A DNA stretch of 64,000 bases from Phycicoccus sp. M110.8 (GTDB lineage: Bacteria > Actinomycetota > Actinomycetes > Actinomycetales > Dermatophilaceae). Positions 1 to 64,000 of the stretch are shown in pieces; position 1 is the stretch's first letter; every line of letters starts with the position of its first letter. Under the pieces are notes generated by a model. It saw nothing but the letters and a program-made list of their open reading frames with translations, did no database searches and was not told the origin of the DNA. The position numbers and the translations under genes are program-made. Location: contig NZ_JAWDIC010000004.1 of assembly GCF_032464895.1 (NCBI RefSeq), positions 310,001 through 374,000 of the forward strand, written 5' to 3'.

Positions 1-1389
1 CCGGCCGCCCCAGCTGCGCACCAGCGGTGCTTCCGGGAGGTCGGTGCCCTCGTAGTCCCCGCCCTTGGCCCACACGTCGGGCCGGAGCCGGCCCAGGGCC
101 TCGTCGGGGGTGTCCTCGTCGAAGACGACGACGGCGTCGACGCAGGCGAGGCCGCTCAGCAGGCGCACCCGGTCCTCCTGCGGGTGCACCGGCCGGTCCG
201 GGCCCTTCAGGCGACGCACCGAGGCGTCGCCGTTGAGCAGGACCACGAGGCCGTCGCCCAGCCCGCGCGCCGCCTCGAGGTACTGGACGTGGCCCGCGTG
301 CAGGCCGTCGAAGCAGCCGCCTGCCGCGACGAGGGTGCCGCCCGACTCGCGGATCTGGGTGGCGATCTCTCCGGCGGCGTCTGCGCGGGGGGTGCGGCCA
401 GCAGATGCCCTGGTGGTGCGGTCGGTGGATGCGGAGGTGCCGGCAGGGGCCGTGCCTCCGTCGGCGCCCGCCCTCGTGGTCGGGTCCGCGTCTGCGGCTG
501 TGCGCCGGCGGTAGCCGCCCGCCCCACCCTCGGCGACGAAGCGGGTGGCCGCCGCGACCGCGCCGGTCACCGCCTCCCCGGCGGTCCGCCCGCGACCCAG
601 AGCGACGGCGGCCGCGGCCGCGAACCGGTCACCCGCACCGCACGAGTCGCCCTCGACGTGCCCGGCCGGGACGTGCAGCGGCTCACCCGAGCCGGACGCG
701 AACCAGGCCCCTTGGGATCCGTCGGTGACGGCGACCCCGGCGGCGTCCCAGTCGCGCACGAGCCGAGCGGCGAGCTCGTCGCCCGGGACGCTGTCCGCCG
801 CGCCGCACGAGCGACGCGCCTCTGCCACGTTGGGCGTGACCAGCGTCGCCCCCGGAACCGGTGCGGGACCCGAGGGATGGGGGTCCCACACGATCGGCCG
901 GTGCCGGGCGCGCGCAGCCAGCAACGGTCGCAGCAGCTCGTGGTCGCTGGTCCCGCGGCCGTAGCAGGCGACCAGGACCACGTCCGCGCCCTCGATCAGG
1001 TCTGCGACGCCGTCGGGCAGCCCGGCGAGCGGGTGGGCCGGGCCTCCGCGGTCGTAGCGCACCACGACCTGGCCGCCGGCCATCACCCGGGTCTTCTCAC
1101 GGGTCGTCCCTGCGGCTGGGAGGGGGACGACCTCGGCGCCGGCGGCTTCGAGGGCCCGGCGCCACAGGCGACCGGCAGGGTCGTCCGACCACGGAGCCAC
1201 GACGGTGACCTGGGCGCCCTCGTCGAGGCACATCAGCGCTGCCAGGCCCGCACCGCCCGGACCCACCCGCTCCTGCTCGACGTCCACCACCGGCACCGGC
1301 GCGTCCGGGGCCAGCCGGGTGGCGGAGCCGTCGAGGTCCCTGTCGAGGACGACGTCTCCGACGACGACCAGGTGGGGGCGGCGGCTCAC
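1..1389 (-). CDS. hldE: HldE-type heptose-7-P kinase / heptose-1-P adenylyltransferase, C-terminus cut by window edge
   Basis: The protein starts at a GTG that overlaps the stop of the upstream gene (GTGA) and runs without a stop to the window edge, 463 codons. The N-terminal part is a PfkB/ribokinase-fold sugar kinase with the GAGDRF signature near residue 250. An Ala/Thr-rich linker (about 290-345) follows, then a nucleotidyltransferase domain with GCFDGLHAGH near residue 357 and FDEDTP near 423. This order is that of bifunctional HldE (RfaE), which phosphorylates heptose-7-P and adenylylates heptose-1-P. The neighbours supply the GmhA and GmhB steps, which supports ADP-heptose synthesis. 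Nucleotide specificity (ADP or GDP) is inferred. The last C-terminal residues are outside the window. Confidence 0.87.
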   Translation of the reverse strand, partial: MSRRPHLVVVGDVVLDRDLDGSATRLAPDAPVPVVDVEQERVGPGGAGLAALMCLDEGAQVTVVAPWSDDPAGRLWRRALEAAGAEVVPLPAAGTTREKTRVMAGGQVVVRYDRGGPAHPLAGLPDGVADLIEGADVVLVACYGRGTSDHELLRPLLAARARHRPIVWDPHPSGPAPVPGATLVTPNVAEARRSCGAADSVPGDELAARLVRDWDAAGVAVTDGSQGAWFASGSGEPLHVPAGHVEGDSCGAGDRFAAAAAVALGRGRTAGEAVTGAVAAATRFVAEGGAGGYRRRTAADADPTTRAGADGGTAPAGTSASTDRTTRASAGRTPRADAAGEIATQIRESGGTLVAAGGCFDGLHAGHVQYLEAARGLGDGLVVLLNGDASVRRLKGPDRPVHPQEDRVRLLSGLACVDAVVVFDEDTPDEALGRLRPDVWAKGGDYEGTDLPEAPLVRSWGGR

Positions 1390-3245
1390 CGGCGCACCGC
1401 CGCGCCGGCCGATAGCAGTGTGCTCGGCTGCGCTGCCGCCGGCGCCTCCGCGGCGGGTCGCGACAGCGCCTCGTCGAACACCGCGCACAACCCGTGCACC
1501 GCCATGAGGTGGGCCTCCTGCACCGCGGCGGTCGACGGCGCGTCCACGGCCACCACGGCGTCGCAGAGCGCGGCGAGGGGGTTGGGCGCCGGCCCGGTCA
1601 GGCCCCACACGAGCACCCCGAGGTCGCGGGCGCGCTTGGCGGCGTGCAGGACGTTGCTGCTGGACCCACTGGTCGAGAGGAGGATGAGCACGTCCCCGGG
1701 GCGCCCGTGCGCCTCGACCTGACGGGCGAACACCTCGTCGGGGCCGTAGTCGTTGAGGATGGCCGTCAACGAGGACGTCTCCGCGGTGAGGGCGAGCGCC
1801 GAGAAGGGGCGCCGGTCCTCCCGGAACCGTCCGACGAGCTCGGCGGTGAGGTGCTGGGCCTCCGCCGCGCTGCCGCCGTTGCCGGCGACCAGCACCCGGG
1901 ACCCCGCCGACAGCGCCGTCGCGAGGTCCTCACCCCACCGGCGCACCACGTCGCCCTGGGCGCACAGCGAGTCCATCGCCCGGCCCACCTCACGCACGTG
2001 CGTCTCGAGCCACTCGCAGCCCGCGGACACCCGTCCGGGTGCGGGGGCCGACGTCGCGTGCTTCGTCGCCACCACCCGCTCGTATGCCGTGAGCGTCTGG
2101 GCGGCCACCGTGGACCAGTCGAAGCGCTCGACCGCCCGTCGGCGTGCGGCCCGGCCCATCTCGCCGGCCCGGTCCGGATCCTCCAGCAGCTCACTCACAG
2201 CGCGGGCGATGGCGCTCGGGTCGCGAGGTGGCACGAGCACGCCCGTGACCCCGTCCTCGACGGAGTCGAGCAGGCCGCCGACGGCGGCGCCCACCAAGGG
2301 TCGTCCACTGGCGGCGGCCTCGAGCGGGGTGATCCCGAACGGCTCGTACCAGGGCACGGCCAGCACCACGTCCGCCGACCGGTAGACCGCCGGCATGGCG
2401 TCGTGCTCCACCTGGCCCCAGAGCAGCAGCCGGTCCGCCACGCCGGCGTCCCGGGCCACGGCGCGCAGGCGCTCGGCCTCGGGGTCCTGGTCGAGGCGGT
2501 CCCGGGGCGGGCCGCCCGCCACCACGAGCTCGACCCCGGGGAGGTGGGCAAGCGCCCTCACTGCGTCATCGAAACCCTTGCGCGGCACCATCCGCCCGAC
2601 GAGCAGGAGGCGGGGCCGGGCGGCCGCAGCGCGTGGCCCGGCGGGGGTGAACCGGCGGGTGTCGACGCCGCACGGGACGACCACCACCCCAAACCCATCG
2701 ATGCCCATCGCCCCCAGCTCGGCCACCTCGTCGCGGCACGTCGCCACGACGAGGTCCGACTCCCGAGCCACCCGGGTCTCGAGCCCCACCCGCTCCGGCG
2801 GGCTGGTGTCGGCCGCTCCCTGGTGGCGGCGCTTCACCGTGCCCAGCGCGTGGAACGTCTGCACGACCGGCACCGAGCTGCCGCGGGAGGCGGTCAGGGC
2901 CGCCAGTCCGGACATCCAGAAGTGCGCGTGCACGACGTCGGGGCGTTCGTGGAGGCGCCAGTCCTGCCCCAGCCACCGACCCAGCTCGTCCATGTGCGGC
3001 AGCAGCTCGTCCTTGGGCAGGGGTCTGGCCGGACCCGCCGGCACGTGGACGACCGTCACCCCGGGTGCGAACGGCACCCGCTCCGGGAGGTCCGGGTCGT
3101 CGCGGCGGGTGTAGACGCGGATTTCGTGACCCAGGCTCCCGAGGGTCCGGGCGAGGGCTGCCACGTGCACGTTCTGGCCACCTGCGTCGGCCTCACCGAG
3201 GGCTGCGAGCGGGCTCGCGTGCTCGGACACCATGTCGATCCTCAT
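1386..3245 (-). CDS. gmhA: Fusion: GT4 glycosyltransferase + phosphoheptose isomerase (GmhA/SIS domain)
   Basis: One open frame of 619 aa holds two enzymes. Residues 1-395 are a GT4 (GT-B) glycosyltransferase with a Gly-rich ADAGGQNVHV loop near the N-terminus, VGRMVPRKGF near 215 and the YEPFGITPLEAA nucleotide-sugar motif near 305. After about 20 linker residues a SIS domain follows (about 415-600) with AGNGGSAAEAQH near 455 and STSGSSSN, as in GmhA, which isomerises sedoheptulose-7-P to heptose-7-P. There is no stop between the parts; a GTG in the linker could allow separate initiation, but the upstream frame would still read through. The ATG overlaps the upstream stop (ATGA), and hldE follows by a GTGA overlap. 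GmhA is normally a stand-alone protein of about 190 aa. Confidence 0.85.
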   Translation of the reverse strand: MRIDMVSEHASPLAALGEADAGGQNVHVAALARTLGSLGHEIRVYTRRDDPDLPERVPFAPGVTVVHVPAGPARPLPKDELLPHMDELGRWLGQDWRLHERPDVVHAHFWMSGLAALTASRGSSVPVVQTFHALGTVKRRHQGAADTSPPERVGLETRVARESDLVVATCRDEVAELGAMGIDGFGVVVVPCGVDTRRFTPAGPRAAAARPRLLLVGRMVPRKGFDDAVRALAHLPGVELVVAGGPPRDRLDQDPEAERLRAVARDAGVADRLLLWGQVEHDAMPAVYRSADVVLAVPWYEPFGITPLEAAASGRPLVGAAVGGLLDSVEDGVTGVLVPPRDPSAIARAVSELLEDPDRAGEMGRAARRRAVERFDWSTVAAQTLTAYERVVATKHATSAPAPGRVSAGCEWLETHVREVGRAMDSLCAQGDVVRRWGEDLATALSAGSRVLVAGNGGSAAEAQHLTAELVGRFREDRRPFSALALTAETSSLTAILNDYGPDEVFARQVEAHGRPGDVLILLSTSGSSSNVLHAAKRARDLGVLVWGLTGPAPNPLAALCDAVVAVDAPSTAAVQEAHLMAVHGLCAVFDEALSRPAAEAPAAAQPSTLLSAGAAVRR

Positions 3246-4225
3246 GCGGTTGCCTCCTCCAGAAGGGAGTCCCAGTCGGCGAGGAAACGGTCCAGGCCGA
3301 AACGTCTCAGGGCGTGCTCGCGTGCCGCAGTGCCGACCCGGTCGGCCTCGTCCGGGTCGTCCAACCAGCGCCGGGCGACCTGGCGCAGGAGGCTGGGGTC
3401 GTTGGTGACGACTCCCGTCCCCGGGGGCACGGCCTCCGGGGCCTCGGTGGTCGACAGGGCGAGCACCGGCATACCCAGCGTCATGGCCTCGACCAGCGAG
3501 AGCCCGAGGCTCGTCCAGCGGTAGGGGTGCAGGTAGACCCGGTGGCGCCCCAGCTGTTCGTGCAGCTCGGTCTGGCTGACGTCGTGGCAGGTCTCGGGGG
3601 ACAGGCCGCGCAACCCACGTTCCCGCGCCGTCGTCCCGAGCTCGTCGGTGCCCATGCCGTAGGCGTGCAGCGGCAGGTCCGCAGCGAGATCCAGCACGAG
3701 GTCGGTACCTGCGACCCGGGTGCGCCGGACGGGCTCGTTGACCACGACCGCAAGGCTTGCGTCCTCGCCGGTCCAGCGGTGGCCGGGGTCGGGTATGCCG
3801 TGCTCGACGACCCGCACGGGCTGCGCGCCGTTGTCCCAGCACAGGGCGTTGAAGTGGGTCACGTGCACGACGGTGCTCCCGAGCAGCCGCTCGTCCTCCA
3901 GGGAGGGGTGCCGCGTGGAGACGGCGTGCCCGGTCGGCGCGTTGTGCTCGAGGTACACGACGGGGACGTCGCGGCCCGGCCGCAGGCCCGTCCACTCCTC
4001 GACCAGGTCGGCCTCGTGGGGCCGCTGGAGGACGACCACGTCGATGTCCGCGTCGCGGAGCCCTTCGGGCGCGACCTCGCGCGCACCGGCCGGCCAGTCC
4101 CAGGTCTGGGCCCGGCCGCGACCGTCGGGTCCACGGTCGGGAAGCACCGGGAGCAGGTACTGGTGCCGACCCGAGACGAACGACGTCGTCCACGACCCGT
4201 GCACGTGCCAGAGGAGGATGTTCAC
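3242..4225 (-). CDS. Glycosyltransferase (GT-B fold, group 1-like)
   Basis: A 327-aa protein beginning at GTG, coupled to the upstream gene by GTGA and to the downstream gene by ATGA. The start NILLWHVHGSW, a central conserved HGIPDPGHRW segment and a C-terminal SLGLSLVEAMTLGMPVLALS segment fit the two Rossmann halves of a GT-B glycosyltransferase, with the Glu-rich nucleotide-sugar site in the last of these. The sugar and acceptor cannot be read from sequence. Placed between GT9 and GT4 genes in the heptose operon, it probably adds a sugar to the same surface glycan. No signal peptide or membrane helix is seen, so it acts in the cytoplasm or at the inner membrane face. Confidence 0.75.
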   Translation of the reverse strand: MNILLWHVHGSWTTSFVSGRHQYLLPVLPDRGPDGRGRAQTWDWPAGAREVAPEGLRDADIDVVVLQRPHEADLVEEWTGLRPGRDVPVVYLEHNAPTGHAVSTRHPSLEDERLLGSTVVHVTHFNALCWDNGAQPVRVVEHGIPDPGHRWTGEDASLAVVVNEPVRRTRVAGTDLVLDLAADLPLHAYGMGTDELGTTARERGLRGLSPETCHDVSQTELHEQLGRHRVYLHPYRWTSLGLSLVEAMTLGMPVLALSTTEAPEAVPPGTGVVTNDPSLLRQVARRWLDDPDEADRVGTAAREHALRRFGLDRFLADWDSLLEEATA

Positions 4226-5304
4226 GCGCGGGCCTCCTCGCTGCGATGTGCGGGCAGGGGCTGCCGCTCGCCGGGCGGAGGGCCGACGAGGCTCTCGACC
4301 GCATCGACCACGTCCTGGGGCCGGATGCCACCCAGGCAGGGGTGCCCGGCCACCGGGCACTGCCGCGCGCGGGTGCCGCGGCAGGCCGCCTGCTGGTCGC
4401 CCAGGACGACGGTGGGGACGCCCCACGGTGCCCATCGGTCGGCGGGCACGACGGGGGAGAAGAGGCTGACGACGGGGGTTCCCACGGCGGCGGCGAGGTG
4501 TGCCGGTCCGGTGTTGGGGGCCACGACGCACGCGGCGCCGGCCAGCACACCCGCCAGCCCCGGGAACGTGGTCTGCCCGGCGAGGTCCGTGTCGGCGAAC
4601 GAGCCTGCGATCGCGGAACCGGCGTCGGCCGGCGGGCCCGTGACGACGACGTCCCACCCGGCCCCCCGCAGCGCCACGACCACCTCACCCGCCAGGGTGG
4701 GCAGCGGGCTCCGGCTCGGCACCGAGGCGGAGGGGTGGACCACGACGTAGGGGCGGGACGCGGCGTGCACCGGGACGGGCCGGATGCGCAGCCGGTCGTC
4801 CTCGCCCGGGGCCGGCGGAAAGCCCGCCGCCGTGGCCAGCGCGCGGGCCGCCTCGACCTCGTGGCCGCCGCCGGTGCCCGGGTCGTCGCCGCCCGCCACG
4901 CGGCGGTGCCGGACGTCCAGCAGCGAACCCGGGTACGCGTCACTGGTCCCCGACACCCTGGCGACGCCGGCCCACTTGAGCAGCAACGCCATCGGCAGCG
5001 GGCTCTGGTGGTACGACGTGAACACCAGCGCCTCGTCGTAGTGGCGGCTGCGCAGCTCGTGCAGCAGCCTGTCCAGCACGCCGGGGACGACCGCGGCCGG
5101 GGTGTAGCCGCACCAGGGGGCGTCCACGACGAGCACCTCGTCGACGCCGGGCAGGAGCTGGGCGGCCGGGGAGCCTGCGGGGGAGACGAGCAGGTCGAGG
5201 CGTGACGCACGGGCTGCGACCTGGCGCAGGGCCGGGCCCGTGAGCAGGACGTCGCCGAGTCCGTCCAGCCGGACGGCCAGGACACGGGGCGCGCGCTCAG
5301 GCAC
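4222..5304 (-). CDS. Heptosyltransferase family (GT9)
   Basis: The start is the GTG giving VPERAPRVLAVRLDGLGD, because RLDGLGDVLLTGPALR is the typical N-terminus of WaaF/WaaC-like ADP-heptose heptosyltransferases; it overlaps the upstream stop by 8 nt. Of the 360 residues, the C-terminal half contains VVHPSASVPSRSPL and VAPNTGPAHLAAAVGTPVVSLF, the GT9 donor-binding region, where the NTGPAHLA motif (D or N variant) is diagnostic. It should transfer heptose from the nucleotide sugar made by its neighbours to an unknown acceptor. Gram-positive cells lack LPS, so the product is more likely a wall glycan, glycolipid or glycoprotein; that is inference. Confidence 0.85.
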   Translation of the reverse strand: MPERAPRVLAVRLDGLGDVLLTGPALRQVAARASRLDLLVSPAGSPAAQLLPGVDEVLVVDAPWCGYTPAAVVPGVLDRLLHELRSRHYDEALVFTSYHQSPLPMALLLKWAGVARVSGTSDAYPGSLLDVRHRRVAGGDDPGTGGGHEVEAARALATAAGFPPAPGEDDRLRIRPVPVHAASRPYVVVHPSASVPSRSPLPTLAGEVVVALRGAGWDVVVTGPPADAGSAIAGSFADTDLAGQTTFPGLAGVLAGAACVVAPNTGPAHLAAAVGTPVVSLFSPVVPADRWAPWGVPTVVLGDQQAACRGTRARQCPVAGHPCLGGIRPQDVVDAVESLVGPPPGERQPLPAHRSEEARA

Positions 5305-6862
5305 GGTCCACCCCCAGGAGCCGGTCGACCGCCTCCCGCAGGTCGGTCGCCACCTCGGGCGCGTCACGGACCTCCTCCGGTCGTGTGGCGCCCGTGGGGA
5401 CCAGGACCGACCGGGCCCCGGCCGCGCGGGCTGCGAGGACGTCGCTGCCGATGTCGCCGATGACCACGCACTCCTCGGGGCGCACGCCGAGGCGGCCGGC
5501 CGCCGCCTGCACCATCCCCGGCGCGGGCTTGCGACAGGCGCACTGCTCGTCCGGGCCGTGCGGGCACACCTGCCAGGTGTCGAACGGGCCCAGCAGCCGG
5601 TCGACCCGCCGGTTCACGGCCGCCACGTCCTCGGGCCGCAGCAGCCCGCGCGCCACCCCGGACTGGTTGGTGACCACTCCGATGCGTATGCCGTGCCGGC
5701 GCAGCGTGCGCACGGCATACGTGGCGCTGGCGACGGGCTCGACGCGATCGGGGTCGCCGTTGTACGGGACGTCGTGGACGAGGGTGCCGTCCCGGTCGAA
5801 GAGGACGGCGCGCGCCGCTGGGGGCCACGGCGCGGCGCCGCGGTGCCGCCACCAGCCGCCCACGCGGTGGCGCACGGCGGCGAAGGGGATCACGGCGCTC
5901 GTCCAGAGCATCGTCGACACCTCGGCCCGGGTCCTCGGTCCCGGCGCGATCCGGCGCCAGGCGAAGTCGGCCCACAGGGCGACCGTGCTGGCCGCCGCAC
6001 CCGCGGCGAGCGCACCGGCTCGGCCACCCGCCGGGCGTCCTCGGCCCGCCACGGCGACCGTTCCCGCGGCGGCGGCGGTGGCCGCCGCTGCGACGGTCGC
6101 GACGTGCCAGGGAAGACGTCCGCGACCGGCCTCGGCGGCGTGCCGCCAGCCGGGACCGTGCAGCCGCCGCATGAGGGCGTCGTCGGCGTTGCCGCGCTGG
6201 ACCCGGACGCTCACACGGGGGTCCTCGGCACGGACCGCGTGGGTGACCAGACGAGACCCGGTGGTGAGCCGCCACCCTGCCCCGCGCACGCGCAGGGCCA
6301 GGTCGGCGTCCTCGCGGTACGCGCGCGGGAAGCGCTCGTCGAAGCCGTGCACCCCGAGCAGCGCCTCGCGGCGGTACGCCATGTCGGCCGTCGCCCACCG
6401 GGCGTCCTGCAGGCCGGCGGTCGAGCGTTCCCAGTCCGTGGGCTTGCGGTCAGGCGGCAGCGGCACCCGCAGCCGTCCCTGGACGGCGCCGACGTCCGGC
6501 TCGGCCTCACCGAGGTCGGCGGCGAGCCGGGTGCTCCAGTCGAGCGGCAGCTCGACGTCGTCGTCGAGGAACGCCACCCAGGGCGCCTCCACCACGCGCC
6601 AGCCGAGGTTGCGCGCGGCTGCCGGCCCGCGGCCGAAGCCCCGCAGGACCCGCACCCCCGCCAGCCCCGCGGGCACGACGGCCGACAGGTCGCTCACGTC
6701 GTCCGCGCCGGGGGCAGTGCGCCGGTCGTCCACCACGACGACCTCGGCGGGTGCCGGACCCTCCTGGGCTGCGAGCGACTCGAGCAGCGTGTGCAGGCTC
6801 TGTCGGCCGACGGTCGGGACGACGACGGCGTATGCCGGGAGAGCCCGGTGTGCGTGCGTCAC
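5297..6862 (-). CDS. gmhB: Fusion: GT2 glycosyltransferase + heptose-bisphosphate phosphatase (GmhB/HAD domain)
   Basis: A 521-aa protein from a GTG that overlaps the upstream stop (GTGA). Residues 10-240 are a GT2 family (GT-A) domain: VVVPTVGRQSLHTLLESL, the DDDVELPLDW metal site near 100 and YREDADLALRVRGAG near 180. A hydrophobic Ala/Val-rich stretch (about 255-300) may anchor it in the membrane. The C-terminal third is a histidinol-phosphatase-type HAD phosphatase with LFDRDGTL near 357, VVTNQSGVARG, a zinc site of the form CPHG-x5-CAC-RKP near 432 and GDIGSD near 467. This matches GmhB, which dephosphorylates heptose-1,7-bisphosphate. It is the second heptose enzyme of this operon fused to a glycosyltransferase. 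Confidence 0.85.
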   Translation of the reverse strand: MTHAHRALPAYAVVVPTVGRQSLHTLLESLAAQEGPAPAEVVVVDDRRTAPGADDVSDLSAVVPAGLAGVRVLRGFGRGPAAARNLGWRVVEAPWVAFLDDDVELPLDWSTRLAADLGEAEPDVGAVQGRLRVPLPPDRKPTDWERSTAGLQDARWATADMAYRREALLGVHGFDERFPRAYREDADLALRVRGAGWRLTTGSRLVTHAVRAEDPRVSVRVQRGNADDALMRRLHGPGWRHAAEAGRGRLPWHVATVAAAATAAAAGTVAVAGRGRPAGGRAGALAAGAAASTVALWADFAWRRIAPGPRTRAEVSTMLWTSAVIPFAAVRHRVGGWWRHRGAAPWPPAARAVLFDRDGTLVHDVPYNGDPDRVEPVASATYAVRTLRRHGIRIGVVTNQSGVARGLLRPEDVAAVNRRVDRLLGPFDTWQVCPHGPDEQCACRKPAPGMVQAAAGRLGVRPEECVVIGDIGSDVLAARAAGARSVLVPTGATRPEEVRDAPEVATDLREAVDRLLGVDRA

Positions 6863-8526
6863 CGGGTGTTCCCGGTGGCCAGGCCGGTGCGCCGCACGAG
6901 GTGCGGGCCGAGCACGAGGGCGTCGACGGGGGCGGAGCCGAAGAGCTCCAGCGCCTCGCGCGGGGTGTCGACCATGGGGCGGCCGGCGGTGTTGAGGCTC
7001 GTGTTCACGACGACGGGCAGGCCCGTGCGCTGCTCGAAGGCGCGCAGCAGGGCGGCGACGTGCGGCGTGGTGTCGTCGTCGACGGTCTGGATGCGGGCCG
7101 TGCCGTCGACGTGGACGACGGCAGGAATCCGGTCCCGCCACTGCTCCGCGACGCGGTGGACGAAGAGCATGTACGGACTGGGGACCGGCCCCTGGTCGAA
7201 GAGCTCGCTCGCGCGCTCGGCGAGCACCATGGGCGCGACCGGCCGGAACTGCTCGCGGCCCTTGACGTCGTTGAGCCGCTCGAGGTTCGTGGCGAAGCCG
7301 GGGTGGGCCATGAGCGAGCGGTGGCCCAGCGCGCGCGGGCCGTACTCGCTGCGTCCGTCGAACCACGCCACGACGCCGTTGGCGGCCAGCACGTCGGCGA
7401 CCTCGCCGGCGAGGTCGGCAGGCGTCGTGAAGGGCAGGGCGGCACGTCGCAGCTCCGCGGCGAGGTCCTCGTGGGAGAAACCGCGCCCGAGGGCGGCGGT
7501 GTGCATGGGCGTGGCGAGGGTACCGTCGTCGGCGGCGACCTGCAGGGCGGCGCCGAGGGCCGTCCCGGCGTCGCCCGCGGCCGGCTGCACCCAGACCTGC
7601 TGGAAGGGCGTCTCGCGCCAGATGCGGCTGTTCGCCACGCAGTTCAGGGCGATGCCGCCGGCCATGGCCAGGGCGGTGTCACCCGTGCGGTCGTGCAGCC
7701 ACCGGGCCAGCTCGACGAGGACCTCCTCGAGGCGCGCCTGCACCGAGCAGGCCAGGTCGGCATACTCCTCCGGCCAGTCCGTCTCGCCCCCGGCGCGACG
7801 CGGCGCCATCTCCTCCCAGTCCGGGACGGGGGCCTCGAACCCGCCGTCGGGTGTGGTGCGGACGAGGTCGCGCAGCCGCTCGAGGTGGCGCGGCCGGCCG
7901 TACGACGCGAGCGCCATGACCTTGTACTCGTCGCTGGAGCGCAGGAAACCCAGGTGCTCGGTCAGCGACTCGTAGAGCAGCCCCAGCGAGTGGGGGAGCT
8001 GCTGCTGGGCGAGGACCTCCAGGCGACCGTGCTCGTACCGGCCTGCCAGGTGCGAGGCCTGCTCGCCGCGCCCGTCGAGCACGAGGACGCTGCAGGGACG
8101 TCCGTCGCCGGGCAGGGGAGCGGCCAGCGCCGCCGAGGCGGCGTGTGCCACGTGGTGCGGTACGAACCGCACCTGCTCGCGGTGCAGCCCGGGCAGCGCC
8201 TCGGCGAGAAAGCCGGGTGCAGCCTCGGCATACATGAGCCGGATGTGGTCCCACGGGTCGTGCAGCCCCATGTCGGCGGCCGGCTTGGCCAGGGCCGGGT
8301 CGAAGGAGTACGCGACCGCGTCGAGGTCGGCGGGCCCCAGGCCGGCCTGGTCGAGGCACCACCGCATCGACTGCTCGGGCAGCTCCCAGGCCGCGAAGGG
8401 CACGGGACGCTTGCCGTGCTTGCGCCGCGAGAAGCGTTCCTCCTCGGCGGCGGCGACCACCGCGCCGTCGACCACCAGCGCGGCGGCCGGGTCGTGGAAG
8501 AGGGCGTTGACGCCAAGTACTCGCAT
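6859..8526 (-). CDS. NodU/CmcH-family carbamoyltransferase
   Basis: A 555-aa protein beginning MRVLGVNALFHDPAAA, the typical start of O-carbamoyltransferases that move carbamoyl phosphate onto a sugar or antibiotic hydroxyl through a carbamoyl-AMP intermediate. The N-terminal Kae1-like domain shows VPHHVAHAASA, with the metal-binding histidines, and VLDGRGEQAS; the C-terminal domain has EYGPRALGHRSLMAHP near residue 395. It is the first gene of the minus-strand operon that continues into the GT2-GmhB fusion by GTGA overlap, so the acceptor is probably the heptose-containing glycan. Two copies of a LacI-type palindrome lie directly upstream, which suggests control by carbon source. Confidence 0.88.
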   Translation of the reverse strand: MRVLGVNALFHDPAAALVVDGAVVAAAEEERFSRRKHGKRPVPFAAWELPEQSMRWCLDQAGLGPADLDAVAYSFDPALAKPAADMGLHDPWDHIRLMYAEAAPGFLAEALPGLHREQVRFVPHHVAHAASAALAAPLPGDGRPCSVLVLDGRGEQASHLAGRYEHGRLEVLAQQQLPHSLGLLYESLTEHLGFLRSSDEYKVMALASYGRPRHLERLRDLVRTTPDGGFEAPVPDWEEMAPRRAGGETDWPEEYADLACSVQARLEEVLVELARWLHDRTGDTALAMAGGIALNCVANSRIWRETPFQQVWVQPAAGDAGTALGAALQVAADDGTLATPMHTAALGRGFSHEDLAAELRRAALPFTTPADLAGEVADVLAANGVVAWFDGRSEYGPRALGHRSLMAHPGFATNLERLNDVKGREQFRPVAPMVLAERASELFDQGPVPSPYMLFVHRVAEQWRDRIPAVVHVDGTARIQTVDDDTTPHVAALLRAFEQRTGLPVVVNTSLNTAGRPMVDTPREALELFGSAPVDALVLGPHLVRRTGLATGNTR

Positions 8527-8539
8527 TGCCGGGTCTTAC

Positions 8540-8581
8540 CCGGGAGAAGCGCTTCTACTCTCCCGGGGGAGAAGCGCTTCT
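8540..8581. promoter_or_regulatory. Tandem LacI-type operators before the heptose operon
   Basis: Perfect 12-bp palindromes AGAAGCGCTTCT stand at 8545-8556 and 8570-8581, 25 bp apart. The first also sits in a larger CCCGGGAGA...TCTCCCGGG inverted repeat. The core AAGCGCTT resembles operators of LacI/GalR-family repressors. They fill the 78-nt gap between the carbamoyltransferase start and the hemerythrin gene end. The regulator is not in the window. Confidence 0.6.
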
Positions 8582-8604
8582 GTCCCCAGCAGGAACGCAG
8601 GCGG

Positions 8605-9078
8605 TCACAGGCCCTCTGCCGCGCCGAACCGCACGGCGCGGCCGAGGTCGCGCCGACGGGCCTCGTCGACGGCGGCAAGGAGGGCCGGGAGCTCCTCGGC
8701 CTCCTCCATGCCGGCGTGGTCCAGGACGGCGGCCTGCAGCTGGCCGAGCGCCAGCTCGAACTCGTCGGACTCGGCATCCAGGCCCTTGCACCGCGCGAGC
8801 GCGGACTCCGCCCGCAGCTCCTCGGAGAGGCGTGCCCGGGCGATGTCGAGCTCGCCGATCTCGGCCGTCACGGGGCGCAGGAACTCCTCCTCGAGGGCCT
8901 CGTGCACGCACAGCAGGTGGGCCAGGTCCGCGAACGCCACGGCCCGCGCGGCTCCCGAGACCGCGCGCACCTGCCCGAAGGACTGCCGGATCAGCTCGTG
9001 CTGCTCCACCAGCACGCGGACGACATCGTCCTCGTGCAGTCCGGAGAGGACGATGGTCTCGCGGGCGGTGGTGGTCAT
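8605..9078 (-). CDS. Hemerythrin-like (HHE) domain protein
   Basis: A 157-aa, mainly helical protein whose ATG is preceded by AAGGAGG. Histidines and acidic residues recur in hemerythrin spacing: EQHELIRQ near residue 26, CVHEALEEEFL near 57-67 and DHAGMEEAEELP near 128. These would bind a non-haem di-iron centre that senses or handles oxygen, NO or peroxide. The family is broad, so the exact role is unknown. It is separated from the heptose operon by the operator pair and probably has its own promoter in the 132-nt gap upstream. A second hemerythrin sits in the nar operon at 62113. Confidence 0.75.
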   Translation of the reverse strand: MTTTARETIVLSGLHEDDVVRVLVEQHELIRQSFGQVRAVSGAARAVAFADLAHLLCVHEALEEEFLRPVTAEIGELDIARARLSEELRAESALARCKGLDAESDEFELALGQLQAAVLDHAGMEEAEELPALLAAVDEARRRDLGRAVRFGAAEGL

Positions 9079-9210
9079 CGAGTCCTCCTTGTGGTGCGAG
9101 TGGCGCCTGCGCGCCGGAGGTCTGGGGCTGGCCCTGCCGTAGGCGCGCCCGCTCGGGGCGCTGGCCGGGAGTACCCTCCGCCTGCCGGGGCGAAACGGGG
9201 CCGGCTTTCG

Positions 9211-9852
9211 CTACAGGGCCGCAGCGGCGACCGACAGGTCTGCCACGAGGGCCGTGTAGTCCTGCTCGCGAGTCCGCGACCGGAGCACCGCCGAGGGGTG
9301 CACGGTGGTCACGACTGCCTCCGGCGGCTCGGGGAGGGGCAGCCGTTCGAGCGGCCAGGGCATCACCATGCCCCTGACCGCACCCACCCGGAGCGAGGGC
9401 CCGTGCACCGCCTGTCCCGCCGTCGCCCCCAGCAGGACGACGACCTGCGGCGCCACGCGCTCCAGCTCGGCGAGCAGCCAGGGCCCGCAGGCCGCAACCT
9501 GCCAGCGCGCAGGGGACTCGTGGATCCTGCGCTTGCCGCGCGTCGTGAACCGGAAGTGCTTGACCGCGTTGGTGCGGTAGACGACCTCGCGGGCGATGCC
9601 CGCCTCGTCGAGGGCGCGGTCAAGGAGGTGCCCTGCAGGGCCGACGAAGGGCTCGCCTGCGCGGTCCTCCTGATCACCCGGCTGCTCGCCGACGACGACG
9701 AGGGGCGCGTCGACCGCGCCGGCTCCCGGCACCGGTTGCGTCGCGTGCTCCCAGAGGTCACAGCCGCGACAGTCGTGGAGGGCGTCCCGCAGGGCGGGGA
9801 GTCCACCGTGCGCGGGCACCCACGGTGCTGCGCCCGCGTCGTCACGCGGCAC
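9211..9852 (-). CDS. udgX: UdgX-type uracil-DNA glycosylase
   Basis: A 213-aa protein of the family 4-like uracil-DNA glycosylase superfamily. Motif A reads GEQPGDQED at residues 55-63, C28/C31 and later cysteines could hold a 4Fe-4S cluster, and the R-loop KRRIHESP at 107-114 contains His111. In Mycobacterium smegmatis UdgX the equivalent GEQPGDQED and KRRIH motifs allow the enzyme to bond covalently to the abasic site left after uracil removal. Motif B appears as VHPSAVLR near 190. Presence of both signatures makes UdgX a much better call than a general family 4 enzyme. It stands alone between small stress genes. Confidence 0.87.
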   Translation of the reverse strand: MPRDDAGAAPWVPAHGGLPALRDALHDCRGCDLWEHATQPVPGAGAVDAPLVVVGEQPGDQEDRAGEPFVGPAGHLLDRALDEAGIAREVVYRTNAVKHFRFTTRGKRRIHESPARWQVAACGPWLLAELERVAPQVVVLLGATAGQAVHGPSLRVGAVRGMVMPWPLERLPLPEPPEAVVTTVHPSAVLRSRTREQDYTALVADLSVAAAAL

Positions 9853-9909
9853 GCGGCACCGACCTGTCGGGCCGGTGCGCCTGCCGACGCGCGCCCAGTG
9901 CAGGCACCG

Positions 9910-10176
9910 TCAGGCGTACCACCGCGGGCACTCGCTGGGTGTGCCGCCGGCAGCACAGACCTGCGCCACCTCCGCGAAGGAGAGGAACTGGCGGTTCGTC
10001 GGCAGGTCGGCAAGCTGCCAGAGGAGCTGCCCGGACCCGTGCTGGTGCACGAGCGCGGCGAGCAGCTGGTCGCCGCGAGCCGGTAGGAAGTCCGTCCCCA
10101 GCGCCCGCTCGAGTGAGGCCGCGAGGTCGGTCGTCGGAAGGGGACGCGTTCTCGTGGGATCCACCTGGATGGTCAT
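9910..10176 (-). CDS. DUF2795-like small protein
   Basis: An 88-aa protein. I chose the ATG at 10176 because a GGAG Shine-Dalgarno sequence lies upstream and the longer frame adds an unlikely Arg-rich leader. The pattern LERALGTDFLPARGDQLL, a gap, then LPTNRQFLSFAEVAQVC resembles DUF2795 proteins, where one or two such units form a small helical fold of unknown function. It lies next to the sigma-factor gene but on the opposite strand; the 259-nt intergenic region (10177-10435) carries one LacI-type half-perfect palindrome. Confidence 0.55.
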   Translation of the reverse strand: MTIQVDPTRTRPLPTTDLAASLERALGTDFLPARGDQLLAALVHQHGSGQLLWQLADLPTNRQFLSFAEVAQVCAAGGTPSECPRWYA

Positions 10177-10335
10177 GCTGCTGCTCCTGCCCGCCCCGCG
10201 GAGCCCCCGCGGGGCCACCGATCTCAACGGTGTCATGCCCACTTCCGCGGGCTCGCAAACCCATGGCCAGGCATGGACTTGGTATGGCTCCGGTCAGCTC
10301 CAGCACGAACCGGTCGGCGGCGAGCCGCTGCTGGG

Positions 10336-10347
10336 AGAAGCGCTTCG
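10336..10347. promoter_or_regulatory. LacI-type palindrome before the sigma-factor gene
   Basis: AGAAGCGCTTCG differs in one base from the pair before the heptose operon. It lies 89 nt upstream of the sigma-factor GTG and 160 nt upstream of the DUF2795 gene. The rest of 10177-10435 shows no gene. Confidence 0.45.
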
Positions 10348-10435
10348 AGTTGTGGGGGGAAGAACTTCGTGTTTGGGTCGGAGCAGGCAGAACGGTCCAA
10401 CCACGGCGCCGGGTCCCTGCCCGAAGGAGAGCGCC

Positions 10436-11245
10436 GTGGACACCACGTCGCCGTACCCCCTCTCCCTGCCCCCCTCACCTGACAGCGGGGAGCGCTCGGC
10501 CCACGTCCGGGCCGAGGACCTCCTCGTCGAGATGTCCGTGACCCGATCGCTCGCCCGCCGGCGCAGCCTTGAGACCGAGGTGCTGGCCCTCACCTGGGAC
10601 CTCGCAGACCAGGCCGCCCGTCGGTACCACGGGCGGGGTGTCGACGACGAGGACCTCCAGCAGGTCGCCCGCCTCGCGCTGCTCAAGGCCATCCGTCGCT
10701 ACCGACCCGGCCTGGGTGCCTGCTTCCCAGCCTTCGCCGTGCCCACGATCACCGGCGAGGTCAAGCGGCACTTCCGCGACTGCGGCTGGGCGGTGCGTCC
10801 ACCCCGACGCCTGCAGGAGCGGCGGGTCACCCTCGCCCGGCAGGAGGAGACCCTCCGGCAGGAGCTGCAGCGTGAGCCGACGCTCGCCGAGCTCGCGGGT
10901 CGGGCCGGCCTCAGCTGTGACGACGTGCGGGAGGTCATGGCCGCCGCCAGCGGCTACAGCACCACGTCACTCGACGGCTCCGCGGCGGGAGGCGACTCAC
11001 GGGTCGAGGTGCCCGACCCCCATGACCCCTGCGCCGCCCTCGAGGAGCGCGAGGCCCTGCGCTGGGCCATGCGCAGCCTGACGGAGCAGGAGCTGGAGGT
11101 GCTGCGGCTGCGGTTCGCCGAGGACCTCACCCAGTCCCAGATCGGCCACCGCATCGGCGTCAGCCAGATGCAGGTCTCGCGCCTGCTGGCGGGCATCCTG
11201 GGCCGGCTCCGTGCGGCCATGACGACAGAGGAAGCCGTTGCCTGA
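10436..11245 (+). CDS. SigB/SigF/SigG-family RNA polymerase sigma factor
   Basis: A 269-aa sigma-70 protein. The GTG start is preceded by GAAGGAG at good spacing. Region 2 is recognised by VDDEDLQQVARLALLKAIRR and the following TITGEVKRHFRD (-10 binding), region 3 by REPTLAELAGRAGL and region 4 by LRLRFAEDLTQSQIGHRIGV with the helix-turn-helix SQMQVSRLL. The short length without region 1 and the GEVKRHFRD sequence are typical of the SigB/F/G stress and development group in actinobacteria. No anti-sigma factor gene is adjacent, so control may be through partners elsewhere. cinA follows with an 8-nt overlap. Confidence 0.87.
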   Translation: MDTTSPYPLSLPPSPDSGERSAHVRAEDLLVEMSVTRSLARRRSLETEVLALTWDLADQAARRYHGRGVDDEDLQQVARLALLKAIRRYRPGLGACFPAFAVPTITGEVKRHFRDCGWAVRPPRRLQERRVTLARQEETLRQELQREPTLAELAGRAGLSCDDVREVMAAASGYSTTSLDGSAAGGDSRVEVPDPHDPCAALEEREALRWAMRSLTEQELEVLRLRFAEDLTQSQIGHRIGVSQMQVSRLLAGILGRLRAAMTTEEAVA

Positions 11246-11867
11246 CACCACACCCCAGACGGAGGACCGGGTGCTGCCCCACGCCGACGAACGCCGGGGA
11301 CCGGCACCGCTGCCGGTCGCCGGCGAGCTGCCCGTGACGCCACCTGCCCCGGCGGGAGAGCGCGCGCCGCAGGCGGAGGAAGTGGCGCGGCCGACCGCCG
11401 ACCCGTCGCAGCGGGCCGAGGAGGTGGCAAAGCTGGCGTCCGGCTCGGGCCGCAGCGTCGCCGTCGCCGAGTCCCTCACCGCGGGCGCCCTCAGCAGCGC
11501 GCTCGGCGCGGCCCCGGACTCCTCGGCCTGGTTCCGCGGCGGTGTCGTCGCCTACGCCAGCGAGGTGAAGCACACGCTGTTGCAGGTGCCCGAGGGCCCC
11601 GTCGTGAGCGAGCAGGCAGCGGTCGCGATGGCGGAGACGACGGCGGACCTGCTGGGTGCGGACGTCGCGCTCGGGGTCACCGGCGCTGGTGGACCCGACC
11701 CGCAGGACGGGCAGCCGGCCGGGACCGTGTGGCTGGCGGTCTGCGTGGGGCAGCACACGACTACGGAGTGCCGGAGGTTCCCCGGGGGCCCGGAAGACGT
11801 CGTGCAGCAGACCGTGCTGCGCGGGCTGGCCCTCCTGCAGCAGGCGCTCGCCACCGCCGCGGGCTAG
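11238..11867 (+). CDS. pncC: CinA C-terminal domain / nicotinamide-nucleotide amidase (PncC-like)
   Basis: About 209 aa if the TTG overlapping the sigma-factor stop is used; a GTG at about 11270 is also possible. The N-terminal 50 residues are Pro/Ala-rich and probably disordered. The domain from about residue 60 carries VAVAESLTAGALSSALG, GGVVAYASEVKHTLL and GVTGAGGPDPQDGQPAGTVW, the conserved blocks of the stand-alone CinA C-terminal amidohydrolase, which deamidates nicotinamide mononucleotide for NAD salvage. It is translationally coupled to the sigma factor, so it may be induced together with stress transcription. Confidence 0.85.
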   Translation: MPDTTPQTEDRVLPHADERRGPAPLPVAGELPVTPPAPAGERAPQAEEVARPTADPSQRAEEVAKLASGSGRSVAVAESLTAGALSSALGAAPDSSAWFRGGVVAYASEVKHTLLQVPEGPVVSEQAAVAMAETTADLLGADVALGVTGAGGPDPQDGQPAGTVWLAVCVGQHTTTECRRFPGGPEDVVQQTVLRGLALLQQALATAAG

Positions 11868-11872
11868 CCCGG

Positions 11873-11888
11873 CCGGCCTCGCGGCCGG
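11873..11888. terminator. Hairpin between convergent genes
   Basis: CCGGCC-tcgc-GGCCGG forms a 6-bp GC stem with a 4-nt loop 6 nt after the cinA stop, between it and the convergent ANTAR gene. No T-run follows, as is common in high-GC actinobacteria. Confidence 0.5.
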
Positions 11889-11936
11889 TCGCTGGCAACC
11901 CTCGGTCGCGTGCGGCCTGACGCAGCGTGGGTCTGC

Positions 11937-12683
11937 TCAGCCGGCGGCCGCGGTCCCGGACGCGGGCTGCCCGGTCCGACGCGGCTCGGGCAGCTCACCG
12001 GTCTGCTCGACCTGGGCGGCCACCTCGCGCAGCTTGCGGTTGAGGCGTTGGCTGGTGGCCCGCAGCAGGTCGAAGGCCTCCTCGGACGTGACCAGCCGAC
12101 GGGCCATGATGATGCCGATCGCTGTGCCGATCTGGCGGCTGCTCGACAGGGCTGCCTCGAAGTTCGAGGAGTCCTGGACGCGCAGCGCGTGCTCGACCGA
12201 CAGGGAGGCGAAGGGGGCCAGTACGGAGGCGACGTCCACCGCCTCGTCGCCGAAGGCGTCCGCGTCCCGGGTGTAGAAGTTGAGCGCCGCGAGGTCGCTG
12301 CCCGTGACCGTGAGCCGGACGGAGAGCATGCTGTGCACGCCGGTGCGCTCCACGCAGCTGGGCCCGAACACCGGCCATCGGTCGTCGCCCTCGAGGTCCC
12401 CGGTGAGCTCGACGCCCTCGCTGGCGGCGTCCAGGCAGGGTCCCTCGCCCACGGCGTACTGCAGGGCGTCCACCTGCTCGGGCAGCGGGTCGCTGGCTGC
12501 CAACGTGCGCGGCGGGTGCTGGGCGCGGATGAGGGTGAGCCCGCAGTGCTCGGTGCCCGGAAGTATGCGTGCACCGAAGCGCACCACCCTGCCCGGTTCG
12601 ATGGCACCGCTGGTCGCTGAGGTGAGGACCGCCCCGATCTCGGCGAAGTGCGCGCCGAGCGAGGCGGCTGCTGCTGAGCCCAT
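11937..12683 (-). CDS. GAF-ANTAR RNA-binding regulator
   Basis: About 248 aa from the ATG at 12683; a GTG four codons upstream is an alternative. The N-terminal two thirds are a GAF-like sensor fold with VGEGPCLDAA and WPVFGPSC, common in actinobacterial GAF-ANTAR proteins. The C-terminal 60 residues (IGTAIGIIMARRLVTSEEAF then LLRATSQRLNRKLREVAAQV) match the ANTAR three-helix domain, which binds paired hairpins in nascent RNA and prevents termination. No histidine kinase or response-regulator receiver is attached, so the signal is probably sensed by the GAF domain. The target transcripts are unknown. Confidence 0.85.
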   Translation of the reverse strand: MGSAAAASLGAHFAEIGAVLTSATSGAIEPGRVVRFGARILPGTEHCGLTLIRAQHPPRTLAASDPLPEQVDALQYAVGEGPCLDAASEGVELTGDLEGDDRWPVFGPSCVERTGVHSMLSVRLTVTGSDLAALNFYTRDADAFGDEAVDVASVLAPFASLSVEHALRVQDSSNFEAALSSSRQIGTAIGIIMARRLVTSEEAFDLLRATSQRLNRKLREVAAQVEQTGELPEPRRTGQPASGTAAAG

Positions 12684-12882
12684 CTCTCTGGTCACTGGCC
12701 ACCCGTCCTGTGGTCGAATGCCGAGGCGTCCTGCCGGTGCGGAGTGCCTCGGCCTGGGACTGCCCACGGTAGTCGCCTACGGACGTTTGGTGCAGGTCGT
12801 GACGGTCTGCCCCCGGTCAGCAGCTGCCTGGGAACGGGCGGACGGACGGGCGTCCTCGCTGGTCGGCAGGGGAGTCAGCCGG

Positions 12883-13551
12883 TCAGGCGTCCTCGAGACG
12901 GCTGTTCGCTTCGTGAGACGCGGATGCCAACCGCCGCACCGCCTCGTGCTCCGAGACACGGTGCGCCGCCATGATGAGGCCGACGGCACGCCCGAGCTCG
13001 CGCTCCTCGTCGAGCCGGTCGCGCAGCGCGTCGGCGTTCTCGCGCCGCTCCACCGCGGTCAGGGCCACCGAGGCGAACCCGGCGAGCAGGGCGGCCTGGT
13101 CGGCGACGGCCTCGGTGAACACGCCCACCTCGTCACTGAACAGGTTGAGCGCGGACCGGCTGCGGCCCTCGGTGAGCAGCTGGTACCCCAGCATGCCGCG
13201 CACCGGCGTCCGGTCGAGCACGAGCTCGGCGAGTCGTGGCCAGGTGCTGCGGCCGGCGATGTCGGGGTCCCGCTGCACCGAGTCCTGCTCGATGCTGTCC
13301 AGGCACGGACCCTCGCCCGCCTCGGTCTCGAGGCGGTCCATGAGCCGGGCGACGTCGTCGTTCGCCGCCCGCGTCACGAGGGACTCATCGGGCCGCAGGC
13401 TGGCCAGGCTCACGTGGTCGGCTCCCGGCACGGTGCGGGCGACCAGCGCGACGATCTCGTCGAGCACGGCGGCGGAGTCGTCGCCGCGGTAGACCCGTTC
13501 CGCCACGGCCCGGAAGGCGCGGGTGGCGTCGGGTGGGAAGGGGAGGGACAT
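12883..13551 (-). CDS. GAF-ANTAR RNA-binding regulator (second copy)
   Basis: A 222-aa paralogue of the protein encoded at 11937-12683. The GAF part has GEGPCLDSIEQDSVQ and GMLGYQLLTEGRSRSALNLF; the ANTAR domain reads ELGRAVGLIMAAHRVSEHEA followed by VRRLASASHEANSRLEDA. It is transcribed away from the sugar importer at 13776, and three LacI-type palindromes stand in the divergent promoter region. Having two GAF-ANTAR genes side by side, separated by about 200 nt, suggests duplication. Sensor ligand and RNA targets cannot be read from sequence. Confidence 0.85.
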   Translation of the reverse strand: MSLPFPPDATRAFRAVAERVYRGDDSAAVLDEIVALVARTVPGADHVSLASLRPDESLVTRAANDDVARLMDRLETEAGEGPCLDSIEQDSVQRDPDIAGRSTWPRLAELVLDRTPVRGMLGYQLLTEGRSRSALNLFSDEVGVFTEAVADQAALLAGFASVALTAVERRENADALRDRLDEERELGRAVGLIMAAHRVSEHEAVRRLASASHEANSRLEDA

Positions 13552-13663
13552 GGTGACACTTCCGTCGGGTGCGAGCGTCCTCGGTGCCTGGTCTCGACCC
13601 GGCCGCTCGACCCCCCATTCGACACGACCGGCTGCTCCAGCGCCACCCGGCCACCTGGTCGCG

Positions 13664-13708
13664 AGAAGCGTTCCCCCGAGAAGCGTTTCTCCGGCGAGAA
13701 GCGTTTCT
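13664..13708. promoter_or_regulatory. Triple LacI-type operator before the sugar importer
   Basis: Three related sites follow in series: AGAAGCGTTCCC (13664), AGAAGCGTTTCT (13679) and AGAAGCGTTTCT (13697), spaced 15 and 18 bp. They lie 68 nt or more upstream of the binding-protein gene and 113 nt or more from the divergent ANTAR gene. A LacI-family repressor is the expected ligand. Confidence 0.6.
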
Positions 13709-13775
13709 CCGACGACAAGCGGGGTAAGCGGCTCTCGGGTGCCGCCGCCGGGGCGGCATGAGGAGGAGTGCGCGC

Positions 13776-15146
13776 ATGACGGTTCGACGGACGACCACGG
13801 CCCTGGTGCTGGTCTCGGCCCTGGCCACCGGTGCCTGTGCCGGGGTCGGCTCGAAGGGCAACGACTCCGGCGGGAGCTCGGGCGGCGCCGCCGAAGGCAA
13901 GCCCTCGGGGAGCCTGAACATCATGGGGTTCGGCGGGGAGGACGAGGTGGCGCAGGCGCGCATCACCGCCTTCCAGCAGGCGTACCCCCAGGTGAAGGTG
14001 ACCCACAACAAGGGCGACTTCGACGCCCAGCAGTTCCTCACGGCGCTGTCGAGCGGCAACCCGCCCGACCTCGTCTACATGGACCGCAACCTGATCGGCA
14101 CGTATGCCGCGAAGGGCGTCGTCGAGCCGCTCACCGACTGCGTCAAGCAGCAGTCGATCGACACGAGCCAGTACCGCCCGGCGGCCATGCGGTCGGTGAC
14201 GTACAAGAACACCGTCTACGGCATCCCGGAGTTCTACATCGTCCAGGTCAACCTCGTCGACGCGAAGTCGCTGCAGCAGGCCGGCGTGGACCCCTCCGCG
14301 ATCCAGACCAAGGACTGGGGGGCGCTGGAGAAGACCGCGACGCAGCTCTACAAGCACTCGGGCAACAAGATCCAGCGGGTCGGTTACGACCCCAAGCTCC
14401 CCGACTCGTTCCCGCTGTGGGCGCTCATCAACGGCGCCCAGCTGGTCAAGGAGGACGGCTCGCCGAACCTCGACGACCCCAAGGCCGTCGAGGCGCTCGA
14501 CTACGGCGTGAAGCTGGTCAAGGACCAGGGTGGCTGGACGAGCTTCAAGGCGTTCCGCGACTCCTTCGACATCTTCGGCGACACCAACCCGCTCACCAAG
14601 GGCACGATCACCGCGTTCCCCATGGAGAACTGGTACGTCAACGTGCTGCGCGACTCCATCCCCGCCGGGCTGAAGCTGGCGGCCACGCAGATCACCGACC
14701 GCTCCGGCAACCCGGTCAGCACGCTGGGGGGCTCCACCTGGGCCATCCCGAAGGGCGCCAAGAACCCGACGGCCGCGTGCGCCTGGATGAAGACGATGAC
14801 GTCGACCGAGACGTGGATGAAGGCCGCCGACGCGCGGATCGCCAAGGTGCAGAAGGACAAGAGCTTCTTCACCGGCCTGTTCACCGCGAACACCAAGGCG
14901 GACGAGCAGATCCGTGCCAAGTACCTCAAGGCCGCGCCCGACCCGGGCTTCGACCAGGCCATCAAGGAGTTCTACGCGACGCTGGACAAGGCGAGCGCGC
15001 TCAACCCGTCTCCGGCGGGCGCCGAGATCGACGCCGCGTGGAAGAGCGCGGTGGCCCGCGCCCTCGGCGGCCAGCCCGCCCAGCAGGCCCTGGGCCAGGC
15101 CCAGAAGGAGGCGCAGGCGGCCTTCGACAAGGCCAGCCGTGGCTGA
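13776..15146 (+). CDS. Sugar ABC transporter, substrate-binding lipoprotein
   Basis: A 456-aa lipoprotein. The ATG at 13776 is preferred to 13758 because AGGAGG lies just upstream of it. The signal peptide ends in LATGAC, a lipobox with C26-27 as the lipidation site, then a Gly/Ser-rich tether. The mature part has the family 1 solute-binding fold: LNIMGFGGEDEVAQARITAF, VKVTHNKGDF, LSSGNPPDLVYMD and GGSTWAIPKGAKNPTAA. It would deliver an oligosaccharide or glycoside to the two permeases that follow by overlapping starts. LacI-type operators upstream agree with carbon-source control. The sugar is unknown. Confidence 0.88.
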   Translation: MTVRRTTTALVLVSALATGACAGVGSKGNDSGGSSGGAAEGKPSGSLNIMGFGGEDEVAQARITAFQQAYPQVKVTHNKGDFDAQQFLTALSSGNPPDLVYMDRNLIGTYAAKGVVEPLTDCVKQQSIDTSQYRPAAMRSVTYKNTVYGIPEFYIVQVNLVDAKSLQQAGVDPSAIQTKDWGALEKTATQLYKHSGNKIQRVGYDPKLPDSFPLWALINGAQLVKEDGSPNLDDPKAVEALDYGVKLVKDQGGWTSFKAFRDSFDIFGDTNPLTKGTITAFPMENWYVNVLRDSIPAGLKLAATQITDRSGNPVSTLGGSTWAIPKGAKNPTAACAWMKTMTSTETWMKAADARIAKVQKDKSFFTGLFTANTKADEQIRAKYLKAAPDPGFDQAIKEFYATLDKASALNPSPAGAEIDAAWKSAVARALGGQPAQQALGQAQKEAQAAFDKASRG

Positions 15147-16143
15147 GCTGGTCACGCCGCGACCCCCGCTCGAGGAGCCCGCGCCGGGTCCTTCCGCCTC
15201 ATCGCGGAAGGGCCCGGCGCGGGCGCGCTCCCCGCGCGGCCGCGGCACGGTGCAGGGCCGTGAGACGCGCGCAGCGCTGGCGTTCATCTCGCCCTGGATC
15301 CTCGGCTTCCTCGTCTTCACCGCGGGTCCGATGCTGGTCAGCCTGGTGCTGTCCTTCACCGACTACTCGCTCGTGGGCCAGACCCACTCGGTCGGCGTCG
15401 ACAACTACCGCCAGCTCTGGGAAGACCCCCGCGTCCGCCAGTCGCTGGCCAACACCTTCGTGTATGCCGCGCTGTTCGTGCCGATCGGCACGGTCGTGGC
15501 GCTCGGGCTGGCCATGCTGCTGGCCGGGGTGGGCCGCGCCAGCGGCTTCTTCCGGACCGCGTTCTACCTGCCGGAGATGACCCCGGCAGTTGCCGCGGCG
15601 GCGCTGTTCCTGTTGCTGCTCAACGGCCAGACGGGCTTGGTCAACACGGTGCTCGGGTGGTTCGGCATCGACGGGCCCAACTGGACGACCGACCCGGCGT
15701 GGCTCAAGCCGTCGCTCGCGGTGGTCAGCCTGTGGTCGATGGGCGGCACCATAGTCATCTACCTGGCCGCGCTGAAGAACGTGCCGCGCCAGCTGCACGA
15801 GGCGGCCATGCTCGACGGCGCCGGGCCGATCCGCCGGTTCTTCAACGTGACGCTGCCGATGATCTCGGGTGCGGTGTTCTTCACCGTCATCACGAACACC
15901 ATCGCGGCGCTGCAGATGTTCGACCAGGCGTACACGATGTTCTACGGCCCGCAGCAGAAGGCGACGGCCTCCGACGCCTCGCTCGTCTACATGGTCTACC
16001 TGTTCCAGAACGCGTTCCAGTTCTTCAAGATGGGCTTCGCGTCGGCCATGGCGTGGCTGCTGTTCGTCATCATCATGCTGATCACCGTCGTGCAGCTGCG
16101 GGTCGGCAACAGGGTCGTCTACTACGAAGGGGACACCCGGTGA
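15139..16143 (+). CDS. Sugar ABC transporter permease (MalF-type)
   Basis: A 334-aa membrane protein whose GTG overlaps the binding-protein stop by 8 nt. About 45 polar N-terminal residues precede six hydrophobic segments, beginning AALAFISPWILGFLVFTAGP. The EAA loop that docks the ATPase is EAAMLDGAGPIRRFFNVTLP in the C-terminal third. It pairs with the next permease to form the channel. No ATP-binding subunit is encoded here, so a shared ATPase of the MsiK type elsewhere in the genome is expected, as in many actinobacteria. Confidence 0.9.
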   Translation: MAELVTPRPPLEEPAPGPSASSRKGPARARSPRGRGTVQGRETRAALAFISPWILGFLVFTAGPMLVSLVLSFTDYSLVGQTHSVGVDNYRQLWEDPRVRQSLANTFVYAALFVPIGTVVALGLAMLLAGVGRASGFFRTAFYLPEMTPAVAAAALFLLLLNGQTGLVNTVLGWFGIDGPNWTTDPAWLKPSLAVVSLWSMGGTIVIYLAALKNVPRQLHEAAMLDGAGPIRRFFNVTLPMISGAVFFTVITNTIAALQMFDQAYTMFYGPQQKATASDASLVYMVYLFQNAFQFFKMGFASAMAWLLFVIIMLITVVQLRVGNRVVYYEGDTR

Positions 16144-16979
16144 CCACGCGCGTCCATCCACTGCTGCGGGCGGCATACGTCGTCCTGCTGCTGGCCGCCA
16201 CGGCCTGCTTCGTCTACCCCCTGGTGTGGCTCGTCAGCGCGTCGCTGAAGCCGAAGTCGGAGGTGTTCGACAACCGGCTCGTCCCGCGGCACGTTCAGTG
16301 GTCGAACTTCGTCCAGGTGTGGGACGCCGGCCCGGTCCTGCGGTGGCTGTCGAACTCCGTGGTCGTGGGAGTCATGGCTGCGACGACGGTGACGCTGTCG
16401 AGCGCGCTGGTCGCGTTCGGGTTCGCCTACTTCAGGTTCCGCGGGCGCGGGCTGCTCTTCGGGCTCGTGCTCTCGACCATGATGCTGCCCGGCGCGGTGA
16501 CGATGATCCCGGTGTACCTCATCTGGAACAAGCTCGGCTTCGTCGACACCCAGGTGCCGCTGTGGGGCCAGAACCTGTTCGGGACCGCGTTCTACATCTT
16601 CCTGCTGCGGCAGTTCTTCCTGGGCGTCCCGCGCGAGCTGTTCGAGGCCGCGCGCGTCGACGGCTGCTCGTACTTCGGCCTGTTCCGCCGGATCGCCCTG
16701 CCGCTGTGCCGCCCCGCGCTCGTCATCGTCTTCGTCTTCGAGCTCAAGGCGAGCTGGTCGGACCTCATGCGACCGCTCATCTACCTGCAGACGCCGGACT
16801 ACTTCACGATGCCACGCGGCCTGAAGCAGATCGTCGACGCGTACGCCCTGAGCGGCGAGTACCACTGGGAGATCGCCATGGCCGCGACGCTCATCGCGAC
16901 CGTCCCGATGATCGTGGTGTTCGCGTTCGCCCAGCGGTACATCCTCGACGGCCTCGCCACGTCGGCGAGGCAGGGCTAG
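16140..16979 (+). CDS. Sugar ABC transporter permease (MalG-type)
   Basis: A 279-aa membrane protein, GTG start overlapping the previous stop (GTGA). Six hydrophobic segments begin with LLRAAYVVLLLAATACFVYP. The EAA loop is ELFEAARVDGCSYFGLFRRI. Substrate-specific residues are not recognisable. It closes the three-gene importer operon; a bidirectional hairpin at 17001 separates it from the convergent P450 remnant. Confidence 0.9.
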   Translation: MTTRVHPLLRAAYVVLLLAATACFVYPLVWLVSASLKPKSEVFDNRLVPRHVQWSNFVQVWDAGPVLRWLSNSVVVGVMAATTVTLSSALVAFGFAYFRFRGRGLLFGLVLSTMMLPGAVTMIPVYLIWNKLGFVDTQVPLWGQNLFGTAFYIFLLRQFFLGVPRELFEAARVDGCSYFGLFRRIALPLCRPALVIVFVFELKASWSDLMRPLIYLQTPDYFTMPRGLKQIVDAYALSGEYHWEIAMAATLIATVPMIVVFAFAQRYILDGLATSARQG

Positions 16980-17000
16980 CAACCGAACCCGTGCCGCGGG

Positions 17001-17015
17001 GCCGGGTCACCCGGC
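17001..17015. terminator. Hairpin between importer and P450
   Basis: GCCGGG-tca-CCCGGC, 22 nt after the permease stop and overlapping the last codons of the convergent P450 frame; a plausible bidirectional terminator. Confidence 0.5.
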
Positions 17016-18384
17016 GCGGACGTCGTCCGCAGGGACGAGCCTGACGCCGCTGGCCGGTCGGGTCGGCATGCGGTGGTGCGACACGCGGAGGTCCTGCCGG
17101 GGCAGCCGCCACCGCCGTGTGGAGAGGAGCACGGCGGTCACCGCGACCAGGCCGAGCGTGACGTCCTCGCCGGGGCACCGGTGGCCCGTGGCCACCACGC
17201 CGCCGCCCTGCGGCACGAGGGCGTCGCGCTCCCAGCCGCCTGCCTCGGGCAGGAACCGAGCCGGGTCGAACGCCAGTGGTGCCTGCCAGTACCGGGCGTC
17301 GCGGTTGGTCCCGACGACGTCGAGCAGCAGCCGTGTCCCCGCAGGCAGCACGTGCCCGCGGTGCACGACCTCCCGGCGCGTGAGCCCGGCCAGCAACGGC
17401 ACGAAGGGCGTCAGCCGGCGCACCTCGTGGGCGAAGGCGACCGCCTCGGGGCCGGCCGGCGGACCCCCGGTGGGTGGCTCCCCGGGGACCGCCGAGCCCA
17501 GCGACCTGTCGCGGGCCTCGGTGCGTAGCCGGGCGGCCCAGTCCGCGTGCTGCGCCAGGGCCAGAGCGGCGAACGCGGCGAAGCGCGAGACCGCCACCGT
17601 CGGCCGCAGGAGGTTCTGCAGCTCCACACCGGCGACCGCCTCGGGCAGGAGGTCGCCCGAGGGTTCGGTCCAGTGGGCGACGAGCTCGAGGATGCTGCCG
17701 GGGTCCGCCCGCACCCGACCCCACCGCACGTCCCGGACGATCCCGCCGGCCCACGAGTCGGTGTGGGCGCGGTCCCACCGGGCACGCAGGTGCGCCGGCC
17801 CGGGCACCGCGAAGCCGTCGACGACGGCGGCCAGCCGTCGCGCGACCCGATCGGCCTCTCGCGTGTCCAGGCGGACCCCCGCCCACTCCAGCACGGTGCG
17901 TCCGAAGACGCGGACCGCGGCGTCCTCCACGAGGACCCGGTGGCCGGGCGCCCAGCGTGCCGACTCGGCGCCCCAGGCCCGCGCGGTGCGCGCGACGAGG
18001 TCGCCGGACGCGCGCGGGCTGGGTCGCCCGTACGAACAGGGCCTTGCGGTGGAGGTGCTCGTCGTCGTCGAGCCCGTGCACTGCGCCCCTGCCGAAGAGC
18101 GGGTTCGCCACGACACCCGGGGTGGCACGGTGGCGGCGCACGCGGTCGGTGTCGGTGAAGAGCCGCACCCCTTCGGGCCCGCGCAGGAGCAGGGCCGGCG
18201 ACCCCATGCGCCGCAGCGGGACGGCGTCTGGGTCGTCCCCGCCGTGGCGCCGGCGCGCCCGGGCAGCGAAGTCGTAGCCGTGGAAGAGGAGTGAAGCGGT
18301 CGAGTCGGTCGCCGGGAAGCCGGGGCGTCGTCGACCCGCACCTGCAGGGGGTGAGGACGCGGGGACGGTCGTGTTGGCTGCCAT
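17007..18384 (-). pseudogene. CYP152-type P450 peroxygenase with a frameshift
   Basis: Two overlapping minus-strand frames together make one CYP152 fatty-acid peroxygenase. The first frame, from ATG 18384, gives LLFHGYDFAARARRRHGGD, FTDTDRVRRH and EHLHRKALFV; homology then jumps to another frame at about 18010-18025 in a GCGCGCG run and continues GDLVARTARAWG, LLRPTVAVSRF (the Arg-Pro pair that replaces the usual I-helix acid/alcohol pair), RRLTPFVPLLAG, PQGGGVVATGHRCPGE with the haem-binding Cys, and RMPTRPASGV. The total length would be about 455 aa, near normal. Either a real inactivating frameshift or a sequencing error explains it. All key motifs are intact on both sides, which argues for recent damage or an error. 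Confidence 0.8.
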
Positions 18385-18470
18385 GTGTGCGGGACTACCC
18401 GTTGGGGGACAACCCAACCCGCGAAACGGGGCACCGTTTTGCCCGTGCCGCGAGCGGGTACTTCTCCGGC

Positions 18471-18563
18471 ATGGCCGACCGCGTGTGGCTCGTGCTGGGG
18501 TGGCTGGAGTATGCGGTGCTGCTCGCCACCCTCGCGTACTTCCTGCTCTGGCGGGAACGATGA
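18471..18563 (+). CDS. 30-aa single-helix membrane peptide
   Basis: ATG to TGA encodes 30 residues: a short charged start, one hydrophobic helix (VWLVLGWLEYAVLLATLAYF) and a basic LLWRER end, so the C-terminus is probably cytoplasmic. Its stop overlaps the start of the lipoprotein gene as ATGA, which makes translation likely. It could be a small subunit or assembly partner of the transporter encoded two genes downstream. An inverted repeat TTGGG-n6-CCCAA lies about 60 nt upstream, between this gene and the divergent P450. Confidence 0.55.
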   Translation: MADRVWLVLGWLEYAVLLATLAYFLLWRER

Positions 18564-19006
18564 CGCGGCTGCGCGGCGCAGCGCCGGCGGTGCTGACCGG
18601 AGCGCTCCTGGCGACAACGCTCGGTGGGTGTGGGACCACGGTCGCCTCCTACCGTGAGTCGGCGTCGACCGCGGTGCAGACGCAGCTGGGCGGCGCGCGG
18701 ACCGCGGAGCTGGCTGGGCGGTCCTGGCTCGACGGCAACCTGCCCGACGCGGCGGCCACCGTCATCGTCGGTGACGCGGACCGCACCGTGGGGGGAGCTG
18801 AGTCGGACTTCGCGGCGGCCGACCCGCCGGCCGGTGCCGGTGGCCTGCGTGCCTCGGTGACGCAGGCGCTCGGCGACACCTCCGACGCCGTGGCGAGGCT
18901 CAGGGTGGCGGTGGACCTCGGTGACCGCGGCGCGGTGGTCTCGGCGACGCGTCGGCTCACCGCCACCGCCGACCAGCTGGAGGCGCTGGGGGTGCGGCTG
19001 CGGTGA
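18560..19006 (+). CDS. Small lipoprotein of unknown function
   Basis: A 148-aa protein with a lipoprotein signal ending in LGGC (Cys24). The mature part is helical and polar, with repeated Ala/Asp/Arg patterns such as SVTQALGDTSDAVARLRVAV and ATRRLTATADQLEALGVRL, suggesting a small helical bundle outside the membrane. The start overlaps the 30-aa gene (ATGA) and the end overlaps the NRAMP gene (GTGA), so the three are co-translated. I do not recognise a named family. Confidence 0.65.
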   Translation: MTRLRGAAPAVLTGALLATTLGGCGTTVASYRESASTAVQTQLGGARTAELAGRSWLDGNLPDAAATVIVGDADRTVGGAESDFAAADPPAGAGGLRASVTQALGDTSDAVARLRVAVDLGDRGAVVSATRRLTATADQLEALGVRLR

Positions 19007-20232
19007 AGCGCTTCTTCGCGGTCGCTCTCGGGATCCTCACCGCCATCGGCGGTTTCGTGGACATCGGCGACCTCGTGACCAACTCGCTCGTCGGCGCCCG
19101 GTTCGGCCTCAGCCTGGCCTGGGTCGTCCTGGTCGGGGTGCTGGGCATCTGTGTCTTCGCCGAGATGAGCGGCCGGGTGGCGGCGGTCAGCGGGCGGGCG
19201 ACGTTCGACCTGGTGCGCGAGCGGTTGGGTCCGAAGGCAGGGCTGCTCAACCTGCTCGCCTCCGTCGCCGTCACCCTGCTGACGATGATCGCCGAGATCG
19301 GCGGCGTCGCCCTCTCGCTCGAGCTGGCGACGAGCGTGAACCGCTACCTGTGGATCCCGGTCGTCGGGGCCGCCGTCTGGCTGGTGCTGTGGCGGGTCAA
19401 GTTCGCGGTGCTCGAGAACGTCTTCGGTCTCGCCGGTCTCGCCCTGCTGGTCTTCGCCGTGGCGGTCTGGAAGCTGGGGCCCGACTGGGGCGGCCTCGCG
19501 GCGTCCGCCGGCCACCCGGCGGTCCCGGTCCGCGAGGACGTGTGGAGCTACGCCTACTACGGCGTGGCACTGTTCGGTGCCGCGATGACGCCGTACGAGG
19601 TGTTCTTCTTCTCCTCCGGCGGCATCGAGGAGCACTGGAAGGCCAAGGACCTCGCCACCATGCGGGCGAACGTGTTCATCGGCTTCCCGCTCGGCGGCCT
19701 GCTCTCGCTCGCCATCGCCGCCACCGCGGCCACCATCCTGCTGCCGCGCGGGATCGAGGTGGACACGCTCGGGCAGGTGTCCCTGCCGGTCGTGGTGGCC
19801 CTCGGCAAGGTCGGCCTGGCCTTCGCGCTCCTCGGCTTCTTCGCCGCCACCTTCGGCGCCGCGTGCGAGACCGGTCTGTCCGTCGGGTACAGCATCGCCC
19901 AGTACTTCGGCTGGCAGTGGGGCAAGTTCGTCGAGCCCCTGCGAGCGGCTCGCTTCCACACGGTCGTCCTGCTCTCGTGCGTCGTCGCCATCGGCGTGCT
20001 GCTCACGACGGTCGACCCGATCATGGTGACCGAGTACAGCGTGGTGTTCAGTGCCGTCGCCCTCCCGCTCACCTACCTCCCCATCCTCGTGGTGGCGAAC
20101 GACCGGACCTACATGGGCAGGTACCGCAACGGCCGGGTGGCCAACGTCCTGGGGAGCATCTACCTCGTGCTGGTCCTCGTCGCGTCCCTCGCCGCCATCC
20201 CGCTCATGGTCGTGACGGGAGCGGGCCAGTGA
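19003..20232 (+). CDS. NRAMP-related metal ion transporter
   Basis: A 409-aa membrane protein with about 11 hydrophobic segments. The first helix holds FVDIGDLVTNSLVGARFG, a DxGD variant of the DPGN metal-binding motif of NRAMP manganese/iron transporters, and a middle helix has AMTPYEVFFFSS where NRAMPs have the A-M-P-H motif. The changes suggest a related but different ion, as in NRAMP-related magnesium or proton-coupled carriers. It begins at GTG inside the lipoprotein stop (GTGA) and overlaps the PRC-barrel gene at its end. The first codons (AAGCGCTTCTT) resemble the LacI-type site seen elsewhere, probably by chance. Confidence 0.75.
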   Translation: MKRFFAVALGILTAIGGFVDIGDLVTNSLVGARFGLSLAWVVLVGVLGICVFAEMSGRVAAVSGRATFDLVRERLGPKAGLLNLLASVAVTLLTMIAEIGGVALSLELATSVNRYLWIPVVGAAVWLVLWRVKFAVLENVFGLAGLALLVFAVAVWKLGPDWGGLAASAGHPAVPVREDVWSYAYYGVALFGAAMTPYEVFFFSSGGIEEHWKAKDLATMRANVFIGFPLGGLLSLAIAATAATILLPRGIEVDTLGQVSLPVVVALGKVGLAFALLGFFAATFGAACETGLSVGYSIAQYFGWQWGKFVEPLRAARFHTVVLLSCVVAIGVLLTTVDPIMVTEYSVVFSAVALPLTYLPILVVANDRTYMGRYRNGRVANVLGSIYLVLVLVASLAAIPLMVVTGAGQ

Positions 20233-21074
20233 GCGGGACCGGGAAGGTGCGCGGGAGCGGGGCGGGAGGCCCGGGCGCCGTGTCGCGGTCCGAGGAGGTG
20301 CCACTGGTCCTGCGGCTGCTCGACCACCAGGTCGTGGGACCGCACGGCGAGCTCCTCGGCAACATCGACGACCTCGTCCTGCGCGAGGCGGGGGACGAGC
20401 TGGAGGTGGTCGCGTTCATGAGCGGCCCCGCAGGTCTCGCCCGTCGGCAGGGAGGCAGGGGCGGCCGGTGGCTGCACGCCGCCTGGGCCAGGCTCCATCC
20501 GCAAGAGCACCCGAGGCCCGTCGTGGTGCCGCTGACCGAGGTCACGAGGGTCGGGTCGGCGGTCGAGGTGTCTGCCAGGGCGGCGGAGGTGCTGGCGGGT
20601 TCCGCGGGCCTCGAGCTGTGGCTGCGGCAGCACGTCGTGGGGCGGCTGCCCGGCGCTCGGGACGGCGACCCGAGCACGGGAGGGGCACCAATGCGGCGCC
20701 GCGGGCTTCTGCCCGAGGCATACCTCCTGCAGGAGGGTGACCACACGACGAGCGAGCTGGTGGGCAGCCGCGCGACCGTCGGTGGTCGGGACCTGGGGTC
20801 GGTCATCGAGGTGCTCGCGGCTCCACGAGGACGGCGGGGCGGCCCCTGGGGGCGGCTCGTGCTGACGGACCTCGTCTGCTCACGGCGGCGCCTGGGAGCC
20901 GAGCTCGGCTACACCATGTCCGCCCAGGGACCCCGGCTCGTCGAGCTCGCGATGCGGGTCTGGCACCGTCACGACCAACGGGTCGACCTCCGGCACGTCG
21001 ACATCGCCTGGACCGACCGGCGCCTGCAGGTGTCCGGGGCCGCCCGCCTGCGGCACCCCCGCGACGTCGGGTAG
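20229..21074 (+). CDS. PRC-barrel-like domain protein
   Basis: A 281-aa soluble protein starting at GTG, overlapping the NRAMP stop (GTGA). Two similar beta-rich units are visible: one with LDHQVVGPHGELLGNIDDLV near residue 40 and a second with VGSRATVGGRDLGSVIEVLA near 180. This resembles the PRC-barrel, a small fold found in RimM and in partner proteins of MgtE/NRAMP-like transporters. Its position suggests it regulates or gates the transporter from the cytoplasm. The duplication within the protein is inferred from pattern only. Confidence 0.6.
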   Translation: MSGTGKVRGSGAGGPGAVSRSEEVPLVLRLLDHQVVGPHGELLGNIDDLVLREAGDELEVVAFMSGPAGLARRQGGRGGRWLHAAWARLHPQEHPRPVVVPLTEVTRVGSAVEVSARAAEVLAGSAGLELWLRQHVVGRLPGARDGDPSTGGAPMRRRGLLPEAYLLQEGDHTTSELVGSRATVGGRDLGSVIEVLAAPRGRRGGPWGRLVLTDLVCSRRRLGAELGYTMSAQGPRLVELAMRVWHRHDQRVDLRHVDIAWTDRRLQVSGAARLRHPRDVG

Positions 21075-21087
21075 GAGCAGCCCGGCG

Positions 21088-21171
21088 TCAGTGGTGCTTG
21101 CGGCTGCCGAACAGGTAGAAGCCGACACCGCCCACGACGATGACGAGTACGAGAAGCAGCCAGAACCACAT
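21088..21171 (-). CDS. 27-aa membrane peptide
   Basis: The ATG shares its A with the stop of the upstream gene (TGATG), so it is translated by coupling. The 27 residues form one hydrophobic helix (WFWLLLVLVIVVGGVGFYLF) followed by GSRKHH. It converges with the PRC-barrel gene, only 13 nt apart. No family is recognised; it could anchor or tag the neighbouring protein's complex. Confidence 0.5.
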   Translation of the reverse strand: MWFWLLLVLVIVVGGVGFYLFGSRKHH

Positions 21172-21704
21172 CAGGCCTGCACCTCCCCGCTGGCGGCCAG
21201 CACCCGCTGGGCGACGACGACGCGCAGCTGCTCGAGCCGAGCCTCCTGGTCGTCGGCGCGGTCGATGAGCTGCTCGAGGTGGTAAGGGTTCAGTGCCTCG
21301 ACAGCAGGTGCCACGGCGCGCAGGGCGGTCCACGCGGCCCGCTTGGCGCGGACCGCCAGCGCCAGGCCCTCGAGTTCGACCAGGTCGCTGAGGGGGGAGC
21401 GGCGCACGAGGGTGCCGTTGGGCTTGAGGCGTCCGAGGCGTTCCCCGACCACGGCGACCTGTTCCTGGACCTTGGCCTCCGGGACCTCCAGCGCGTCCAT
21501 GAGGGCGAGCAGCGCGGAGCGGTCCTCCGTCGCCTCACGGGCGAGGGCGGACACCTCCTCACGCAGGTGCGCGTCCTGCAGGGAACCGGCGCTGCGCTCG
21601 AAGAGCTCGAGCTCGCCCCGGGAGGCCACGTAGTGGTCCTGGAGGTAGCGCGTCAGCCACTGGTTGGCCGTCGGCGCTGCGGAGGAGTTTCTCGAGTGCG
21701 TCAC
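21171..21704 (-). CDS. Helical protein of unknown function (ferritin-like?)
   Basis: About 177 aa from the GTG at 21704; an ATG at 21737 would add 11 residues and neither has a clear Shine-Dalgarno sequence. The protein is almost wholly helical, with heptad-like stretches WLTRYLQDHYVASRGELELF, LREEVSALAREATEDRSALL and VELEGLALAVRAKRAAWTAL. A four-helix bundle similar to ferritin-like DUFs is possible, but no metal-binding EXXH motif was found. It is coupled to the 27-aa membrane peptide downstream. Confidence 0.55.
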   Translation of the reverse strand: MTHSRNSSAAPTANQWLTRYLQDHYVASRGELELFERSAGSLQDAHLREEVSALAREATEDRSALLALMDALEVPEAKVQEQVAVVGERLGRLKPNGTLVRRSPLSDLVELEGLALAVRAKRAAWTALRAVAPAVEALNPYHLEQLIDRADDQEARLEQLRVVVAQRVLAASGEVQA

Positions 21705-21768
21705 AGGCGATCGGTACCCCGCAGGCGGGCCGGCCATGCGTCGAACCGGTCCCGGGCTGGCGCGGGCC

Positions 21769-22086
21769 TCAGGACGCCTTGAGCGTGGCGGGGGTCGCCC
21801 GGCGGACGCCGCGGGACTGGCTCTGCCGGATGACGTCGCGCTCGTGGGCTGTCAGGCCGCCCCAGACCCCGTAGTCCTCGGCGGCGAGGGCATGGGCGCG
21901 GCACTGCCGGATCACCGGGCACTCGCGGCACACCCGCTTGGCGGCCTCCTCGCGCTCGCGGCGGTTGGCGCCACGCGCGAGTTCGGCGTCGAAGAAGGAG
22001 CCCACGGGAAGGGTGCGGCAGCGCGCCTCGTCCTGCCACGCGTACGACTCGAGAAGGGGAGCGGGAAGTCGGTCTGGCTTGCGCAT
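21769..22086 (-). CDS. WhiB-family iron-sulfur regulator
   Basis: A 105-aa protein with four cysteines at 23, 53, 56 and 62 (CxxC plus C with the WhiB spacing), which hold a 4Fe-4S cluster sensitive to oxygen or NO. The turn GVWGG at 73-77 and the basic tail RQSQSRGVRRATPATLK are the DNA/sigma-contacting part. WhiB proteins bind the primary sigma factor and steer transcription in development, redox and antibiotic responses. Which WhiB subgroup it belongs to cannot be decided here. The start was set to the ATG that gives MRKPDRLPAP. Confidence 0.9.
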   Translation of the reverse strand: MRKPDRLPAPLLESYAWQDEARCRTLPVGSFFDAELARGANRREREEAAKRVCRECPVIRQCRAHALAAEDYGVWGGLTAHERDVIRQSQSRGVRRATPATLKAS

Positions 22087-22105
22087 CTGGTGCCTCCGAA
22101 GGGGT

Positions 22106-22735
22106 TCAGGCGGCCGGCGGGTAGCCGCGGTCGCGGAGGAGGGCCGCAAGGTGCGCGGCGTTGGCGGCGGCGGTCCGGGTGGCGCTCGCCGTGCTGTCAG
22201 GGGTCTCGTCGAGGTCCTTGTAGTCGGTGCCGCTCATGGCCTCGCCGTTCCAGAACGTCACCCCGCTGGCAGGGATGGTGAAGCCGACGTCGCCCAGGGA
22301 CTGGTAGAGGATCCCGGTGATGTGGTGGGCGCCGTCCTCGTTGCCCACGACGACGGCCAGGGCCACCTTGCCGAAGGTGCGCAGCCGCCCCTGCTCGTCG
22401 GTGTCGGACAGCTCGGCGTCGAGGCGCTCGAGGACGCGCTGGGCGACGCTGGAGTGCTGGCCGAGCCAGGTCGGGGTGCCGAGGACCAGGATGTCGGCGT
22501 CGAGCATGCGCTGGCGCAGCTGTGGCCACTCGTCCCCGTCGCCCATGTCGGCCTCGACGCCGGGCCGGATGTCGTGGTCCACCACGCGGACCAGCTCGCC
22601 CTGCACCCCGTGGGTCGCCAGCTGGTCGAGCAGCTGACGGGTGAGCACGTCGGTGCTCGACTCGGCCGGCGAAGGCTTGAGCGAGCACGTGAGGGCGAGG
22701 GCCCTCAGCGGGCGGTCGGTCGTGGAGGCGGACAT
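22106..22735 (-). CDS. NADPH-dependent FMN reductase / flavodoxin-like protein
   Basis: A 209-aa flavodoxin-fold protein. The phosphate-binding start is ALTCSLKPSPAESST and the second conserved loop is LGTPTWLGQHSSVAQRVLER, typical of NAD(P)H:FMN or quinone reductases of the WrbA/ArsH/SsuE group. GNEDGAHH occupies the usual GGNxDG-type position. It would reduce flavin or quinones in the cytoplasm. It is on the same strand as whiB (19-nt gap) and 40 nt from the SDR gene upstream, so the three may be co-transcribed. Confidence 0.82.
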   Translation of the reverse strand: MSASTTDRPLRALALTCSLKPSPAESSTDVLTRQLLDQLATHGVQGELVRVVDHDIRPGVEADMGDGDEWPQLRQRMLDADILVLGTPTWLGQHSSVAQRVLERLDAELSDTDEQGRLRTFGKVALAVVVGNEDGAHHITGILYQSLGDVGFTIPASGVTFWNGEAMSGTDYKDLDETPDSTASATRTAAANAAHLAALLRDRGYPPAA

Positions 22736-22775
22736 GTCGGGCCCGTACCCGGCACTGTCGGAGGACAAACCCCGT

Positions 22776-23843
22776 TCAGGCGGTGGGTCGACGAGAGACC
22801 GGTCCCCGACCGACGAGGTTGCCCAGCTGCTCGAGCCAACGGCGCGGTCGCAGCGCCGGGCTGCCGCCGCCCTCGCCGCGCGCCATCCCCGCGACGGCCT
22901 CGGCCATGGCGTCCCGTGCGTCGTGCGCCGGCTGCCAGCCCAGCTCCTCCCGGGCGCGCCGGCTCGACATGGTCGGGACCACGCGGGCCATGTCCAGCCA
23001 CCCGGGGTCGAAGGGCTGCAGCCGCAGGGTCCAGCCGAGTCCCGCGAGGGCCCGCAGCGCCGGCCACGGCAGGTGCACCGCCGGTGTGCCGAGGGCGCGC
23101 GCGACGTCCTCGCGCCCGAGCACGGGCTCGGCGGCCAGGTTGAACGCACCCGTGGCACGGGACAGGACGACCGCCACGATGGCATCGGCGACGTCGTCGG
23201 TGTGGGTGACCTGCAGCCGTAACCGCCGGTCCAGGGGCAGTACCGGGAGCAGCCGGAGCACGCCCTGGGGCACGAGGCTGGGCAGCATGTAGCGGGCGAC
23301 CGCGCCGCCCGCCTCGGCCCGGACCACGAGTGAGGGCCGCACCCGAGCCACGACGGGAGTGTGGTCCGGCACGGCCTCGTGGGCGTCGAGCACGCGCTCG
23401 GCAGCTGCCTTGTGCCGGCTGTACGGCAGCTCGGGTGCGGCGCCCCCGGTCGGCCAGTCCTCCTCGACGGGTGACGGTCCGGGCCCGGGGGAGTACGCGC
23501 CCTGGGACGAGACGTGGACCAGGTGCGGCACGCCGGCCGCGGTCGCCGCCCGCACGACGGCCGCGGTTCCGCCCACGTCGAGCCTGCGGAGGAACGCGAC
23601 GTCGCGGGTGGGCTGGAACCCCCACGCCGTGTGCACCACCGCATCCGCGCCCGACAGGACCTCGAGCAGGCGCGCGTCGCGGTCGGCGGCCGTCAGGTCC
23701 AGCTCCGTCCAGGCCACCCGGTCGTCGAGCCCCTCGACGGGAGTGCGTCGTGCGATGCCGCGGACCTCGTGGCCGTCGGCGAGCAGCCGCCGCACCACGG
23801 CGGAACCGATGTTCCCGGTCGCGCCGGTCACGGCGACGATCAC
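22776..23843 (-). CDS. NAD-dependent epimerase/dehydratase (extended SDR)
   Basis: A 355-aa protein from a GTG giving VIVAVTGATGNIGSAVVRRL, with the GxxGxxG nucleotide-binding loop. HVSSQGAYSPG supplies the catalytic Ser and YSRHK the Tyr-x3-Lys pair. The substrate is probably a nucleotide sugar or a related metabolite, but no specificity motif is seen. The C-terminal 80 residues are Arg/Ala-rich. It is divergent from the FUSC transporter gene across a 266-nt region (23844-24109) that holds GC-rich inverted repeats but no gene. Confidence 0.83.
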   Translation of the reverse strand: MIVAVTGATGNIGSAVVRRLLADGHEVRGIARRTPVEGLDDRVAWTELDLTAADRDARLLEVLSGADAVVHTAWGFQPTRDVAFLRRLDVGGTAAVVRAATAAGVPHLVHVSSQGAYSPGPGPSPVEEDWPTGGAAPELPYSRHKAAAERVLDAHEAVPDHTPVVARVRPSLVVRAEAGGAVARYMLPSLVPQGVLRLLPVLPLDRRLRLQVTHTDDVADAIVAVVLSRATGAFNLAAEPVLGREDVARALGTPAVHLPWPALRALAGLGWTLRLQPFDPGWLDMARVVPTMSSRRAREELGWQPAHDARDAMAEAVAGMARGEGGGSPALRPRRWLEQLGNLVGRGPVSRRPTA

Positions 23844-24109
23844 GAGGCCGCTCCCCGGGGCGTGCTCTCCAGCGCTGTGTCCACTGCGCACCTCCGTGCG
23901 TGTCGGCTCCACGGTCCTCGGCCGAGTCCGGGCCCACGGCCTGCGTGACCGGTCGCGGCACGGAGGGCATGCCCCGCTTGGAGCCGCCGCAAACACGGCC
24001 GGCCGCCCTGGCCGCCGGCCGCCCAGCCCGCCCGGCGGGACCCGGGCCACCATCCCGACGCGGACCGGGGAGACTGGGTTCCCCGACCACGAACAGGAGC
24101 CATCAGCCC

Positions 24110-25129
24110 GTGACCCAGCTGGACCTGTGGCACCTGCGACCGCACCAGGGTGCGCACCGCGTCGCCGCCCGGGCGGCCGTCTCCGTGGCGGTGCCCCTGC
24201 TCGTGGTCGTGCTCGCGGGGCGTCCGGAGTGGTCCCCGTATGCCGCGTTCGGCGCCTTCGCCTCGCTCTACGGGCGCAACCACCGGCACCTGTCACGAGC
24301 CACCATGCAGGCGACAGCGGGTGCGGCGCTCTTCGGTGCCGTCCTGCTGGGCGTGCTCGTCGGGTGCCTGCCGCACGCCGCATGGTGGGCCGTCCCGGTC
24401 GCCGGCGCCGTGGCATACGCCGGCTCGCACCTGGCGCTCGCGCAGGACTGGCACCCGCCGGGCTCGCTCTTCCTGGTCTTCGCGTTCGGGGCGTGTGCCT
24501 CGGCACCGCACACGCCGGCGGACCTCGGTCCGGCCGCGGTGGTGACCGCCGGATCGGTCGTCTTCGCGCTCGCCGTCGGCGCGGTGGGCGGCGTGCTGCG
24601 TGGGTCGCGGTCGCCTGCGCTGCCCGTCCGGCTGCACCACTCGTGGCTGCCCGTGCGCGACGCGGTCGCCGTCGTGCCGGCCGGTGCCCTGGCCGTGCTG
24701 GCCGGCATCGGGCACCCGTACTGGGCCATGGTGGCCGCCGTCGCGCCGCTGACCGTGCGCGGGATGTCCGGGCAGCTGACGCGCGCCGTCCACCGCGTGG
24801 GCGGGACCCTCGTGGGCCTGCTCCCTGCGGCGGCCCTGCTGGCCCTCGACCTGCGCGGCGTCGGGCTCGTGGCGCTCGTGGCCGTCCTGCAGTTCGTGAC
24901 CGAGCTGCTCGTGGGGCGCAACTACGGGCTGGCCCTGCTGGCCATCACGCCGCTGGCGTTGCTCATGGGGCAGGCCGCGCACCGCGTCCCGGCCAGCGGC
25001 CTGCTGGTGGACCGTGGGGTCGAGACGGTGCTCGGCAGCGTCGTGGGCGTCGCCGTGCTCGCGCTCAGCCACGCCTTCGGGCGCACGAGGCAGGGCGGGG
25101 TCACGCCCGACCCGGCGACGCCGTCCTGA
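24110..25129 (+). CDS. FUSC-family membrane protein
   Basis: A 339-aa integral membrane protein, GTG start with GGAG upstream. Two halves each carry several hydrophobic helices, and the motif GIGHPYWAMVAAVAPLTVRG resembles the conserved HxYWA/P-x-T region of FUSC (fusaric acid resistance / aromatic acid exporter, YccS-like) proteins; the first half has PEWSPYAAFGAFASLYGRN. The family exports aromatic acids or is of unknown substrate. It stands alone, divergent from the SDR gene and convergent with the P-type ATPase. Confidence 0.8.
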   Translation: MTQLDLWHLRPHQGAHRVAARAAVSVAVPLLVVVLAGRPEWSPYAAFGAFASLYGRNHRHLSRATMQATAGAALFGAVLLGVLVGCLPHAAWWAVPVAGAVAYAGSHLALAQDWHPPGSLFLVFAFGACASAPHTPADLGPAAVVTAGSVVFALAVGAVGGVLRGSRSPALPVRLHHSWLPVRDAVAVVPAGALAVLAGIGHPYWAMVAAVAPLTVRGMSGQLTRAVHRVGGTLVGLLPAAALLALDLRGVGLVALVAVLQFVTELLVGRNYGLALLAITPLALLMGQAAHRVPASGLLVDRGVETVLGSVVGVAVLALSHAFGRTRQGGVTPDPATPS

Positions 25130-25146
25130 GCGGGCCTGGCGACGAC

Positions 25147-25162
25147 GGACCGGCGACGGTCC
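25147..25162. terminator. Hairpin between FUSC and P-type ATPase genes
   Basis: GGACCG-gcga-CGGTCC, 17 nt after the FUSC stop and 48 nt before the convergent ATPase stop; a simple bidirectional terminator candidate. Confidence 0.5.
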
Positions 25163-25210
25163 ACCCGCGGGGCGGCGGCCAGAGAGCGAGTGACACGGCG
25201 CACGCGCCGG

Positions 25211-27898
25211 TCAGCCGCCTGGCGCGGGGTGCGACGCGTCCTGGCCCACGCGTCCTCCGGTGCTGAACCGCGACGCGCGACGGTGCACCCGGCGTGGCCG
25301 CACCGGGCGCGACGGGTGCCGCTCGATGCGGGGTGGCCCCTCGAGGACGGCGAAGAACAGCTTCTTGCCGACCTCGACGAGCAGCAGGTAGGCCGCGACC
25401 ATCACCAGCAGCGTGGCGTAGAACAGGCCGGGCAGCGTCTGGAAGCCCAGAGTGTGCGCCAGCGGCGTCGCGGGAAGCACCGCGCCCGTGAGCACCACGC
25501 CCCACGCTGCAGCCGCGAGCGGCAGGCTCGGGGCGCTGCGGAAGAACGGGACGCGGCGGGTGCGGATCGCGAAGATGATGAGGGTCTGGGTCGCCAGGGA
25601 CTCCACGAACCAGCCGGAGCGGAACAGCGCCGGGTCCGCGTGGAACATGTGCAGCATCACCCAGAAGGTCATGAAGTCGAACACCGAGCTGAGTGGCCCG
25701 AACACCACCATGAACCGGCGGATGAGGCGCATGTCCCAGTGCGACGGTCGACGCAGCTGCTCCGCGTCGACGCCGTCGGTCGGGATCGCCAGCTGGCTGG
25801 TGTCGTAGAGCAGGTTGTTGAGCAGGATCTGCGACGGCAGCATCGGCAGGAACGACAGGAACGCCGAGGCGCCGGCGGCGGAGAACATGTTCCCGAAGTT
25901 GCTCGACGTCCCCATCATCACGTACTTGATGGTGTTGGCGAAGATCCGCCGGCCCTCGACGACACCGTCGGCGAGGACGTCGAGGTCCTTCTCCAGGAGG
26001 ATGACGTCGGCGGCGTCCTTGGCGACGTCGGTGGCCGAGTCGACCGAGATGCCCACGTCCGCGGCGTGCAGGGCCAGGGCGTCGTTCACGCCGTCGCCGA
26101 GGAACGCGACACCACTGCGCGTGGCCCGCTGCGCCCGCACGATGCGCGCCTTCTGCTCCGGGCTGACCCGGGCGAACACGACCGTGCCGGCCATGCGCGC
26201 GGCGAGCGTGGCGTCGTCCATCCGGTCGAGCTCGGAGCCGTCGAGGACGTCCTGCTCGCCCGGGTGGGACAGCCCGAGGTCGGCGCACACCTTCGCGGCC
26301 ACGGCCGCGTTGTCGCCGGTGACGAGCTTGACGTCGACGCCGAGCCCCTCGAGCCGGGCGAGGGAGCGGTCGATGCCGCGCTTCGGCGGGTCGAGGAAGA
26401 CGAGCAGGCCCTCGAGGTGGAACGCCCCCTCCGGTGGCGTGCGCCGGGCCAGCGCGATGACCCGGTTGCCGGCCGCGAACTCCGCGTCCAGCGCGTGGGC
26501 GACCCGGCTCGGGACCGGTCCGCACCGCTCCAGCACGGCCTCGGGCGCGCCCTTGACCACCTCGACGACGCCGTCGACCGGGCTCTCGCAGCGCACCGAC
26601 GCCGTCCTCGTCTCGTGGCTGAAGGGCACCGACGACACCCGTCGCCACCGGGCGAGCCATGCCGCGGCGCGTGCAGCCTCCGGCGTCGACCACAGCGCCG
26701 CGTCGAGGGCGCTGCCGCCCACGGCACCGGCCGGTCCCTGGGGGTCCTCACTGCACAGCAACCCCCAGCGCAGGACCTCCACGGCGCGCCCCGGGGCGGT
26801 GGGGATGGCCCGGGCGAAGCCCACGCGCCCGTCGGTCAGGGTGCCGGTCTTGTCGGTGAAGAGGACGTCGACGTCCCCGATTTCCTCGATGCACACGAGC
26901 CGCTTGACCAGCACCTTGTGCCGGGTCATGCGGCGCGACCCGGCGGCCAGGCTGGTGGACACCACGGCGGGGAGCAGCTGCGGGGTGATCCCGACCGCGA
27001 TCGCGAGGGAGAAGAGCAGCGCGTCGAGCAGCGGCCGCTGCAGGGCGACGTTGACCACGAAGATCGACGCGGTCAGCGCACCGCTGACCCAGACCAGGAT
27101 CATGGAGAACTGCCGCAGGCCGGCCTGGAACCGGGTCTCCAGCTCGCGGGACTCCAGTCCGGCGGCGACCGTCCCGAACTCGGTCGACATCCCGGTCGCG
27201 ACGGCGAGTCCGACCCCGGACCCGGCGTGGACGACCGTGCCCATGAGGGCGGCGCTCGTGAGGTCGCCCACGGCCGACCCCTCCGCGACCGGTGAGGTGC
27301 TCTTCTCCACCGGGAGCGACTCCCCGGTGAGGATGGACTCGTCGCACTCGAGCTCGACGGCCTGCAGGAGCCGCAGGTCGCAGGGGACCACGTCGCCGGC
27401 CCGCAACGCGACCACGTCGCCGGGGACGAGGTCGAGGACGTCGACGCGGCGGTAGGTCCCGTCCCGCAGCACCTCGGTCCGGTGGCGCACCTGGCTGTGC
27501 AGGGCGGCGGCCGCACGCTCGGCGCGGTACTCGTTCCCGAACCCCAGGCAGACCGAGAGCGCCACGATGACACCGATGATGACCGCGTCCGGGCGCTGGC
27601 CCAGGGCGAAGGACACCGAGGCCGCCACCACCAGCAGGACCAGCAGGGGCGAGCGCAGCTGGCGCCACAGGACGGCCAGCGCGCTGGCCCGGTGCGACGC
27701 GATCGCGTTGGCGCCCGCGGTGCGCCGGCGCGCGTCGGCCTCGGCGTCCGAGAGGCCCCGCTCCGGCACGACGTGCAGACCGGAGGCGACCTCGTCCGCA
27801 GGCCGGGCCGCGGCCCGGGCAACGGCCGAGCGCGGCGGCGCCGCCTCCCGCGAGGGCGCCGGGCCGGCGGTGCGCGCCCGCGGCCGCACGGTCGTCAT
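25211..27898 (-). CDS. mgtA: P-type ATPase, MgtA-like (P3B magnesium importer type)
   Basis: An 895-aa ion pump. In order: cytoplasmic N-terminus, first two helices (LLVLLVVAASVSFAL), TGES actuator motif near 190, the membrane motif AVGITPQLLPAVVSTSL, the phosphorylated Asp in DKTGTLT near 355, KGAPEAVL in the nucleotide domain, FLGDGVNDALAL near 600, and six C-terminal helices with LPSQILLNNLLYDTSQ. TPQxLP and LLNNLLYD are hallmarks of MgtA/MgtB rather than Ca2+ pumps. The C-terminal 45 residues are basic. A DosR-like box lies 78 nt upstream, so it may be induced by hypoxia. Confidence 0.87.
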   Translation of the reverse strand: MTTVRPRARTAGPAPSREAAPPRSAVARAAARPADEVASGLHVVPERGLSDAEADARRRTAGANAIASHRASALAVLWRQLRSPLLVLLVVAASVSFALGQRPDAVIIGVIVALSVCLGFGNEYRAERAAAALHSQVRHRTEVLRDGTYRRVDVLDLVPGDVVALRAGDVVPCDLRLLQAVELECDESILTGESLPVEKSTSPVAEGSAVGDLTSAALMGTVVHAGSGVGLAVATGMSTEFGTVAAGLESRELETRFQAGLRQFSMILVWVSGALTASIFVVNVALQRPLLDALLFSLAIAVGITPQLLPAVVSTSLAAGSRRMTRHKVLVKRLVCIEEIGDVDVLFTDKTGTLTDGRVGFARAIPTAPGRAVEVLRWGLLCSEDPQGPAGAVGGSALDAALWSTPEAARAAAWLARWRRVSSVPFSHETRTASVRCESPVDGVVEVVKGAPEAVLERCGPVPSRVAHALDAEFAAGNRVIALARRTPPEGAFHLEGLLVFLDPPKRGIDRSLARLEGLGVDVKLVTGDNAAVAAKVCADLGLSHPGEQDVLDGSELDRMDDATLAARMAGTVVFARVSPEQKARIVRAQRATRSGVAFLGDGVNDALALHAADVGISVDSATDVAKDAADVILLEKDLDVLADGVVEGRRIFANTIKYVMMGTSSNFGNMFSAAGASAFLSFLPMLPSQILLNNLLYDTSQLAIPTDGVDAEQLRRPSHWDMRLIRRFMVVFGPLSSVFDFMTFWVMLHMFHADPALFRSGWFVESLATQTLIIFAIRTRRVPFFRSAPSLPLAAAAWGVVLTGAVLPATPLAHTLGFQTLPGLFYATLLVMVAAYLLLVEVGKKLFFAVLEGPPRIERHPSRPVRPRRVHRRASRFSTGGRVGQDASHPAPGG

Positions 27899-27975
27899 CG
27901 CGGCACCGCGCGGTCGAGCGGGCGTGGCACGGACCGCATGCGTCGAGCAAACCTGCGTGACGGCATACCCGCGAA

Positions 27976-27989
27976 GGGCCCAAGGTCCC
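27976..27989. promoter_or_regulatory. DosR-like box, site 1
   Basis: GGGCC-CAAG-GTCCC, 78 nt upstream of the MgtA-like ATPase start (minus strand). First of eleven related sites; compare the mycobacterial core GGGAC-TWWA-GTCCC. Confidence 0.6.
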
Positions 27990-28008
27990 CACCGGCGGAC
28001 CGGGCCCG

Positions 28009-30198
28009 TCAGCCCGCGAGGACGACCAGCTGCTGGGTGGCGCGGGTCATCGCGACGTAGCGGTCCACGGCTCCCTCGATGCCGTCGCCGAACGACTCGG
28101 GCTCGACGAGCACGACGAGGTCGAACTCGAGCCCCTTGGCCAGCTGGGGCGTCAGCGAGCGCACCCGCGCCGTCCCGGCGAACGACGGGTCGCCGATGAC
28201 GCACGCGACGCCCTCGCCCTCGGCGTGCTCAACGAGCCAGGCGTCCACGACGCCCGGCAGGTCGGCGACGCGGCCGTGCACCACGGGTCGCCCGCTCGCG
28301 CGGACGGAGGTCGGGACGTTGGCGTCCGGCAGGGCGGCGCGGATCACCGGCTCCGCCTCGGCCATGACCTCCTGCGGCGTGCGGTAGTTGACCCCGAGGT
28401 GCGCCAGCCTGGCGCCGTCGAGGCCGATCCGGCCGAGCCGCTCCTGCCACGACTCGTGGAAGCCGTGCCGGGCCTGGGCGCGGTCGCCGACCACGGTGAG
28501 GCTGCGCGACGGGCAGCGCCCGAGCAGCATCTGCCACTGGGCGTCGGTGAGCTCCTGGGCCTCGTCGACGACGACGTGGGCGAACGGCCCGGCCAGCAGG
28601 TCGGGGTCGGCCGTGGGCACGCTCGCCTCGTCCACCAGGGCGGTCTGCAGGTCCTGCCCGCGCAGCATCGACATCACGTGCATCTCGGAGTCGTCGCTCG
28701 CGATGAGGTCGTCGACCACGCGCGACATCTCCTCGCGCTCGGCGGCCTGCACCGCCTCCCGCCGGCGCCGCTCACGCGAGGCCCGCGGGTCACCCAGGCG
28801 GCGGCGCGCGGCGTCGAGGAAGGGCAGGTCCGCGTCGGTCCAGGCGTCGGGCACCGCCCGCTGAAGGGAGCGCACCTCCTCGCTCGTCAGCCACGGGGCG
28901 CACAGGCGCAGGAACGCCGGGACGGTCCAGAGGTCGCCCACGAGGTCGGTCGGCTCGAGCAGCGGCCAGGCCCGCTCGACCGCGGCGCGCAGCTGCTCGT
29001 CCGAGCGCAGGGTCCGCGCGAGCAGCCGCTCGTCGACCTCGTCGACCTCGTCGCCGTCGCCGGCGCCACCTGTGTCCGCCTCCAGGCGCTCGGCCACCAC
29101 GGTCGCGAGCTCGTCCCAGAGGTCGTCGCGGGCCTCGTTGTGCGGCGTGCCGGGCGCGGGCGCGTCGAGCACGGTCGCCCAGTCCTCGGCGTCGAGCCGG
29201 ACCTCGCCCCACGGGGTCGACACGTCGAGCGGCTCCGTCGGCGCCTCCTCGTAGAACCGCACCGCCGCCTCGACCGCCGTGACCAGCCGCGCCGAGGCCT
29301 TGAGCCGCGCCACCTCGGCATCGGTCTCTGGCAGAGCCGTCGCACCCTCGGGGACCAGGTCGCGCAGGGTGCACGTCTGGACGCCCTCCTCGCCGAGGCT
29401 CGGCAGGACGTCGGCGACGTAGGCGAGGTACGGCTCGTGCGGGCCGACGAACAGGACCCCGCCGCGCCGGTGGCCGAGCCGGGGGTCGGAGTAGAGCAGG
29501 TATGCCGTGCGGTGCAGCGCCACGACCGTCTTGCCCGTGCCCGGGCCGCCGTCGACGACCAGCGCGCCCCGCGACCCCGCCCGGATGATGGCGTCCTGGT
29601 CGGCCTGGATGGTGCCGAGGACGTCGCGCATGCGGGGCGAGCGGGTGCTGCCGAGACTCGCGACGAAGGCGGACTGGTCGTCCAGCGACGCGGCGTGGCC
29701 CTGCAGCCCCTCGGCGGTGAAGACCTCGTCCCAGTAGTCGCTGACGCGCCCGCCCGTCCACCGGTAGCGCCGCCGGCTCACCAGCCCCATGGGGTTGGAG
29801 TGGGTCGCGCCGAAGAACGCCTCGGCGGCGGGGGAGCGCCAGTCGTGCAGCAGCTGGCGCCCGTCGTCGTCGCGCAGGCCGAGCCGGCCGACGTAGACGG
29901 GTTCGGGGTCGCCGGCGCGGACCACGTGCCCCAGGCACAGGTCGAGGCCGAAGCGGCGCAGCGCGCGCAGGCGTCCGCCGAGCCGGTGGACCTCGAGGTC
30001 GCGCTCGAGGGCCTCCTGTCCCGCGCGCACAGGTGCCCGGCGCTGCTCCTCGAGGCGCCGCGAGAGGGACGCCAGCGTCTCCTCCAGGGTCAGGCCGATG
30101 TCGCGGAAGTGCCGCTCGTCGTCGGCGATGAGGGTCGGATCGCCTTTGGCGGCAAAGCGTTCCGGGAGCGCGAACGCGCTCGTGGTGGGACTGGTCAC
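28009..30198 (-). CDS. helR: HelR/HelD-type RNA polymerase-recycling helicase
   Basis: A 729-aa superfamily 1 (UvrD/Rep-like) ATPase. The GTG start has GGAGG upstream. The N-terminal coiled coil (about 25-80, LEETLASLSRRLEEQRRAPV) is the part that enters RNA polymerase in HelD proteins; Walker A is GGPGTGKT near 217, Walker B VVVDEAQE near 546, and the C-terminal motifs include NYRTPQEV and YVAMTRATQQL. HelR in Streptomyces removes stalled or rifamycin-blocked RNA polymerase from DNA and gives rifamycin resistance. The rifamycin-associated element upstream makes HelR, not a repair helicase, the best call. Confidence 0.85.
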   Translation of the reverse strand: MTSPTTSAFALPERFAAKGDPTLIADDERHFRDIGLTLEETLASLSRRLEEQRRAPVRAGQEALERDLEVHRLGGRLRALRRFGLDLCLGHVVRAGDPEPVYVGRLGLRDDDGRQLLHDWRSPAAEAFFGATHSNPMGLVSRRRYRWTGGRVSDYWDEVFTAEGLQGHAASLDDQSAFVASLGSTRSPRMRDVLGTIQADQDAIIRAGSRGALVVDGGPGTGKTVVALHRTAYLLYSDPRLGHRRGGVLFVGPHEPYLAYVADVLPSLGEEGVQTCTLRDLVPEGATALPETDAEVARLKASARLVTAVEAAVRFYEEAPTEPLDVSTPWGEVRLDAEDWATVLDAPAPGTPHNEARDDLWDELATVVAERLEADTGGAGDGDEVDEVDERLLARTLRSDEQLRAAVERAWPLLEPTDLVGDLWTVPAFLRLCAPWLTSEEVRSLQRAVPDAWTDADLPFLDAARRRLGDPRASRERRRREAVQAAEREEMSRVVDDLIASDDSEMHVMSMLRGQDLQTALVDEASVPTADPDLLAGPFAHVVVDEAQELTDAQWQMLLGRCPSRSLTVVGDRAQARHGFHESWQERLGRIGLDGARLAHLGVNYRTPQEVMAEAEPVIRAALPDANVPTSVRASGRPVVHGRVADLPGVVDAWLVEHAEGEGVACVIGDPSFAGTARVRSLTPQLAKGLEFDLVVLVEPESFGDGIEGAVDRYVAMTRATQQLVVLAG

Positions 30199-30252
30199 GC
30201 GGGTCCTCCGTCTGTCCGGTGCGGTGTCCGGCCGGAAGTGTCCGCCACGACG

Positions 30253-30272
30253 GGGGCCTTGCCGCAAGCCCC
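30253..30272 (-). promoter_or_regulatory. Rifamycin-associated element (RAE)
   Basis: Read on the minus strand, the inverted repeat is GGGGCTTGCGGCAAGGCCCC, 55 nt upstream of the helR start. As I recall it, this equals the published 19-bp RAE that precedes rifamycin-inactivating enzymes and helR genes in actinomycetes and mediates rifampin-induced expression. Confidence 0.8.
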
Positions 30273-30425
30273 CCGGTCCGCTATACGTTGAGAGTGGAGG
30301 GACGAGTCCCACGGGGACGAGGTCCCGGCCCACGAAGCCACACCGGGGTTGCTGCCCGAGGTGTGGCTTTCTGCTGGGTGGGGTAGGCAGGAGGGACCCG
30401 ACAGCCCACCACCGAAGGAGCCCTC

Positions 30426-30932
30426 GTGCCCGACCACGACACCGACCACCGTCCCGACGACGAGGGCGCAGCGAAGGTCACCGAGCTGGTCCGCGACGTC
30501 AGGATCGCGATGCTGACCACCGTCGCCCCCGACGGCCGGCTCATGAGCCACCCGATGGCCACCCAGGACGTCGACTTCGACGGCACCGTGCGGTTCGTCT
30601 CCGAGCGCGCGTCGCACAAGGTGGCGCACATCGAGGCCAACCCGCAGGTGAACGTCGCCTACTCGAGCTCCGGCAGCTGGGTCTCGCTGTCCGGCACGGC
30701 GCGGATCATCTCCGACCCGGCCCTCCTGGCGAAGTACTGGGACACCTTCACCGACGCCTGGCTCGAGGGCGGCCCGGAGAACCCGAACAACATCGTCATC
30801 GAGGTCGACGCCACCAGCGCCGAGTACTGGGACAGCCCGGGAGGCAAGGTCGTCCAGGTGCTCAACCTGGTCAAGGCCAAGGCGACCGGGAAGCGCTACG
30901 AGGGCGACAACGAGCGCGTCGACCTGCCCTAG
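30426..30932 (+). CDS. Pyridoxamine-5'-phosphate oxidase-fold general stress protein
   Basis: A 168-aa protein from GTG with GAAGGAG upstream. The split-barrel FMN-binding fold is shown by [40 protein letters not shown] and [20 protein letters not shown], close to general stress protein 26 of the Bacillus type. It probably binds FMN or F420 and reduces a small substrate. It diverges from helR over 227 nt; that region also has two closely spaced GGGAC/GTCCC pairs at 30299-30327 with too short a spacer to be called DosR-like. A hairpin follows the stop. Confidence 0.83.
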
Positions 30933-30934
30933 CG

Positions 30935-30958
30935 CGTCTCACCGCCTTCTGCGAGACG
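30935..30958. terminator. Hairpin after the stress-protein gene
   Basis: CGTCTC...GAGACG (6-bp stem, 12-nt loop) starts 3 nt after the stop; an alternative CCGCC/GGCGG pairing overlaps it. Confidence 0.4.
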
Positions 30959-31085
30959 GCGGTTGCTCGGCTTCCCGCGGGACACCAACCCGAGGTATGC
31001 CGGGCAACCGCCGTTTCGTGCGTGTCGCGGGCGCGCGCGGGGCCCGGCGCGGCCGCGGCATACCGCAGCGCACGGCCCGAAGGTC

Positions 31086-31099
31086 GGGACCTAGGGCCC
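31086..31099. promoter_or_regulatory. DosR-like box, site 2
   Basis: GGGAC-CTAG-GGCCC, 35 nt upstream of the SPFH start; the shortest spacing of the set together with site 5. Confidence 0.55.
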
Positions 31100-31134
31100 G
31101 CTCCCGGGGTCCGGCGCGGACGCATGGTGGACCC

Positions 31135-32037
31135 ATGGCTGTGGTGCTGTCCGTCATCGGGATCGTCGTCGTCCTGCTGCTCGTGCTCTCGCTGAGGATC
31201 GTCAAGCAGTACGAGCTGGGCGTGCTCTTCCGGCTGGGTCGCGTCATCGGGGTCCGCGAGCCGGGGCTGCGCGTCATCGTGCCCGTCATCGACGTGCTGC
31301 GCAGGGTCTCGCTGCGCATCGTCACGATGCCGATCCAGTCGCAGGGCATCATCACGCGCGACAACGTGAGCGTGGACGTCTCAGCCGTCGCGTACTTCCG
31401 GGTCGTCGACGCCGTGAAGTCGGTGGTGGCCATCGAGAACGTGTATGCCGCGATCGACCAGATCGCGCAGACGACCCTGCGCAAGGTCGTCGGGCAGCAC
31501 ACCCTCGACGAGACGCTGTCGGAGACCGACCGGATCAACCTCGACATCCGGCAGATCCTCGACGTCACCACGACCGAGTGGGGCGTGGAGGTGACGCTGG
31601 TCGAGCTCAAGGACATCCAGCTCCCCGAGAGCATGAAGCGCGCCATGGCCAAGCAGGCGGAGGCCGAGCGCGAGAAGAGGGCCAAGATCATCAACGCGGA
31701 GGGCGAGTCGCTGGCCGCCACCGCGCTGGGCCAGGCATCGGACGTGATGATGGCGCACCCGCTGGCGCTGCAGCTGCGCAACCTGCAGAGCCTGGTGGAG
31801 ATCGGCGTCGACAAGAACACGACCGTGGTGTTCCCGGCGCCGCTGATGAGCACGATCGAGGAGCTGAGCTCGTTCCTCGACCGCGAAGGGCGCAGGGCCG
31901 CCGCCACCGTCGCCACCGCCACGACCCAGGGGGCCGTGCCGGCCGCAGAGGCGGTCCAGGCCGGCAACGGGTCGGGGGGCCAGGCCGGAGGCTCGGGGGT
32001 CCAGGCCGGGAACGGGTCCGGAGTCCCGGCTGCCTGA
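31135..32037 (+). CDS. SPFH/Band 7 (stomatin-like) membrane protein
   Basis: A 300-aa protein: one N-terminal helix ([18 protein letters not shown]), then the Band 7 domain (about 25-240) with [40 protein letters not shown] and the helical [20 protein letters not shown] segment. The last 45 residues repeat VQAGNGSG and are low in complexity. Stomatin-like proteins form membrane rafts and partner with NfeD-type proteases; no nfeD is adjacent. The start chosen gives the helix directly after Met; an upstream ATG is out of frame. The stop lies inside a copy of a 16-bp repeat shared with the convergent gene. Confidence 0.85.
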
Positions 32038-32086
32038 CCGGCTCAGCCGGCGCTGCCTGACCGGCTCAGCGCCTGACCGGCTCAGC
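32032..32086. repeat. Three copies of GCCTGACCGGCTCAGC spanning two stop codons
   Basis: Copies at 32032-32047, 32055-32070 and 32071-32086. The first contains the SPFH stop (TGA 32035-32037), the last contains the stop of the convergent universal stress gene (TCA 32082-32084). Each copy is nearly palindromic (CTGA-CCGGC-TCAG), so the array probably acts as a multiple terminator. Confidence 0.75.
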
Positions 32087-33002
32087 CGGCGTGCGCGACG
32101 GCCGGGTAGGCCGCCGGGACGACGAGCGGTCGCGCGAGGGGGTCGGCGAGGGGCTGCACCACGAGCACGTCGCAGGGCGGGTCGTCCAGCAACCGGTGCA
32201 GGACCGAGCCGCGGGCCAGTCCACCCCGGCGCACGGCCGGCCCGGCCCCCACGACCAGCAGGTCGGCAGGGCCGAGGTCGCTGAGCAGGTGGACCTCGGG
32301 CGCACCCCGTACGACGCGCACGTCGCACCCGTCGACGCTGTTCCACGGCTCGGCGCGGACCGAGTCCCAGACCGAGCGCTGGACGTGGTCGACGTCGCGC
32401 CCGACCGCCGGCACGCAGGAGACGACCCGCAGGGCCAGGCCGCGGCGCAGGGCGGCGTCGGCCGCCACGGCGAGCAGCCTGGGGGAGTCCACGCCTGGGC
32501 GGAAGCCGACGGTCACCCGCGGCGGGCGCAGGACCACCGACCCGAGGCCGTAGTCCATGGGGCGCACGGGTCGCGGGTCGTCGTGCCCCGGCACCAGGAC
32601 GGGCCGGCCGAACCGGCGGGCGAGCACGTCACTGGTCGACCCCGGGCGGAAGGGGTGGTGTCCCCGGGTCCGCCGGCCGAGGACCAGCAGGGTCGAGCGG
32701 TCGGCCAGCTCCGACAGCAGCGGGTCCTCCAGGCTCTGGGCGACGACGGTCTCCACGCGGACGGTGGGGTCCGCCTCCTCCGCCTCGGTGGCGGCCCGCT
32801 GGACGAGCTCGTGGTCGCGGACCTCGCCGCGACCCGGGGGGTGGCCGGCCGCTGCGCGGGCCGAGAGGTGCTCGGCCACCCGCACGACGACCAGGTCCTC
32901 ACCTCGGCGCCCGGCCTCGAGCGAGGCCGTCCGGGTCGCGATGCCCGAGGCCCAGGAGCCGTCGCAGCCCACGACGACCACGGGCGCGTCGCCGATCGTC
33001 AT
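32082..33002 (-). CDS. Universal stress protein, tandem domains
   Basis: A 306-aa protein with two UspA-type domains. The first starts VVVVGCDGSWASGIATRTAS and ends LLVLGRRTRGHHPFRPGSTS; the second starts VTVGFRPGVDSPRLLAVAAD and ends VLHRLLDDPPCDVLVVQP. The ATP-binding G-x2-G-x9-G(S/T) pattern is present but altered in the first domain and degenerate in the second, so nucleotide binding may be partial. Rv2623-like tandem USPs of Mycobacterium are major DosR targets. Here a DosR-like box lies 74 nt upstream of the start. Confidence 0.83.
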   Translation of the reverse strand: MTIGDAPVVVVGCDGSWASGIATRTASLEAGRRGEDLVVVRVAEHLSARAAAGHPPGRGEVRDHELVQRAATEAEEADPTVRVETVVAQSLEDPLLSELADRSTLLVLGRRTRGHHPFRPGSTSDVLARRFGRPVLVPGHDDPRPVRPMDYGLGSVVLRPPRVTVGFRPGVDSPRLLAVAADAALRRGLALRVVSCVPAVGRDVDHVQRSVWDSVRAEPWNSVDGCDVRVVRGAPEVHLLSDLGPADLLVVGAGPAVRRGGLARGSVLHRLLDDPPCDVLVVQPLADPLARPLVVPAAYPAVAHAG

Positions 33003-33075
33003 TCCTTGCTCACCACCGGTCGGTCGGGGCCCTGCAGCCTGCCCCGAGCCTGGGTCACCGCGACGCCTGCCACCA

Positions 33076-33089
33076 GGGCCGAAGGTCCC
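33076..33089. promoter_or_regulatory. DosR-like box, site 3
   Basis: GGGCC-GAAG-GTCCC, 73 nt upstream of the tandem universal stress protein gene (minus strand). Confidence 0.6.
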
Positions 33090-33116
33090 GTGCGGCAGGA
33101 CATCGCGGCGCCCTCG

Positions 33117-33425
33117 TCACCCTCGCCCTGGGTCCCCGTCCTGTTGCGCGAAGGCGTTGGTGAGCCCGAGCCGCAGGTCGGCCCGGGTGGGGGTGCGGCC
33201 CACCTCGTCGCTCAGCGTGCGCCACTCCTGGCCCGCGAGCAGCGCCCCCAGCACGTCGCCCATGACGACCTGGGTGGCCTCGAGCGCCTCGGTGGGCGTG
33301 GGGAAGACGCGCAGCGTGCGGTAGCACTCGTGCTCGGCGATCTTGACGCTCCCCACGAACCCCCAGCCGTCCGACGCGGGGGAGTGCGTGATGGTGATGT
33401 GGAACTCCTCGGAGGAGGTGAACAT
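33117..33425 (-). CDS. Small protein of unknown function
   Basis: A 102-aa protein from the ATG at 33425 (an upstream TTG is in frame but less likely). It contains FHITITHSPASDGWGFVGSV near the start, then a helical segment TPTEALEATQVVMGDVLGAL. The beta-strand/helix order is similar in outline to DUF1876 proteins in this window, but the conserved GDE-AVARAL block is missing, so no family is assigned. It lies upstream of the universal stress gene on the same strand; the box between them suggests separate promoters. The 268 nt upstream (33426-33693) show no gene. Confidence 0.5.
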   Translation of the reverse strand: MFTSSEEFHITITHSPASDGWGFVGSVKIAEHECYRTLRVFPTPTEALEATQVVMGDVLGALLAGQEWRTLSDEVGRTPTRADLRLGLTNAFAQQDGDPGRG

Positions 33426-33693
33426 TGCCCGTCCCAACCGGCGGCCCGGCGCCGCCTGTCCCTGGTGTCGGCAGACCTCTGGAGGTCATGCCGCACGGTC
33501 CGGGCGGTATGAAGAGGTGGTCTGTCGCGTTCTTCCTGTATACGCCGTGGGCACCACGGTGTCGATGGTCACGCAAGGCCATGGACTCCCGTGCCGACAG
33601 GTGCGTTCACGCCGGGCGCAGGTGGGGACCAACGGCCCTGCCGGGGCCGGTGCCACCGGACGGATGCTCGCCGCAGGCAGGAGGGAGCAGGCC

Positions 33694-34389
33694 ATGACCA
33701 GGACACGGGGACGGTGCGTCGTGGCTGCGGTCGTGCTGGTCGCCTGGGCGCTGACGGGGTGCAGCGGTTCCTCGGGCGGTGGGGGGACCAGCACGACCTC
33801 TCCTGCTCCCACCTCCGGCTCCGCCTCGACGTCAGCCTCGGCCTCGCCGAGCAGCTCCTCGAGCAGCACGTCGTCCTCGTCGACGACGGCGTCCTCGAGC
33901 TCCTCGTCGTCCGGTTCGTCGAGCTCCTCGACGACCTCGTCGCGGCCGACCCCGGGGACCGGCTGGACCTCCGGCCCGACCGTCGTCACCCGGAACCTGG
34001 CCGTGCCGCCCGTGCCACGGGTCGTGCGCATCCGCGCGGCGGCGCACTCCTCGGAGGGGTTCGACCGGATCGTGTTCGACGTCGAGGGACGGCTGCCGGG
34101 CTACGAGATCCGGTACGTCCCGGTCGTCGTGGCGGACGGGTCGGGCAAGCGCCTGGCCATGCCGGGCCGCCGCTACCTGCAGGTCGTCCTGCGGCCGGCC
34201 CAGGGGCACGACGACGAGGGCGAGCACGCCCTGACCGGCCGGCACGACCTGGGCTTCCCGATGCTCAAGGGGTACGTCGTGGCCGGTGACTTCGAGGGCG
34301 TCCTGACGATCGCGCTGGGGCTCGACGACGTCGTGGGCTACCGCGTGGGCGAGCTGCCGGGCCACATCTACATCGACGTCGCCGCCTGA
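33694..34389 (+). CDS. Lipoprotein with Ser-rich linker and AMIN-like domain
   Basis: A 231-aa lipoprotein. The signal peptide ends in LTGCSGSS (lipobox Cys about 23), followed by roughly 60 residues of nearly pure Ser/Thr/Pro, a flexible spacer across the wall. The C-terminal 125 residues (GFDRIVFDVEGRLPGYEIRY, LQVVLRPAQGHDDEG, VVAGDFEGVLTIALGLDD) fit the AMIN-like beta fold seen in actinobacterial lipoproteins, proposed to bind peptidoglycan or surface polymers. GAGGGAG precedes the ATG. Sixteen nucleotides separate it from the aldolase gene, so the two may be co-transcribed. Confidence 0.78.
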   Translation: MTRTRGRCVVAAVVLVAWALTGCSGSSGGGGTSTTSPAPTSGSASTSASASPSSSSSSTSSSSTTASSSSSSSGSSSSSTTSSRPTPGTGWTSGPTVVTRNLAVPPVPRVVRIRAAAHSSEGFDRIVFDVEGRLPGYEIRYVPVVVADGSGKRLAMPGRRYLQVVLRPAQGHDDEGEHALTGRHDLGFPMLKGYVVAGDFEGVLTIALGLDDVVGYRVGELPGHIYIDVAA

Positions 34390-34405
34390 CCAGAGGAGTC
34401 CAGCC

Positions 34406-35335
34406 ATGTCCCACCGTGTCGACGAGATCCTGTCGTGGTACCCGGCCGACGACCCCGCGACCCTCGCGCACCTGCGCCGCATCCTCATGCAGGGCCGCAC
34501 GGGCGGGTCCGGGAAGCTCGTCGTCCTGCCGGTCGACCAGGGCTTCGAGCACGGCCCCGGCCGCAGCTTCGCCGCGAACCCGGCCGGCTACGACCCGCGC
34601 TACCACGCCCGGCTCGCCCTCGACGCCGGGTGCAGCGCCCACGCCCTGCCCCTGGGTGCCGCGCGCCTGGTGGCGCCGGAGTATGCCGAGGACCTGCCCC
34701 TGATCCTCAAGTGCAACAACGCCGACGGCCTGTACGTCGGCGACGACCCCGAACCCGCGGTCGTCGCCGGGGTCGAGGAGGCCCTGGCCCTGCGGTGCGC
34801 CGCGGTCGGCTTCACGATCTACCCGGGCTCGGCGCGCAGGAACGAGATGTACCAGCAGCTGCGCGCCCTCGCGAGGGACGCCGAGGCGGCCGGGCTGCCC
34901 CTCGTCGTCTGGTCCTACCCGCGCGGCAGCGGTGTGAGCCAGGAGGGGCGCACGGCGGTGGACGTCGTGGCATACGCCGCGCACCTGGCTTGCCAGCTCG
35001 GCGCCCACGTCGTCAAGGTCAAGCCGCCGACCGAGCACATCGAGTCCGAGGCGGCGCGGGCCGCGCTGGAGAAGGCGGGGGTGCCGCTCGGGACGCTCGC
35101 GGACCGCGTGCGGCACGTCGTGCAGTCGGCCTTCGACGGCCACCGGATCGTCATCTTCTCCGGTGGTGCCGCGAAGGAGACGGCGGCCGTGCTCGAGGAG
35201 AACCGGCAGACCGCGATGGGCGGCGGGTTCGGGACGATCATGGGCCGCAACTCCTTCCAGCGACCGCACGACGAGGCGCTCCACCTGCTCGGCAACGTCA
35301 TGGACATCCACCTCGCGCAGGTGCCGGTCGGCTGA
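34406..35335 (+). CDS. fbaB: Class I fructose-bisphosphate aldolase (DhnA/FbaB type)
   Basis: A 309-aa TIM-barrel aldolase. The start region LVVLPVDQGFEHGPGRSFA is diagnostic of the archaeal-type class I family; the Schiff-base lysine lies in HVVKVKPPTEH near residue 205, and SGGAAKETAAV and GGGFGTIMGRNSFQRP bind the substrate phosphate. It cleaves or forms fructose-1,6-bisphosphate without a metal ion. Such enzymes usually serve gluconeogenesis or stationary-phase metabolism. AGAGGAG precedes the ATG. The next gene, Hsp20, has its own DosR-like box. Confidence 0.9.
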   Translation: MSHRVDEILSWYPADDPATLAHLRRILMQGRTGGSGKLVVLPVDQGFEHGPGRSFAANPAGYDPRYHARLALDAGCSAHALPLGAARLVAPEYAEDLPLILKCNNADGLYVGDDPEPAVVAGVEEALALRCAAVGFTIYPGSARRNEMYQQLRALARDAEAAGLPLVVWSYPRGSGVSQEGRTAVDVVAYAAHLACQLGAHVVKVKPPTEHIESEAARAALEKAGVPLGTLADRVRHVVQSAFDGHRIVIFSGGAAKETAAVLEENRQTAMGGGFGTIMGRNSFQRPHDEALHLLGNVMDIHLAQVPVG

Positions 35336-35344
35336 CCCCCGGTG

Positions 35345-35358
35345 GGGACCTTGGCCCC
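35345..35358. promoter_or_regulatory. DosR-like box, site 4
   Basis: GGGAC-CTTG-GCCCC, 72 nt upstream of the Hsp20 start. In mycobacteria the Hsp20 homologue hspX/acr is the best-known DosR target. Confidence 0.65.
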
Positions 35359-35430
35359 TGCCCGCGGTCGGGCGGCCCGACAACGGTGGAGGGGACGGCA
35401 CGACCCGCGTGCCGGGAAGGAAGAACCGCC

Positions 35431-35868
35431 ATGACAACAGTTGCCCGCCGTTCGACCGGCTCGATGATGTCCGAGCTGCTGGACTGGCTGGACCAGGGCT
35501 CCCCGTCAGGGGTGCGGGGTCTGGGGCTGGCGCCCTACGTCCGGGTGGAGGACTACACCGAGGACGACACGTACGTGCTGCGTGCCGAGATGCCGGGCAT
35601 CGACCCCGACAAGGACGTGACGTTGAGCATCGACGAGGACGTCCTCACCATCCGCGGCGAGCGCCGCGAGGAGCAGAAGGACAAGAGCCACCACGAGTTC
35701 CACTACGGCGCCTTCACGCGCAGCATCAGGCTGCCCGGGGACGTCGACCCCCGTGAGGTCACCGCCACCTACGCGGACGGCGTGCTCGAGGTGCGCGTGC
35801 CGACGCACCACGCCGACCACCAACCGGTGTCGATCCCGGTGCAACGGGCCGACAAGCCCGCGGACTGA
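35431..35868 (+). CDS. hsp20: Hsp20 / alpha-crystallin small heat-shock protein
   Basis: A 145-aa chaperone with AAGGAAG upstream. The alpha-crystallin domain occupies about residues 38-130: LAPYVRVEDYTEDDTYVLRA, MPGIDPDKDVTLSIDEDVLT, the FHYGAFTRSIRLPGDVD strand and the A-x-x-x-x-G-V-L motif (ATYADGVLEV). It prevents aggregation of unfolded proteins and forms oligomers. The P-type ATPase gene starts only 10 nt after the stop, so the pair should form one transcript from the DosR-like box. Confidence 0.92.
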   Translation: MTTVARRSTGSMMSELLDWLDQGSPSGVRGLGLAPYVRVEDYTEDDTYVLRAEMPGIDPDKDVTLSIDEDVLTIRGERREEQKDKSHHEFHYGAFTRSIRLPGDVDPREVTATYADGVLEVRVPTHHADHQPVSIPVQRADKPAD

Positions 35869-35877
35869 CGGCCGACC

Positions 35878-38439
35878 GTGCAACCGGCCGCAGGCGGGTC
35901 AGGGTGGGGCGCCGGGGTGGCGCCCCACCCGCTGTCGGGTGGGCTGGACGAGGGCGAGGCCACCGCCCGGCTGGGCCGGGTCGGGCCCAACGCCCTGCCG
36001 CCCCCACGCCGCCCGTCCGTCGGCCGGCTGGCGCTGACCTCGCTGCGCGAGCCGCTGGTCCTGGTGCTGCTCGCGGCGATGGTCCTGACGACCCTGAGCC
36101 GGGACGTCACCGACACCCTGGTCATTGTGCTGGTCGTCATCGTGAACAGCGGCATCGGCATCCGCGAGCAGCTGCGGGCCGCCGCCGACGTGGAGGCCCT
36201 GCGCTCGCTGGTCCCGGTGCACGCCTCGGTCGTGCGCTCCGGTGCGGAGCGGGTTGTGCCGGCCGCGGAGCTGGTCCCCGGTGACCTCGTCCGGCTGCGC
36301 GCCGGCGACCTCGTGCCGGCGGACGCCGTCCTGGTCGAGGGGGTCGGCCTGCGGGTCGACGAGTCCGTCGTCACCGGGGAGTCCCTGGACGTCGGCCGGC
36401 ACCCGGCACCCGACCCCGGACCGGTGGAGGAGCCGGGGGCACCGCCCGAGGAGGCGCTGCTGCGGTCCGGCACCGTCGTGGTGCACGGCCGCGGCACGGC
36501 GCGCGTGGTCGCCACGGGTCCGCGCAGCACGGTCGGGCGGATCGCCGCGCTCGCCGCGGGTCCGGCGCAGGCCTCGCCCCTGCAACGACGCATGGCGGGC
36601 CTGTCGCGCCAGCTCGCGGTCGTCGCGGTGGCGCTCAGCGCCGTCTACCTGGTCGTCGGGGTCTCCATGGGGCAGCCGCTGGAGCTGGTGGTCCTCGCCG
36701 CGGTCGCCCTCGTCGTCGCGGCGGTCCCCGAGTCGCTGCCCCTCGTCGTCACCGTCACCCTCGCCCTCGCCGCGCGCCGCATGGCCCGCCACCAGGCGGT
36801 GGCGCGCTCGCTGGACGCTGTGGAGACGCTCGGAGCGGTGACCCTCCTGGCCACCGACAAGACGGGCACCCTCACCCACGGACGGCTCAGCGTGACGAGG
36901 GGCTGGGTCCCGGCATCGGGCACGCTCGAGCACCTGGCCGACCTGGCGGTGCTGTGCAACGACGCCTCGCTCGACCCCAGGGACGGGACCACGGTCGGCA
37001 ACCCCGTCGACGCCGCGCTGCTCAGCTGGGCCGCCGAGCAGGGACGCCCGACCACGCCCGCGGAGGGCTGGGTACGGGTCGGCGAGACGCCGTTCGACAG
37101 CACCCGCAAGCACATGACGACGCACCACCGCGGCCCCGACGGGCGCGAGCTCACGGTGCGCAAGGGAGCGCCGGAGGTGCTCCTCGGGCCCGACTCCGCC
37201 TCCGGACCCGGAGCCGGTGTGCCGGCGCCGGACGACGACGACGGCGAGGTCGCCTCCGTGGGCGGGGACGGCGAGCGGGCCGAGGCGCTGGCCGTTGCGG
37301 GGGAGTGGGCCGCGGCCGGGAGCCGGGTCCTCGCCGTGACCGTCTCGGTGGACGGTGGCCCGCCGGTGGTGGCCGGCCTGCTGGCCCTCGCCGACCGCGT
37401 CCGCGACGCCTCCCGGCGCACCGTGGAGCAGTGCCGCGCCGCCGGCATACGCCTCGTGCTGGTCACGGGGGACCACCCCGGGACCGCCACCGCGGTCGCG
37501 ACCGAGGTGGGCCTGCGCGAGCCCACCGCCACAGGGGACGTGGTCGCCATGGACGGCGGTCCGGTGCAGGAGGCGCACGCGCGGGCCTCGGTGGTGGCGC
37601 GGGCGCGACCGGAGGACAAGAGCACTCTCGTGGAGCTCTGGCAGGCCGGCGGCGAGGTCGTCGCCATGACCGGCGACGGAGTCAACGACGCACCCGCCCT
37701 GCGCCGCGCCGACATCGGCGTCGCGATGGGCGGTCGTGGGACCGATGTCGCCCGGCAGGCCGCGGACCTCGTCCTGACCGACGACCACCTCGAGACCGTG
37801 GTGACCGCCGTCCGCGAGGGGCGACGCGTCTTCACCAACATCCGCCGGTTCCTGCTCTACGGGCTGTCGGGGGGCGGCTCGGAGCTCGTCCTCATGCTCG
37901 CCGGACCGCTCGCCGGCGTGCCCGTGCCGCTGCTGCCGGCCCAGATCCTGTGGGTCAACCTGCTCACCCACTCCTTCGCCGGTGCCGGGCTCGGCACCCA
38001 GCCCGTCGAACCCGGCACGATGGACCGGCCGCCGCGACCGCCGGGGCAGGCGGTGCTCGGGGCGGGGCTGTGGTGGCGCGTGGTCCTGCTGGCGACCTGG
38101 CTGGGGCTGGCGAGCCTCGCCGCGTCGCTCGTCGTCGGGGGTGGCGAGGCGCGCTCGGTCGCGCTGCTGTGCCTGGGGATGGGACAGCTCGCCGTAGCCT
38201 GGGCGGCCCGGGCCGGGCGCACCGGGGACGGCTGGGTGGCCCGGTGGCGGGACGAGCTCGGGACGCTCGCGGCCGGCCTCGTCGCCGCGGCCGTCCTGAT
38301 GGCGGCCTCGGTCCTCGTGCCGCCGCTGCGCGAGCTGCTCGACACCCGTCACCTCGGTCCCGGCCACTGGCTGGTGGTCGGGGTCGTGGCGCTCAGCTCG
38401 TACGTCATCGCGCGGGTCGTCGCCCCGCGGACGTGGTGA
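35878..38439 (+). CDS. P-type cation ATPase, P2 (CtpF/calcium) type
   Basis: An 853-aa pump starting at GTG, 10 nt after hsp20. Order: cation ATPase N-terminal domain with LDEGEATARLGRVGPNALP, TGES near 167, the M4 motif AAVPESLPLVVTVTLA (PESLP, P2-like), DKTGTLTHG near 327, [28 protein letters not shown] near 600, and the C-terminal C689 cation ATPase helices with LPAQILWVNLLTHSFAG. These fit the Ca2+/Mn2+ transporting P2 group; CtpF of M. tuberculosis, also a DosR target, is of this type. It stands with hsp20 after a DosR-like box. Confidence 0.88.
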   Translation: MQPAAGGSGWGAGVAPHPLSGGLDEGEATARLGRVGPNALPPPRRPSVGRLALTSLREPLVLVLLAAMVLTTLSRDVTDTLVIVLVVIVNSGIGIREQLRAAADVEALRSLVPVHASVVRSGAERVVPAAELVPGDLVRLRAGDLVPADAVLVEGVGLRVDESVVTGESLDVGRHPAPDPGPVEEPGAPPEEALLRSGTVVVHGRGTARVVATGPRSTVGRIAALAAGPAQASPLQRRMAGLSRQLAVVAVALSAVYLVVGVSMGQPLELVVLAAVALVVAAVPESLPLVVTVTLALAARRMARHQAVARSLDAVETLGAVTLLATDKTGTLTHGRLSVTRGWVPASGTLEHLADLAVLCNDASLDPRDGTTVGNPVDAALLSWAAEQGRPTTPAEGWVRVGETPFDSTRKHMTTHHRGPDGRELTVRKGAPEVLLGPDSASGPGAGVPAPDDDDGEVASVGGDGERAEALAVAGEWAAAGSRVLAVTVSVDGGPPVVAGLLALADRVRDASRRTVEQCRAAGIRLVLVTGDHPGTATAVATEVGLREPTATGDVVAMDGGPVQEAHARASVVARARPEDKSTLVELWQAGGEVVAMTGDGVNDAPALRRADIGVAMGGRGTDVARQAADLVLTDDHLETVVTAVREGRRVFTNIRRFLLYGLSGGGSELVLMLAGPLAGVPVPLLPAQILWVNLLTHSFAGAGLGTQPVEPGTMDRPPRPPGQAVLGAGLWWRVVLLATWLGLASLAASLVVGGGEARSVALLCLGMGQLAVAWAARAGRTGDGWVARWRDELGTLAAGLVAAAVLMAASVLVPPLRELLDTRHLGPGHWLVVGVVALSSYVIARVVAPRTW

Positions 38440-38446
38440 GGGCGGG

Positions 38447-38614
38447 CTACGAGGCGCGCAGCCGGTGGCCGGAGCCGGCGGGGTGGTCGCGGCCGAACTC
38501 GTGCGCGAGGATCCGGCTGGCCTGGCGCGGGGTGATGAGCTCCAGCCGGACCCACCCCTCGAGGTGGCGCTCGAGCGCGAGGACGGGGATCTGCTCGCCG
38601 TGCGGTGTACCCAT
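38447..38614 (-). CDS. 55-aa protein of unknown function
   Basis: ATG at 38614 to TAG. The central part WVRLELITPRQASRILAHEF recalls the 'ITxxQAxxIL' helix at the start of several DUFs such as DUF2157, but the protein is too short for that family. The DosR-like box 36 nt upstream on its strand and the absence of any competing gene in the 84-nt leader suggest it is expressed. The product is mostly helical and basic. Missing from most automatic gene calls because of its size. Confidence 0.5.
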   Translation of the reverse strand: MGTPHGEQIPVLALERHLEGWVRLELITPRQASRILAHEFGRDHPAGSGHRLRAS

Positions 38615-38649
38615 GTCGGAAGGCTGCCGGGCTCCCCGCCGGCGGCACA

Positions 38650-38663
38650 GGGACCTAGGGCCT
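38650..38663. promoter_or_regulatory. DosR-like box, site 5
   Basis: GGGAC-CTAG-GGCCT, 35 nt upstream of the 55-aa ORF (minus strand); the nearest other gene (38699) points away from it only by its 3' end. Confidence 0.5.
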
Positions 38664-38698
38664 GCGCGCGGCCGCCGGTGCGAGGTCAGCGCGAGGCT

Positions 38699-39199
38699 TC
38701 AGCGCGACACGGCGAGGGCCGCGTCCCCGGCGGCGAGGGTCGGCAGCACCACGACCGTCCGCGGCTGGGGGACGTCCGGGGTGTCGAGGTAGACCTCCCA
38801 CGCGTCGCCGGCGGGCGTGAGGTGGTGCTCCGCGGCATACGCGTGCAACGCCTCGTGGGCCAGGCGGCTCTGGGCGTACGCGCCGCGGTGCGTCGTGCGC
38901 AGGGCCGTGCCACCGGGCAGGTGCGAGACCTTGACGTCGCCCTGGCCCAGGGCCACGCCGCTGACGGGGAACCCGGCCTCGACCTCCAGGGTGCCGTCGT
39001 CGTCGGGGTGCACCCGCGCGAAGGGCGGCCCGGCGATGTGCATCCCGTCGCCGCCGGCCACGCGCGCCACGCGGGCGAACGCCTCCTGCATGAAGGTGGC
39101 CACCTGGCCTCCCGCCACGGTGCCGTGCAGCACCAGGGTGGGCTCGTCGTGCAGCGTGACCGTCTCGACCTCGTAGCCGGACGTCGTGTCACCGGTCAT
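38699..39199 (-). CDS. GyrI-like / SOUL effector-binding domain protein
   Basis: A 166-aa protein, ATG with CAGGAG upstream. It begins YEVETVTLHDEPTLVLHGTV, then AFARVARVAGGDGMHIAGPP and ends SRLAHEALHAYAAEHHLTPA followed by DAWEVYLDTPD, which matches the GyrI-like effector-binding fold found alone or in AraC/MerR regulators; it binds small hydrophobic or cationic molecules. It is downstream of a gene ending 12 nt away (39211), so both may depend on the DosR-like box at 39692. Confidence 0.75.
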   Translation of the reverse strand: MTGDTTSGYEVETVTLHDEPTLVLHGTVAGGQVATFMQEAFARVARVAGGDGMHIAGPPFARVHPDDDGTLEVEAGFPVSGVALGQGDVKVSHLPGGTALRTTHRGAYAQSRLAHEALHAYAAEHHLTPAGDAWEVYLDTPDVPQPRTVVVLPTLAAGDAALAVSR

Positions 39200-39210
39200 G
39201 GCATCTCCTG

Positions 39211-39618
39211 TCACCACGGTGGGGGCGGCCACGCCGCCGACGGGCGACGGTCGGCCGCGTGCTGGCGGGGGTGGCGCAGGTGCCGGCGCCGCTGCAGCTC
39301 GCGGGAGATGGCGGCCTCGTCGCGCAGGATCGCCTGCCGCTCGGCTGGTGCCTGCTGGCCGGGCATCGGCAGTCCCGCGCCGGGGACCGGGTGGCCGGCC
39401 ACGCGACGAACGGACCCGCGCCCCGACGCAGGCGAACCGGGTGACGAACCCGGCGAACCCGCCGAACCCGGCGATGACAACCGTTCGGGCAGCGGGGCCC
39501 GCAGCGCCTCCTCGCACGCGGCCAGTCGCTGCAGCAGCTCGCGCACCGACAGGTGGGTCAGGGCGTCCCCGGCGGGGTCGTCCGTGGGGGTGCGCGTGGT
39601 CCTCGACGTCTGCGGCAT
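39211..39618 (-). CDS. Proline-rich small protein of unknown function
   Basis: A 135-aa protein. After a Thr-rich start comes a helix LTHLSVRELLQRLAACEEAL near residue 20-40, then a long Ser/Pro/Gly segment with repeated SPGS, and a helical QAILRDEAAISRELQRRRHL near 95-115. The rest is Arg/Pro-rich and probably disordered. No family is recognised. A DosR-like box lies 74 nt upstream of the ATG, which overlaps a GGCATAC motif. The effector-binding gene follows. Confidence 0.5.
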   Translation of the reverse strand: MPQTSRTTRTPTDDPAGDALTHLSVRELLQRLAACEEALRAPLPERLSSPGSAGSPGSSPGSPASGRGSVRRVAGHPVPGAGLPMPGQQAPAERQAILRDEAAISRELQRRRHLRHPRQHAADRRPSAAWPPPPW

Positions 39619-39691
39619 ACCTGCTCCCTCGATCCGGTGCGGGCGGTCCGCACCCGAGATCGAGTCAACCCGCATCCCGGGGCCGCGCTCA

Positions 39692-39705
39692 GGGCCCTTG
39701 GTCCC
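39692..39705. promoter_or_regulatory. DosR-like box, site 6
   Basis: GGGCC-CTTG-GTCCC, 73 nt from the minus-strand gene at 39618 and 154 nt from the small plus-strand gene at 39859. An inverted repeat CAGCCG-tt-CGGCTG follows at 39723-39736. Confidence 0.6.
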
Positions 39706-39858
39706 GGGCCGGGGCGGGAAGTCAGCCGTTCGGCTGGTATCACCGCGCGACACGCCGCTCGGCACCGGCGCCCGGTTGCCGCCCCGCCCGGGCTGCCTGA
39801 CGTTGGGAGCACGGGCGTGCGGACGACCCGAGACCTTGCGCCGGGAGGGCGGGAGCAC

Positions 39859-39996
39859 GTGGCGGACGAGTGGCGGCCGGAGGAGCGCCGGCTCACGCAC
39901 GCCGAGATGGAGGAGCTGCTCGAGATCCTCCTCAGTGGCGGCTGGTCACGCCTGGGCGGTGACGCGCTCGACTGGTCGGACCTCGACGAGCACTGA
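39859..39996 (+). CDS. 45-aa acidic helical protein
   Basis: The GTG at 39859 follows GGGAGGGCGGGAG; an in-frame GTG at 39817 would add 14 residues. The product is a charged helix, EERRLTHAEMEELLEILLSG, then SRLGGDALDWSDLDEH, acidic at the end. No family is known to me. The last codons (GACGAGCAC) are the first unit of the 25-bp tandem repeat, so the repeat has grown out of this gene's 3' end. Confidence 0.45.
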   Translation: MADEWRPEERRLTHAEMEELLEILLSGGWSRLGGDALDWSDLDEH

Positions 39997-40109
39997 GTCG
40001 GGAAGCGCCGACGAGCACTCGCGGCGGCGGACCCGACGAGCACTCGGGGCGGGAGCGCCGACGGGCACGCGGGGCGGGAGCGCCGACGGGCACTCGGGGC
40101 GCGGCACCC
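39985..40109. repeat. 25-bp tandem repeat, five units
   Basis: Units start at 39985, 40010, 40035, 40060 and 40085; the best-conserved form is GACGAGCACTCGGGGCGGGA followed by GCGCC or similar, with single-base variation, and a partial sixth unit. Unit length is not a multiple of three, and the array sits between the small gene and the alcohol dehydrogenase box. It may vary in copy number between strains. Confidence 0.8.
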
Positions 40110-40141
40110 ACGAGCACCGAGCCCGGCTGCCGGCAGGCTGC

Positions 40142-40155
40142 GGGACCTGGGTCCT
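40142..40155. promoter_or_regulatory. DosR-like box, site 7
   Basis: GGGAC-CTGG-GTCCT, 78 nt upstream of the zinc alcohol dehydrogenase start. The spacer departs from CWWG by one base. Confidence 0.5.
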
Positions 40156-40233
40156 GGCACCGCCGCGGCCCGTCGTGCTGGAGTGGGTCCGGGCTCGCGG
40201 CGCCGCGGTCCCGGGGACAGGAAGGTGCTGCGG

Positions 40234-41271
40234 ATGAGGGCCTGGGAGGTCACCGGACGGGGAGGCGCCCCGGGGCGGCTGAGGCCGGTGGACCGTCCGG
40301 TGCCCGAGCCCGGGCCCGGCGAGGTGCTCGTGCGCGTCGAGGCGTGCGGGGTCTGCCGCACCGACCTGCACGTCGCCGACGGCGACCTCGCGCCGCACCG
40401 GCCCCACGTCGTCCCCGGGCACGAGGTGGTGGGGACCGTCGTCGCGGCCGAGGCGGGCGGGCGCTTCACCGCCGGCGACCGCGTCGGTGTCGCGTGGCTG
40501 CGGCACACCTGTGGCGAGTGCCGCTGGTGCCGCAGCGGCGCCGAGAACCTCTGCCCGCGGGCGGAGTTCACGGGGTGGGACCACGACGGCGGGTATGCCG
40601 AGTACGTCGTCGCGCCGGCCGCGTACGCCTACCGCGTGCCGGACTCCCTGCCGGCCGAGCAGGCGGCTCCGCTGCTGTGCGCCGGCATCATCGGGTACCG
40701 GGCGCTGCGGCGGGCGGCCCTGCCCGCAGGGGGCCGTCTCGGGCTGTACGGGTTCGGGGCGAGCGCACACCTGACGGCGCAGGTGGCGCTGGCGCAGGGG
40801 GCGGAGGTGCACGTCCTCACGCGCGGGGCGAGGGCCCGGCTCATGGCGCTCGAGCTCGGGGCCGCGTCGGCGGGCGACGCATACGACCCGCCGCCGGTGC
40901 CGCTGGACGCGGCGATCGTCTTCGCCCCCGTGGGCGAGCTCGTGCCGGTGGCCCTCGAGGCGCTGGACCGCGGCGGCTGCCTCGTGCTGGCCGGCATCCA
41001 ACTGAGCGACGTGCCGGTCCTGGACTACCAGCGGCACCTGTTCCTGGAGAAGCGGCTCACGACCGTCACGGCCAACACCAGGGCGGACGGCGAGGAGTTC
41101 CTGCGGCTCGCGGGACGGCTGCAGGTGCGGGCGCAGGTGACGAGCTACCCGTTCGAGCAGGCCGACCGGGCGCTGGACGACCTCGCCACCGGGCAGCTCA
41201 CCGGCGTCGGCGTCCTGACGGGTTGGTCGAACCACGCACGGCTGACCCGCGAACGCCTGGCGCGCGGCTGA
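40234..41271 (+). CDS. Zinc-dependent alcohol dehydrogenase
   Basis: A 345-aa medium-chain dehydrogenase. Catalytic-zinc Cys38 is in [10 protein letters not shown] and His/Glu in VVPGHEVVG; the structural zinc site is [15 protein letters not shown] near 93-107; the NAD-binding loop is [16 protein letters not shown]. The sequence resembles the AdhA group of actinobacteria (Rv1862-like). It would oxidise alcohols or, under low oxygen, reduce aldehydes to regenerate NAD+. GGAAGG precedes the ATG. The DosR-like box and the tandem repeat lie upstream; a repeated hairpin lies just after the stop. Confidence 0.87.
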
Positions 41272-41275
41272 TCGT

Positions 41276-41304
41276 CCGGCGCCCAGTGGTGGCGCTGGGT
41301 CTCC
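41276..41304. repeat. Left 29-bp direct repeat at edge of low-GC insert
   Basis: Identical to 42947-42975 at 26 of 29 positions and in the same orientation. Both copies contain the near-palindrome CGGCGCCCA...TGGCGCTG, so each could form a hairpin, 5 nt after the alcohol dehydrogenase stop here. Confidence 0.7.
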
Positions 41305-41472
41305 GGCGCGCCTGCCCTGCCACGACGCTGCGCCACCTGTCACGGGAACGCTCGCCGGCGCTCAGTCTCGCTCGCAGCCTGACCTGGATCGCCTCCGCGA
41401 AACGCCCACTAAGCGGCATGAGCGTGCGGGTTCGCCGTGGAACCACGGCAGCCCTCTGCCGGTCTCACGAAG

Positions 41473-41985
41473 GTGAGAGGTCCTCTGGTTGTCTGGGTGT
41501 GCGCCGGCGCGCTGGCACTGACAGCCTGCAGCGCTGGTCCGACTCCGGCCCCATTGCCAGCGACTTGGCCAGCGGCCTCACCGACGCAGGTCGCAGACTC
41601 CGACGCGGCGACCTGCCTGGTGAGCGCGCCCCGGCCGTCGACCACGAGCAGAGACGATCTGCCATCGGATGCGTCCTTCGCCGATCTTGTTTGGTTTCCA
41701 GGACTCAATGAAGGTGCCGAGGGTGACCCCCACGGCTGTCGGACTTTCCACACCAGGCTCGGGAAGCCGCAAGCTCGCGCACTGGTCACCGCCCTGAAGG
41801 CGCTTCCGGATCCACCGGCAGGGGCGATCAGCTGCCCCATGGATGACGGCTCCTTCGTCCAGGTCTGGTTCACCACGTCCGGTGGGTCGGTGAGCTTCCG
41901 AATCGGGCTGACCGGTTGCAGGTTCGATGCACCCAAGAATCTGGGCGCCCTCGGCGGTTGGCCAGATGGCATGCCTCGCCCCTAA
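41473..41985 (+). CDS. Lipoprotein of unknown function (in insert)
   Basis: A 170-aa lipoprotein. The GTG at 41473 gives a proper signal peptide (VRGPLVVWVCAGALALTAC); an upstream GTG at 41437 would spoil it. The mature part has four further cysteines (TCLVSAP, HGCRTFH, ISCPMDD, LTGCRFD), possibly two disulfides, and a compact beta-rich look with FVQVWFTTSGGSVSFRIGLT. Similar cysteine-rich secreted domains are common in actinobacteria but unnamed. It ends in TAA. Base composition and flanking repeats point to recent acquisition. Confidence 0.6.
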   Translation: MRGPLVVWVCAGALALTACSAGPTPAPLPATWPAASPTQVADSDAATCLVSAPRPSTTSRDDLPSDASFADLVWFPGLNEGAEGDPHGCRTFHTRLGKPQARALVTALKALPDPPAGAISCPMDDGSFVQVWFTTSGGSVSFRIGLTGCRFDAPKNLGALGGWPDGMPRP

Positions 41986-42054
41986 GGGTGACTAACGCAG
42001 AGCGTCCGGCACGCAGGAACAGTACGCGAAACGCGGCATTAGAGTGCGTTGCGC

Positions 42055-42384
42055 TTAGTTCACCGACTCGACGTGGAAGTAGCCGACGATCGTCGGTCCC
42101 TCGGTCACCACGATCACGTCTCCGGCGGTGACGTCGTGCGGGTATCGGTAGTCACCGACGAGCCATCCAACGTCTGCGACGGATCGCCATGAGCCTGGCG
42201 TCGCGGGACGCACCACCAACGAGGCGAGGCCGGTGTCTACGGTCAAGGGTGGAACGAAGCCGTTGGCTGCGTAGTCGCGTTCGGGTGAGGGCGTAGGTGG
42301 ATCCGAGGGTCGTCCGCCTTGCTCCTCGTTCAGCCAGACCATCGATCCGTGGAAGCGCAAAGGCTCGTAGGGATGCACGGTCAC
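42055..42384 (-). CDS. Hypothetical protein (in insert)
   Basis: A 109-aa protein from GTG, ending in TAA. It reads HPYEPLRFHGSMVWLNEEQG, then ANGFVPPLTVDTGLASLVVR, SWRSVADVGWLVGDYRYPHD and VIVVTEGPTIVGYFHVESV. The regular strands and the 'MVWLNEEQGGRP' turn recall the beta-barrel domain of elongation-factor-like small proteins often found beside toxins or contact-dependent systems, but this is weak. Its neighbour at 42460 is on the same strand with a 75-nt gap. Confidence 0.5.
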   Translation of the reverse strand: MTVHPYEPLRFHGSMVWLNEEQGGRPSDPPTPSPERDYAANGFVPPLTVDTGLASLVVRPATPGSWRSVADVGWLVGDYRYPHDVTAGDVIVVTEGPTIVGYFHVESVN

Positions 42385-42459
42385 AGCCTGCCGGACCTCC
42401 CGCTGACCTGGCGGCCCATCAGCCCGAGCCCGCGCTAATCGCGGCACGAGAGTGCGGTT

Positions 42460-42843
42460 CTAGTCATTCCTTGAGGGCGTTGGCGGCAGGGGCGTGTAGG
42501 CGCCGGGACGATCCTTCTCGGCACGTCGACGAGTACGGGCGAGCGCCCGGACCTTGCCTTCAAAGAACGTGATCGCAGCGAAGGCGTTGACATGGTTATG
42601 TGTGACTCGTTGACCGGTCATCGGAAGCGAATAGTTCGGGTCCTCGTACCAAGAGCTGATCCGCTCGATGGCGCGAAGATCGTCATCGTTCATCTGGATG
42701 GCTCGTGCCGCCAACTCATCTTCCCCGTAGTCCCAAAGCGCCGCGGCGACCTGACTCTGAGACGTGTAGACCCGGAAGTTGGGGCGACCCTTCAACAGAC
42801 GATCGAGCTCCATCCCGTCCGCCAGGCGCCTCCTCGATCTCAT
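42460..42843 (-). CDS. Hypothetical protein (in insert)
   Basis: A 127-aa protein from the ATG at 42843; an ATG ten codons later is possible. It contains RVYTSQSQVAAALWDYGEDE and DDLRAIERISSWYEDPNYSL, then a helical basic C-terminus (VRALARTRRRAEKDRPGAYT). The composition is soluble and mixed alpha/beta. No conserved family was recognised. G+C near 55-60% sets it apart from the flanking genes, consistent with transfer. Confidence 0.5.
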   Translation of the reverse strand: MRSRRRLADGMELDRLLKGRPNFRVYTSQSQVAAALWDYGEDELAARAIQMNDDDLRAIERISSWYEDPNYSLPMTGQRVTHNHVNAFAAITFFEGKVRALARTRRRAEKDRPGAYTPLPPTPSRND

Positions 42844-42946
42844 GCCGCCACCGTACCGAGGACATAGCCAATTGCGCTGTCATCGGCAGATCCGGTAAAC
42901 GGTGCGGGCGCCCTGGGGCTACCGGGAACACCCCCAGATCGAGCGC

Positions 42947-42975
42947 CCGGCGCCCACTAGTGGCGCTGAGTCTCC
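42947..42975. repeat. Right 29-bp direct repeat at edge of low-GC insert
   Basis: Second copy of the repeat at 41276-41304, 5 nt beyond the DUF1876 stop. With CACTAGTG at its centre it is the better palindrome of the two and may be the original shared terminator. Confidence 0.7.
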
Positions 42976-42980
42976 CGCCC

Positions 42981-43325
42981 TCAGTGGTGCCGCAACGACA
43001 CCTCGTGCTCGCCGGTGACCTGGGTGATGTCGGCGGTGGCCCGCTCGAGCAGCCGGTCGGCCAGTGCCCGCAGCGCGCGGGCCACGGCCACCTCGTCGCC
43101 GATCTCGCGGTCCGGCAGCTCGCCGGCGCGGCACACCGCGCGACCTGTCGCGTCGAGCTCCCGCCCGGGGTTGGTCCGCAGCACAGCGCGCGCCCAGGTG
43201 CTGTCCCCGCGCTCGGAGATGGCCAGCCGCACGAGCCAATAACGCATGGTGGCCGGGGGGCTGCCGTCGGTGCTGGGTGACCCGGTCGCCGAGGTGCCCG
43301 TGGCGGCCCTGGTGTCGCGGGTCAT
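42981..43325 (-). CDS. DUF1876 (dsRBD-like) protein
   Basis: A 114-aa protein, ATG inside the stop of the universal stress gene (ATGA). The C-terminal IGDEVAVARALRALADRLLE and TGEHEVSLRHH are the DUF1876 signature, a double-stranded-RNA-binding-like fold of unknown function. The N-terminal 26 residues are Thr/Ser-rich, then the strand MRYWLVRLAISERGDSTWAR. It shares the signature with the protein at 47407-47703. Co-translated with a universal stress protein, as expected for a stress-linked family. Confidence 0.78.
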   Translation of the reverse strand: MTRDTRAATGTSATGSPSTDGSPPATMRYWLVRLAISERGDSTWARAVLRTNPGRELDATGRAVCRAGELPDREIGDEVAVARALRALADRLLERATADITQVTGEHEVSLRHH

Positions 43326-44203
43326 GTTCCCTCCTCCGGTCGCACGACCATCACGGGGCAGTGCGCATGGTGCAGCACGCCCTGGCTGACCGACCCCAGG
43401 AGCAGCCCACGGAAGCCGCCGCGCCCGCGGCTGCCGACGACGACGAGCTCGGCGTCACGCGAGGCGTCGGCGAGCGCCTCGACGGGGTGGGCGTTGAGGA
43501 CCAGGGTCCGCACCGGCACGTCCGGGTACTTCTCGGCCCAGGCGGCGACGGCCTGGTGCGCGAGTCGCGACTCCGACTCGGCGATCCGTTCCCGCGCCTC
43601 GTCTGACTCGATCATCGTCATGCCGGTGTCGGCGAGCTCGATCGACCAGGTGTGCACCACCGTCAGGGGCGCACCGCGCGAGTCGGCCTCACGGAAGGCC
43701 TCGCCGACGGCGGCGGCGCTGCGGTCGGAGCCGTCCGACCCGACGACGACGCCCGACGGGGCCGAGCTGGTGGCGGGGAGCTCGCGCACGACGATCGCCG
43801 GGCAGTGGGCGCGGGCGGCCACGTCGATCGACGTCGACCCGAGGAAGGCGCTCGCGACGGTGCCACGACCCCGGGCCCCGACCACGACGAGCCACGCGTC
43901 CTCGGACGCGTCGACGAGGAGCATCGCCGGGCTGCCGATCCCGGTGGCGGTCGTGACCTGCGTCCCGGGGGAGACGCCGTGGATGCGCTGCTTCGCGGCG
44001 TGCAGGACGCGCTGGGCCACCGCGTCGGACGCCTCCATGAGCGGCTCGATGTGGGGGCCCTGCACCGGGACCTGCCGCCCGTGGACGAGCATGATCCCGC
44101 AGCCCTCCCGGACGGCCTCCTCGAGCGCCCAGTCGAGGGCGCTGCGCGTGTACGTGGCTCCGTCGACGCCGACCACGATGGGGCGGCCGGTGGCTGTCGT
44201 CAT
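43322..44203 (-). CDS. Universal stress protein, tandem domains
   Basis: A 293-aa protein with two intact UspA domains. Each has the ATP-binding pattern: GARGRGTVASAFLGSTSIDV and GSRGRGGFRGLLLGSVSQGV; strands start PIVVGVDGATYTRSALDWAL and GVVVGSDGSDRSAAAVGEAF. Unlike the protein at 32082, both sites look functional. GGAGG precedes the ATG. It is followed by DUF1876 through a 4-nt overlap and preceded by the 2TM-protein gene, so the DosR-like box at 44649 may control all three. Confidence 0.9.
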   Translation of the reverse strand: MTTATGRPIVVGVDGATYTRSALDWALEEAVREGCGIMLVHGRQVPVQGPHIEPLMEASDAVAQRVLHAAKQRIHGVSPGTQVTTATGIGSPAMLLVDASEDAWLVVVGARGRGTVASAFLGSTSIDVAARAHCPAIVVRELPATSSAPSGVVVGSDGSDRSAAAVGEAFREADSRGAPLTVVHTWSIELADTGMTMIESDEARERIAESESRLAHQAVAAWAEKYPDVPVRTLVLNAHPVEALADASRDAELVVVGSRGRGGFRGLLLGSVSQGVLHHAHCPVMVVRPEEGT

Positions 44204-44282
44204 GGGGTCCTCCTTCGGTGCTCGCTGCAGCTGCCACGCTGCTGGTTCCACGGCATACGCCGCGTGCTGGTCGGCCGACCGC

Positions 44283-44594
44283 TCACGAGGGGTGCTGACG
44301 TCGGCGCAGGCGCTCCATCTCGGCTTCGACGCGCTCCGGACCGGGCTCGGGCCACAGGACGTCCCAGGCGTTGAGCACCAGGCCGATTCCCCACCCGAGC
44401 AGGATGAACACCGGCCAGAAGAAGCCCGCGCCGGTGACGAACCAGATGGTGATGAGCAGGGCGTTGACCATGACGTAGGACAGGACGTGGGCCATCAGCC
44501 CGCGCTTGTCCTTGAGCCGCTTGAGGGCCCGCTCCCTGAGCTCGGTCTCCTCCGTCGTGTCCTGACCCACAGGTGTGCGCACGTGGTCTGACAT
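44283..44594 (-). CDS. 2TM-domain small membrane protein
   Basis: A 103-aa protein from the ATG with AAGGAG 9 nt upstream. A basic helix RALKRLKDKRGLMAHVLSYV precedes two membrane helices (YVMVNALLITIWFV and FWPVFILLGWGIGLVLNAWD), matching the bacterial 2TM domain often found in kinases or alone. The C-terminus is charged. A DosR-like box lies 55 nt upstream, within the 3' end of the ATPase gene. A perfect palindrome GGTCGGCCGACC stands at 44269-44280, just after the stop. Confidence 0.75.
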   Translation of the reverse strand: MSDHVRTPVGQDTTEETELRERALKRLKDKRGLMAHVLSYVMVNALLITIWFVTGAGFFWPVFILLGWGIGLVLNAWDVLWPEPGPERVEAEMERLRRRQHPS

Positions 44595-44640
44595 CCGGAC
44601 CATCTCCTTCCCGATCCCCAGCATCGGCTGCGCGACGGCC

Positions 44641-47391
44641 TCAGGGACGGGCCGTTGGTCCCGCCGCGGCGGTCGGCCGCCACCGGCGCCGGCGCCAGCG
44701 CCACAGCTCGTCCGCACCCCACACCAGCACCGGCATGGGCACCAGCAGGGCGAGCTGCCACGGCTCGGGTGCGGCGGTCGAGAAGACACGCTGGGCGGCG
44801 GGCACGAGCACCACCGCGGCCGCGAACGCGAGCTCGAAGGCGATGCCCCAGCCGAGCAACGGGTTGGTCAGCAGCCCGGTGCGGCGCAGGGAGGCCCGCT
44901 GGGTCCGGGCCGCGACGGCGGTGCCGACCTGGCAGGCCACGATCGCGAGGAAGGACATGGTGGTCGCCTGCTGCCACGTGTGGTGCAGGGGCCCGGTCGC
45001 GACATGGGCGCCGGGACGCCAGCCGCCCGCCCGCAGCGTGACCAGGTATGCCGTGAGCACCAGCACCGCGGAAAGCCCGCCGAGCAGCCCCCACGCCCGG
45101 CCGAGCATGGTGCGGTCGACCACGTTCTGGCCCCGACGCCGGGGCGGTGCCTCCATGATCCCCGGTTCGGCAGGCTCCCGCCCGAGCGCCAGCGCCGGCA
45201 GCGTCTCCGTGCCCAGGTCGATCGCGAGGATCTGCATCACCGTGAGCGGCAACGGGATCCGACCTCCGGAGAGGGCGTAGGCGATGAACGGCACGACCTC
45301 CGGGGTGGCGTGGGCGAAGATGTAGACGATGAACTTGCGCACGTTGTCGTAGACCTGTCGCCCGGACCGGACGGCGGCGACGATCGTGGCGAAGTTGTCG
45401 TCGGTGAGCACCATGGTGGCCGCCTCCCGGGCGACGTCGGTTCCCGTGCGCCCCATGGCCACCCCGATGTCGGCGCGGCGCAGCGCCGGTGCGTCGTTGA
45501 CGCCGTCGCCGGTCATCGCCACCACGTGGCCGAGCGCGCGCAGGGCGTCGGCGATCCGCAGCTTGGCCTCCGGTGAGCTGCGGGCGAAGATCAGCTCCTC
45601 GTGCGCCTCGAGCAGCGTGTCCAGCTCGGCGTCGCCCATCGCGTCGAGGTCGCGACCGGTGACCACCGGGGTGCCGGCGTCACCGATGCCGACCTGCTGG
45701 GCGATCCCCCTGGCGGTGAGGCCGTGGTCGCCGGTCACGATGACCAGCCGGATGCCGGCGGTGTGGCAGGCGCGCACCGCCGGTGCGATCTCGGTCCGTG
45801 GCGGGTCCACCATCGCGACGAGGCCGAGCAGGGTGAGGTCGCGCTCGGCCGAGGCCCGCTCGAGCCGGCCGGGCTCCGCCGGGGAGACCCGGCGGGACGC
45901 GACACCCAGGACCCGCAGCCCCTCCCGCGCCCAGGCGTCGACGAGCGCGAGGACGGCCCTGCGCTGCTCGTCCCCCAGCAGCAGGTCGGTGCCGTCCTCG
46001 GCGCCGACGAAGCGGCACAGCCCCACGAGCGACTCGGGGGCGCCCTTGGTCAGCACGACCCTGTCCCCTCCGCCGGTGTGCACCGCCGACATCCGCTTGA
46101 GCGCGGGGTCGAAGTGGAACACCTGCACCCGGTCGGCGTGGTCGGGCACGGGCAGCCCTGCCAGCGGCGCGGCCCGCAGGAGGGCCACCTCCGTCGGGTC
46201 GCCGTGCTCGACCGACGGCTCGGATGGGTCCCAGCCGGCGCTGGTGCAGGTCGCAGCCGCGCGGACGAGCCGTCGCGCCCCCTCCAGGGGGGTGGAGGCC
46301 GCGGGGTCGACGGTGATGGTGCCCGACGGGGTCCAGCAGCGGACGACGCGCATGCGGTTGAGCGTGAGGGTGCCGGTCTTGTCGGTGCAGATGACGCTGG
46401 TCGACCCGAGCGTCTCCACCGCGGAGATCCGCTTGACCAGGGCGCCGCTGCGGGCGAGCAGCCGGACCCCGAGGGCGAGGGCCAGGGTGATGGTCGGGAG
46501 CAGCCCCTCCGGGACGTTGGCCACGAGCAGCCCGATGGCGAACTGGACCGTGTCCGCCACCGACATCCCGGCGACGAGGGTGCCGACCGGGATGAACGCC
46601 AGCCCGGTCCCCACGGCGACGACGGCGATGAGCCTGGCGACCCGGGTGACCTGCCGCTCGAGGGGGCTGGGGTCGGGCTCGGTCCGCTGGGCCAGCGCCG
46701 CGATGCGACCGAGCTCGGTGTGCATGCCCGTGGCGTACACGACCGCCTCCGCCTCGCCCCTCACGCAGGAGGTGCCGCTGAAGAGCAGGTCGGTGGCCTC
46801 GAGCAGCGGGGCGTCGACCCGGCCCTCGACGCCCCGGGCGACCGGGAGCGACTCGCCGGTCAGGGTCGACAGGTCGACCTCGACGGAGCCCGTGAGGATG
46901 CGCGCGTCGGCCGACACGCGCTCGCCCTCGCCGACCGCCACCACGTCCCCGGGGACGAGCAGGCGTGCCTCGAGGGTCACGAGCTCGTCGTCGCGCCGGA
47001 CCCGCACCTGCTGCGGCAGGTACGCCTCGAGCGCCTCGACCGCGCGGACCGCGTGCCGCTCCTGGGCGAACGCGAACAGCGCGTTGAGCAGGACCACCAC
47101 GACGATGGCGACGGCCAGGGCGACCGTGCCGCTGGCGAGCGCGAGCAGGGCGGCGAGCCACAGCAGGGCCGCGAGCGGGTGGGTCAGCTGTCGGAGCAGC
47201 TCGCGCACCCAGAGACGCCGTCCGGAGCGCACGAGCACGTTCTCGCCGGTGACGGCCAGGCGCCGGGCGGCCTCACGACCGGCGAGGCCCCGCCGGCTCG
47301 TGCGCAGATCGCGCAGCAGCCGTTCCGCCGACTCCCGCGGGTCCGGCTCGCTGCGGGTCGCGAGGGCCGCCGGGGACTGCATGTCGGTCAT
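44641..47391 (-). CDS. P-type cation ATPase, P2 type
   Basis: A 916-aa pump: N-terminal cation ATPase domain, TGES near 178 ([13 protein letters not shown]), M4 motif [20 protein letters not shown] (PEGLL, typical P2), [14 protein letters not shown] near 338, [28 protein letters not shown] near 628 and a C-terminal helix bundle with [39 protein letters not shown]. The latter is seen in Na+/H+ or calcium-type pumps of actinobacteria. The ion is not certain. It lies in a minus-strand run after a beta-CASP nuclease and DUF1876 gene. Confidence 0.87.
44649..44662. promoter_or_regulatory. DosR-like box, site 8 (inside ATPase 3' end)
   Basis: GGGCC-GTTG-GTCCC, 54 nt upstream of the 2TM gene and within the last seven codons of the P-type ATPase, so an internal promoter is implied. 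Confidence 0.55.
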
Positions 47392-47406
47392 GGCGGCCCG
47401 GACGGC

Positions 47407-47703
47407 TCAGAGCGGCCGGAGGGTGACGTCGTGCTCGCCGGTGACCTCCTCGATGTCCCCGGCGGCCGTGTCGAGCAGCCGGTCGGCGAGCCGGCGCAGC
47501 GCGCGGGCGACGGCGACCTCGTCGCCGATCTCCGGGACGTCGCTGTCGTTCGGCCCCCGGGTGCTGTCGCCGGCTGCCTCGATCGGCGTGGGGGAGTCGC
47601 CGTGCAGGACGGCGCGGGCGTGGGTGGCGCCCTCGTGCTCGAACAGGGTGAGCTGGACCTGCCACTGGCGGATGCGCGGTGGGGTCGATGCCGAACCGGT
47701 CAT
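47407..47703 (-). CDS. DUF1876 (dsRBD-like) protein, second copy
   Basis: A 98-aa protein with AAGGAG before its ATG. IGDEVAVARALRRLADRLLD followed by TGEHDVTLRPL is the same signature as the protein at 42981, with a longer acidic middle. Its first strand is IRQWQVQLTLFEHEGATHAR. DUF1876 proteins are frequent in DosR-like actinobacterial gene sets. It is 15 nt upstream of the ATPase and 58 nt downstream of the nuclease, so one transcript is probable. Confidence 0.78.
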   Translation of the reverse strand: MTGSASTPPRIRQWQVQLTLFEHEGATHARAVLHGDSPTPIEAAGDSTRGPNDSDVPEIGDEVAVARALRRLADRLLDTAAGDIEEVTGEHDVTLRPL

Positions 47704-47761
47704 GGGGCTCTCCTTCGCGGGGTCGGGACCACCCGGGGGCGGGCGGTGCGGTTGGGGGCCG

Positions 47762-49138
47762 TCACACGACGACCCGCTCGCCGAGGCGCGGGAGCGCGAC
47801 GGCACAGTCGAGGTGCTCGCGGACCCGCTGGGCCAGCGCGTCCCGCGAGGCGGGCTCACCGTGGACGAGGTAGACGACCTCCGGCGGCCGGGGCAGCCGG
47901 TCCAGCCACGACACGAGCTCGTCGGCGTCGGCGTGGACCGAGAAGGTGTCGTCGAGGACCACCTCGGCGCGGACGCGCACGTACTGGCCGAGCACCTTGA
48001 GCTCGCGGGCCCCCTCCTGCAGGGAGCGACCGCGCGTCCCGACGGCCTGGTAGCCGGTGAGCACCACCGTGTTCCTCGCGTGCGGCAGCAGGCTGGCGAG
48101 GTGGTGCACGACCCGGCCACCGGTGGCCATCCCGGAGGCGGAGACGATGATGCACGGCATACCGGGGGTGTTGAGCCGCCGCGACTCGTCGGCCGACCGG
48201 GCCTCGTGCACGTCGGTCATCGCCAGCAGCTCGGCGATCGCCTCCGGCCGCATCTCGGCGGCGAGGTCGGGGCGCTGGTAGACGTCGAGCGCCGCGAGGG
48301 CCATCGGGCTGTCCACGTGCACGGGCACCGACGGGATCCGCCCCTGGGCCCGCAACCGGGCGAGCGCGAGCAGCACGAGCTCGGTGCGGTCCACCGCGAA
48401 CGCCGGGATGAGGACGGACCCGCCGCGGCCGATGGTCCTGCGGATGGCGGCCGCGAGGGGCTCGTGCTGGTCCGACCCCGCGGAGTGCGGGTGCAGCCGG
48501 TCGCCGTACGTCGACTCCAGCACGACGGCATCAGCGGCGGGTGGGTCCTCGCGCGGCAGCAGGAGCGGGTGGGTGGGGCGTCCGAGGTCGCCGGAGAAGA
48601 GCACCGAGCGCCCGCCGGCCGTCACGTGCACCGAGGCGGATCCCAGGACGTGCCCGGCCCGGTGGAGCGTCACCGTCGCGCCGCCCGCCGTCTGCTGCGC
48701 CGCCGCGAACGGCACCGGCCGCACGAGGGCGAGGACGCGCTCGACGTCGGCCGCGGTGTACAGGGGCAGCGCCGGGTCGTGCTTGGAGTACCCCGCCGCC
48801 TGGGCGTATGCCGCCTCCTCCTCGAGCAGGTGCGCGCTGTCCCGCAGCACGATGGGGAGCAGCCCCGCGGTGCCGGCACTCGCCCACACCGGGCCGTGGA
48901 AGCCCTGGCGCACGAGGGCCGGCAGGTACCCGCAGTGGTCCAGGTGCGTGTGCGTGAGGACGACGTCCTCGAGGGTCTCCGGGTGCCCGATGGTGTGCTC
49001 CCAGTTGAGCCGGCGCCAGGACCGCTCACCCTGGTACAGCCCCGCGTCGACCAGCGTCCGTGAGCCCTCGTGCTCCACGACGAACTTGCTGCCGGTCACG
49101 GTGCCGGCCGCCCCGGCGAAGCTGAGGATGACGGACAC
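47762..49138 (-). CDS. MBL-fold / beta-CASP RNA-processing nuclease
   Basis: A 458-aa metallo-beta-lactamase protein from GTG with GGAGGGAG upstream. THTHLDHCGYLPALV is the zinc site (HxHxDH), then HRAGHVLGSASVHV and SGDLGRP; the beta-CASP insert and SASGMATGGRVVHHLASLLP and FSVHADADELVSWL complete the CPSF73/Ysh1-like family (YsH1 exonuclease). Such enzymes cut or trim RNA. It begins the minus-strand run to 44283. A DosR-like box stands 103 nt upstream and is shared with the divergent GNAT/CoA gene. Confidence 0.88.
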   Translation of the reverse strand: MSVILSFAGAAGTVTGSKFVVEHEGSRTLVDAGLYQGERSWRRLNWEHTIGHPETLEDVVLTHTHLDHCGYLPALVRQGFHGPVWASAGTAGLLPIVLRDSAHLLEEEAAYAQAAGYSKHDPALPLYTAADVERVLALVRPVPFAAAQQTAGGATVTLHRAGHVLGSASVHVTAGGRSVLFSGDLGRPTHPLLLPREDPPAADAVVLESTYGDRLHPHSAGSDQHEPLAAAIRRTIGRGGSVLIPAFAVDRTELVLLALARLRAQGRIPSVPVHVDSPMALAALDVYQRPDLAAEMRPEAIAELLAMTDVHEARSADESRRLNTPGMPCIIVSASGMATGGRVVHHLASLLPHARNTVVLTGYQAVGTRGRSLQEGARELKVLGQYVRVRAEVVLDDTFSVHADADELVSWLDRLPRPPEVVYLVHGEPASRDALAQRVREHLDCAVALPRLGERVVV

Positions 49139-49240
49139 GGTGGCTCCCTCCGGCCGCCGCTGGCTGGTCCCGGGCTCTCGTCCGGCGGGGCGGCCACCGC
49201 GGACTACGCCCATCGTCGGCGCGGCGGGCGCCGGACCACA

Positions 49241-49254
49241 GGGACCTTGGACCC
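49241..49254. promoter_or_regulatory. DosR-like box, site 9 (divergent)
   Basis: GGGAC-CTTG-GACCC, 59 nt upstream of the GNAT/CoA gene (plus) and 102 nt upstream of the nuclease (minus), so it may serve both. Confidence 0.6.
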
Positions 49255-49313
49255 GGGCACGCTCCCTCGCCCGACTGGAGAGTTGGCGCAGGGGTGGGAG
49301 GAGGGCGAGCGCG

Positions 49314-51155
49314 GTGCCGGGGAGGACCTTGACGCGAGACGGTGCGCCCGTGGTGCTGCGGGTGCCGCGGCTGGACGACCTGGACCGTGTCCAGCGCCTG
49401 CTCGACGGGCTGTCCGCCCGCTCCAGCTACCAGCGCTTCCTGTCCGCGTCCCCGCTGTCGGAGGAGTACACGGCGGTCCTGCTGGACCGGCACCGGACGC
49501 TGGACGCCCTGGTCGCCACGATGGGGGACGCCGTGGTCGCGGTGGGGTCGACGCACCGGCTCGACGCGGACAGCGCGGAGTTCGCGGTCGCCGTCGCCGA
49601 CCGGGTCCAGGGCCACGGCGTGGGCACCCTGGTGCTCGAGGGGCTCGTGGACCGGTCGATCGCGCGGGGACTGCACACCCTCAGCGGGCAGGTGCTCAGC
49701 ACCAACGGCCAGATGCTCGACGTCCTGCGACACCTGGGCCCCGACGTGCGGGTCGACGCGCAGGAGGGGGTCGCCGACGTCTGGATCGACCTGGACCGGG
49801 TGGAGGACCTGCGCCGGGCCATGGGGGCCCGCACCGACATCGCCTGGCACGAGTACCTCGACCCGTTGTTCCACCCCGAGTCGGTGGTGGTCGTGCACGA
49901 GGACGGGCCCGAGCGGTGGACCGGAACAGCGGGCGCGCTCCGCGTCCGCAGCAGCGCGCCGGTGCGGCACCTCACTGTCCCGCTGGACCGTGGACCCCGC
50001 GGCGAGCTGCCGCTCCTGCTCGACCTGGCCGTCGTCGGGGACGTCTCCGACCCGGCCCGCGTGGTCCGCGAGGTCGTCGGTGCCGGGGCCCGGGCCGTGG
50101 TGCTCGGTTCCGGCCGTCCGGCCCAGGAGGTCACAACGACGGTCCTCGAGGCCGCCCGCGTGGCGGCCGCCATCGGCGCCCGGGTCATCGGTCCGGGGGC
50201 TCGCCTCGTCGCCGGCACGCGGGAGCCGGGTGCCCTGTGGGTCGGGACCGCGGCCGCGCACCTGCGGCCTGGGACCGTGGCGGTCGTCGGCGACCGGGGG
50301 CGCGCGACCGAGCTGGTCACGCGACTGGCCCGGCACCACGTCGGCATCGCGGCCGCCGTCGACCTCGGTGCCGCGGTCGGTGTCGGTGTCCCGGACGCCG
50401 CGGCGTGGCTCGCGGGCGAGCCCGGTGTGGGTGTCGTGCTGGTCTCGTCGGACACGACGAGCGGCCGTGCCCTCGCCCGGGCCCTGGCGCACCAGGCGCC
50501 GCACGGTGCCCCTGTCGTGGCGCGGCTGGGCCAGGCACCCCCGACCAGCGGCGGCTCCCCGTGGTACGTCGCTGCCGCCGACGTGCACGAGCTGGTGTCG
50601 ACCGGGCGGCTCTGCGCCACGGGGACCGGCTCCCCGGCCGCACGGGTGGTGCTGCTGACCAACGACCCGTGGAGCGAGCACGCCGGCGCCAACAAGCGTC
50701 TCCCGGCACTCGGCCTGTCGCTGCCCGACCTCACGCAGTACGTCGAGCGACGGGTCAAGGCGCTGGTCCCCGGCACCCGGGTGCGCGGGGCGGTCGTGGC
50801 CCTCGAGCGCGACGTCGCGGCGGGTCCGCTGGCGGCAGTGCTCGACAGCCTCTGCGAGGAGCCGGGCGTGGACGCGGTCGTGGTGGACGTGGCGCCGACG
50901 CCGCGGCTGCGCCGCAGGGAGCTCGACCGGGTCGTCGGCCTGGTGCACGAGTCGCACCCGGGCGTGGCGCTCCTGCTGGTCGACGGAGGCCTGCTCGACG
51001 CGCACGGGCACCCGCTGCGCAGCGACGTCCCCAGCTTCGCCGACGACGCCAGGGCCCTGCGTGCCCTGTCGGTGGCTGGTCGTGCCGGGCGCGTCGAGGA
51101 CTGTGAGGGGCTCCTGCCGGCGCCCGGCCCCCGCGGGGGCCGACGACGGCGGTGA
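49314..51155 (+). CDS. GNAT acetyltransferase fused to CoA-ligase-like domains
   Basis: A 613-aa protein; the GTG is preceded by GGGAGGAGGG. Residues 1-165 are a GNAT domain with AVADRVQGHGVGTLVLEGLV (acetyl-CoA loop). Then follow a CoA-binding Rossmann part (VVGDVSDPARVVREVVGAGA) and two succinyl-CoA-synthetase-like flavodoxin parts (VAVVGDRGRATELVTRLARH, VVLLTNDPWSEHAGANKRLP), but no ATP-grasp region. Actinobacterial Pat-type lysine acetyltransferases with GNAT plus acyl-CoA synthetase parts have a similar order. It may acetylate proteins in response to CoA state. The missing ATP-grasp argues against ligase activity. Confidence 0.72.
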   Translation: MPGRTLTRDGAPVVLRVPRLDDLDRVQRLLDGLSARSSYQRFLSASPLSEEYTAVLLDRHRTLDALVATMGDAVVAVGSTHRLDADSAEFAVAVADRVQGHGVGTLVLEGLVDRSIARGLHTLSGQVLSTNGQMLDVLRHLGPDVRVDAQEGVADVWIDLDRVEDLRRAMGARTDIAWHEYLDPLFHPESVVVVHEDGPERWTGTAGALRVRSSAPVRHLTVPLDRGPRGELPLLLDLAVVGDVSDPARVVREVVGAGARAVVLGSGRPAQEVTTTVLEAARVAAAIGARVIGPGARLVAGTREPGALWVGTAAAHLRPGTVAVVGDRGRATELVTRLARHHVGIAAAVDLGAAVGVGVPDAAAWLAGEPGVGVVLVSSDTTSGRALARALAHQAPHGAPVVARLGQAPPTSGGSPWYVAAADVHELVSTGRLCATGTGSPAARVVLLTNDPWSEHAGANKRLPALGLSLPDLTQYVERRVKALVPGTRVRGAVVALERDVAAGPLAAVLDSLCEEPGVDAVVVDVAPTPRLRRRELDRVVGLVHESHPGVALLLVDGGLLDAHGHPLRSDVPSFADDARALRALSVAGRAGRVEDCEGLLPAPGPRGGRRRR

Positions 51156-51232
51156 CCCGGGCGCCCCGACGACCCTCCAGCCGCAACGACCCTGCAACCG
51201 CAGGGACACGCCGCACCTCGCGGACACGCACC

Positions 51233-51246
51233 GGGACCAAGGTCCT
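51233..51246. promoter_or_regulatory. DosR-like box, site 10, no protein gene downstream
   Basis: GGGAC-CAAG-GTCCT in the 307-nt gap between the convergent GNAT/CoA and DsrE genes (51156-51462). A GTATCG sequence follows at once. The absence of a gene on either strand is unusual among the eleven sites. Confidence 0.5.
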
Positions 51247-51345
51247 GTATCGGACGGAGCACGGCGGCCTAGCGTCGGCACAGGGCGCTGGGCCGGTGGT
51301 GCGGTTGGCACCCAGGGAGCGCTGGCACGCGCCCTGCCCGGAGGG

Positions 51346-51390
51346 GCTGGGTCGTCCCGGGTGCGTCAGGCGCACCGGGGACGACCCAGC
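51346..51390. terminator. Long hairpin in gap 51156-51462; possible end of a small RNA
   Basis: The arms starting GCTGGGTCGTCCC and ending GGGACGACCCAGC pair over 13 bp, then one G:G mismatch and six more pairs around a 5-nt loop: 19 of 20 pairs. It is much longer than the other hairpins here. It lies 100 nt after DosR-like box 10, so it could end a small RNA, or simply terminate the two convergent genes. No other gene is visible in this gap. Confidence 0.5.
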
Positions 51391-51462
51391 GGACCCGGAC
51401 CGCTGCCGCACGGGGCAGGCACCCGAGAGGCGGCTGGGGGCCGTGGGGCGGCTGGGGCAGGC

Positions 51463-51975
51463 TCAGATGAAGAGCAGCTGGGCCCCGTCGGTCTTCTCGA
51501 TGAAGTCGGCGGCGCTGATGATGCCCTCCACCTCCTCGTAGAGGTCCTCCTCCGTGAGGTGGTTCATGTCGGCCGACAGGCGGCACGCCCACAGGTGGCC
51601 GCCGGAGTCGACGATCTGCTGGAGGAACTCCGGCACCTCGGGGACGTCGACCTCGGCGATCGACTTGCGCAGCCGCGACGTCGCCATGTGCGTGATGCCG
51701 GGCAGGCCGCCGAGGCCCTGCGGCATGTGCGTCGCCGTGTTACCCAGCGGGCTGAACTTGAGCTCGCCCATCGTCTTCTTGTTGATCATGTCGAAGCCCC
51801 AGAAGGTGAAGAACAGGTGCGTCTCCACCCCCTCGCCCAGGGCGGCGTTGGCCAGGATGAGGCCGGGGTAGGCCATGTCGAGGTTCCCCTTGGAGCAGAT
51901 GATGGCGAGCTTGCGGCCCGCCGTCGCCTCGGTGCCGAAGTCGGGGATGATGGCGGGGGCTGTGTCGGTGGTCAT
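51463..51975 (-). CDS. DsrE/DsrF-like sulfur-carrier family protein
   Basis: A 170-aa protein, ATG with AAGGAG upstream. KLAIICSKGNLDMAYPGLIL (Cys27) begins a DsrE-type fold, followed by THLFFTFWGFDMINKK and GGHLWACRLSADM with Cys about 131. These cysteines stand where DsrE2/DsrE-like proteins carry persulfide sulfur. It is the last gene of the sulfur operon and follows DsrC/TusE with 48 nt between. It would pass sulfur between DsrC and an acceptor. The family also occurs with rhodanese or sulfur oxidation genes. Confidence 0.82.
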   Translation of the reverse strand: MTTDTAPAIIPDFGTEATAGRKLAIICSKGNLDMAYPGLILANAALGEGVETHLFFTFWGFDMINKKTMGELKFSPLGNTATHMPQGLGGLPGITHMATSRLRKSIAEVDVPEVPEFLQQIVDSGGHLWACRLSADMNHLTEEDLYEEVEGIISAADFIEKTDGAQLLFI

Positions 51976-52023
51976 CGTGCGTTCTCCTTGGTGTGCAACG
52001 GTGTCGGGGTCGGCAGCGGTCGG

Positions 52024-52338
52024 TCAGACGCAGCCGTGGGGCTTGGGCAGGCCCGCGACGTAGGCGAGCTTCTTCGCCGGCTTCTGCGGGAAGAGGGCGA
52101 AGAGCTCCTTGACCGGTATGCCGCCCACGGTGCTGATGCGCCGCAGCGTCGCCGTCTCGCCCTGGTCGGCGAAGTCCTGGCGCAGGAACCGGATCGCGCG
52201 CCAGTGCTCGTCGGTCAGGTCGATGCCGATCTGGGCGGCGAGGGCCTTGGCGAGGTCCTCGTCCCACTCGGCGTACTCCGTGAGGAAGCCCTCGGGGTCG
52301 ACCTGGACCGTGTGGCCTGCGATGGTCGTGACGGGCAT
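52024..52338 (-). CDS. tusE: DsrC/TusE sulfur-transfer protein
   Basis: A 104-aa protein ending AGLPKPHGCV, the flexible DsrC/TusE arm with the penultimate Cys103 that carries the persulfide. The second conserved cysteine of true DsrC, eleven residues upstream, is replaced (LAYVAG), so it is the TusE-like single-cysteine kind. WDEDLAKALAAQIGIDLTDE is the family N-terminal signature. It must get sulfur from a partner such as DsrE and hand it to an acceptor. GGAGAAG precedes the ATG. No tusBCD or dsrAB genes are nearby. Confidence 0.88.
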   Translation of the reverse strand: MPVTTIAGHTVQVDPEGFLTEYAEWDEDLAKALAAQIGIDLTDEHWRAIRFLRQDFADQGETATLRRISTVGGIPVKELFALFPQKPAKKLAYVAGLPKPHGCV

Positions 52339-52360
52339 CGGACTTCTCCTTCTCTGGTGG

Positions 52361-53638
52361 TCACATGTGGACGACGGGCGTGGATGCGTCGGCCGTGGGT
52401 GCGTCCGCCGGGACCTGCTTGCCCGTCATCGACATGTGGTCGGGCAGCGGCAGGTAGCGGCCGGGGAGCAGGACGTTCCAGTAGATCCAGCGGAACGCGA
52501 GCTTCCCGAGGTGGTTGGCGCGGGTCTCCTTGAGCAGGCTCAGCGGCCCGACCCCCGGCAGCGGGAACTTCCCCGGCAGCGGCTGGGTGTCGTAGTTGAA
52601 GTCGATGAGCAGGCCCTTGCCGTCACCGGACTCGACGAAGCAGTTGGCGTGCCCGTCGAAGGAATGCGGCATCGGGCGACCGGCGGCGTGGGCCACGAAG
52701 TTCTCCACGAACAGGTCGACGGCGAAGTGCGCGACGGACCCGGCCTTGGAGGCGGGGATGTCGGAGGCGTCGCCGACCGCGAAGATCGTGTCGTACTTCG
52801 TCGAGAGCAGCGTGTGCTTGTCCACCGGGACGTAGTTCAGCTCGTCGCCCAGGCCCGACCGGGCCACGTAGTCGGCGCCCATGTTGAGCGGGACCGTGAC
52901 CAGCAGGTCGAACGGCACCTCGCGCTCGTCGTAGGAGACGAGTGCCTTGTGCTCGTCGTCGACCCGCTCGACCATGAAGTCGGGCTCGACGAGGATCTTG
53001 CGCTCCTCGAGCATCGACCCCAGGTGGGCGGACGCGATCGGCTGGGTGAAGGCCCCCGACAGCGGCGTGACGAAGACGAGCTCGACGCGGTCGCGCACGC
53101 CCCGCTCGCGCAGGTGGGCGTCCGCGAGGAAGGTAAACTCCAGCGGCGCCACCGGGCACTTGATCGGCATCTCCGTGACGTGGACGACGAGCCGGCCGTG
53201 GTCGAAGTGGCGCAGCGCGTCGGCCAGGGCCCTGGACCCGTCGAAGGTGTAGAAGTCGAAGATGCTGCGGCGCCACTGCTCGCCCAGCATCCCGGGCGTC
53301 TGGTCAGGCCGCGGCGACGTGCCCGTCGCGATGACGAGATAGTCGTACGCGAGGGTGCGCCCGTCCTGCAGGTGCACGACCTGCTCCTCCGGGGCGACCC
53401 GGTCGATCTCGGCGAGCACCAGGTCGACCCCGTCGGGGATGAACCGGTGCCGCTTGCGCACGACCTGCTCGGCGGCATACGTCCCGAACGGCAGGAAGAG
53501 GAACCCGGGCTGGTAGAGGTGGTCGTCGTCGCGGTCGACGACGGTGATCTGCCACGACCGGCGGTCCAGCCGGCGTCGCAGCTTGTTCACGACCATCGTG
53601 CCGGCGGTCCCGCCGCCGAGCACCACGAGGCGCTTCAT
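52361..53638 (-). CDS. sqr: Sulfide:quinone oxidoreductase-like flavoprotein
   Basis: A 425-aa two-dinucleotide-binding-domain flavoprotein. FAD site KRLVVLGGGTAGTMVVNKLR, VIATGTSPRPDQTPG in the middle and FAVGDASDIP near 285. Cysteines at about 159 (MPIKCPVAPLEF) and 332 (HANCFVESG) are where sulfide:quinone oxidoreductases hold the persulfide. The C-terminal amphipathic part (KLAFRWIYWNVLLPGRYLPL) could attach to the membrane to reach quinone. It probably oxidises sulfide to sulfane sulfur that DsrE and TusE then carry. Type II NADH dehydrogenase is the main alternative, but lacks such cysteines. Confidence 0.83.
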   Translation of the reverse strand: MKRLVVLGGGTAGTMVVNKLRRRLDRRSWQITVVDRDDDHLYQPGFLFLPFGTYAAEQVVRKRHRFIPDGVDLVLAEIDRVAPEEQVVHLQDGRTLAYDYLVIATGTSPRPDQTPGMLGEQWRRSIFDFYTFDGSRALADALRHFDHGRLVVHVTEMPIKCPVAPLEFTFLADAHLRERGVRDRVELVFVTPLSGAFTQPIASAHLGSMLEERKILVEPDFMVERVDDEHKALVSYDEREVPFDLLVTVPLNMGADYVARSGLGDELNYVPVDKHTLLSTKYDTIFAVGDASDIPASKAGSVAHFAVDLFVENFVAHAAGRPMPHSFDGHANCFVESGDGKGLLIDFNYDTQPLPGKFPLPGVGPLSLLKETRANHLGKLAFRWIYWNVLLPGRYLPLPDHMSMTGKQVPADAPTADASTPVVHM

Positions 53639-53653
53639 GGCCTTCGTCCCCTC

Positions 53654-54700
53654 TCAGGACCGAGCCGTGAGGACGACCTTGAGGGCCTGGGTGTCCGCCG
53701 CGTTGGCGAAGACCTCGTAGGCGTCCATGAACTCGTCGAGGTGGAAGTGGTGGGTCACGAGCTGGCCGAGGTCGAGCTGCCGGCTGGCGAGCAGCCGCAG
53801 CAGGGTCGGCGTCGAGTACGTGTCGACGAGGCCGGTCGTGATGGTGACGTCCTTGATCCACAGGTCCTCGAGGTGCAGGGTGGCCGGCTTGCCGTGGACG
53901 CCGACGTTGGCGACGGTGCCGCCGGGGCGCACGAGCGCCGCACACTGCTCGAAGGTGCCGGGGATGCCCACGGCCTCGATCGCGACGTCGGCGCCGAGCC
54001 CGTCGGTGAGCCCGCGGACCACCTCGAGCGCGTCGTCCCGCGAGGCGTCGACGACGACGTCGGCGCCGACCCGCTTGGCCGCGTCGAGTCGCGAGCCGGC
54101 CACGTCGATGGCGACGACGTGCGAGGGGCTGAAGAGCTTGGCGCCCATGATCGAGGAGAGCCCGATGGGGCCGGCGCCGACGACGGCGACGACGTCACCG
54201 GGGCGCACGTGCCCGTTGAGGACGCCGACCTCGTACCCGGTGGGGCCGATGTCGGCCAACATGAGGACCTCCTCGTCGGTGACGCCGGCGGGGATGGCGA
54301 AGGTGGAGGTGTCGGCGAACGGCACCCGCACGTACTCGGCCTGCGTGCCGTCGATGAGGTGGCCGAGGATCCAGCCGCCGCCGCCGAGGCACTGCCCGTA
54401 CCGGCCCTCGCGGCAGTACCGGCACGACCCGCACGAGGTGATGCACGAGACGAGGACGCGGTCGCCGGGGGAGAGGTTCTTGACCCCGGCACCGATCGAC
54501 TCGACCGTGCCGACCGCCTCGTGGCCGAGGATGCGACCATCGGTCACCGCCGGGACGTCGCCCTTGAGGATGTGCAGGTCGGTGCCGCAGATGGTGACCG
54601 CGTCGACCCGGACGATGGCGTCGGTGTCGTCCTGGATCGAGGGCGTGGGGACCTCCTCCCACGACTTGCGGCCCGGTCCGTGGTAGACGACGGCGTGCAT
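53654..54700 (-). CDS. Zinc-dependent alcohol dehydrogenase
   Basis: A 348-aa medium-chain dehydrogenase with AGGAGCTCACC before the ATG. Catalytic Cys38 in TICGTDLHILKG, His/Glu in ILGHEAVGTV, structural zinc CGSCRYCREGRYGQC near 91-105, NAD loop VVGAGPIGLSSIMGAK. It resembles the iditol/threonine-type group. It starts the sulfur operon, 15 nt before the sulfide oxidoreductase gene, with a DosR-like box 74 nt upstream. Substrate could be an alcohol or a thiol-adduct; the link to sulfur genes is unexplained. Confidence 0.88.
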   Translation of the reverse strand: MHAVVYHGPGRKSWEEVPTPSIQDDTDAIVRVDAVTICGTDLHILKGDVPAVTDGRILGHEAVGTVESIGAGVKNLSPGDRVLVSCITSCGSCRYCREGRYGQCLGGGGWILGHLIDGTQAEYVRVPFADTSTFAIPAGVTDEEVLMLADIGPTGYEVGVLNGHVRPGDVVAVVGAGPIGLSSIMGAKLFSPSHVVAIDVAGSRLDAAKRVGADVVVDASRDDALEVVRGLTDGLGADVAIEAVGIPGTFEQCAALVRPGGTVANVGVHGKPATLHLEDLWIKDVTITTGLVDTYSTPTLLRLLASRQLDLGQLVTHHFHLDEFMDAYEVFANAADTQALKVVLTARS

Positions 54701-54773
54701 GGTGAGCTCCTCTCGCGGCCTGCACCGTGCAGGTCCCACGAACCACTCCACCGTGCGCCGGCGCGGGGCAGGA

Positions 54774-54787
54774 GAGACCTAGGTCCC
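54774..54787. promoter_or_regulatory. DosR-like box, site 11
   Basis: GAGAC-CTAG-GTCCC, 73 nt upstream of the sulfur operon. A weaker second site, GCAC-CTAG-GGGGT, follows near 54804. It marks the end of the box-bearing region. Confidence 0.55.
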
Positions 54788-54899
54788 GTGTGGCCCAACC
54801 CACGCACCTAGGGGGTATGCCGGGTGCCCCGGGTCGGCAGGGGTCGCCCCGGCTCAGCGCGTGCCGGCGCGGGCCGGCGCGGCTGGACGCGGGAGCGCG

Positions 54900-55250
54900 T
54901 CAGCGCAGGGCGACGGTGAGGAGGATGACGCAGTCCTCCAGCGCCCGGGCGCCGTGCCGGTCCTCGGGGATGGCGACCAGCTCGCCCGCGCGCACGGTCC
55001 ACGACGTGCCGGCGGCGGCATACAGGCGCGCACTGCCGATGACGACCTGGAAGGTGGCGGCGGCAGGGGACTCGTGCTCGCCGAGCTCGGCACCCTCCGT
55101 GAGCGCCATGAGGACGGCGCGCTGGGCCGTGCCGCCGACGAGCAGGCGTGAGGCATGGCCGTTGGACTGGCTGCGCGCCTGGTCCAGCAGCTCGGCGCCG
55201 GCCGTGCGCAGGTCGAGCGGCTCGTGGTCCGCGGGGTGTGGCGCGCTCAT
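54900..55250 (-). CDS. Cupin-like small protein at end of nar operon
   Basis: A 116-aa protein whose ATG overlaps the narI stop (ATGA). It carries ESPAAATFQVVIGSARLYAA, then WTVRAGELVAIPEDRHGARA and VILLTVALR, the two strands of the cupin barrel with the usual His in RHGAR and Glu in GEHESP. A small cupin could bind a metal or an effector. Coupling to narI suggests a role in nitrate respiration or its control, so far undefined. Confidence 0.7.
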   Translation of the reverse strand: MSAPHPADHEPLDLRTAGAELLDQARSQSNGHASRLLVGGTAQRAVLMALTEGAELGEHESPAAATFQVVIGSARLYAAAGTSWTVRAGELVAIPEDRHGARALEDCVILLTVALR

Positions 55251-55975
55251 CGTGACCTCCCTGCCTTCTCCCAGCCGCGAGCCGGTGCCCGCGTGCCCTC
55301 GCGTGCCTCGTCGCGGCTGCGGTAGACGATGTACGGGCGGGTGAGGTAGCCCACCGGGGCGCTGAACACGTGGACCAGCCGCGTGAACGGCCAGAGCGCG
55401 AACAGGACGAACGCCACGAGGGCGTGCAGCTGGAACCCGACCGGTGCGTCTGCGATGAGCGAGGCGTCCGGCCGGAACAGGAAGATGCTGCGCCAGTAGG
55501 GCGAGACGCCCTCGCGGTAGTCGTAGTGGCCAAAGATGCTGCTGGCCACGGTGTTCCACATGCCCAGGACGATCACGCCGGCGAGGAAGACGTACATGAG
55601 CTTGTCCATCCGCGTCGTCGCCATGAAGACGGGCCCGACCGTGCGCCGGCGGTAGACGAGGATCACCAGCCCGGCCAGCGTGGCCAGGCCGGCGAGGCCG
55701 CCGAGGGTGACGGCGAGGAAGTGGTAGAGCCCCTCGTGCACGCCCACGGCCTCGGTCCACGACTTCGGGATGACCAGGCCGACGACGTGGCCGCCGACGA
55801 CGCCGAGCAGCCCGAAGTGGAAGAGCGGGCTGCCCCAGCGCAGCAGCCGGTTCTCGTAGAGCTGGCTGCTGCGCGTCGTCCAGCCGAACTTGTCGTACGT
55901 CCATCGCCAGTAGTGCCCCACGACGAAGACCGCGAGGCAGGTGTACGGGACGATCACCCAGAGAAAGGTGTCCAT
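55247..55975 (-). CDS. narI: Respiratory nitrate reductase gamma chain (cytochrome b)
   Basis: A 242-aa membrane protein with five hydrophobic segments starting MDTFLWVIVPYTCLAVFVVG. Conserved haem-binding histidines are visible in SPLFHFGLLGVVGGHVVGLV and in GFQLHALVAFVLFALWPFTR, TRLVHVF. It holds two b haems and moves electrons from menaquinol to NarH. The start overlaps the narJ stop (TGATG) and its end overlaps the cupin gene. Confidence 0.93.
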   Translation of the reverse strand: MDTFLWVIVPYTCLAVFVVGHYWRWTYDKFGWTTRSSQLYENRLLRWGSPLFHFGLLGVVGGHVVGLVIPKSWTEAVGVHEGLYHFLAVTLGGLAGLATLAGLVILVYRRRTVGPVFMATTRMDKLMYVFLAGVIVLGMWNTVASSIFGHYDYREGVSPYWRSIFLFRPDASLIADAPVGFQLHALVAFVLFALWPFTRLVHVFSAPVGYLTRPYIVYRSRDEAREGTRAPARGWEKAGRSR

Positions 55976-56691
55976 CAGGGCGCTCCTACCGGGATGGTCG
56001 GGCCGAGCTCGGTCGGCTCGGTGGGGCGGGGGTTGAGGCGCGGGTCCAGGGCGTAGGGCTGGGTGTCGAGGCCGACGTCCTCCGACGGGGGACCCGCGGC
56101 GACCAGCGCGGCGAGCTGCTCCTCGTCGTCGCCCTGGAGCTCCGGCAGCGTGGCGACGAGGGCGAGCACCACGTCGTGCCACGGGGATCCCTTGTCGGCC
56201 AACGCGATCCGCAGCACCTCGAGCCCGGCGCGGTGGTCGAGGAGGAGGCGCCAGGCCACGTCGAGGTCCGTCGTGGCGCCGAACTCGAGCACGACGCCGA
56301 GGTGGTCGGGCAGCTCGTCGGTGTCGAGCTCGGCGCCGGCACGCCGGTACGCCTGCTTGAACTGCACGAGGGCCAGCCCGCGCTTGCGGGTGTCGCCGTG
56401 GGCGAAGTAGGTCAGGTAGAGCGAGCACCGGCGGGTGACGTCGAAGGTCTCGACGTAGTCGCGCTGCAGCTGCCCGAGCGGGCAGGCGCCCACGTCGGCC
56501 AGGAACCGGCGCAGCGGCTCGGCGACCGACGCTGGCAGCTGCGCGACGGCGGACTCCAGCAGGGGCCGGCGGGACACGAGCTCCTCGGTCGGGTAGTCGA
56601 GCAGCAGCGACACGACCTGCCAGGCCGTGGCGAGCGTCCGGTCGTCGAGGCGCCCCGCTGCGGCCCGTGTCCGTCGGCTGCGTCCGAGCAT
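55975..56691 (-). CDS. narJ: Nitrate reductase molybdenum cofactor assembly chaperone
   Basis: A 238-aa helical protein beginning MLGRSRRTRAAAGRLDDRTL and containing AWQVVSLLLDYPTEEL, LQRDYVETFDVTRRCSLYLT and DHLGVVLEFGATTDLDVAWR, all of the NarJ/TorD family. It keeps NarG open for insertion of the Mo-bis-MGD cofactor and is not part of the final enzyme. ATG shares an A with the narH stop (TGATG). Confidence 0.92.
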   Translation of the reverse strand: MLGRSRRTRAAAGRLDDRTLATAWQVVSLLLDYPTEELVSRRPLLESAVAQLPASVAEPLRRFLADVGACPLGQLQRDYVETFDVTRRCSLYLTYFAHGDTRKRGLALVQFKQAYRRAGAELDTDELPDHLGVVLEFGATTDLDVAWRLLLDHRAGLEVLRIALADKGSPWHDVVLALVATLPELQGDDEEQLAALVAAGPPSEDVGLDTQPYALDPRLNPRPTEPTELGPTIPVGAP

Positions 56692-58376
56692 CACCGGTCG
56701 TCCTCCGGCCGCTTCTTCGGGAACAGGCCCCGCGGCGAGCCCTTGCCGTCCCAGTTGAGCAGGTTGACGCGACCGCGCAGGCGGCCGGGTGGCTCCGGTG
56801 CGTCCCCACCGCTGAGGTCGTCGGCGGTCTGCCGCTGGCGCAGCATCTGGAAGTTTTCCACCGCCACCGGCGTGAGCTCTCCCGAGCCCTCGCCGAACGG
56901 TCCGGACTGCCCCATCATCCCGGGGCCGCCCTCGTAGTCGAGCGAGCACTCGGTGGCCAGCTCCTCCAGGGCGTGCGCCTGCTCGGCGTGGGCGGTCGGG
57001 ATGACGTAGCGCTCGTCGTACTTGGCCAGCGCCAGCAGTCGGAACATGTCGTACATCGACTCGCCGTCCATGCCGACGGCCTGGGGGATGGACTCGTCGG
57101 GGTCCCGCCCGAGGTTGATGTCGCGCATGTACGACCGCATCGCCGCCAGCTTCTTCAGCACCGCCTCGACGGGCGCGGTGTCCCCGGCCGTGAACAGGTT
57201 TGCCAGGTACTCCACCGGGATCCGCAGGGTGTCGATCGCGGCGAAAAGGTTGCCGCGGTCCTCGGCGTCGTGGCCCGTGTCGCGGACGACGTCCACGACC
57301 GGCGACAGCGGCGGGATGTACCAGACCATCGGCATGGTGCGGTACTCCGGGTGCAGAGGCAGCGCGACCTCGTAGCGGGAGATGAGGGCGTGCACCGGGG
57401 ACCGCCGTGCGGCCTCCACCCAGTCGCGGGGTATGCCGGCCAGCTCGGCCTCGCGCTGCACCTCCGGGTCCTCGGGGTCGAGAAAGACCGAACGCTGCGC
57501 GGCATACAGCTCGTGCTCGTCCTCCACGGAGGCCGCCTCGAGCACCTTGTCGGCGTCGTAGAGGACAAGCCCGATGTACCGCAGCCGGCCCACGCACGTC
57601 TCGGAGCACACGGTCGGGATGCCGACCTCGACCCGGGGGTAGCAGAACGTGCACTTCTCGGCCTTGCCCGTGCGGTGGTTGAAGTAGACCTTCTTGTACG
57701 GGCAGCCGGACACACACATCCGCCAACCGCGGCACCGGTCCTGGTCGACGAGGACGATGCCGTCCTCGGAGCGCTTGTAGATCGCCCCGCTCGGGCACGA
57801 CGCCGCGCACGAGGGGTTGAGGCAGTGCTCGCAGATCCGCGGCAGGTAGAACATGAACGTCCGCTCGAACTCGAGCTTCACCTTGTCGGTGATGTTCCGG
57901 AGCATCACGTCGCGGGCGGCGTTCTCGCCGCTGCCGCCGAGGTTGTCGTCCCAGTTGGCCGACCACGACACGTTGACCGGCTTGCCGGTGATGAGCGAGA
58001 TCGGCCGGGCGACGGGGAAGTGCTGCTGCGCCGGGGCGCTGAGCAGCGTCTCGTAGTCGTAGGTCCAGGGCTCGTAGTAGTCCTCGATCGAGGGCAGCTT
58101 GGGGTTGGAGAAGATGCTCGCGAGCTTGCGCCACCGGCTGCCCGAGCGCAGCGTCAGCCGGCCGCGGCTGGTCAGCGCCCAGCCGCCCTGCCAGGTGTCC
58201 TGGTCCTCGTAGGTGCGCGGGTAGCCAAGGCCCGGCCGCGTCTCGACGTTGTTGAACCAGACGTACTCGGTGCCGGCGCGGTTGGTCCACGCCTGCTTGC
58301 ACGTCACCGAGCAGGTGTGGCACCCGATGCACTTGTCGAGGTTCATCACCATGGCCATCTGCGCCATGACCCGCAT
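56691..58376 (-). CDS. narH: Respiratory nitrate reductase beta chain
   Basis: A 561-aa iron-sulfur protein. Cysteine clusters are CIGCHTCSVTC near 16-26, CEHCLNPSCAASCP near 185, CRGWRMCVSGCP near 217 (the Trp in place of a Cys marks the 3Fe-4S centre) and CTFCYPRVEVG with two later cysteines. These make three 4Fe-4S and one 3Fe-4S cluster that lead electrons from NarI to NarG. The ATG overlaps the narG stop (TGATG); MAQMAM three codons later could also start. Confidence 0.93.
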   Translation of the reverse strand: MRVMAQMAMVMNLDKCIGCHTCSVTCKQAWTNRAGTEYVWFNNVETRPGLGYPRTYEDQDTWQGGWALTSRGRLTLRSGSRWRKLASIFSNPKLPSIEDYYEPWTYDYETLLSAPAQQHFPVARPISLITGKPVNVSWSANWDDNLGGSGENAARDVMLRNITDKVKLEFERTFMFYLPRICEHCLNPSCAASCPSGAIYKRSEDGIVLVDQDRCRGWRMCVSGCPYKKVYFNHRTGKAEKCTFCYPRVEVGIPTVCSETCVGRLRYIGLVLYDADKVLEAASVEDEHELYAAQRSVFLDPEDPEVQREAELAGIPRDWVEAARRSPVHALISRYEVALPLHPEYRTMPMVWYIPPLSPVVDVVRDTGHDAEDRGNLFAAIDTLRIPVEYLANLFTAGDTAPVEAVLKKLAAMRSYMRDINLGRDPDESIPQAVGMDGESMYDMFRLLALAKYDERYVIPTAHAEQAHALEELATECSLDYEGGPGMMGQSGPFGEGSGELTPVAVENFQMLRQRQTADDLSGGDAPEPPGRLRGRVNLLNWDGKGSPRGLFPKKRPEDDR

Positions 58377-61300
58377 CAGTAGGTCACCTCCTGGGAGCGG
58401 CGGCGGATGACCGTCACCTCGTCGCGCTGGTTGCCCGTGGGGCCGAGGTAGTTGAACGCGAAGGACAGCTGCGCGTAGCCGCCGATGAGGTGGCTCGGCT
58501 TGACCAGGATGCGCGTGAGCGAGTTGTGGATGCCGCCACGCCGGCCGGTCTTCTCGGTGAGCGGGACGTCGATGAGCCGGTCCTGCGCGTGGTGCATGTA
58601 GACCGTGCCCTCGGGCATCCGGTGGCTGACGACCGCGCGGGCGTTGACGACACCGTTGCGGTTGACCGCCTCGACCCAGTCGTTGTCGCGGATGCCGACC
58701 TTGGCGGCGTCCTTGTCGGAGATCCAGATCGCCTGGCCACCACGGGACAGCGAGAGCATGAACAGGTTGTCCTGGTACTCGCTGTGGATCGACCACTTGT
58801 TGTGCGGCGTGAGGTAGCGGACGGTGACGCCGAGCTCGCTCGTGCTGCCGATCTCCGGCTCGCCGAACACCTGGGTCATGTCCAGCGGTGGCTTGTAGAC
58901 GGGCAGTCCCTCGCCGAGCTCCTGCATCCAGTCGTGGTCGAGGTAGAAGTGCTGGCGGCCGGTGAGCGTGTGCCACGGCTTGAGCCGCTCGACGTTGATG
59001 GTGAAGGGGGAGTAGCGCCGCCCGCCGGTCTCCGAGCCCGACCACTCCGGGCTGGTGATGACCGGCACGGGCGCGGCCTGGGTGTCGGCGAAGGTGATCT
59101 GCTTGCCCTCGTGCTCGGCCGCCAGGTCGTGCAGGAGGTGGCCGGTGCGCTTCTCGAGGGTCTTGAAGCCCTGGGTGGCGAGGTGCCCGTTGGTGGTGCC
59201 GGACAACGCCATGATCGTCTCGGCGACGTGGCGGGCGTCCTTCAGTGACGGTCTGCCGTCACCCGCGCCGCCACGGACGACGCCGTTCTTGTGGCGCAGG
59301 TACTCGACCTCGCGCTTCACGTCGTACGCGACGCCCTTCTGGGCCGTGCCCAGGGTGTCCATGAGCGGGCCGAGCGAGACCATCTGGTCGTGCACGGCGC
59401 CGTAGTCGCGCTCGACGACGACGAGCTTCGGCATGGTCTTCCCGGGCACGGGGTCGCACTCGCCCCGGGCCCAGTCGCGCACGCGGCCGTGCGGCGTGGC
59501 CATGGCGTCGGGGCTGTCGTGCAGCAGGGGAGCGGCCACGAGGTCCTTGCGCACGCCGAGGTGCTTGGCGCCCAGGGGCTGGAACGCCTCGGCGATCGCC
59601 AGGAAGATGTCCCAGTCCGTCCTCGTCTGCCACGGCGGGCTGATCGCCGGGTTGAACGAGTGGATGAACGGGTGCATGTCCGTCGTGTTGATGTCGTGCT
59701 TCTCGTACCACGTGGCCGCAGGCAGGACGACGTCGCTGAAGATCGTCGAGCTCGTCATCCGGAAGTCGAGCGTGCAGAGCAGGTCGAGCTTGCCCTCCGG
59801 CAGGTCGTCGCGGTCCGGTCGGGCGGAGACCGAGCTGTCGGTCCCGAGCAGGTGGCGCAGGAAGTACTCGTTGCCCTTCGCCGACGACCCGAGGAGGTTG
59901 GCGCGCCACATCATCAGCACCCGCGGCCAGTTCTCGGGGGCGTCGGGGTCCTCGCACGCGAACCGCAGGCTCCCGTCGGTGAGGCCCGCGACGACGTGGT
60001 CGGCGGGTGACCGGCCGGACCCCTCGGCCTCGTCGACGAGGTCGAGCGGGTTGCGGTCGAACGTCGGGTACGACGGCATCCAGCCGAGCCGGGCGGACTG
60101 CTGCAGCAGCTCGTGGGTGCTCCGGCCGTCGAGCTGCCCGGTGCTGGTCGCCCCGGCGAGCGAGCCGGCCTCGTAGTGGTCGTAGTGGTGCTGGTCGGTG
60201 TGCAGGTACCAGTACGCCGTCTGGATCATCTGCCGCGGCGGCCGCACCCAGTCCAGGGCGAAGGCCATCTGGGCCCAGCCGGTGATGGGGCGCGCCTTCT
60301 CCTGGCCGACGTAGTGGGCCCAGCCGCCGCCGTTGCGCCCCTGGCAGCCGGTGATGGTCGTCAGCAGCAGCATGCAGCGGTAGGTCTCGTCGGAGTGGAA
60401 CCAGTGGTTGGTGCCGGCGCCGACGAGGATCATCGAGCGGCCGCCGGTGTCGGCGGCGTTCTGCGCGAACTCACGGGCGATCCGCGCGACGGCCTGCGCG
60501 GGCACACCCGTGATCGCCTCCTGCCAGGCCGGGGTGTAGTGGCCGTCCGGGTCGTCGTACCCCGACGGCCAGCTGCCCGGTAGCTCCTCTCGCGCAACGC
60601 CGTACTGCGCCAGCAGGAGGTCGAAGACGGTCGTCACGAGGTGCCCGCCGACGCGACGCACGGGCACGCCCCGGCGCACGACCTCCGACTGCCCGCGGGG
60701 TAGGTCGAAGCGCGGCAGGTCGACCAGGGCGGTGCCCTCACTGGTGTCCTGCAGGCTGAGTGCGGGCACGACGTCGCCGAGGTCGAGGTTCCAGCGGCCT
60801 TCGCCCTGCTCGCCGAACCGGTCGCCGAGCGTGCCGTTGGGGACGACGTGCTGCCCGGTCACCGAGTCGACCAGCACCGTCCGGAACGCAGCGTTCTCGG
60901 CCTGCGCCTCCGCGCCGCCCAGGTCGGCCGCGGTGAGGAACTTCCCCGGCCGGTATGCCGGGTGCCCGCCGTCGGCGCCGTCCGGGTCGGCGGCGGGCCG
61001 GACGGCATACTCCTCGAGGCACACGAGGAACGGCAGGTCGGTGTACCGGCGGGTGTACTCCTCGAAGTACTCGACCTGCTTGTCGACGAAGAACTCCTTG
61101 AGCACCACGTGGCCCATCGCCATGGCCAGGGCGCCGTCGGTGCCCGGCGCTGCCGGCAGCCACTCGTCGGCGAACTTGACGTTGTCGGCGTAGTCGGGGG
61201 AGACGACGACGACCTTCTGGCCGCGGTAGCGCGCCTCGGCCATCCAGTGGGCGTCGGGGGTGCGGGTCACGGGGACGTTCGAGCCCCACATGACGAGGTA

Positions 61301-62089
61301 GCCGGCGTCCCACCAGTCGCCGGACTCGGGGACGTCGGTCTGGTCGCCCCAGATCTGCGGCGAGGCCACGGGCAGGTCGGCGTACCAGTCGTAGAACGAG
61401 AGCATCGAGCCGCCGATCAGCGACACGAACCGGGCACCCGAGGCGTGCGACACCATCGACATCGCGGGGATCGGGGAGAAGCCGGCGATGCGGTCGGGTC
61501 CCCACTGCTTGATGGTGTGGACGTTGGCCGCCGCGACGATCTCGGCGGCCTCGCCCCAGCTCGCGCGGACGAGGCCGCCCTTGCCGCGGGCGGCCTTGTA
61601 GCGCCTGGCCTTCTCCGGGTCGCCGACGACGTCCGCCCACGCCAGGACCGGGTCGCCGAGCCGCGCCTTGGCCTCGCGGTACATCTCGAGCAGGACACCC
61701 CGGACGTAGGGGTAGCGGACCCGGGTGGGGGAGTAGGTGTACCAGGAGAAGGCGGCGCCCCGCGGGCAGCCGCGGGGCTCGTACTCCGGCCGGTCCGGCC
61801 CGGTCGACGGGTAGTCCGTCTGCTGCGCCTCCCAGGTGATGATGCCGTCCTTGACGTACACCTTCCACGAGCACGAGCCCGTGCAGTTGACCCCGTGCGT
61901 GGAGCGGACGACCTTGTCGTGGCTCCAGCGATCGCGGTAGAACGCGTCGCCCGCCCGGCCGCCCCTGGCGTGGATGGTGCGCCGGTCGGCCGACACCTCC
62001 GCCCGGGTGAAGAACCGCCGGGTGCCCACGAGGGCCTCGGCGAGGGGCCCGTCGAGGCCCGCGGGTGTCGCGTCGTCGGTGGTGGTCAC
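58376..62089 (-). CDS. narG: Respiratory nitrate reductase alpha chain
   Basis: A 1237-aa molybdopterin enzyme. The N-terminal FS0 cluster motif HGVNCTGSCSWKVYVKDG appears near 66, with YEPRGCPRGAAFSWYTYSP following; SFYDWYADLPVASPQIWGDQ contains the Asp that binds Mo; GCQGRNGGGWAHYVGQEK and SRTPHNKW-like segments complete the cofactor site. The GTG start has AGGAGG upstream and lies 23 nt after the hemerythrin stop. With NarH and NarI it reduces nitrate to nitrite at the inner face of the membrane. Full length and all motifs look intact. Confidence 0.94.
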   Translation of the reverse strand: MTTTDDATPAGLDGPLAEALVGTRRFFTRAEVSADRRTIHARGGRAGDAFYRDRWSHDKVVRSTHGVNCTGSCSWKVYVKDGIITWEAQQTDYPSTGPDRPEYEPRGCPRGAAFSWYTYSPTRVRYPYVRGVLLEMYREAKARLGDPVLAWADVVGDPEKARRYKAARGKGGLVRASWGEAAEIVAAANVHTIKQWGPDRIAGFSPIPAMSMVSHASGARFVSLIGGSMLSFYDWYADLPVASPQIWGDQTDVPESGDWWDAGYLVMWGSNVPVTRTPDAHWMAEARYRGQKVVVVSPDYADNVKFADEWLPAAPGTDGALAMAMGHVVLKEFFVDKQVEYFEEYTRRYTDLPFLVCLEEYAVRPAADPDGADGGHPAYRPGKFLTAADLGGAEAQAENAAFRTVLVDSVTGQHVVPNGTLGDRFGEQGEGRWNLDLGDVVPALSLQDTSEGTALVDLPRFDLPRGQSEVVRRGVPVRRVGGHLVTTVFDLLLAQYGVAREELPGSWPSGYDDPDGHYTPAWQEAITGVPAQAVARIAREFAQNAADTGGRSMILVGAGTNHWFHSDETYRCMLLLTTITGCQGRNGGGWAHYVGQEKARPITGWAQMAFALDWVRPPRQMIQTAYWYLHTDQHHYDHYEAGSLAGATSTGQLDGRSTHELLQQSARLGWMPSYPTFDRNPLDLVDEAEGSGRSPADHVVAGLTDGSLRFACEDPDAPENWPRVLMMWRANLLGSSAKGNEYFLRHLLGTDSSVSARPDRDDLPEGKLDLLCTLDFRMTSSTIFSDVVLPAATWYEKHDINTTDMHPFIHSFNPAISPPWQTRTDWDIFLAIAEAFQPLGAKHLGVRKDLVAAPLLHDSPDAMATPHGRVRDWARGECDPVPGKTMPKLVVVERDYGAVHDQMVSLGPLMDTLGTAQKGVAYDVKREVEYLRHKNGVVRGGAGDGRPSLKDARHVAETIMALSGTTNGHLATQGFKTLEKRTGHLLHDLAAEHEGKQITFADTQAAPVPVITSPEWSGSETGGRRYSPFTINVERLKPWHTLTGRQHFYLDHDWMQELGEGLPVYKPPLDMTQVFGEPEIGSTSELGVTVRYLTPHNKWSIHSEYQDNLFMLSLSRGGQAIWISDKDAAKVGIRDNDWVEAVNRNGVVNARAVVSHRMPEGTVYMHHAQDRLIDVPLTEKTGRRGGIHNSLTRILVKPSHLIGGYAQLSFAFNYLGPTGNQRDEVTVIRRRSQEVTY

Positions 62090-62112
62090 GGGCGGGCCTC
62101 CTGCTGGGCTCG

Positions 62113-62673
62113 TCAGGCGTGCTGGTGGTCGTGGGTGTGGTCGTGCGGGTGGTCCTGGTCGTGCGGGTGGTCGTTGTCGTGCGGGTGGTCGTGGTCGTGG
62201 TGTCCGGCGGGCTGCGCGAGGGCCGAGCCGGCGACGAGCCGGGCGGTCTCCACCGAGGCCCAGGCGTCCTCGTCGAGGATCGACAGGGACGCGGGAAAGA
62301 GGCCGTCCTGCTCCTTGAGGATGTGGTCGCGCAGGCGCTCCATCGCGGTCAGCAGCTCGGCCGGCCAGGCGGGGTCGTTCGGCGTCCCGGCCGCGGCGCG
62401 CGACAGGACCGCCTCGATCTCCCGGTGCTCGCGCTCGAGGACGGCGACGTGGTCGGGGAACTCGTGGGCGAGGTGTGGGAACAGCCCGTGCTCCTCCACG
62501 GCCGTGTGGGGCGTGAGGATGCGGGCGATCCGCCGCGCGACCTCCGCGGCGCCCGCGACGTCGCCCTCGCGCACGCACACCCGCACGCGGGCGATCTCGG
62601 CGACGACGGCGTCGTGCTCGCGGGTGAGCTCGGCGATGGAGGCGATGTCCTGGCAGCCGCAGTACTCACACAC
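62113..62673 (-). CDS. Hemerythrin-like protein with His-rich tail in nar operon
   Basis: A 186-aa protein beginning at GTG, overlapping the narK stop. The Cys-rich start CEYCGCQD precedes an HHE-type helical bundle: LTREHDAVVAEIARVRVC, HTAVEEHGLFPHLAHEFPDH, EREHREIEAVL and RLRDHILKEQDGLFP, giving the usual di-iron ligands. The last 35 residues alternate His and Asp (HDHDHPHDNDHPHD and so on), a metal-binding tail. Hemerythrins near nitrate reductases often handle NO or protect iron-sulfur clusters. It is the second gene of narK-hemerythrin-narGHJI-cupin. Confidence 0.8.
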   Translation of the reverse strand: MCEYCGCQDIASIAELTREHDAVVAEIARVRVCVREGDVAGAAEVARRIARILTPHTAVEEHGLFPHLAHEFPDHVAVLEREHREIEAVLSRAAAGTPNDPAWPAELLTAMERLRDHILKEQDGLFPASLSILDEDAWASVETARLVAGSALAQPAGHHDHDHPHDNDHPHDQDHPHDHTHDHQHA

Positions 62674-63931
62674 GAGCGGTCTGCACCTCCTGCGCCCTGG
62701 CGGTGCCCCGCACGACGCTGAGCGTGAGCAGGAGACACCCGACCGCCACGAGGGCGAGCAGCACGAGCCCCCAGCCGTAGGAGCCGGTGCTGCTGTAGAC
62801 GCTGCTCATGACGAGCGGGGGCACGAACCCACCGAGACCACCTGCGGCTCCCACCAGCCCGGTCACCGACCCGACCTGGGCCGCCGGGGCGGCCCTGGCG
62901 ACGAGCGCGAAGGTGGCGCCGCTGCCTGCGCCGAGGGCGGCCGCCATGATGAGGAACGCGGCCGTGCCGAGCGGCATGAGGCCCGGCGTGGCCGCCTGCA
63001 CCGCCGCGCCCCCCGCGACGACGCCGAAGACGGCCGCCAGGACCGGGACAGGGCCGAACCGGTCGGCGAGCCAGCCGCCGACCGGCCGCATGACGACGGC
63101 GACGAGGACGAAGCCCGCCATGCGGTTGGCCGCGTCCGCCTGCTCGAGGCCGTAGGCCGTCTTGAGGTACGCGGGCAGGTACACCGAGAACGCGACGTAC
63201 CCGCCGAACGCGACGGCGTACAGGATGCAGGCCTGCCACGCGATGGGCAACCGGGCGGCGGCGACGAGCCGGGTGGCCACGCTCGTCGTGGGGACCACGC
63301 GTCCCGGGGCGTCGCGCAGCAGCAGCCAGGCCGCCACGGCATACACCGCGAGGGCTGCGGCGGTGATGAGGAAGGGGGCGGTCTCGCCCACCCCCTTCAC
63401 CAGCTTGACCGTGGTCAGGGCGCTGATCGCGGTGCCGCCCATGCCGGCGCCGAACACCCCGATGGCGAAGCCGCGGCGCTCGGGCGGGAACCACGCGTTG
63501 ACGAAGGGCACCCCGATGGCGAAGGCGGTGCCGCCGATGCCGAGGAAGAAGCCGCCGACGAGCAGGCCGGCGAACGAGTGCTGGCCGAGGAGGCCGATGT
63601 ACAGGACCGGGACGATGGTCGCGACCGACACGACCGGGAACATCACCCGTCCGCCGAACTTGTCGGTGAGCGCCCCGACCGGGATCCGGCCCAGTGACCC
63701 GACGATGACCGGCACGGCCACCAGCAGCGCCTGCTGACCAGAGCTGAGGGCCAGGACGTCCTTGAAGCGCGGTCCGAGCGGGCTGAGCAGGGCCCAGGCC
63801 CAGAAGTTGATCGCGAAGCCCACCGTGGCGAGCACGAGCATCCGCGTCCCCGTGCGCGAGTTCGGTGGCATCGGTGCCGTCCCCTCGTGAGCTCTGCCGT
63901 CGAGTGCTGGGCCTGTCGGAAGGTGTGTCAT
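62666..63931 (-). CDS. narK: Nitrate/nitrite transporter (MFS)
   Basis: A 421-aa membrane protein with twelve hydrophobic segments; TAGGACGAAC precedes the ATG and an inner ATG (MPPNSR) is possible. It has INFWAWALLSPLGPRFK and the two nitrate signature-like glycine-rich helices GIGGTAFAIGVPFVNAWFPP and GAAGGLGGFVPPLVMSSVYS, with the conserved Arg in the first helices (LGRIPVG). It imports nitrate or exports nitrite. First gene of the operon. A weak GAC-TTTG-GT half-match to the DosR-like box lies at about 63943-63956. 63932-64000 is otherwise empty. Confidence 0.9.
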   Translation of the reverse strand: MTHLPTGPALDGRAHEGTAPMPPNSRTGTRMLVLATVGFAINFWAWALLSPLGPRFKDVLALSSGQQALLVAVPVIVGSLGRIPVGALTDKFGGRVMFPVVSVATIVPVLYIGLLGQHSFAGLLVGGFFLGIGGTAFAIGVPFVNAWFPPERRGFAIGVFGAGMGGTAISALTTVKLVKGVGETAPFLITAAALAVYAVAAWLLLRDAPGRVVPTTSVATRLVAAARLPIAWQACILYAVAFGGYVAFSVYLPAYLKTAYGLEQADAANRMAGFVLVAVVMRPVGGWLADRFGPVPVLAAVFGVVAGGAAVQAATPGLMPLGTAAFLIMAAALGAGSGATFALVARAAPAAQVGSVTGLVGAAGGLGGFVPPLVMSSVYSSTGSYGWGLVLLALVAVGCLLLTLSVVRGTARAQEVQTARV

Positions 63932-64000
63932 GTTCGTCCTACCAAAGTCGGGAGCGTCGCGCGAGGGGACATGCGGACGCGGTGCGCGGCGGCGCCCTCC

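Follow-up and report, generated by a model that had tools for sequence, protein, structure and literature searches.

We identified 11 short palindromic boxes of the DosR type between positions 27976 and 54787 of the window, the whole 64,000-nucleotide stretch of Phycicoccus sp. M110.8 DNA analyzed here. All 11 lay where the initial annotation had placed them, with 3 (27976, 31086, and 39692) being exact copies of GGGMCCWWGGTCCC on one strand and the remaining 8 each carrying 1 mismatch. At the left end, the box at 27976..27989 (minus strand) preceded the start of a magnesium-type P-type ATPase gene (25211..27898, minus; TIGR01524 above cutoff) by 77 nt, with no exact −10 match; the HelR gene (28009-30198) was rejected as a target, since neither the motif scan nor the box-gene table placed a box ahead of it. 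The box at 31086..31099 (plus) was followed by a −10 element, CATGGT (31123-31128), and by a predicted transcription start at 31135 that coincided with the ATG of an SPFH/Band 7 protein gene (31135..32037, plus; start corrected from GTG 31141), predicted to be leaderless. A box at 33076..33089 (minus; −10 CAGGCT) lay 73 nt from the start of a universal stress protein gene (32082..33002, minus), and another at 33625..33638 (plus; −10 GATGCT, differing from the rule by one base) lay before an AMIN-like lipoprotein gene (33694..34389, plus), followed by a DeoC/LacD-like aldolase gene (34406-35335). The box at 35345..35358 (plus; −10 AACGGT) stood 72 nt from the corrected start of an Hsp20 chaperone gene (35431..35868, plus), after which came a P2-type ATPase gene (35917-38439).

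Further right, the box at 38650..38663 (minus; −10 CAGCCT) was exactly 35 nt from a 55-aa open reading frame (38447-38614) predicted to be leaderless, and the box at 39692..39705 (minus), with no −10 match on either strand, had a 135-aa open reading frame 73 nt away (39211-39618) as its best candidate target. A site with 2 mismatches at 40142..40155 (plus), without a full −10 match, lay 78 nt before an alcohol dehydrogenase gene (40234-41271). The box at 44649..44662 (minus; −10 GATGCT) overlapped an ATPase gene at its 3′ end, shortly before the next gene, and faced a putative operon (42981..44624, minus) for a 2TM protein, a universal stress protein, and an Rv2632c-like protein. Between divergent genes, the box at 49241..49254 had an exact −10 element on both sides (GAGAGT on the plus strand, GACGAT on the minus strand), and was flanked by a putative operon for a beta-CASP nuclease, an Rv2632c-like protein, and a P2-type ATPase (44641..49138, minus) and a gene for a GNAT plus CoA-ligase-like protein (49350..51155, plus). 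The last box in the window, at 54774..54787 (minus), lay 73 nt from the start of an alcohol dehydrogenase gene heading a putative operon (51463..54700, minus) that also encodes an FAD/NAD reductase and DsrC-like and DsrE2-like proteins; its −10 element lacked the A. The boxes thus spanned 27976-54787 as described, but the island itself ran further right than the initial annotation had it, to narK-narGHJI, PPDK, and dosRS.

A putative operon for a NarK-type transporter, a hemerythrin, narGHJI, and a 116-aa open reading frame (54900..63871, minus) had its box just outside the window at C4:374033 (window 64033; −10 CACCCT), C4 being the contig that holds the window.

The boxes were far more frequent than expected. 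Within 2 mismatches, the window held 30 strand-hits, compared with a shuffle mean of 6.2 (sd 3.1, largest 16; 100 shuffles), and a genome-wide scan within 1 mismatch gave 79 strand-hits vs 7 for the reversed pattern, approximately 11-fold. Ten of the 11 window boxes lay between genes in an island that is 88.6% coding (binomial P about 4e-9), and of another 38 sites in the rest of the genome, 30 were intergenic, counted manually by box midpoint. Equal frequency in coding DNA had been named at the outset as an observation that would speak against a regulon; since the boxes are mostly intergenic, this count leaves the regulon reading standing. An open reading frame called over box 33625 was judged false on reading the sequence. 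Most promoters had a single box, with three at C1:2179203-2179405 and two at C4:572997-573160.

The CWWG centre first proposed fits the 11 window boxes within 1 mismatch but is narrower than the box of the clade, GGGNC-NWWN-GNCCC, which is intermediate between mycobacterial DosR and Streptomyces OsdR boxes. The island boxes do not follow the centre of the mycobacterial core, GGGAC-TWWA-GTCCC, C/G mostly standing beside the A/T pair. As a general clade motif the exact CWWG consensus was rejected, being often at or below control level over 148 genomes of the class. Among genus relatives this form varied (57 vs 18 control in G157, 12 vs 18 in G149), and several close carriers of DosR showed no enrichment of it (G149, and G156 with 19 vs 26).

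A DosR/DosS-type pair, which the initial annotation had proposed to look for, was located at C4:390394-393791, 16-20 kb beyond the right end of the window on its contig. The best solved-structure match of the regulator was M. tuberculosis DevR (216.7 bits; next VraR, 126.8), with 113 of 205 aligned residues identical to DevR 3c3w (3e-63), and it was the only DosR match at E <= 1e-50 in the genome; in NCBIfam, neither DosR nor DosS was named above a cutoff. D54, K179, K182, and N183 were identical to DevR, corresponding to the phospho-acceptor Asp54 of DosR (PMC3029386) and the DNA contacts K179, K182, and N183 of DevR (PMC5999986). The sensor matched best the DosT GAF domain (4e-49; DevS GAF, 1e-44) and kept the positions of the proximal His149 and distal Tyr171 of the haem-GAF sensor (PMC4082495), assuming a chain offset of 57, which suits both residues; it is probably a DosT-like haem-GAF kinase, with haem binding predicted. 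The apparent operon of a CBS protein, the kinase, a universal stress protein, and the regulator had its own box (C4:389655) and its own −10 element; the GGGxC/GxCCC palindrome is found both in this promoter and in those of the regulon genes.

The gene set, which the initial annotation described as mirroring the mycobacterial dormancy regulon, overlaps known DosR/OsdR regulons, including the core targets Hsp20, universal stress proteins, and nitrate respiration genes. Genes of the Rv2632c/Rv1738 and CtpF types are among the mycobacterial DosR targets. The island shares with the M. tuberculosis system of DosR/DevR with DosS/DosT an orthologous regulator and haem-GAF kinase, the half-sites GGGxC...GxCCC, and Hsp20, universal stress, and Rv2632c-like genes, and the start-proximal M. 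tuberculosis site overlaps the −35 element (PMC3029386), as predicted here. Unlike in M. tuberculosis, the two A/T bases of the box centre are flanked by C/G and not T/A, dosR lies within a CBS-kinase-USP-regulator operon, boxes are mostly single, where some mycobacterial DosR promoters need two or more (PMC3029386), and the island adds nitrate, sulfur-transfer, beta-CASP, and GNAT genes. OsdKR of Streptomyces coelicolor is likewise an orthologous pair with targets clustered around the regulator, and its universal stress, alcohol dehydrogenase, PPDK, nitroreductase, and Nar2 nitrate reductase targets also occur here (PMC5069765). Half-sites and C/G flanks agree with the OsdR consensus AGGGCCGATCGGCCCT, which has C/G beside the centre (PMC5069765), whereas centre and right arm often differ, being mostly CTTG, CTTC, or CAAG and GTCCC or GACCC here; the target list is also partly different, and a sporulation link cannot be read from sequence. 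The stringent motif of Mycobacterium smegmatis DosR, GGGACTTNNGNCCCT, is close to the form found here (PMC6448022). Searching the literature by title, as far as its coverage extended, gave no paper on DosR in Intrasporangiaceae, Micrococcales, or Nocardioides.

Promoters of the island followed a fixed design of box, 24 nt, A, 3 nt, T (an nAnnnT −10 element), in which the centre of the box is 42.5 bp upstream of the predicted transcription start and the box would overlap the −35 element. The −10 element was at the exact offset in 7 of the 11 window boxes (chance 1.4% per orientation) and in none of four two-mismatch sites inside genes; no full −10 element was found at this place for boxes 27976, 39692, 40142, and 54774. 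The composite of box plus −10 gave 26 hits vs 0 controls in this genome, 271 vs 97 in 112 other DosR-positive genomes, and 20 vs 21 in 35 DosR-negative genomes. Loosening the composite to a free centre and one mismatch made it uninformative (512 vs 510).

Some start codons stood exactly 35 nt after the box, others at 72-78 nt. Six boxes at 72-79 nt had been reported; 5 of 11 stood at 72-77 nt after manual start correction (27976, 33076, 35345, 39692, and 54774), and the sixth requires the two-mismatch box 40142. With boxes dropped randomly into the same gaps, six in any 7-nt bin had P 0.0002, a value with some circularity, as promoter or ribosome-site signals had guided the new choice of starts for 31086, 35345, and 39692; the 11 box-start pairs left out 44649 and 51233, counted 49241 twice, and added 40142.

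Targets starting exactly 35 nt after the box, which include 5 of the 26 composite hits of this genome, are predicted to yield leaderless mRNAs. It is unlikely, though worth weighing, that their start codons have been wrongly placed or that the A/T match is coincidental: starts came from a simple in-house caller, some corrected by hand, and when hits were collapsed to protein families the 35-nt peak weakened to 6 families, the mean per position being 1.05 (P 7e-4 pointwise and about 0.08 when corrected for 111 positions). Among 17 dosR genes at 35/36 nt, 16 had A at −11 and none T at −7, and an AGAAAGG-like sequence could act there as a ribosome site. Against this, all 13 of the non-dosR genes starting exactly 35 nt after the box had both A at −11 and T at −7, a ribosome-site-like sequence was present in 4 of 15 non-dosR genes at 35/36 nt vs 78 of 101 at 50-110 nt, and the 60-110-nt class showed the same offsets, with both bases in 37 of 81. 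Leaderless mRNAs are common in Mycobacterium smegmatis. Unlike the prediction made here, the sections available of the account of its DosR regulon describe no fixed-spacing leaderless class (PMC6448022), and none is stated in those of the wider literature on DosR/OsdR and leaderless mRNAs, an absence that is weakly supported (PMC6448022, PMC8022548, PMC5360333, PMC11006872, PMC10799931).

Boxes between genes recurred beside DosR in other actinobacteria, with 110 of 114 boxes around DosR in 80 named loci being intergenic and 5 reversed-control sites. In 96 DosR stretches, the combination of box and gene recurred for the Mg-type ATPase and the two P2 ATPases (paralogues, whose loci are therefore largely shared), SPFH, Hsp20, 4 of 5 universal stress proteins tested, both Rv2632c-like proteins, beta-CASP, GNAT (1 locus; 4 at a looser setting), ADH2, PPDK, OsmC, CBS, and PNPOx3. 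It was not found in these stretches, with homologues present, for USP 32082, PNPOx 30426, DeoC, GyrI-like, ADH1, DsrE2, DsrC, FAD reductase, AAA_33, and SDR, and, with homologues absent, for HelR, DUF3806, AMIN, the 55-aa, 45-aa, 2TM, and 116-aa proteins, NarG, hemerythrin, and NarK. The boxes before the sulfur, 2TM, AMIN, ADH1, and nitrate genes are accordingly unconfirmed in relatives, most of these genes having few or no homologues in the stretches.

Many DosR-like boxes with a matching sensor and regulator encoded nearby make this very probably a genuine low-oxygen response island, and we put at roughly 0.9 the probability that the boxes are binding sites of the DosR/OsdR-type regulator. 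The boxes, the regulator pair, the conserved residues, the fixed spacing, and the recurrence beside DosR elsewhere support this at the sequence level. Weighing against it are the missing CWWG enrichment in some close relatives with DosR, the four boxes without a full −10 element, the prevalence of single boxes, and the boxes unconfirmed in relatives. That the boxes are real but used by another NarL/LuxR-type regulator is improbable: 26 GerE-domain matches occur in the genome, and similar palindromes can be shared within the NarL family, but the sole DosR match adjoins the boxes and sits behind one, its DNA-contact residues are those of DevR, and enrichment of composite promoters is confined to genomes that carry DosR. 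Still further from likely is a non-regulatory origin, in which palindromic, G+C-rich boxes are kept as a terminator, repeat, or methylation site, given the reversed-pattern control, the intergenic bias, the fixed offset to the −10 element, and the link with DosR.

On the DosR reading, the kinase would sense falling oxygen, or NO, and phosphorylate the regulator, which would bind the box in place of a −35 element and recruit RNA polymerase to the weak −10 element. Chaperone, universal stress, cation pump, nitrate respiration, alcohol dehydrogenase, and PPDK genes would be switched on, together with Rv2632c-like, RNA-processing, and sulfur-transfer genes. This is a known type of system, a DosR/OsdR regulon, with an unusually large regulon.

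Box 51233..51246 (plus; −10 TAGCGT at 51270-51275) had no gene downstream and may drive a hypothetical small RNA (51282..51392, plus; 3′ end guessed) with a long hairpin at its end. When 11 genomes of the genus were searched at the DNA level, the promoter and hairpin occurred in the source genome only, apart from one short, unrelated-looking match in G149, and within 25000-64000 no Rfam family reached its gathering score. DrrS of M. tuberculosis is likewise DosR-regulated with strong structure (PMC5360333); the candidate has no sequence or family match to it and was not conserved in 10 genus relatives.

At about even odds, we propose more broadly that DosR promoters across Actinomycetes share the rigid box-N24-A-N3-T design without a −35 element, with start codons on the transcription start or ~40 nt later. 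These two positions would therefore split the dormancy regulon into leaderless and short-leader mRNAs, which could be translated differently in dormancy; the same proposal holds the regulon here to be greatly enlarged, with sulfur-transfer, RNase, and GNAT genes, and perhaps to include the small RNA from 51282. A full DosR/OsdR-type regulon is now placed in the family of Austwickia and Nostocoides, and a non-mycobacterial relative that carries it could be a model for dormancy control. The promoter rule offers a way to predict the targets of DosR across other actinobacterial genomes. Dormancy functions beyond the mycobacterial ones are suggested by the RNase, the GNAT protein, and sulfur transfer; as DosS mediates the action of H2S in M. 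tuberculosis (PMC9062744) and sulfur-transfer genes lie behind a DosR box here, a sulfide link is testable.

We recovered all eleven 14-bp DosR-like palindromes (boxes) that the initial annotation had placed at 27976..54787, 3 of them as exact GGGMCCWWGGTCCC and 8 with one mismatch, and 10 of the 11 are intergenic once an ORF at 33625, judged false, is set aside. At up to 2 mismatches, the window (C4:310001-374000) contained 30 strand-hits compared with 6.2 ± 3.1 in 100 shuffles, and across all 7 contigs of the 4.12-Mb genome we counted 79 strand-hits at up to 1 mismatch compared with 7 for the reversed pattern. The box island is a real finding. Distinct sites numbered 49 by manual count, 11 inside the window and 38 outside, and 30 of the latter were intergenic by box midpoint, with genes taken from a simple in-house caller. 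Two further boxes were located to the right of the window, at C4:374033 and C4:378458.

Profile searches of the genome returned 11 HisKA_3 and 26 GerE matches, and the DosR/DosS-type pair that remained to be located from the initial annotation was identified at C4:389743-393791, where one kinase and one regulator occur together in the gene order CBS-BON protein, kinase, universal stress protein, and regulator. This apparent operon is itself preceded by a two-mismatch box, 74 nt before the first start, with a -10 element at the exact offset. Among solved structures, the regulator matched Mycobacterium tuberculosis DevR best (3e-63, 216.7 bits), followed by VraR (126.8 bits), and 113 of 205 aligned residues were identical to DevR, including D54, T82, K104, K179, K182, and N183. 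GAF domain 1 of the kinase matched DosT best (4e-49) and then DevS, with His149 (proximal) and Tyr171 (distal) conserved in position. The Glu87 position is occupied by Gly, as reported for DosT (PMC4082495), which hints that the kinase senses oxygen rather than redox state.

Of 148 class genomes, 113 had a DosR match at E <= 1e-50, as did 20 of 29 close relatives (Phycicoccus sp. M110.8, with a single match, included in both). Knoellia locipacati (80%) led the best 80 of 586 confirmed matches, which supplied the named loci. NCBI taxonomy assigns Austwickia to Dermatophilaceae and Knoellia to Intrasporangiaceae; GTDB merges such genera in Dermatophilaceae. Around DosR, the relaxed pattern GGGNC-NWWN-GNCCC was almost purely intergenic: 110 of 114 sites in the best 80 of 586 loci (5 reversed-control sites), 20 of 23 in nine genus loci (0), 8 of 10 in seven family and order loci (0), and 11 of 13 in a 110-kb stretch of the M110.8 genome (2), counts slightly inflated by a few records shared between the relative-locus sets. 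Genes behind boxes encoded dosR (29 loci), universal stress proteins (18), PNPOx-like (15), nitroreductase-like (10), phosphoketolase-like (10), dosS-like (7), Mg-type ATPase (6), CydA-like (5), GNAT-CoA (4), and CBS (4) proteins, the nitroreductase, phosphoketolase, and CydA labels in relatives being assigned by reading the sequence rather than by profile scan. At the sequence level, the DosR-like regulon originally proposed is upheld, and the island belongs to the DosR/OsdR regulons, carrying a distinct box variant and an expanded set of targets. In the comparison with 148 class genomes and 29 relatives, M110.8 was an outlier with the largest box excess (79 vs 7), followed by its genus relative G157 (57 vs 18). 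The CWWG-centred form showed no excess in two close DosR carriers, G149 (12 vs 18) and G156 (19 vs 26), so boxes there would have another form or the regulons would be small.

The most useful addition to the island finding is a promoter rule. Box-to-start distances of 33-37 nt were overrepresented in the best 80 of 586 loci (25 vs 4.8 expected) and in the genus (6 vs 1.1), as were distances of 70-89 nt in the genus (13 vs 3.9), with only 22 vs 14.7 in the best 80 of 586. In promoters with a start at 60-110 nt, position 25 after the box was A in 41 of 81 and position 29 was T in 43, with both in 37, and both were present in all 13 promoters of genes other than dosR that had a start at exactly 35 nt. 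Positions 24-29 therefore correspond to nAnnnT, a -10 element from which transcription is expected to begin at base 36 after the box. Since the start codon of the 35-nt class also begins at base 36, the mRNAs of this class are predicted to be leaderless. The predicted start would place the box centre 42.5 bp upstream, fitting the start-proximal DevR site described as overlapping the -35 element (PMC3029386). The dosR genes at 35/36 nt fit incompletely, with A at -11 in 16 of 17 and T at -7 in 0 of 17. Many 35-nt cases are homologues of one another, and after collapse to families the 35-nt class (6 families, compared with 1.05 on average; pointwise P 7e-4) was no longer clearly significant once all distances were corrected for. 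The common box-to-start distance initially noted for six window boxes was recovered at 72-78 nt (P 0.0002 for any 7-nt bin), with starts that were partly re-chosen by hand.

The composite of box and -10 element (box, 24 nt, A, 3 nt, T) had 26 matches in M110.8 and 0 for its control; 23 were intergenic, 1 partly so, and 2 within genes. Five had a start at exactly 35 nt, and the SPFH gene, with its start corrected to ATG 31135, is a sixth. The composite was enriched in the 112 other DosR-positive genomes (271 vs 97 in the control, kinship of genomes ignored) and not in 35 DosR-negative genomes (20 vs 21), where no match at 1e-50 serves as a proxy for DosR absence. Seven of the 11 window boxes carried the exact-offset -10 element (31086+, 33076-, 35345+, 38650-, 44649-, 49241 in both directions, and 51233+), and all except 51233 point to a gene. 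The box at 51233 has a perfect TAGCGT in the right place, yet faces a gap between convergent genes. The RNA predicted from 51282 has a folding z of -5.0 and includes a long hairpin, and DrrS, a small RNA reported under DosR control in M. tuberculosis (PMC5360333), provides a precedent for a DosR-driven small RNA here. The candidate sequence was not conserved in the genus, and the hairpin may be a mere terminator.

Predicted targets of the window boxes, with operons assigned by gene spacing, include genes for an Mg-type ATPase, an SPFH protein, and a universal stress protein; the pairs AMIN-like lipoprotein with aldolase and Hsp20 with P2 ATPase; 55-aa and 135-aa ORFs, neither with a Pfam match; 2 alcohol dehydrogenases, of which the second is grouped with FAD reductase, DsrC-like, and DsrE2-like genes; the operons 2TM-USP-Rv2632c-like and beta-CASP-Rv2632c-like-P2 ATPase; and, separately, GNAT-CoA. 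At the window's end and rightward, NarK-hemerythrin-narGHJI, a divergent AAA_33 protein, PPDK, and stress proteins follow. The OsdR list reported for Streptomyces (PMC5069765) likewise contains universal stress, alcohol dehydrogenase, PPDK, and nitrate reductase genes. In M. tuberculosis, DosR acetylated at K182 is reported to lose DNA binding (PMC5999986), which makes the GNAT protein interesting, and any action of it on DosR in M110.8 is speculative. The beta-CASP nuclease (47762-49138, -) had the type VII CRISPR Cas14 model as its best NCBIfam match, at 293.6 bits far under the cutoff of 800, and scored 257.2 bits against archaeal aCPSF1 (cutoff 580.2). A HelR-type RNA polymerase recycling ATPase (28009-30198, -; NF041254, 1223.7 bits, cutoff 750) also lies in the island, with no box upstream.

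Elsewhere in the genome, three boxes occur within about 200 bp upstream of a GAF-ANTAR protein gene (C1:2178966-2181552), adjoined by a second GAF-ANTAR gene, possibly linking DosR to RNA-binding antiterminators. A second small cluster (C4:571234-575780) comprises a composite box 35 nt upstream of a phosphoribosyltransferase gene, two boxes ahead of a universal stress gene, and a further box between universal stress and flavodoxin-like genes. A box also lies about 100 nt ahead of the Pfam-confirmed cytochrome bd oxidase gene cydA (C1:1879457-1880887), matching the box-preceded CydA-like genes that recur in 5 loci.
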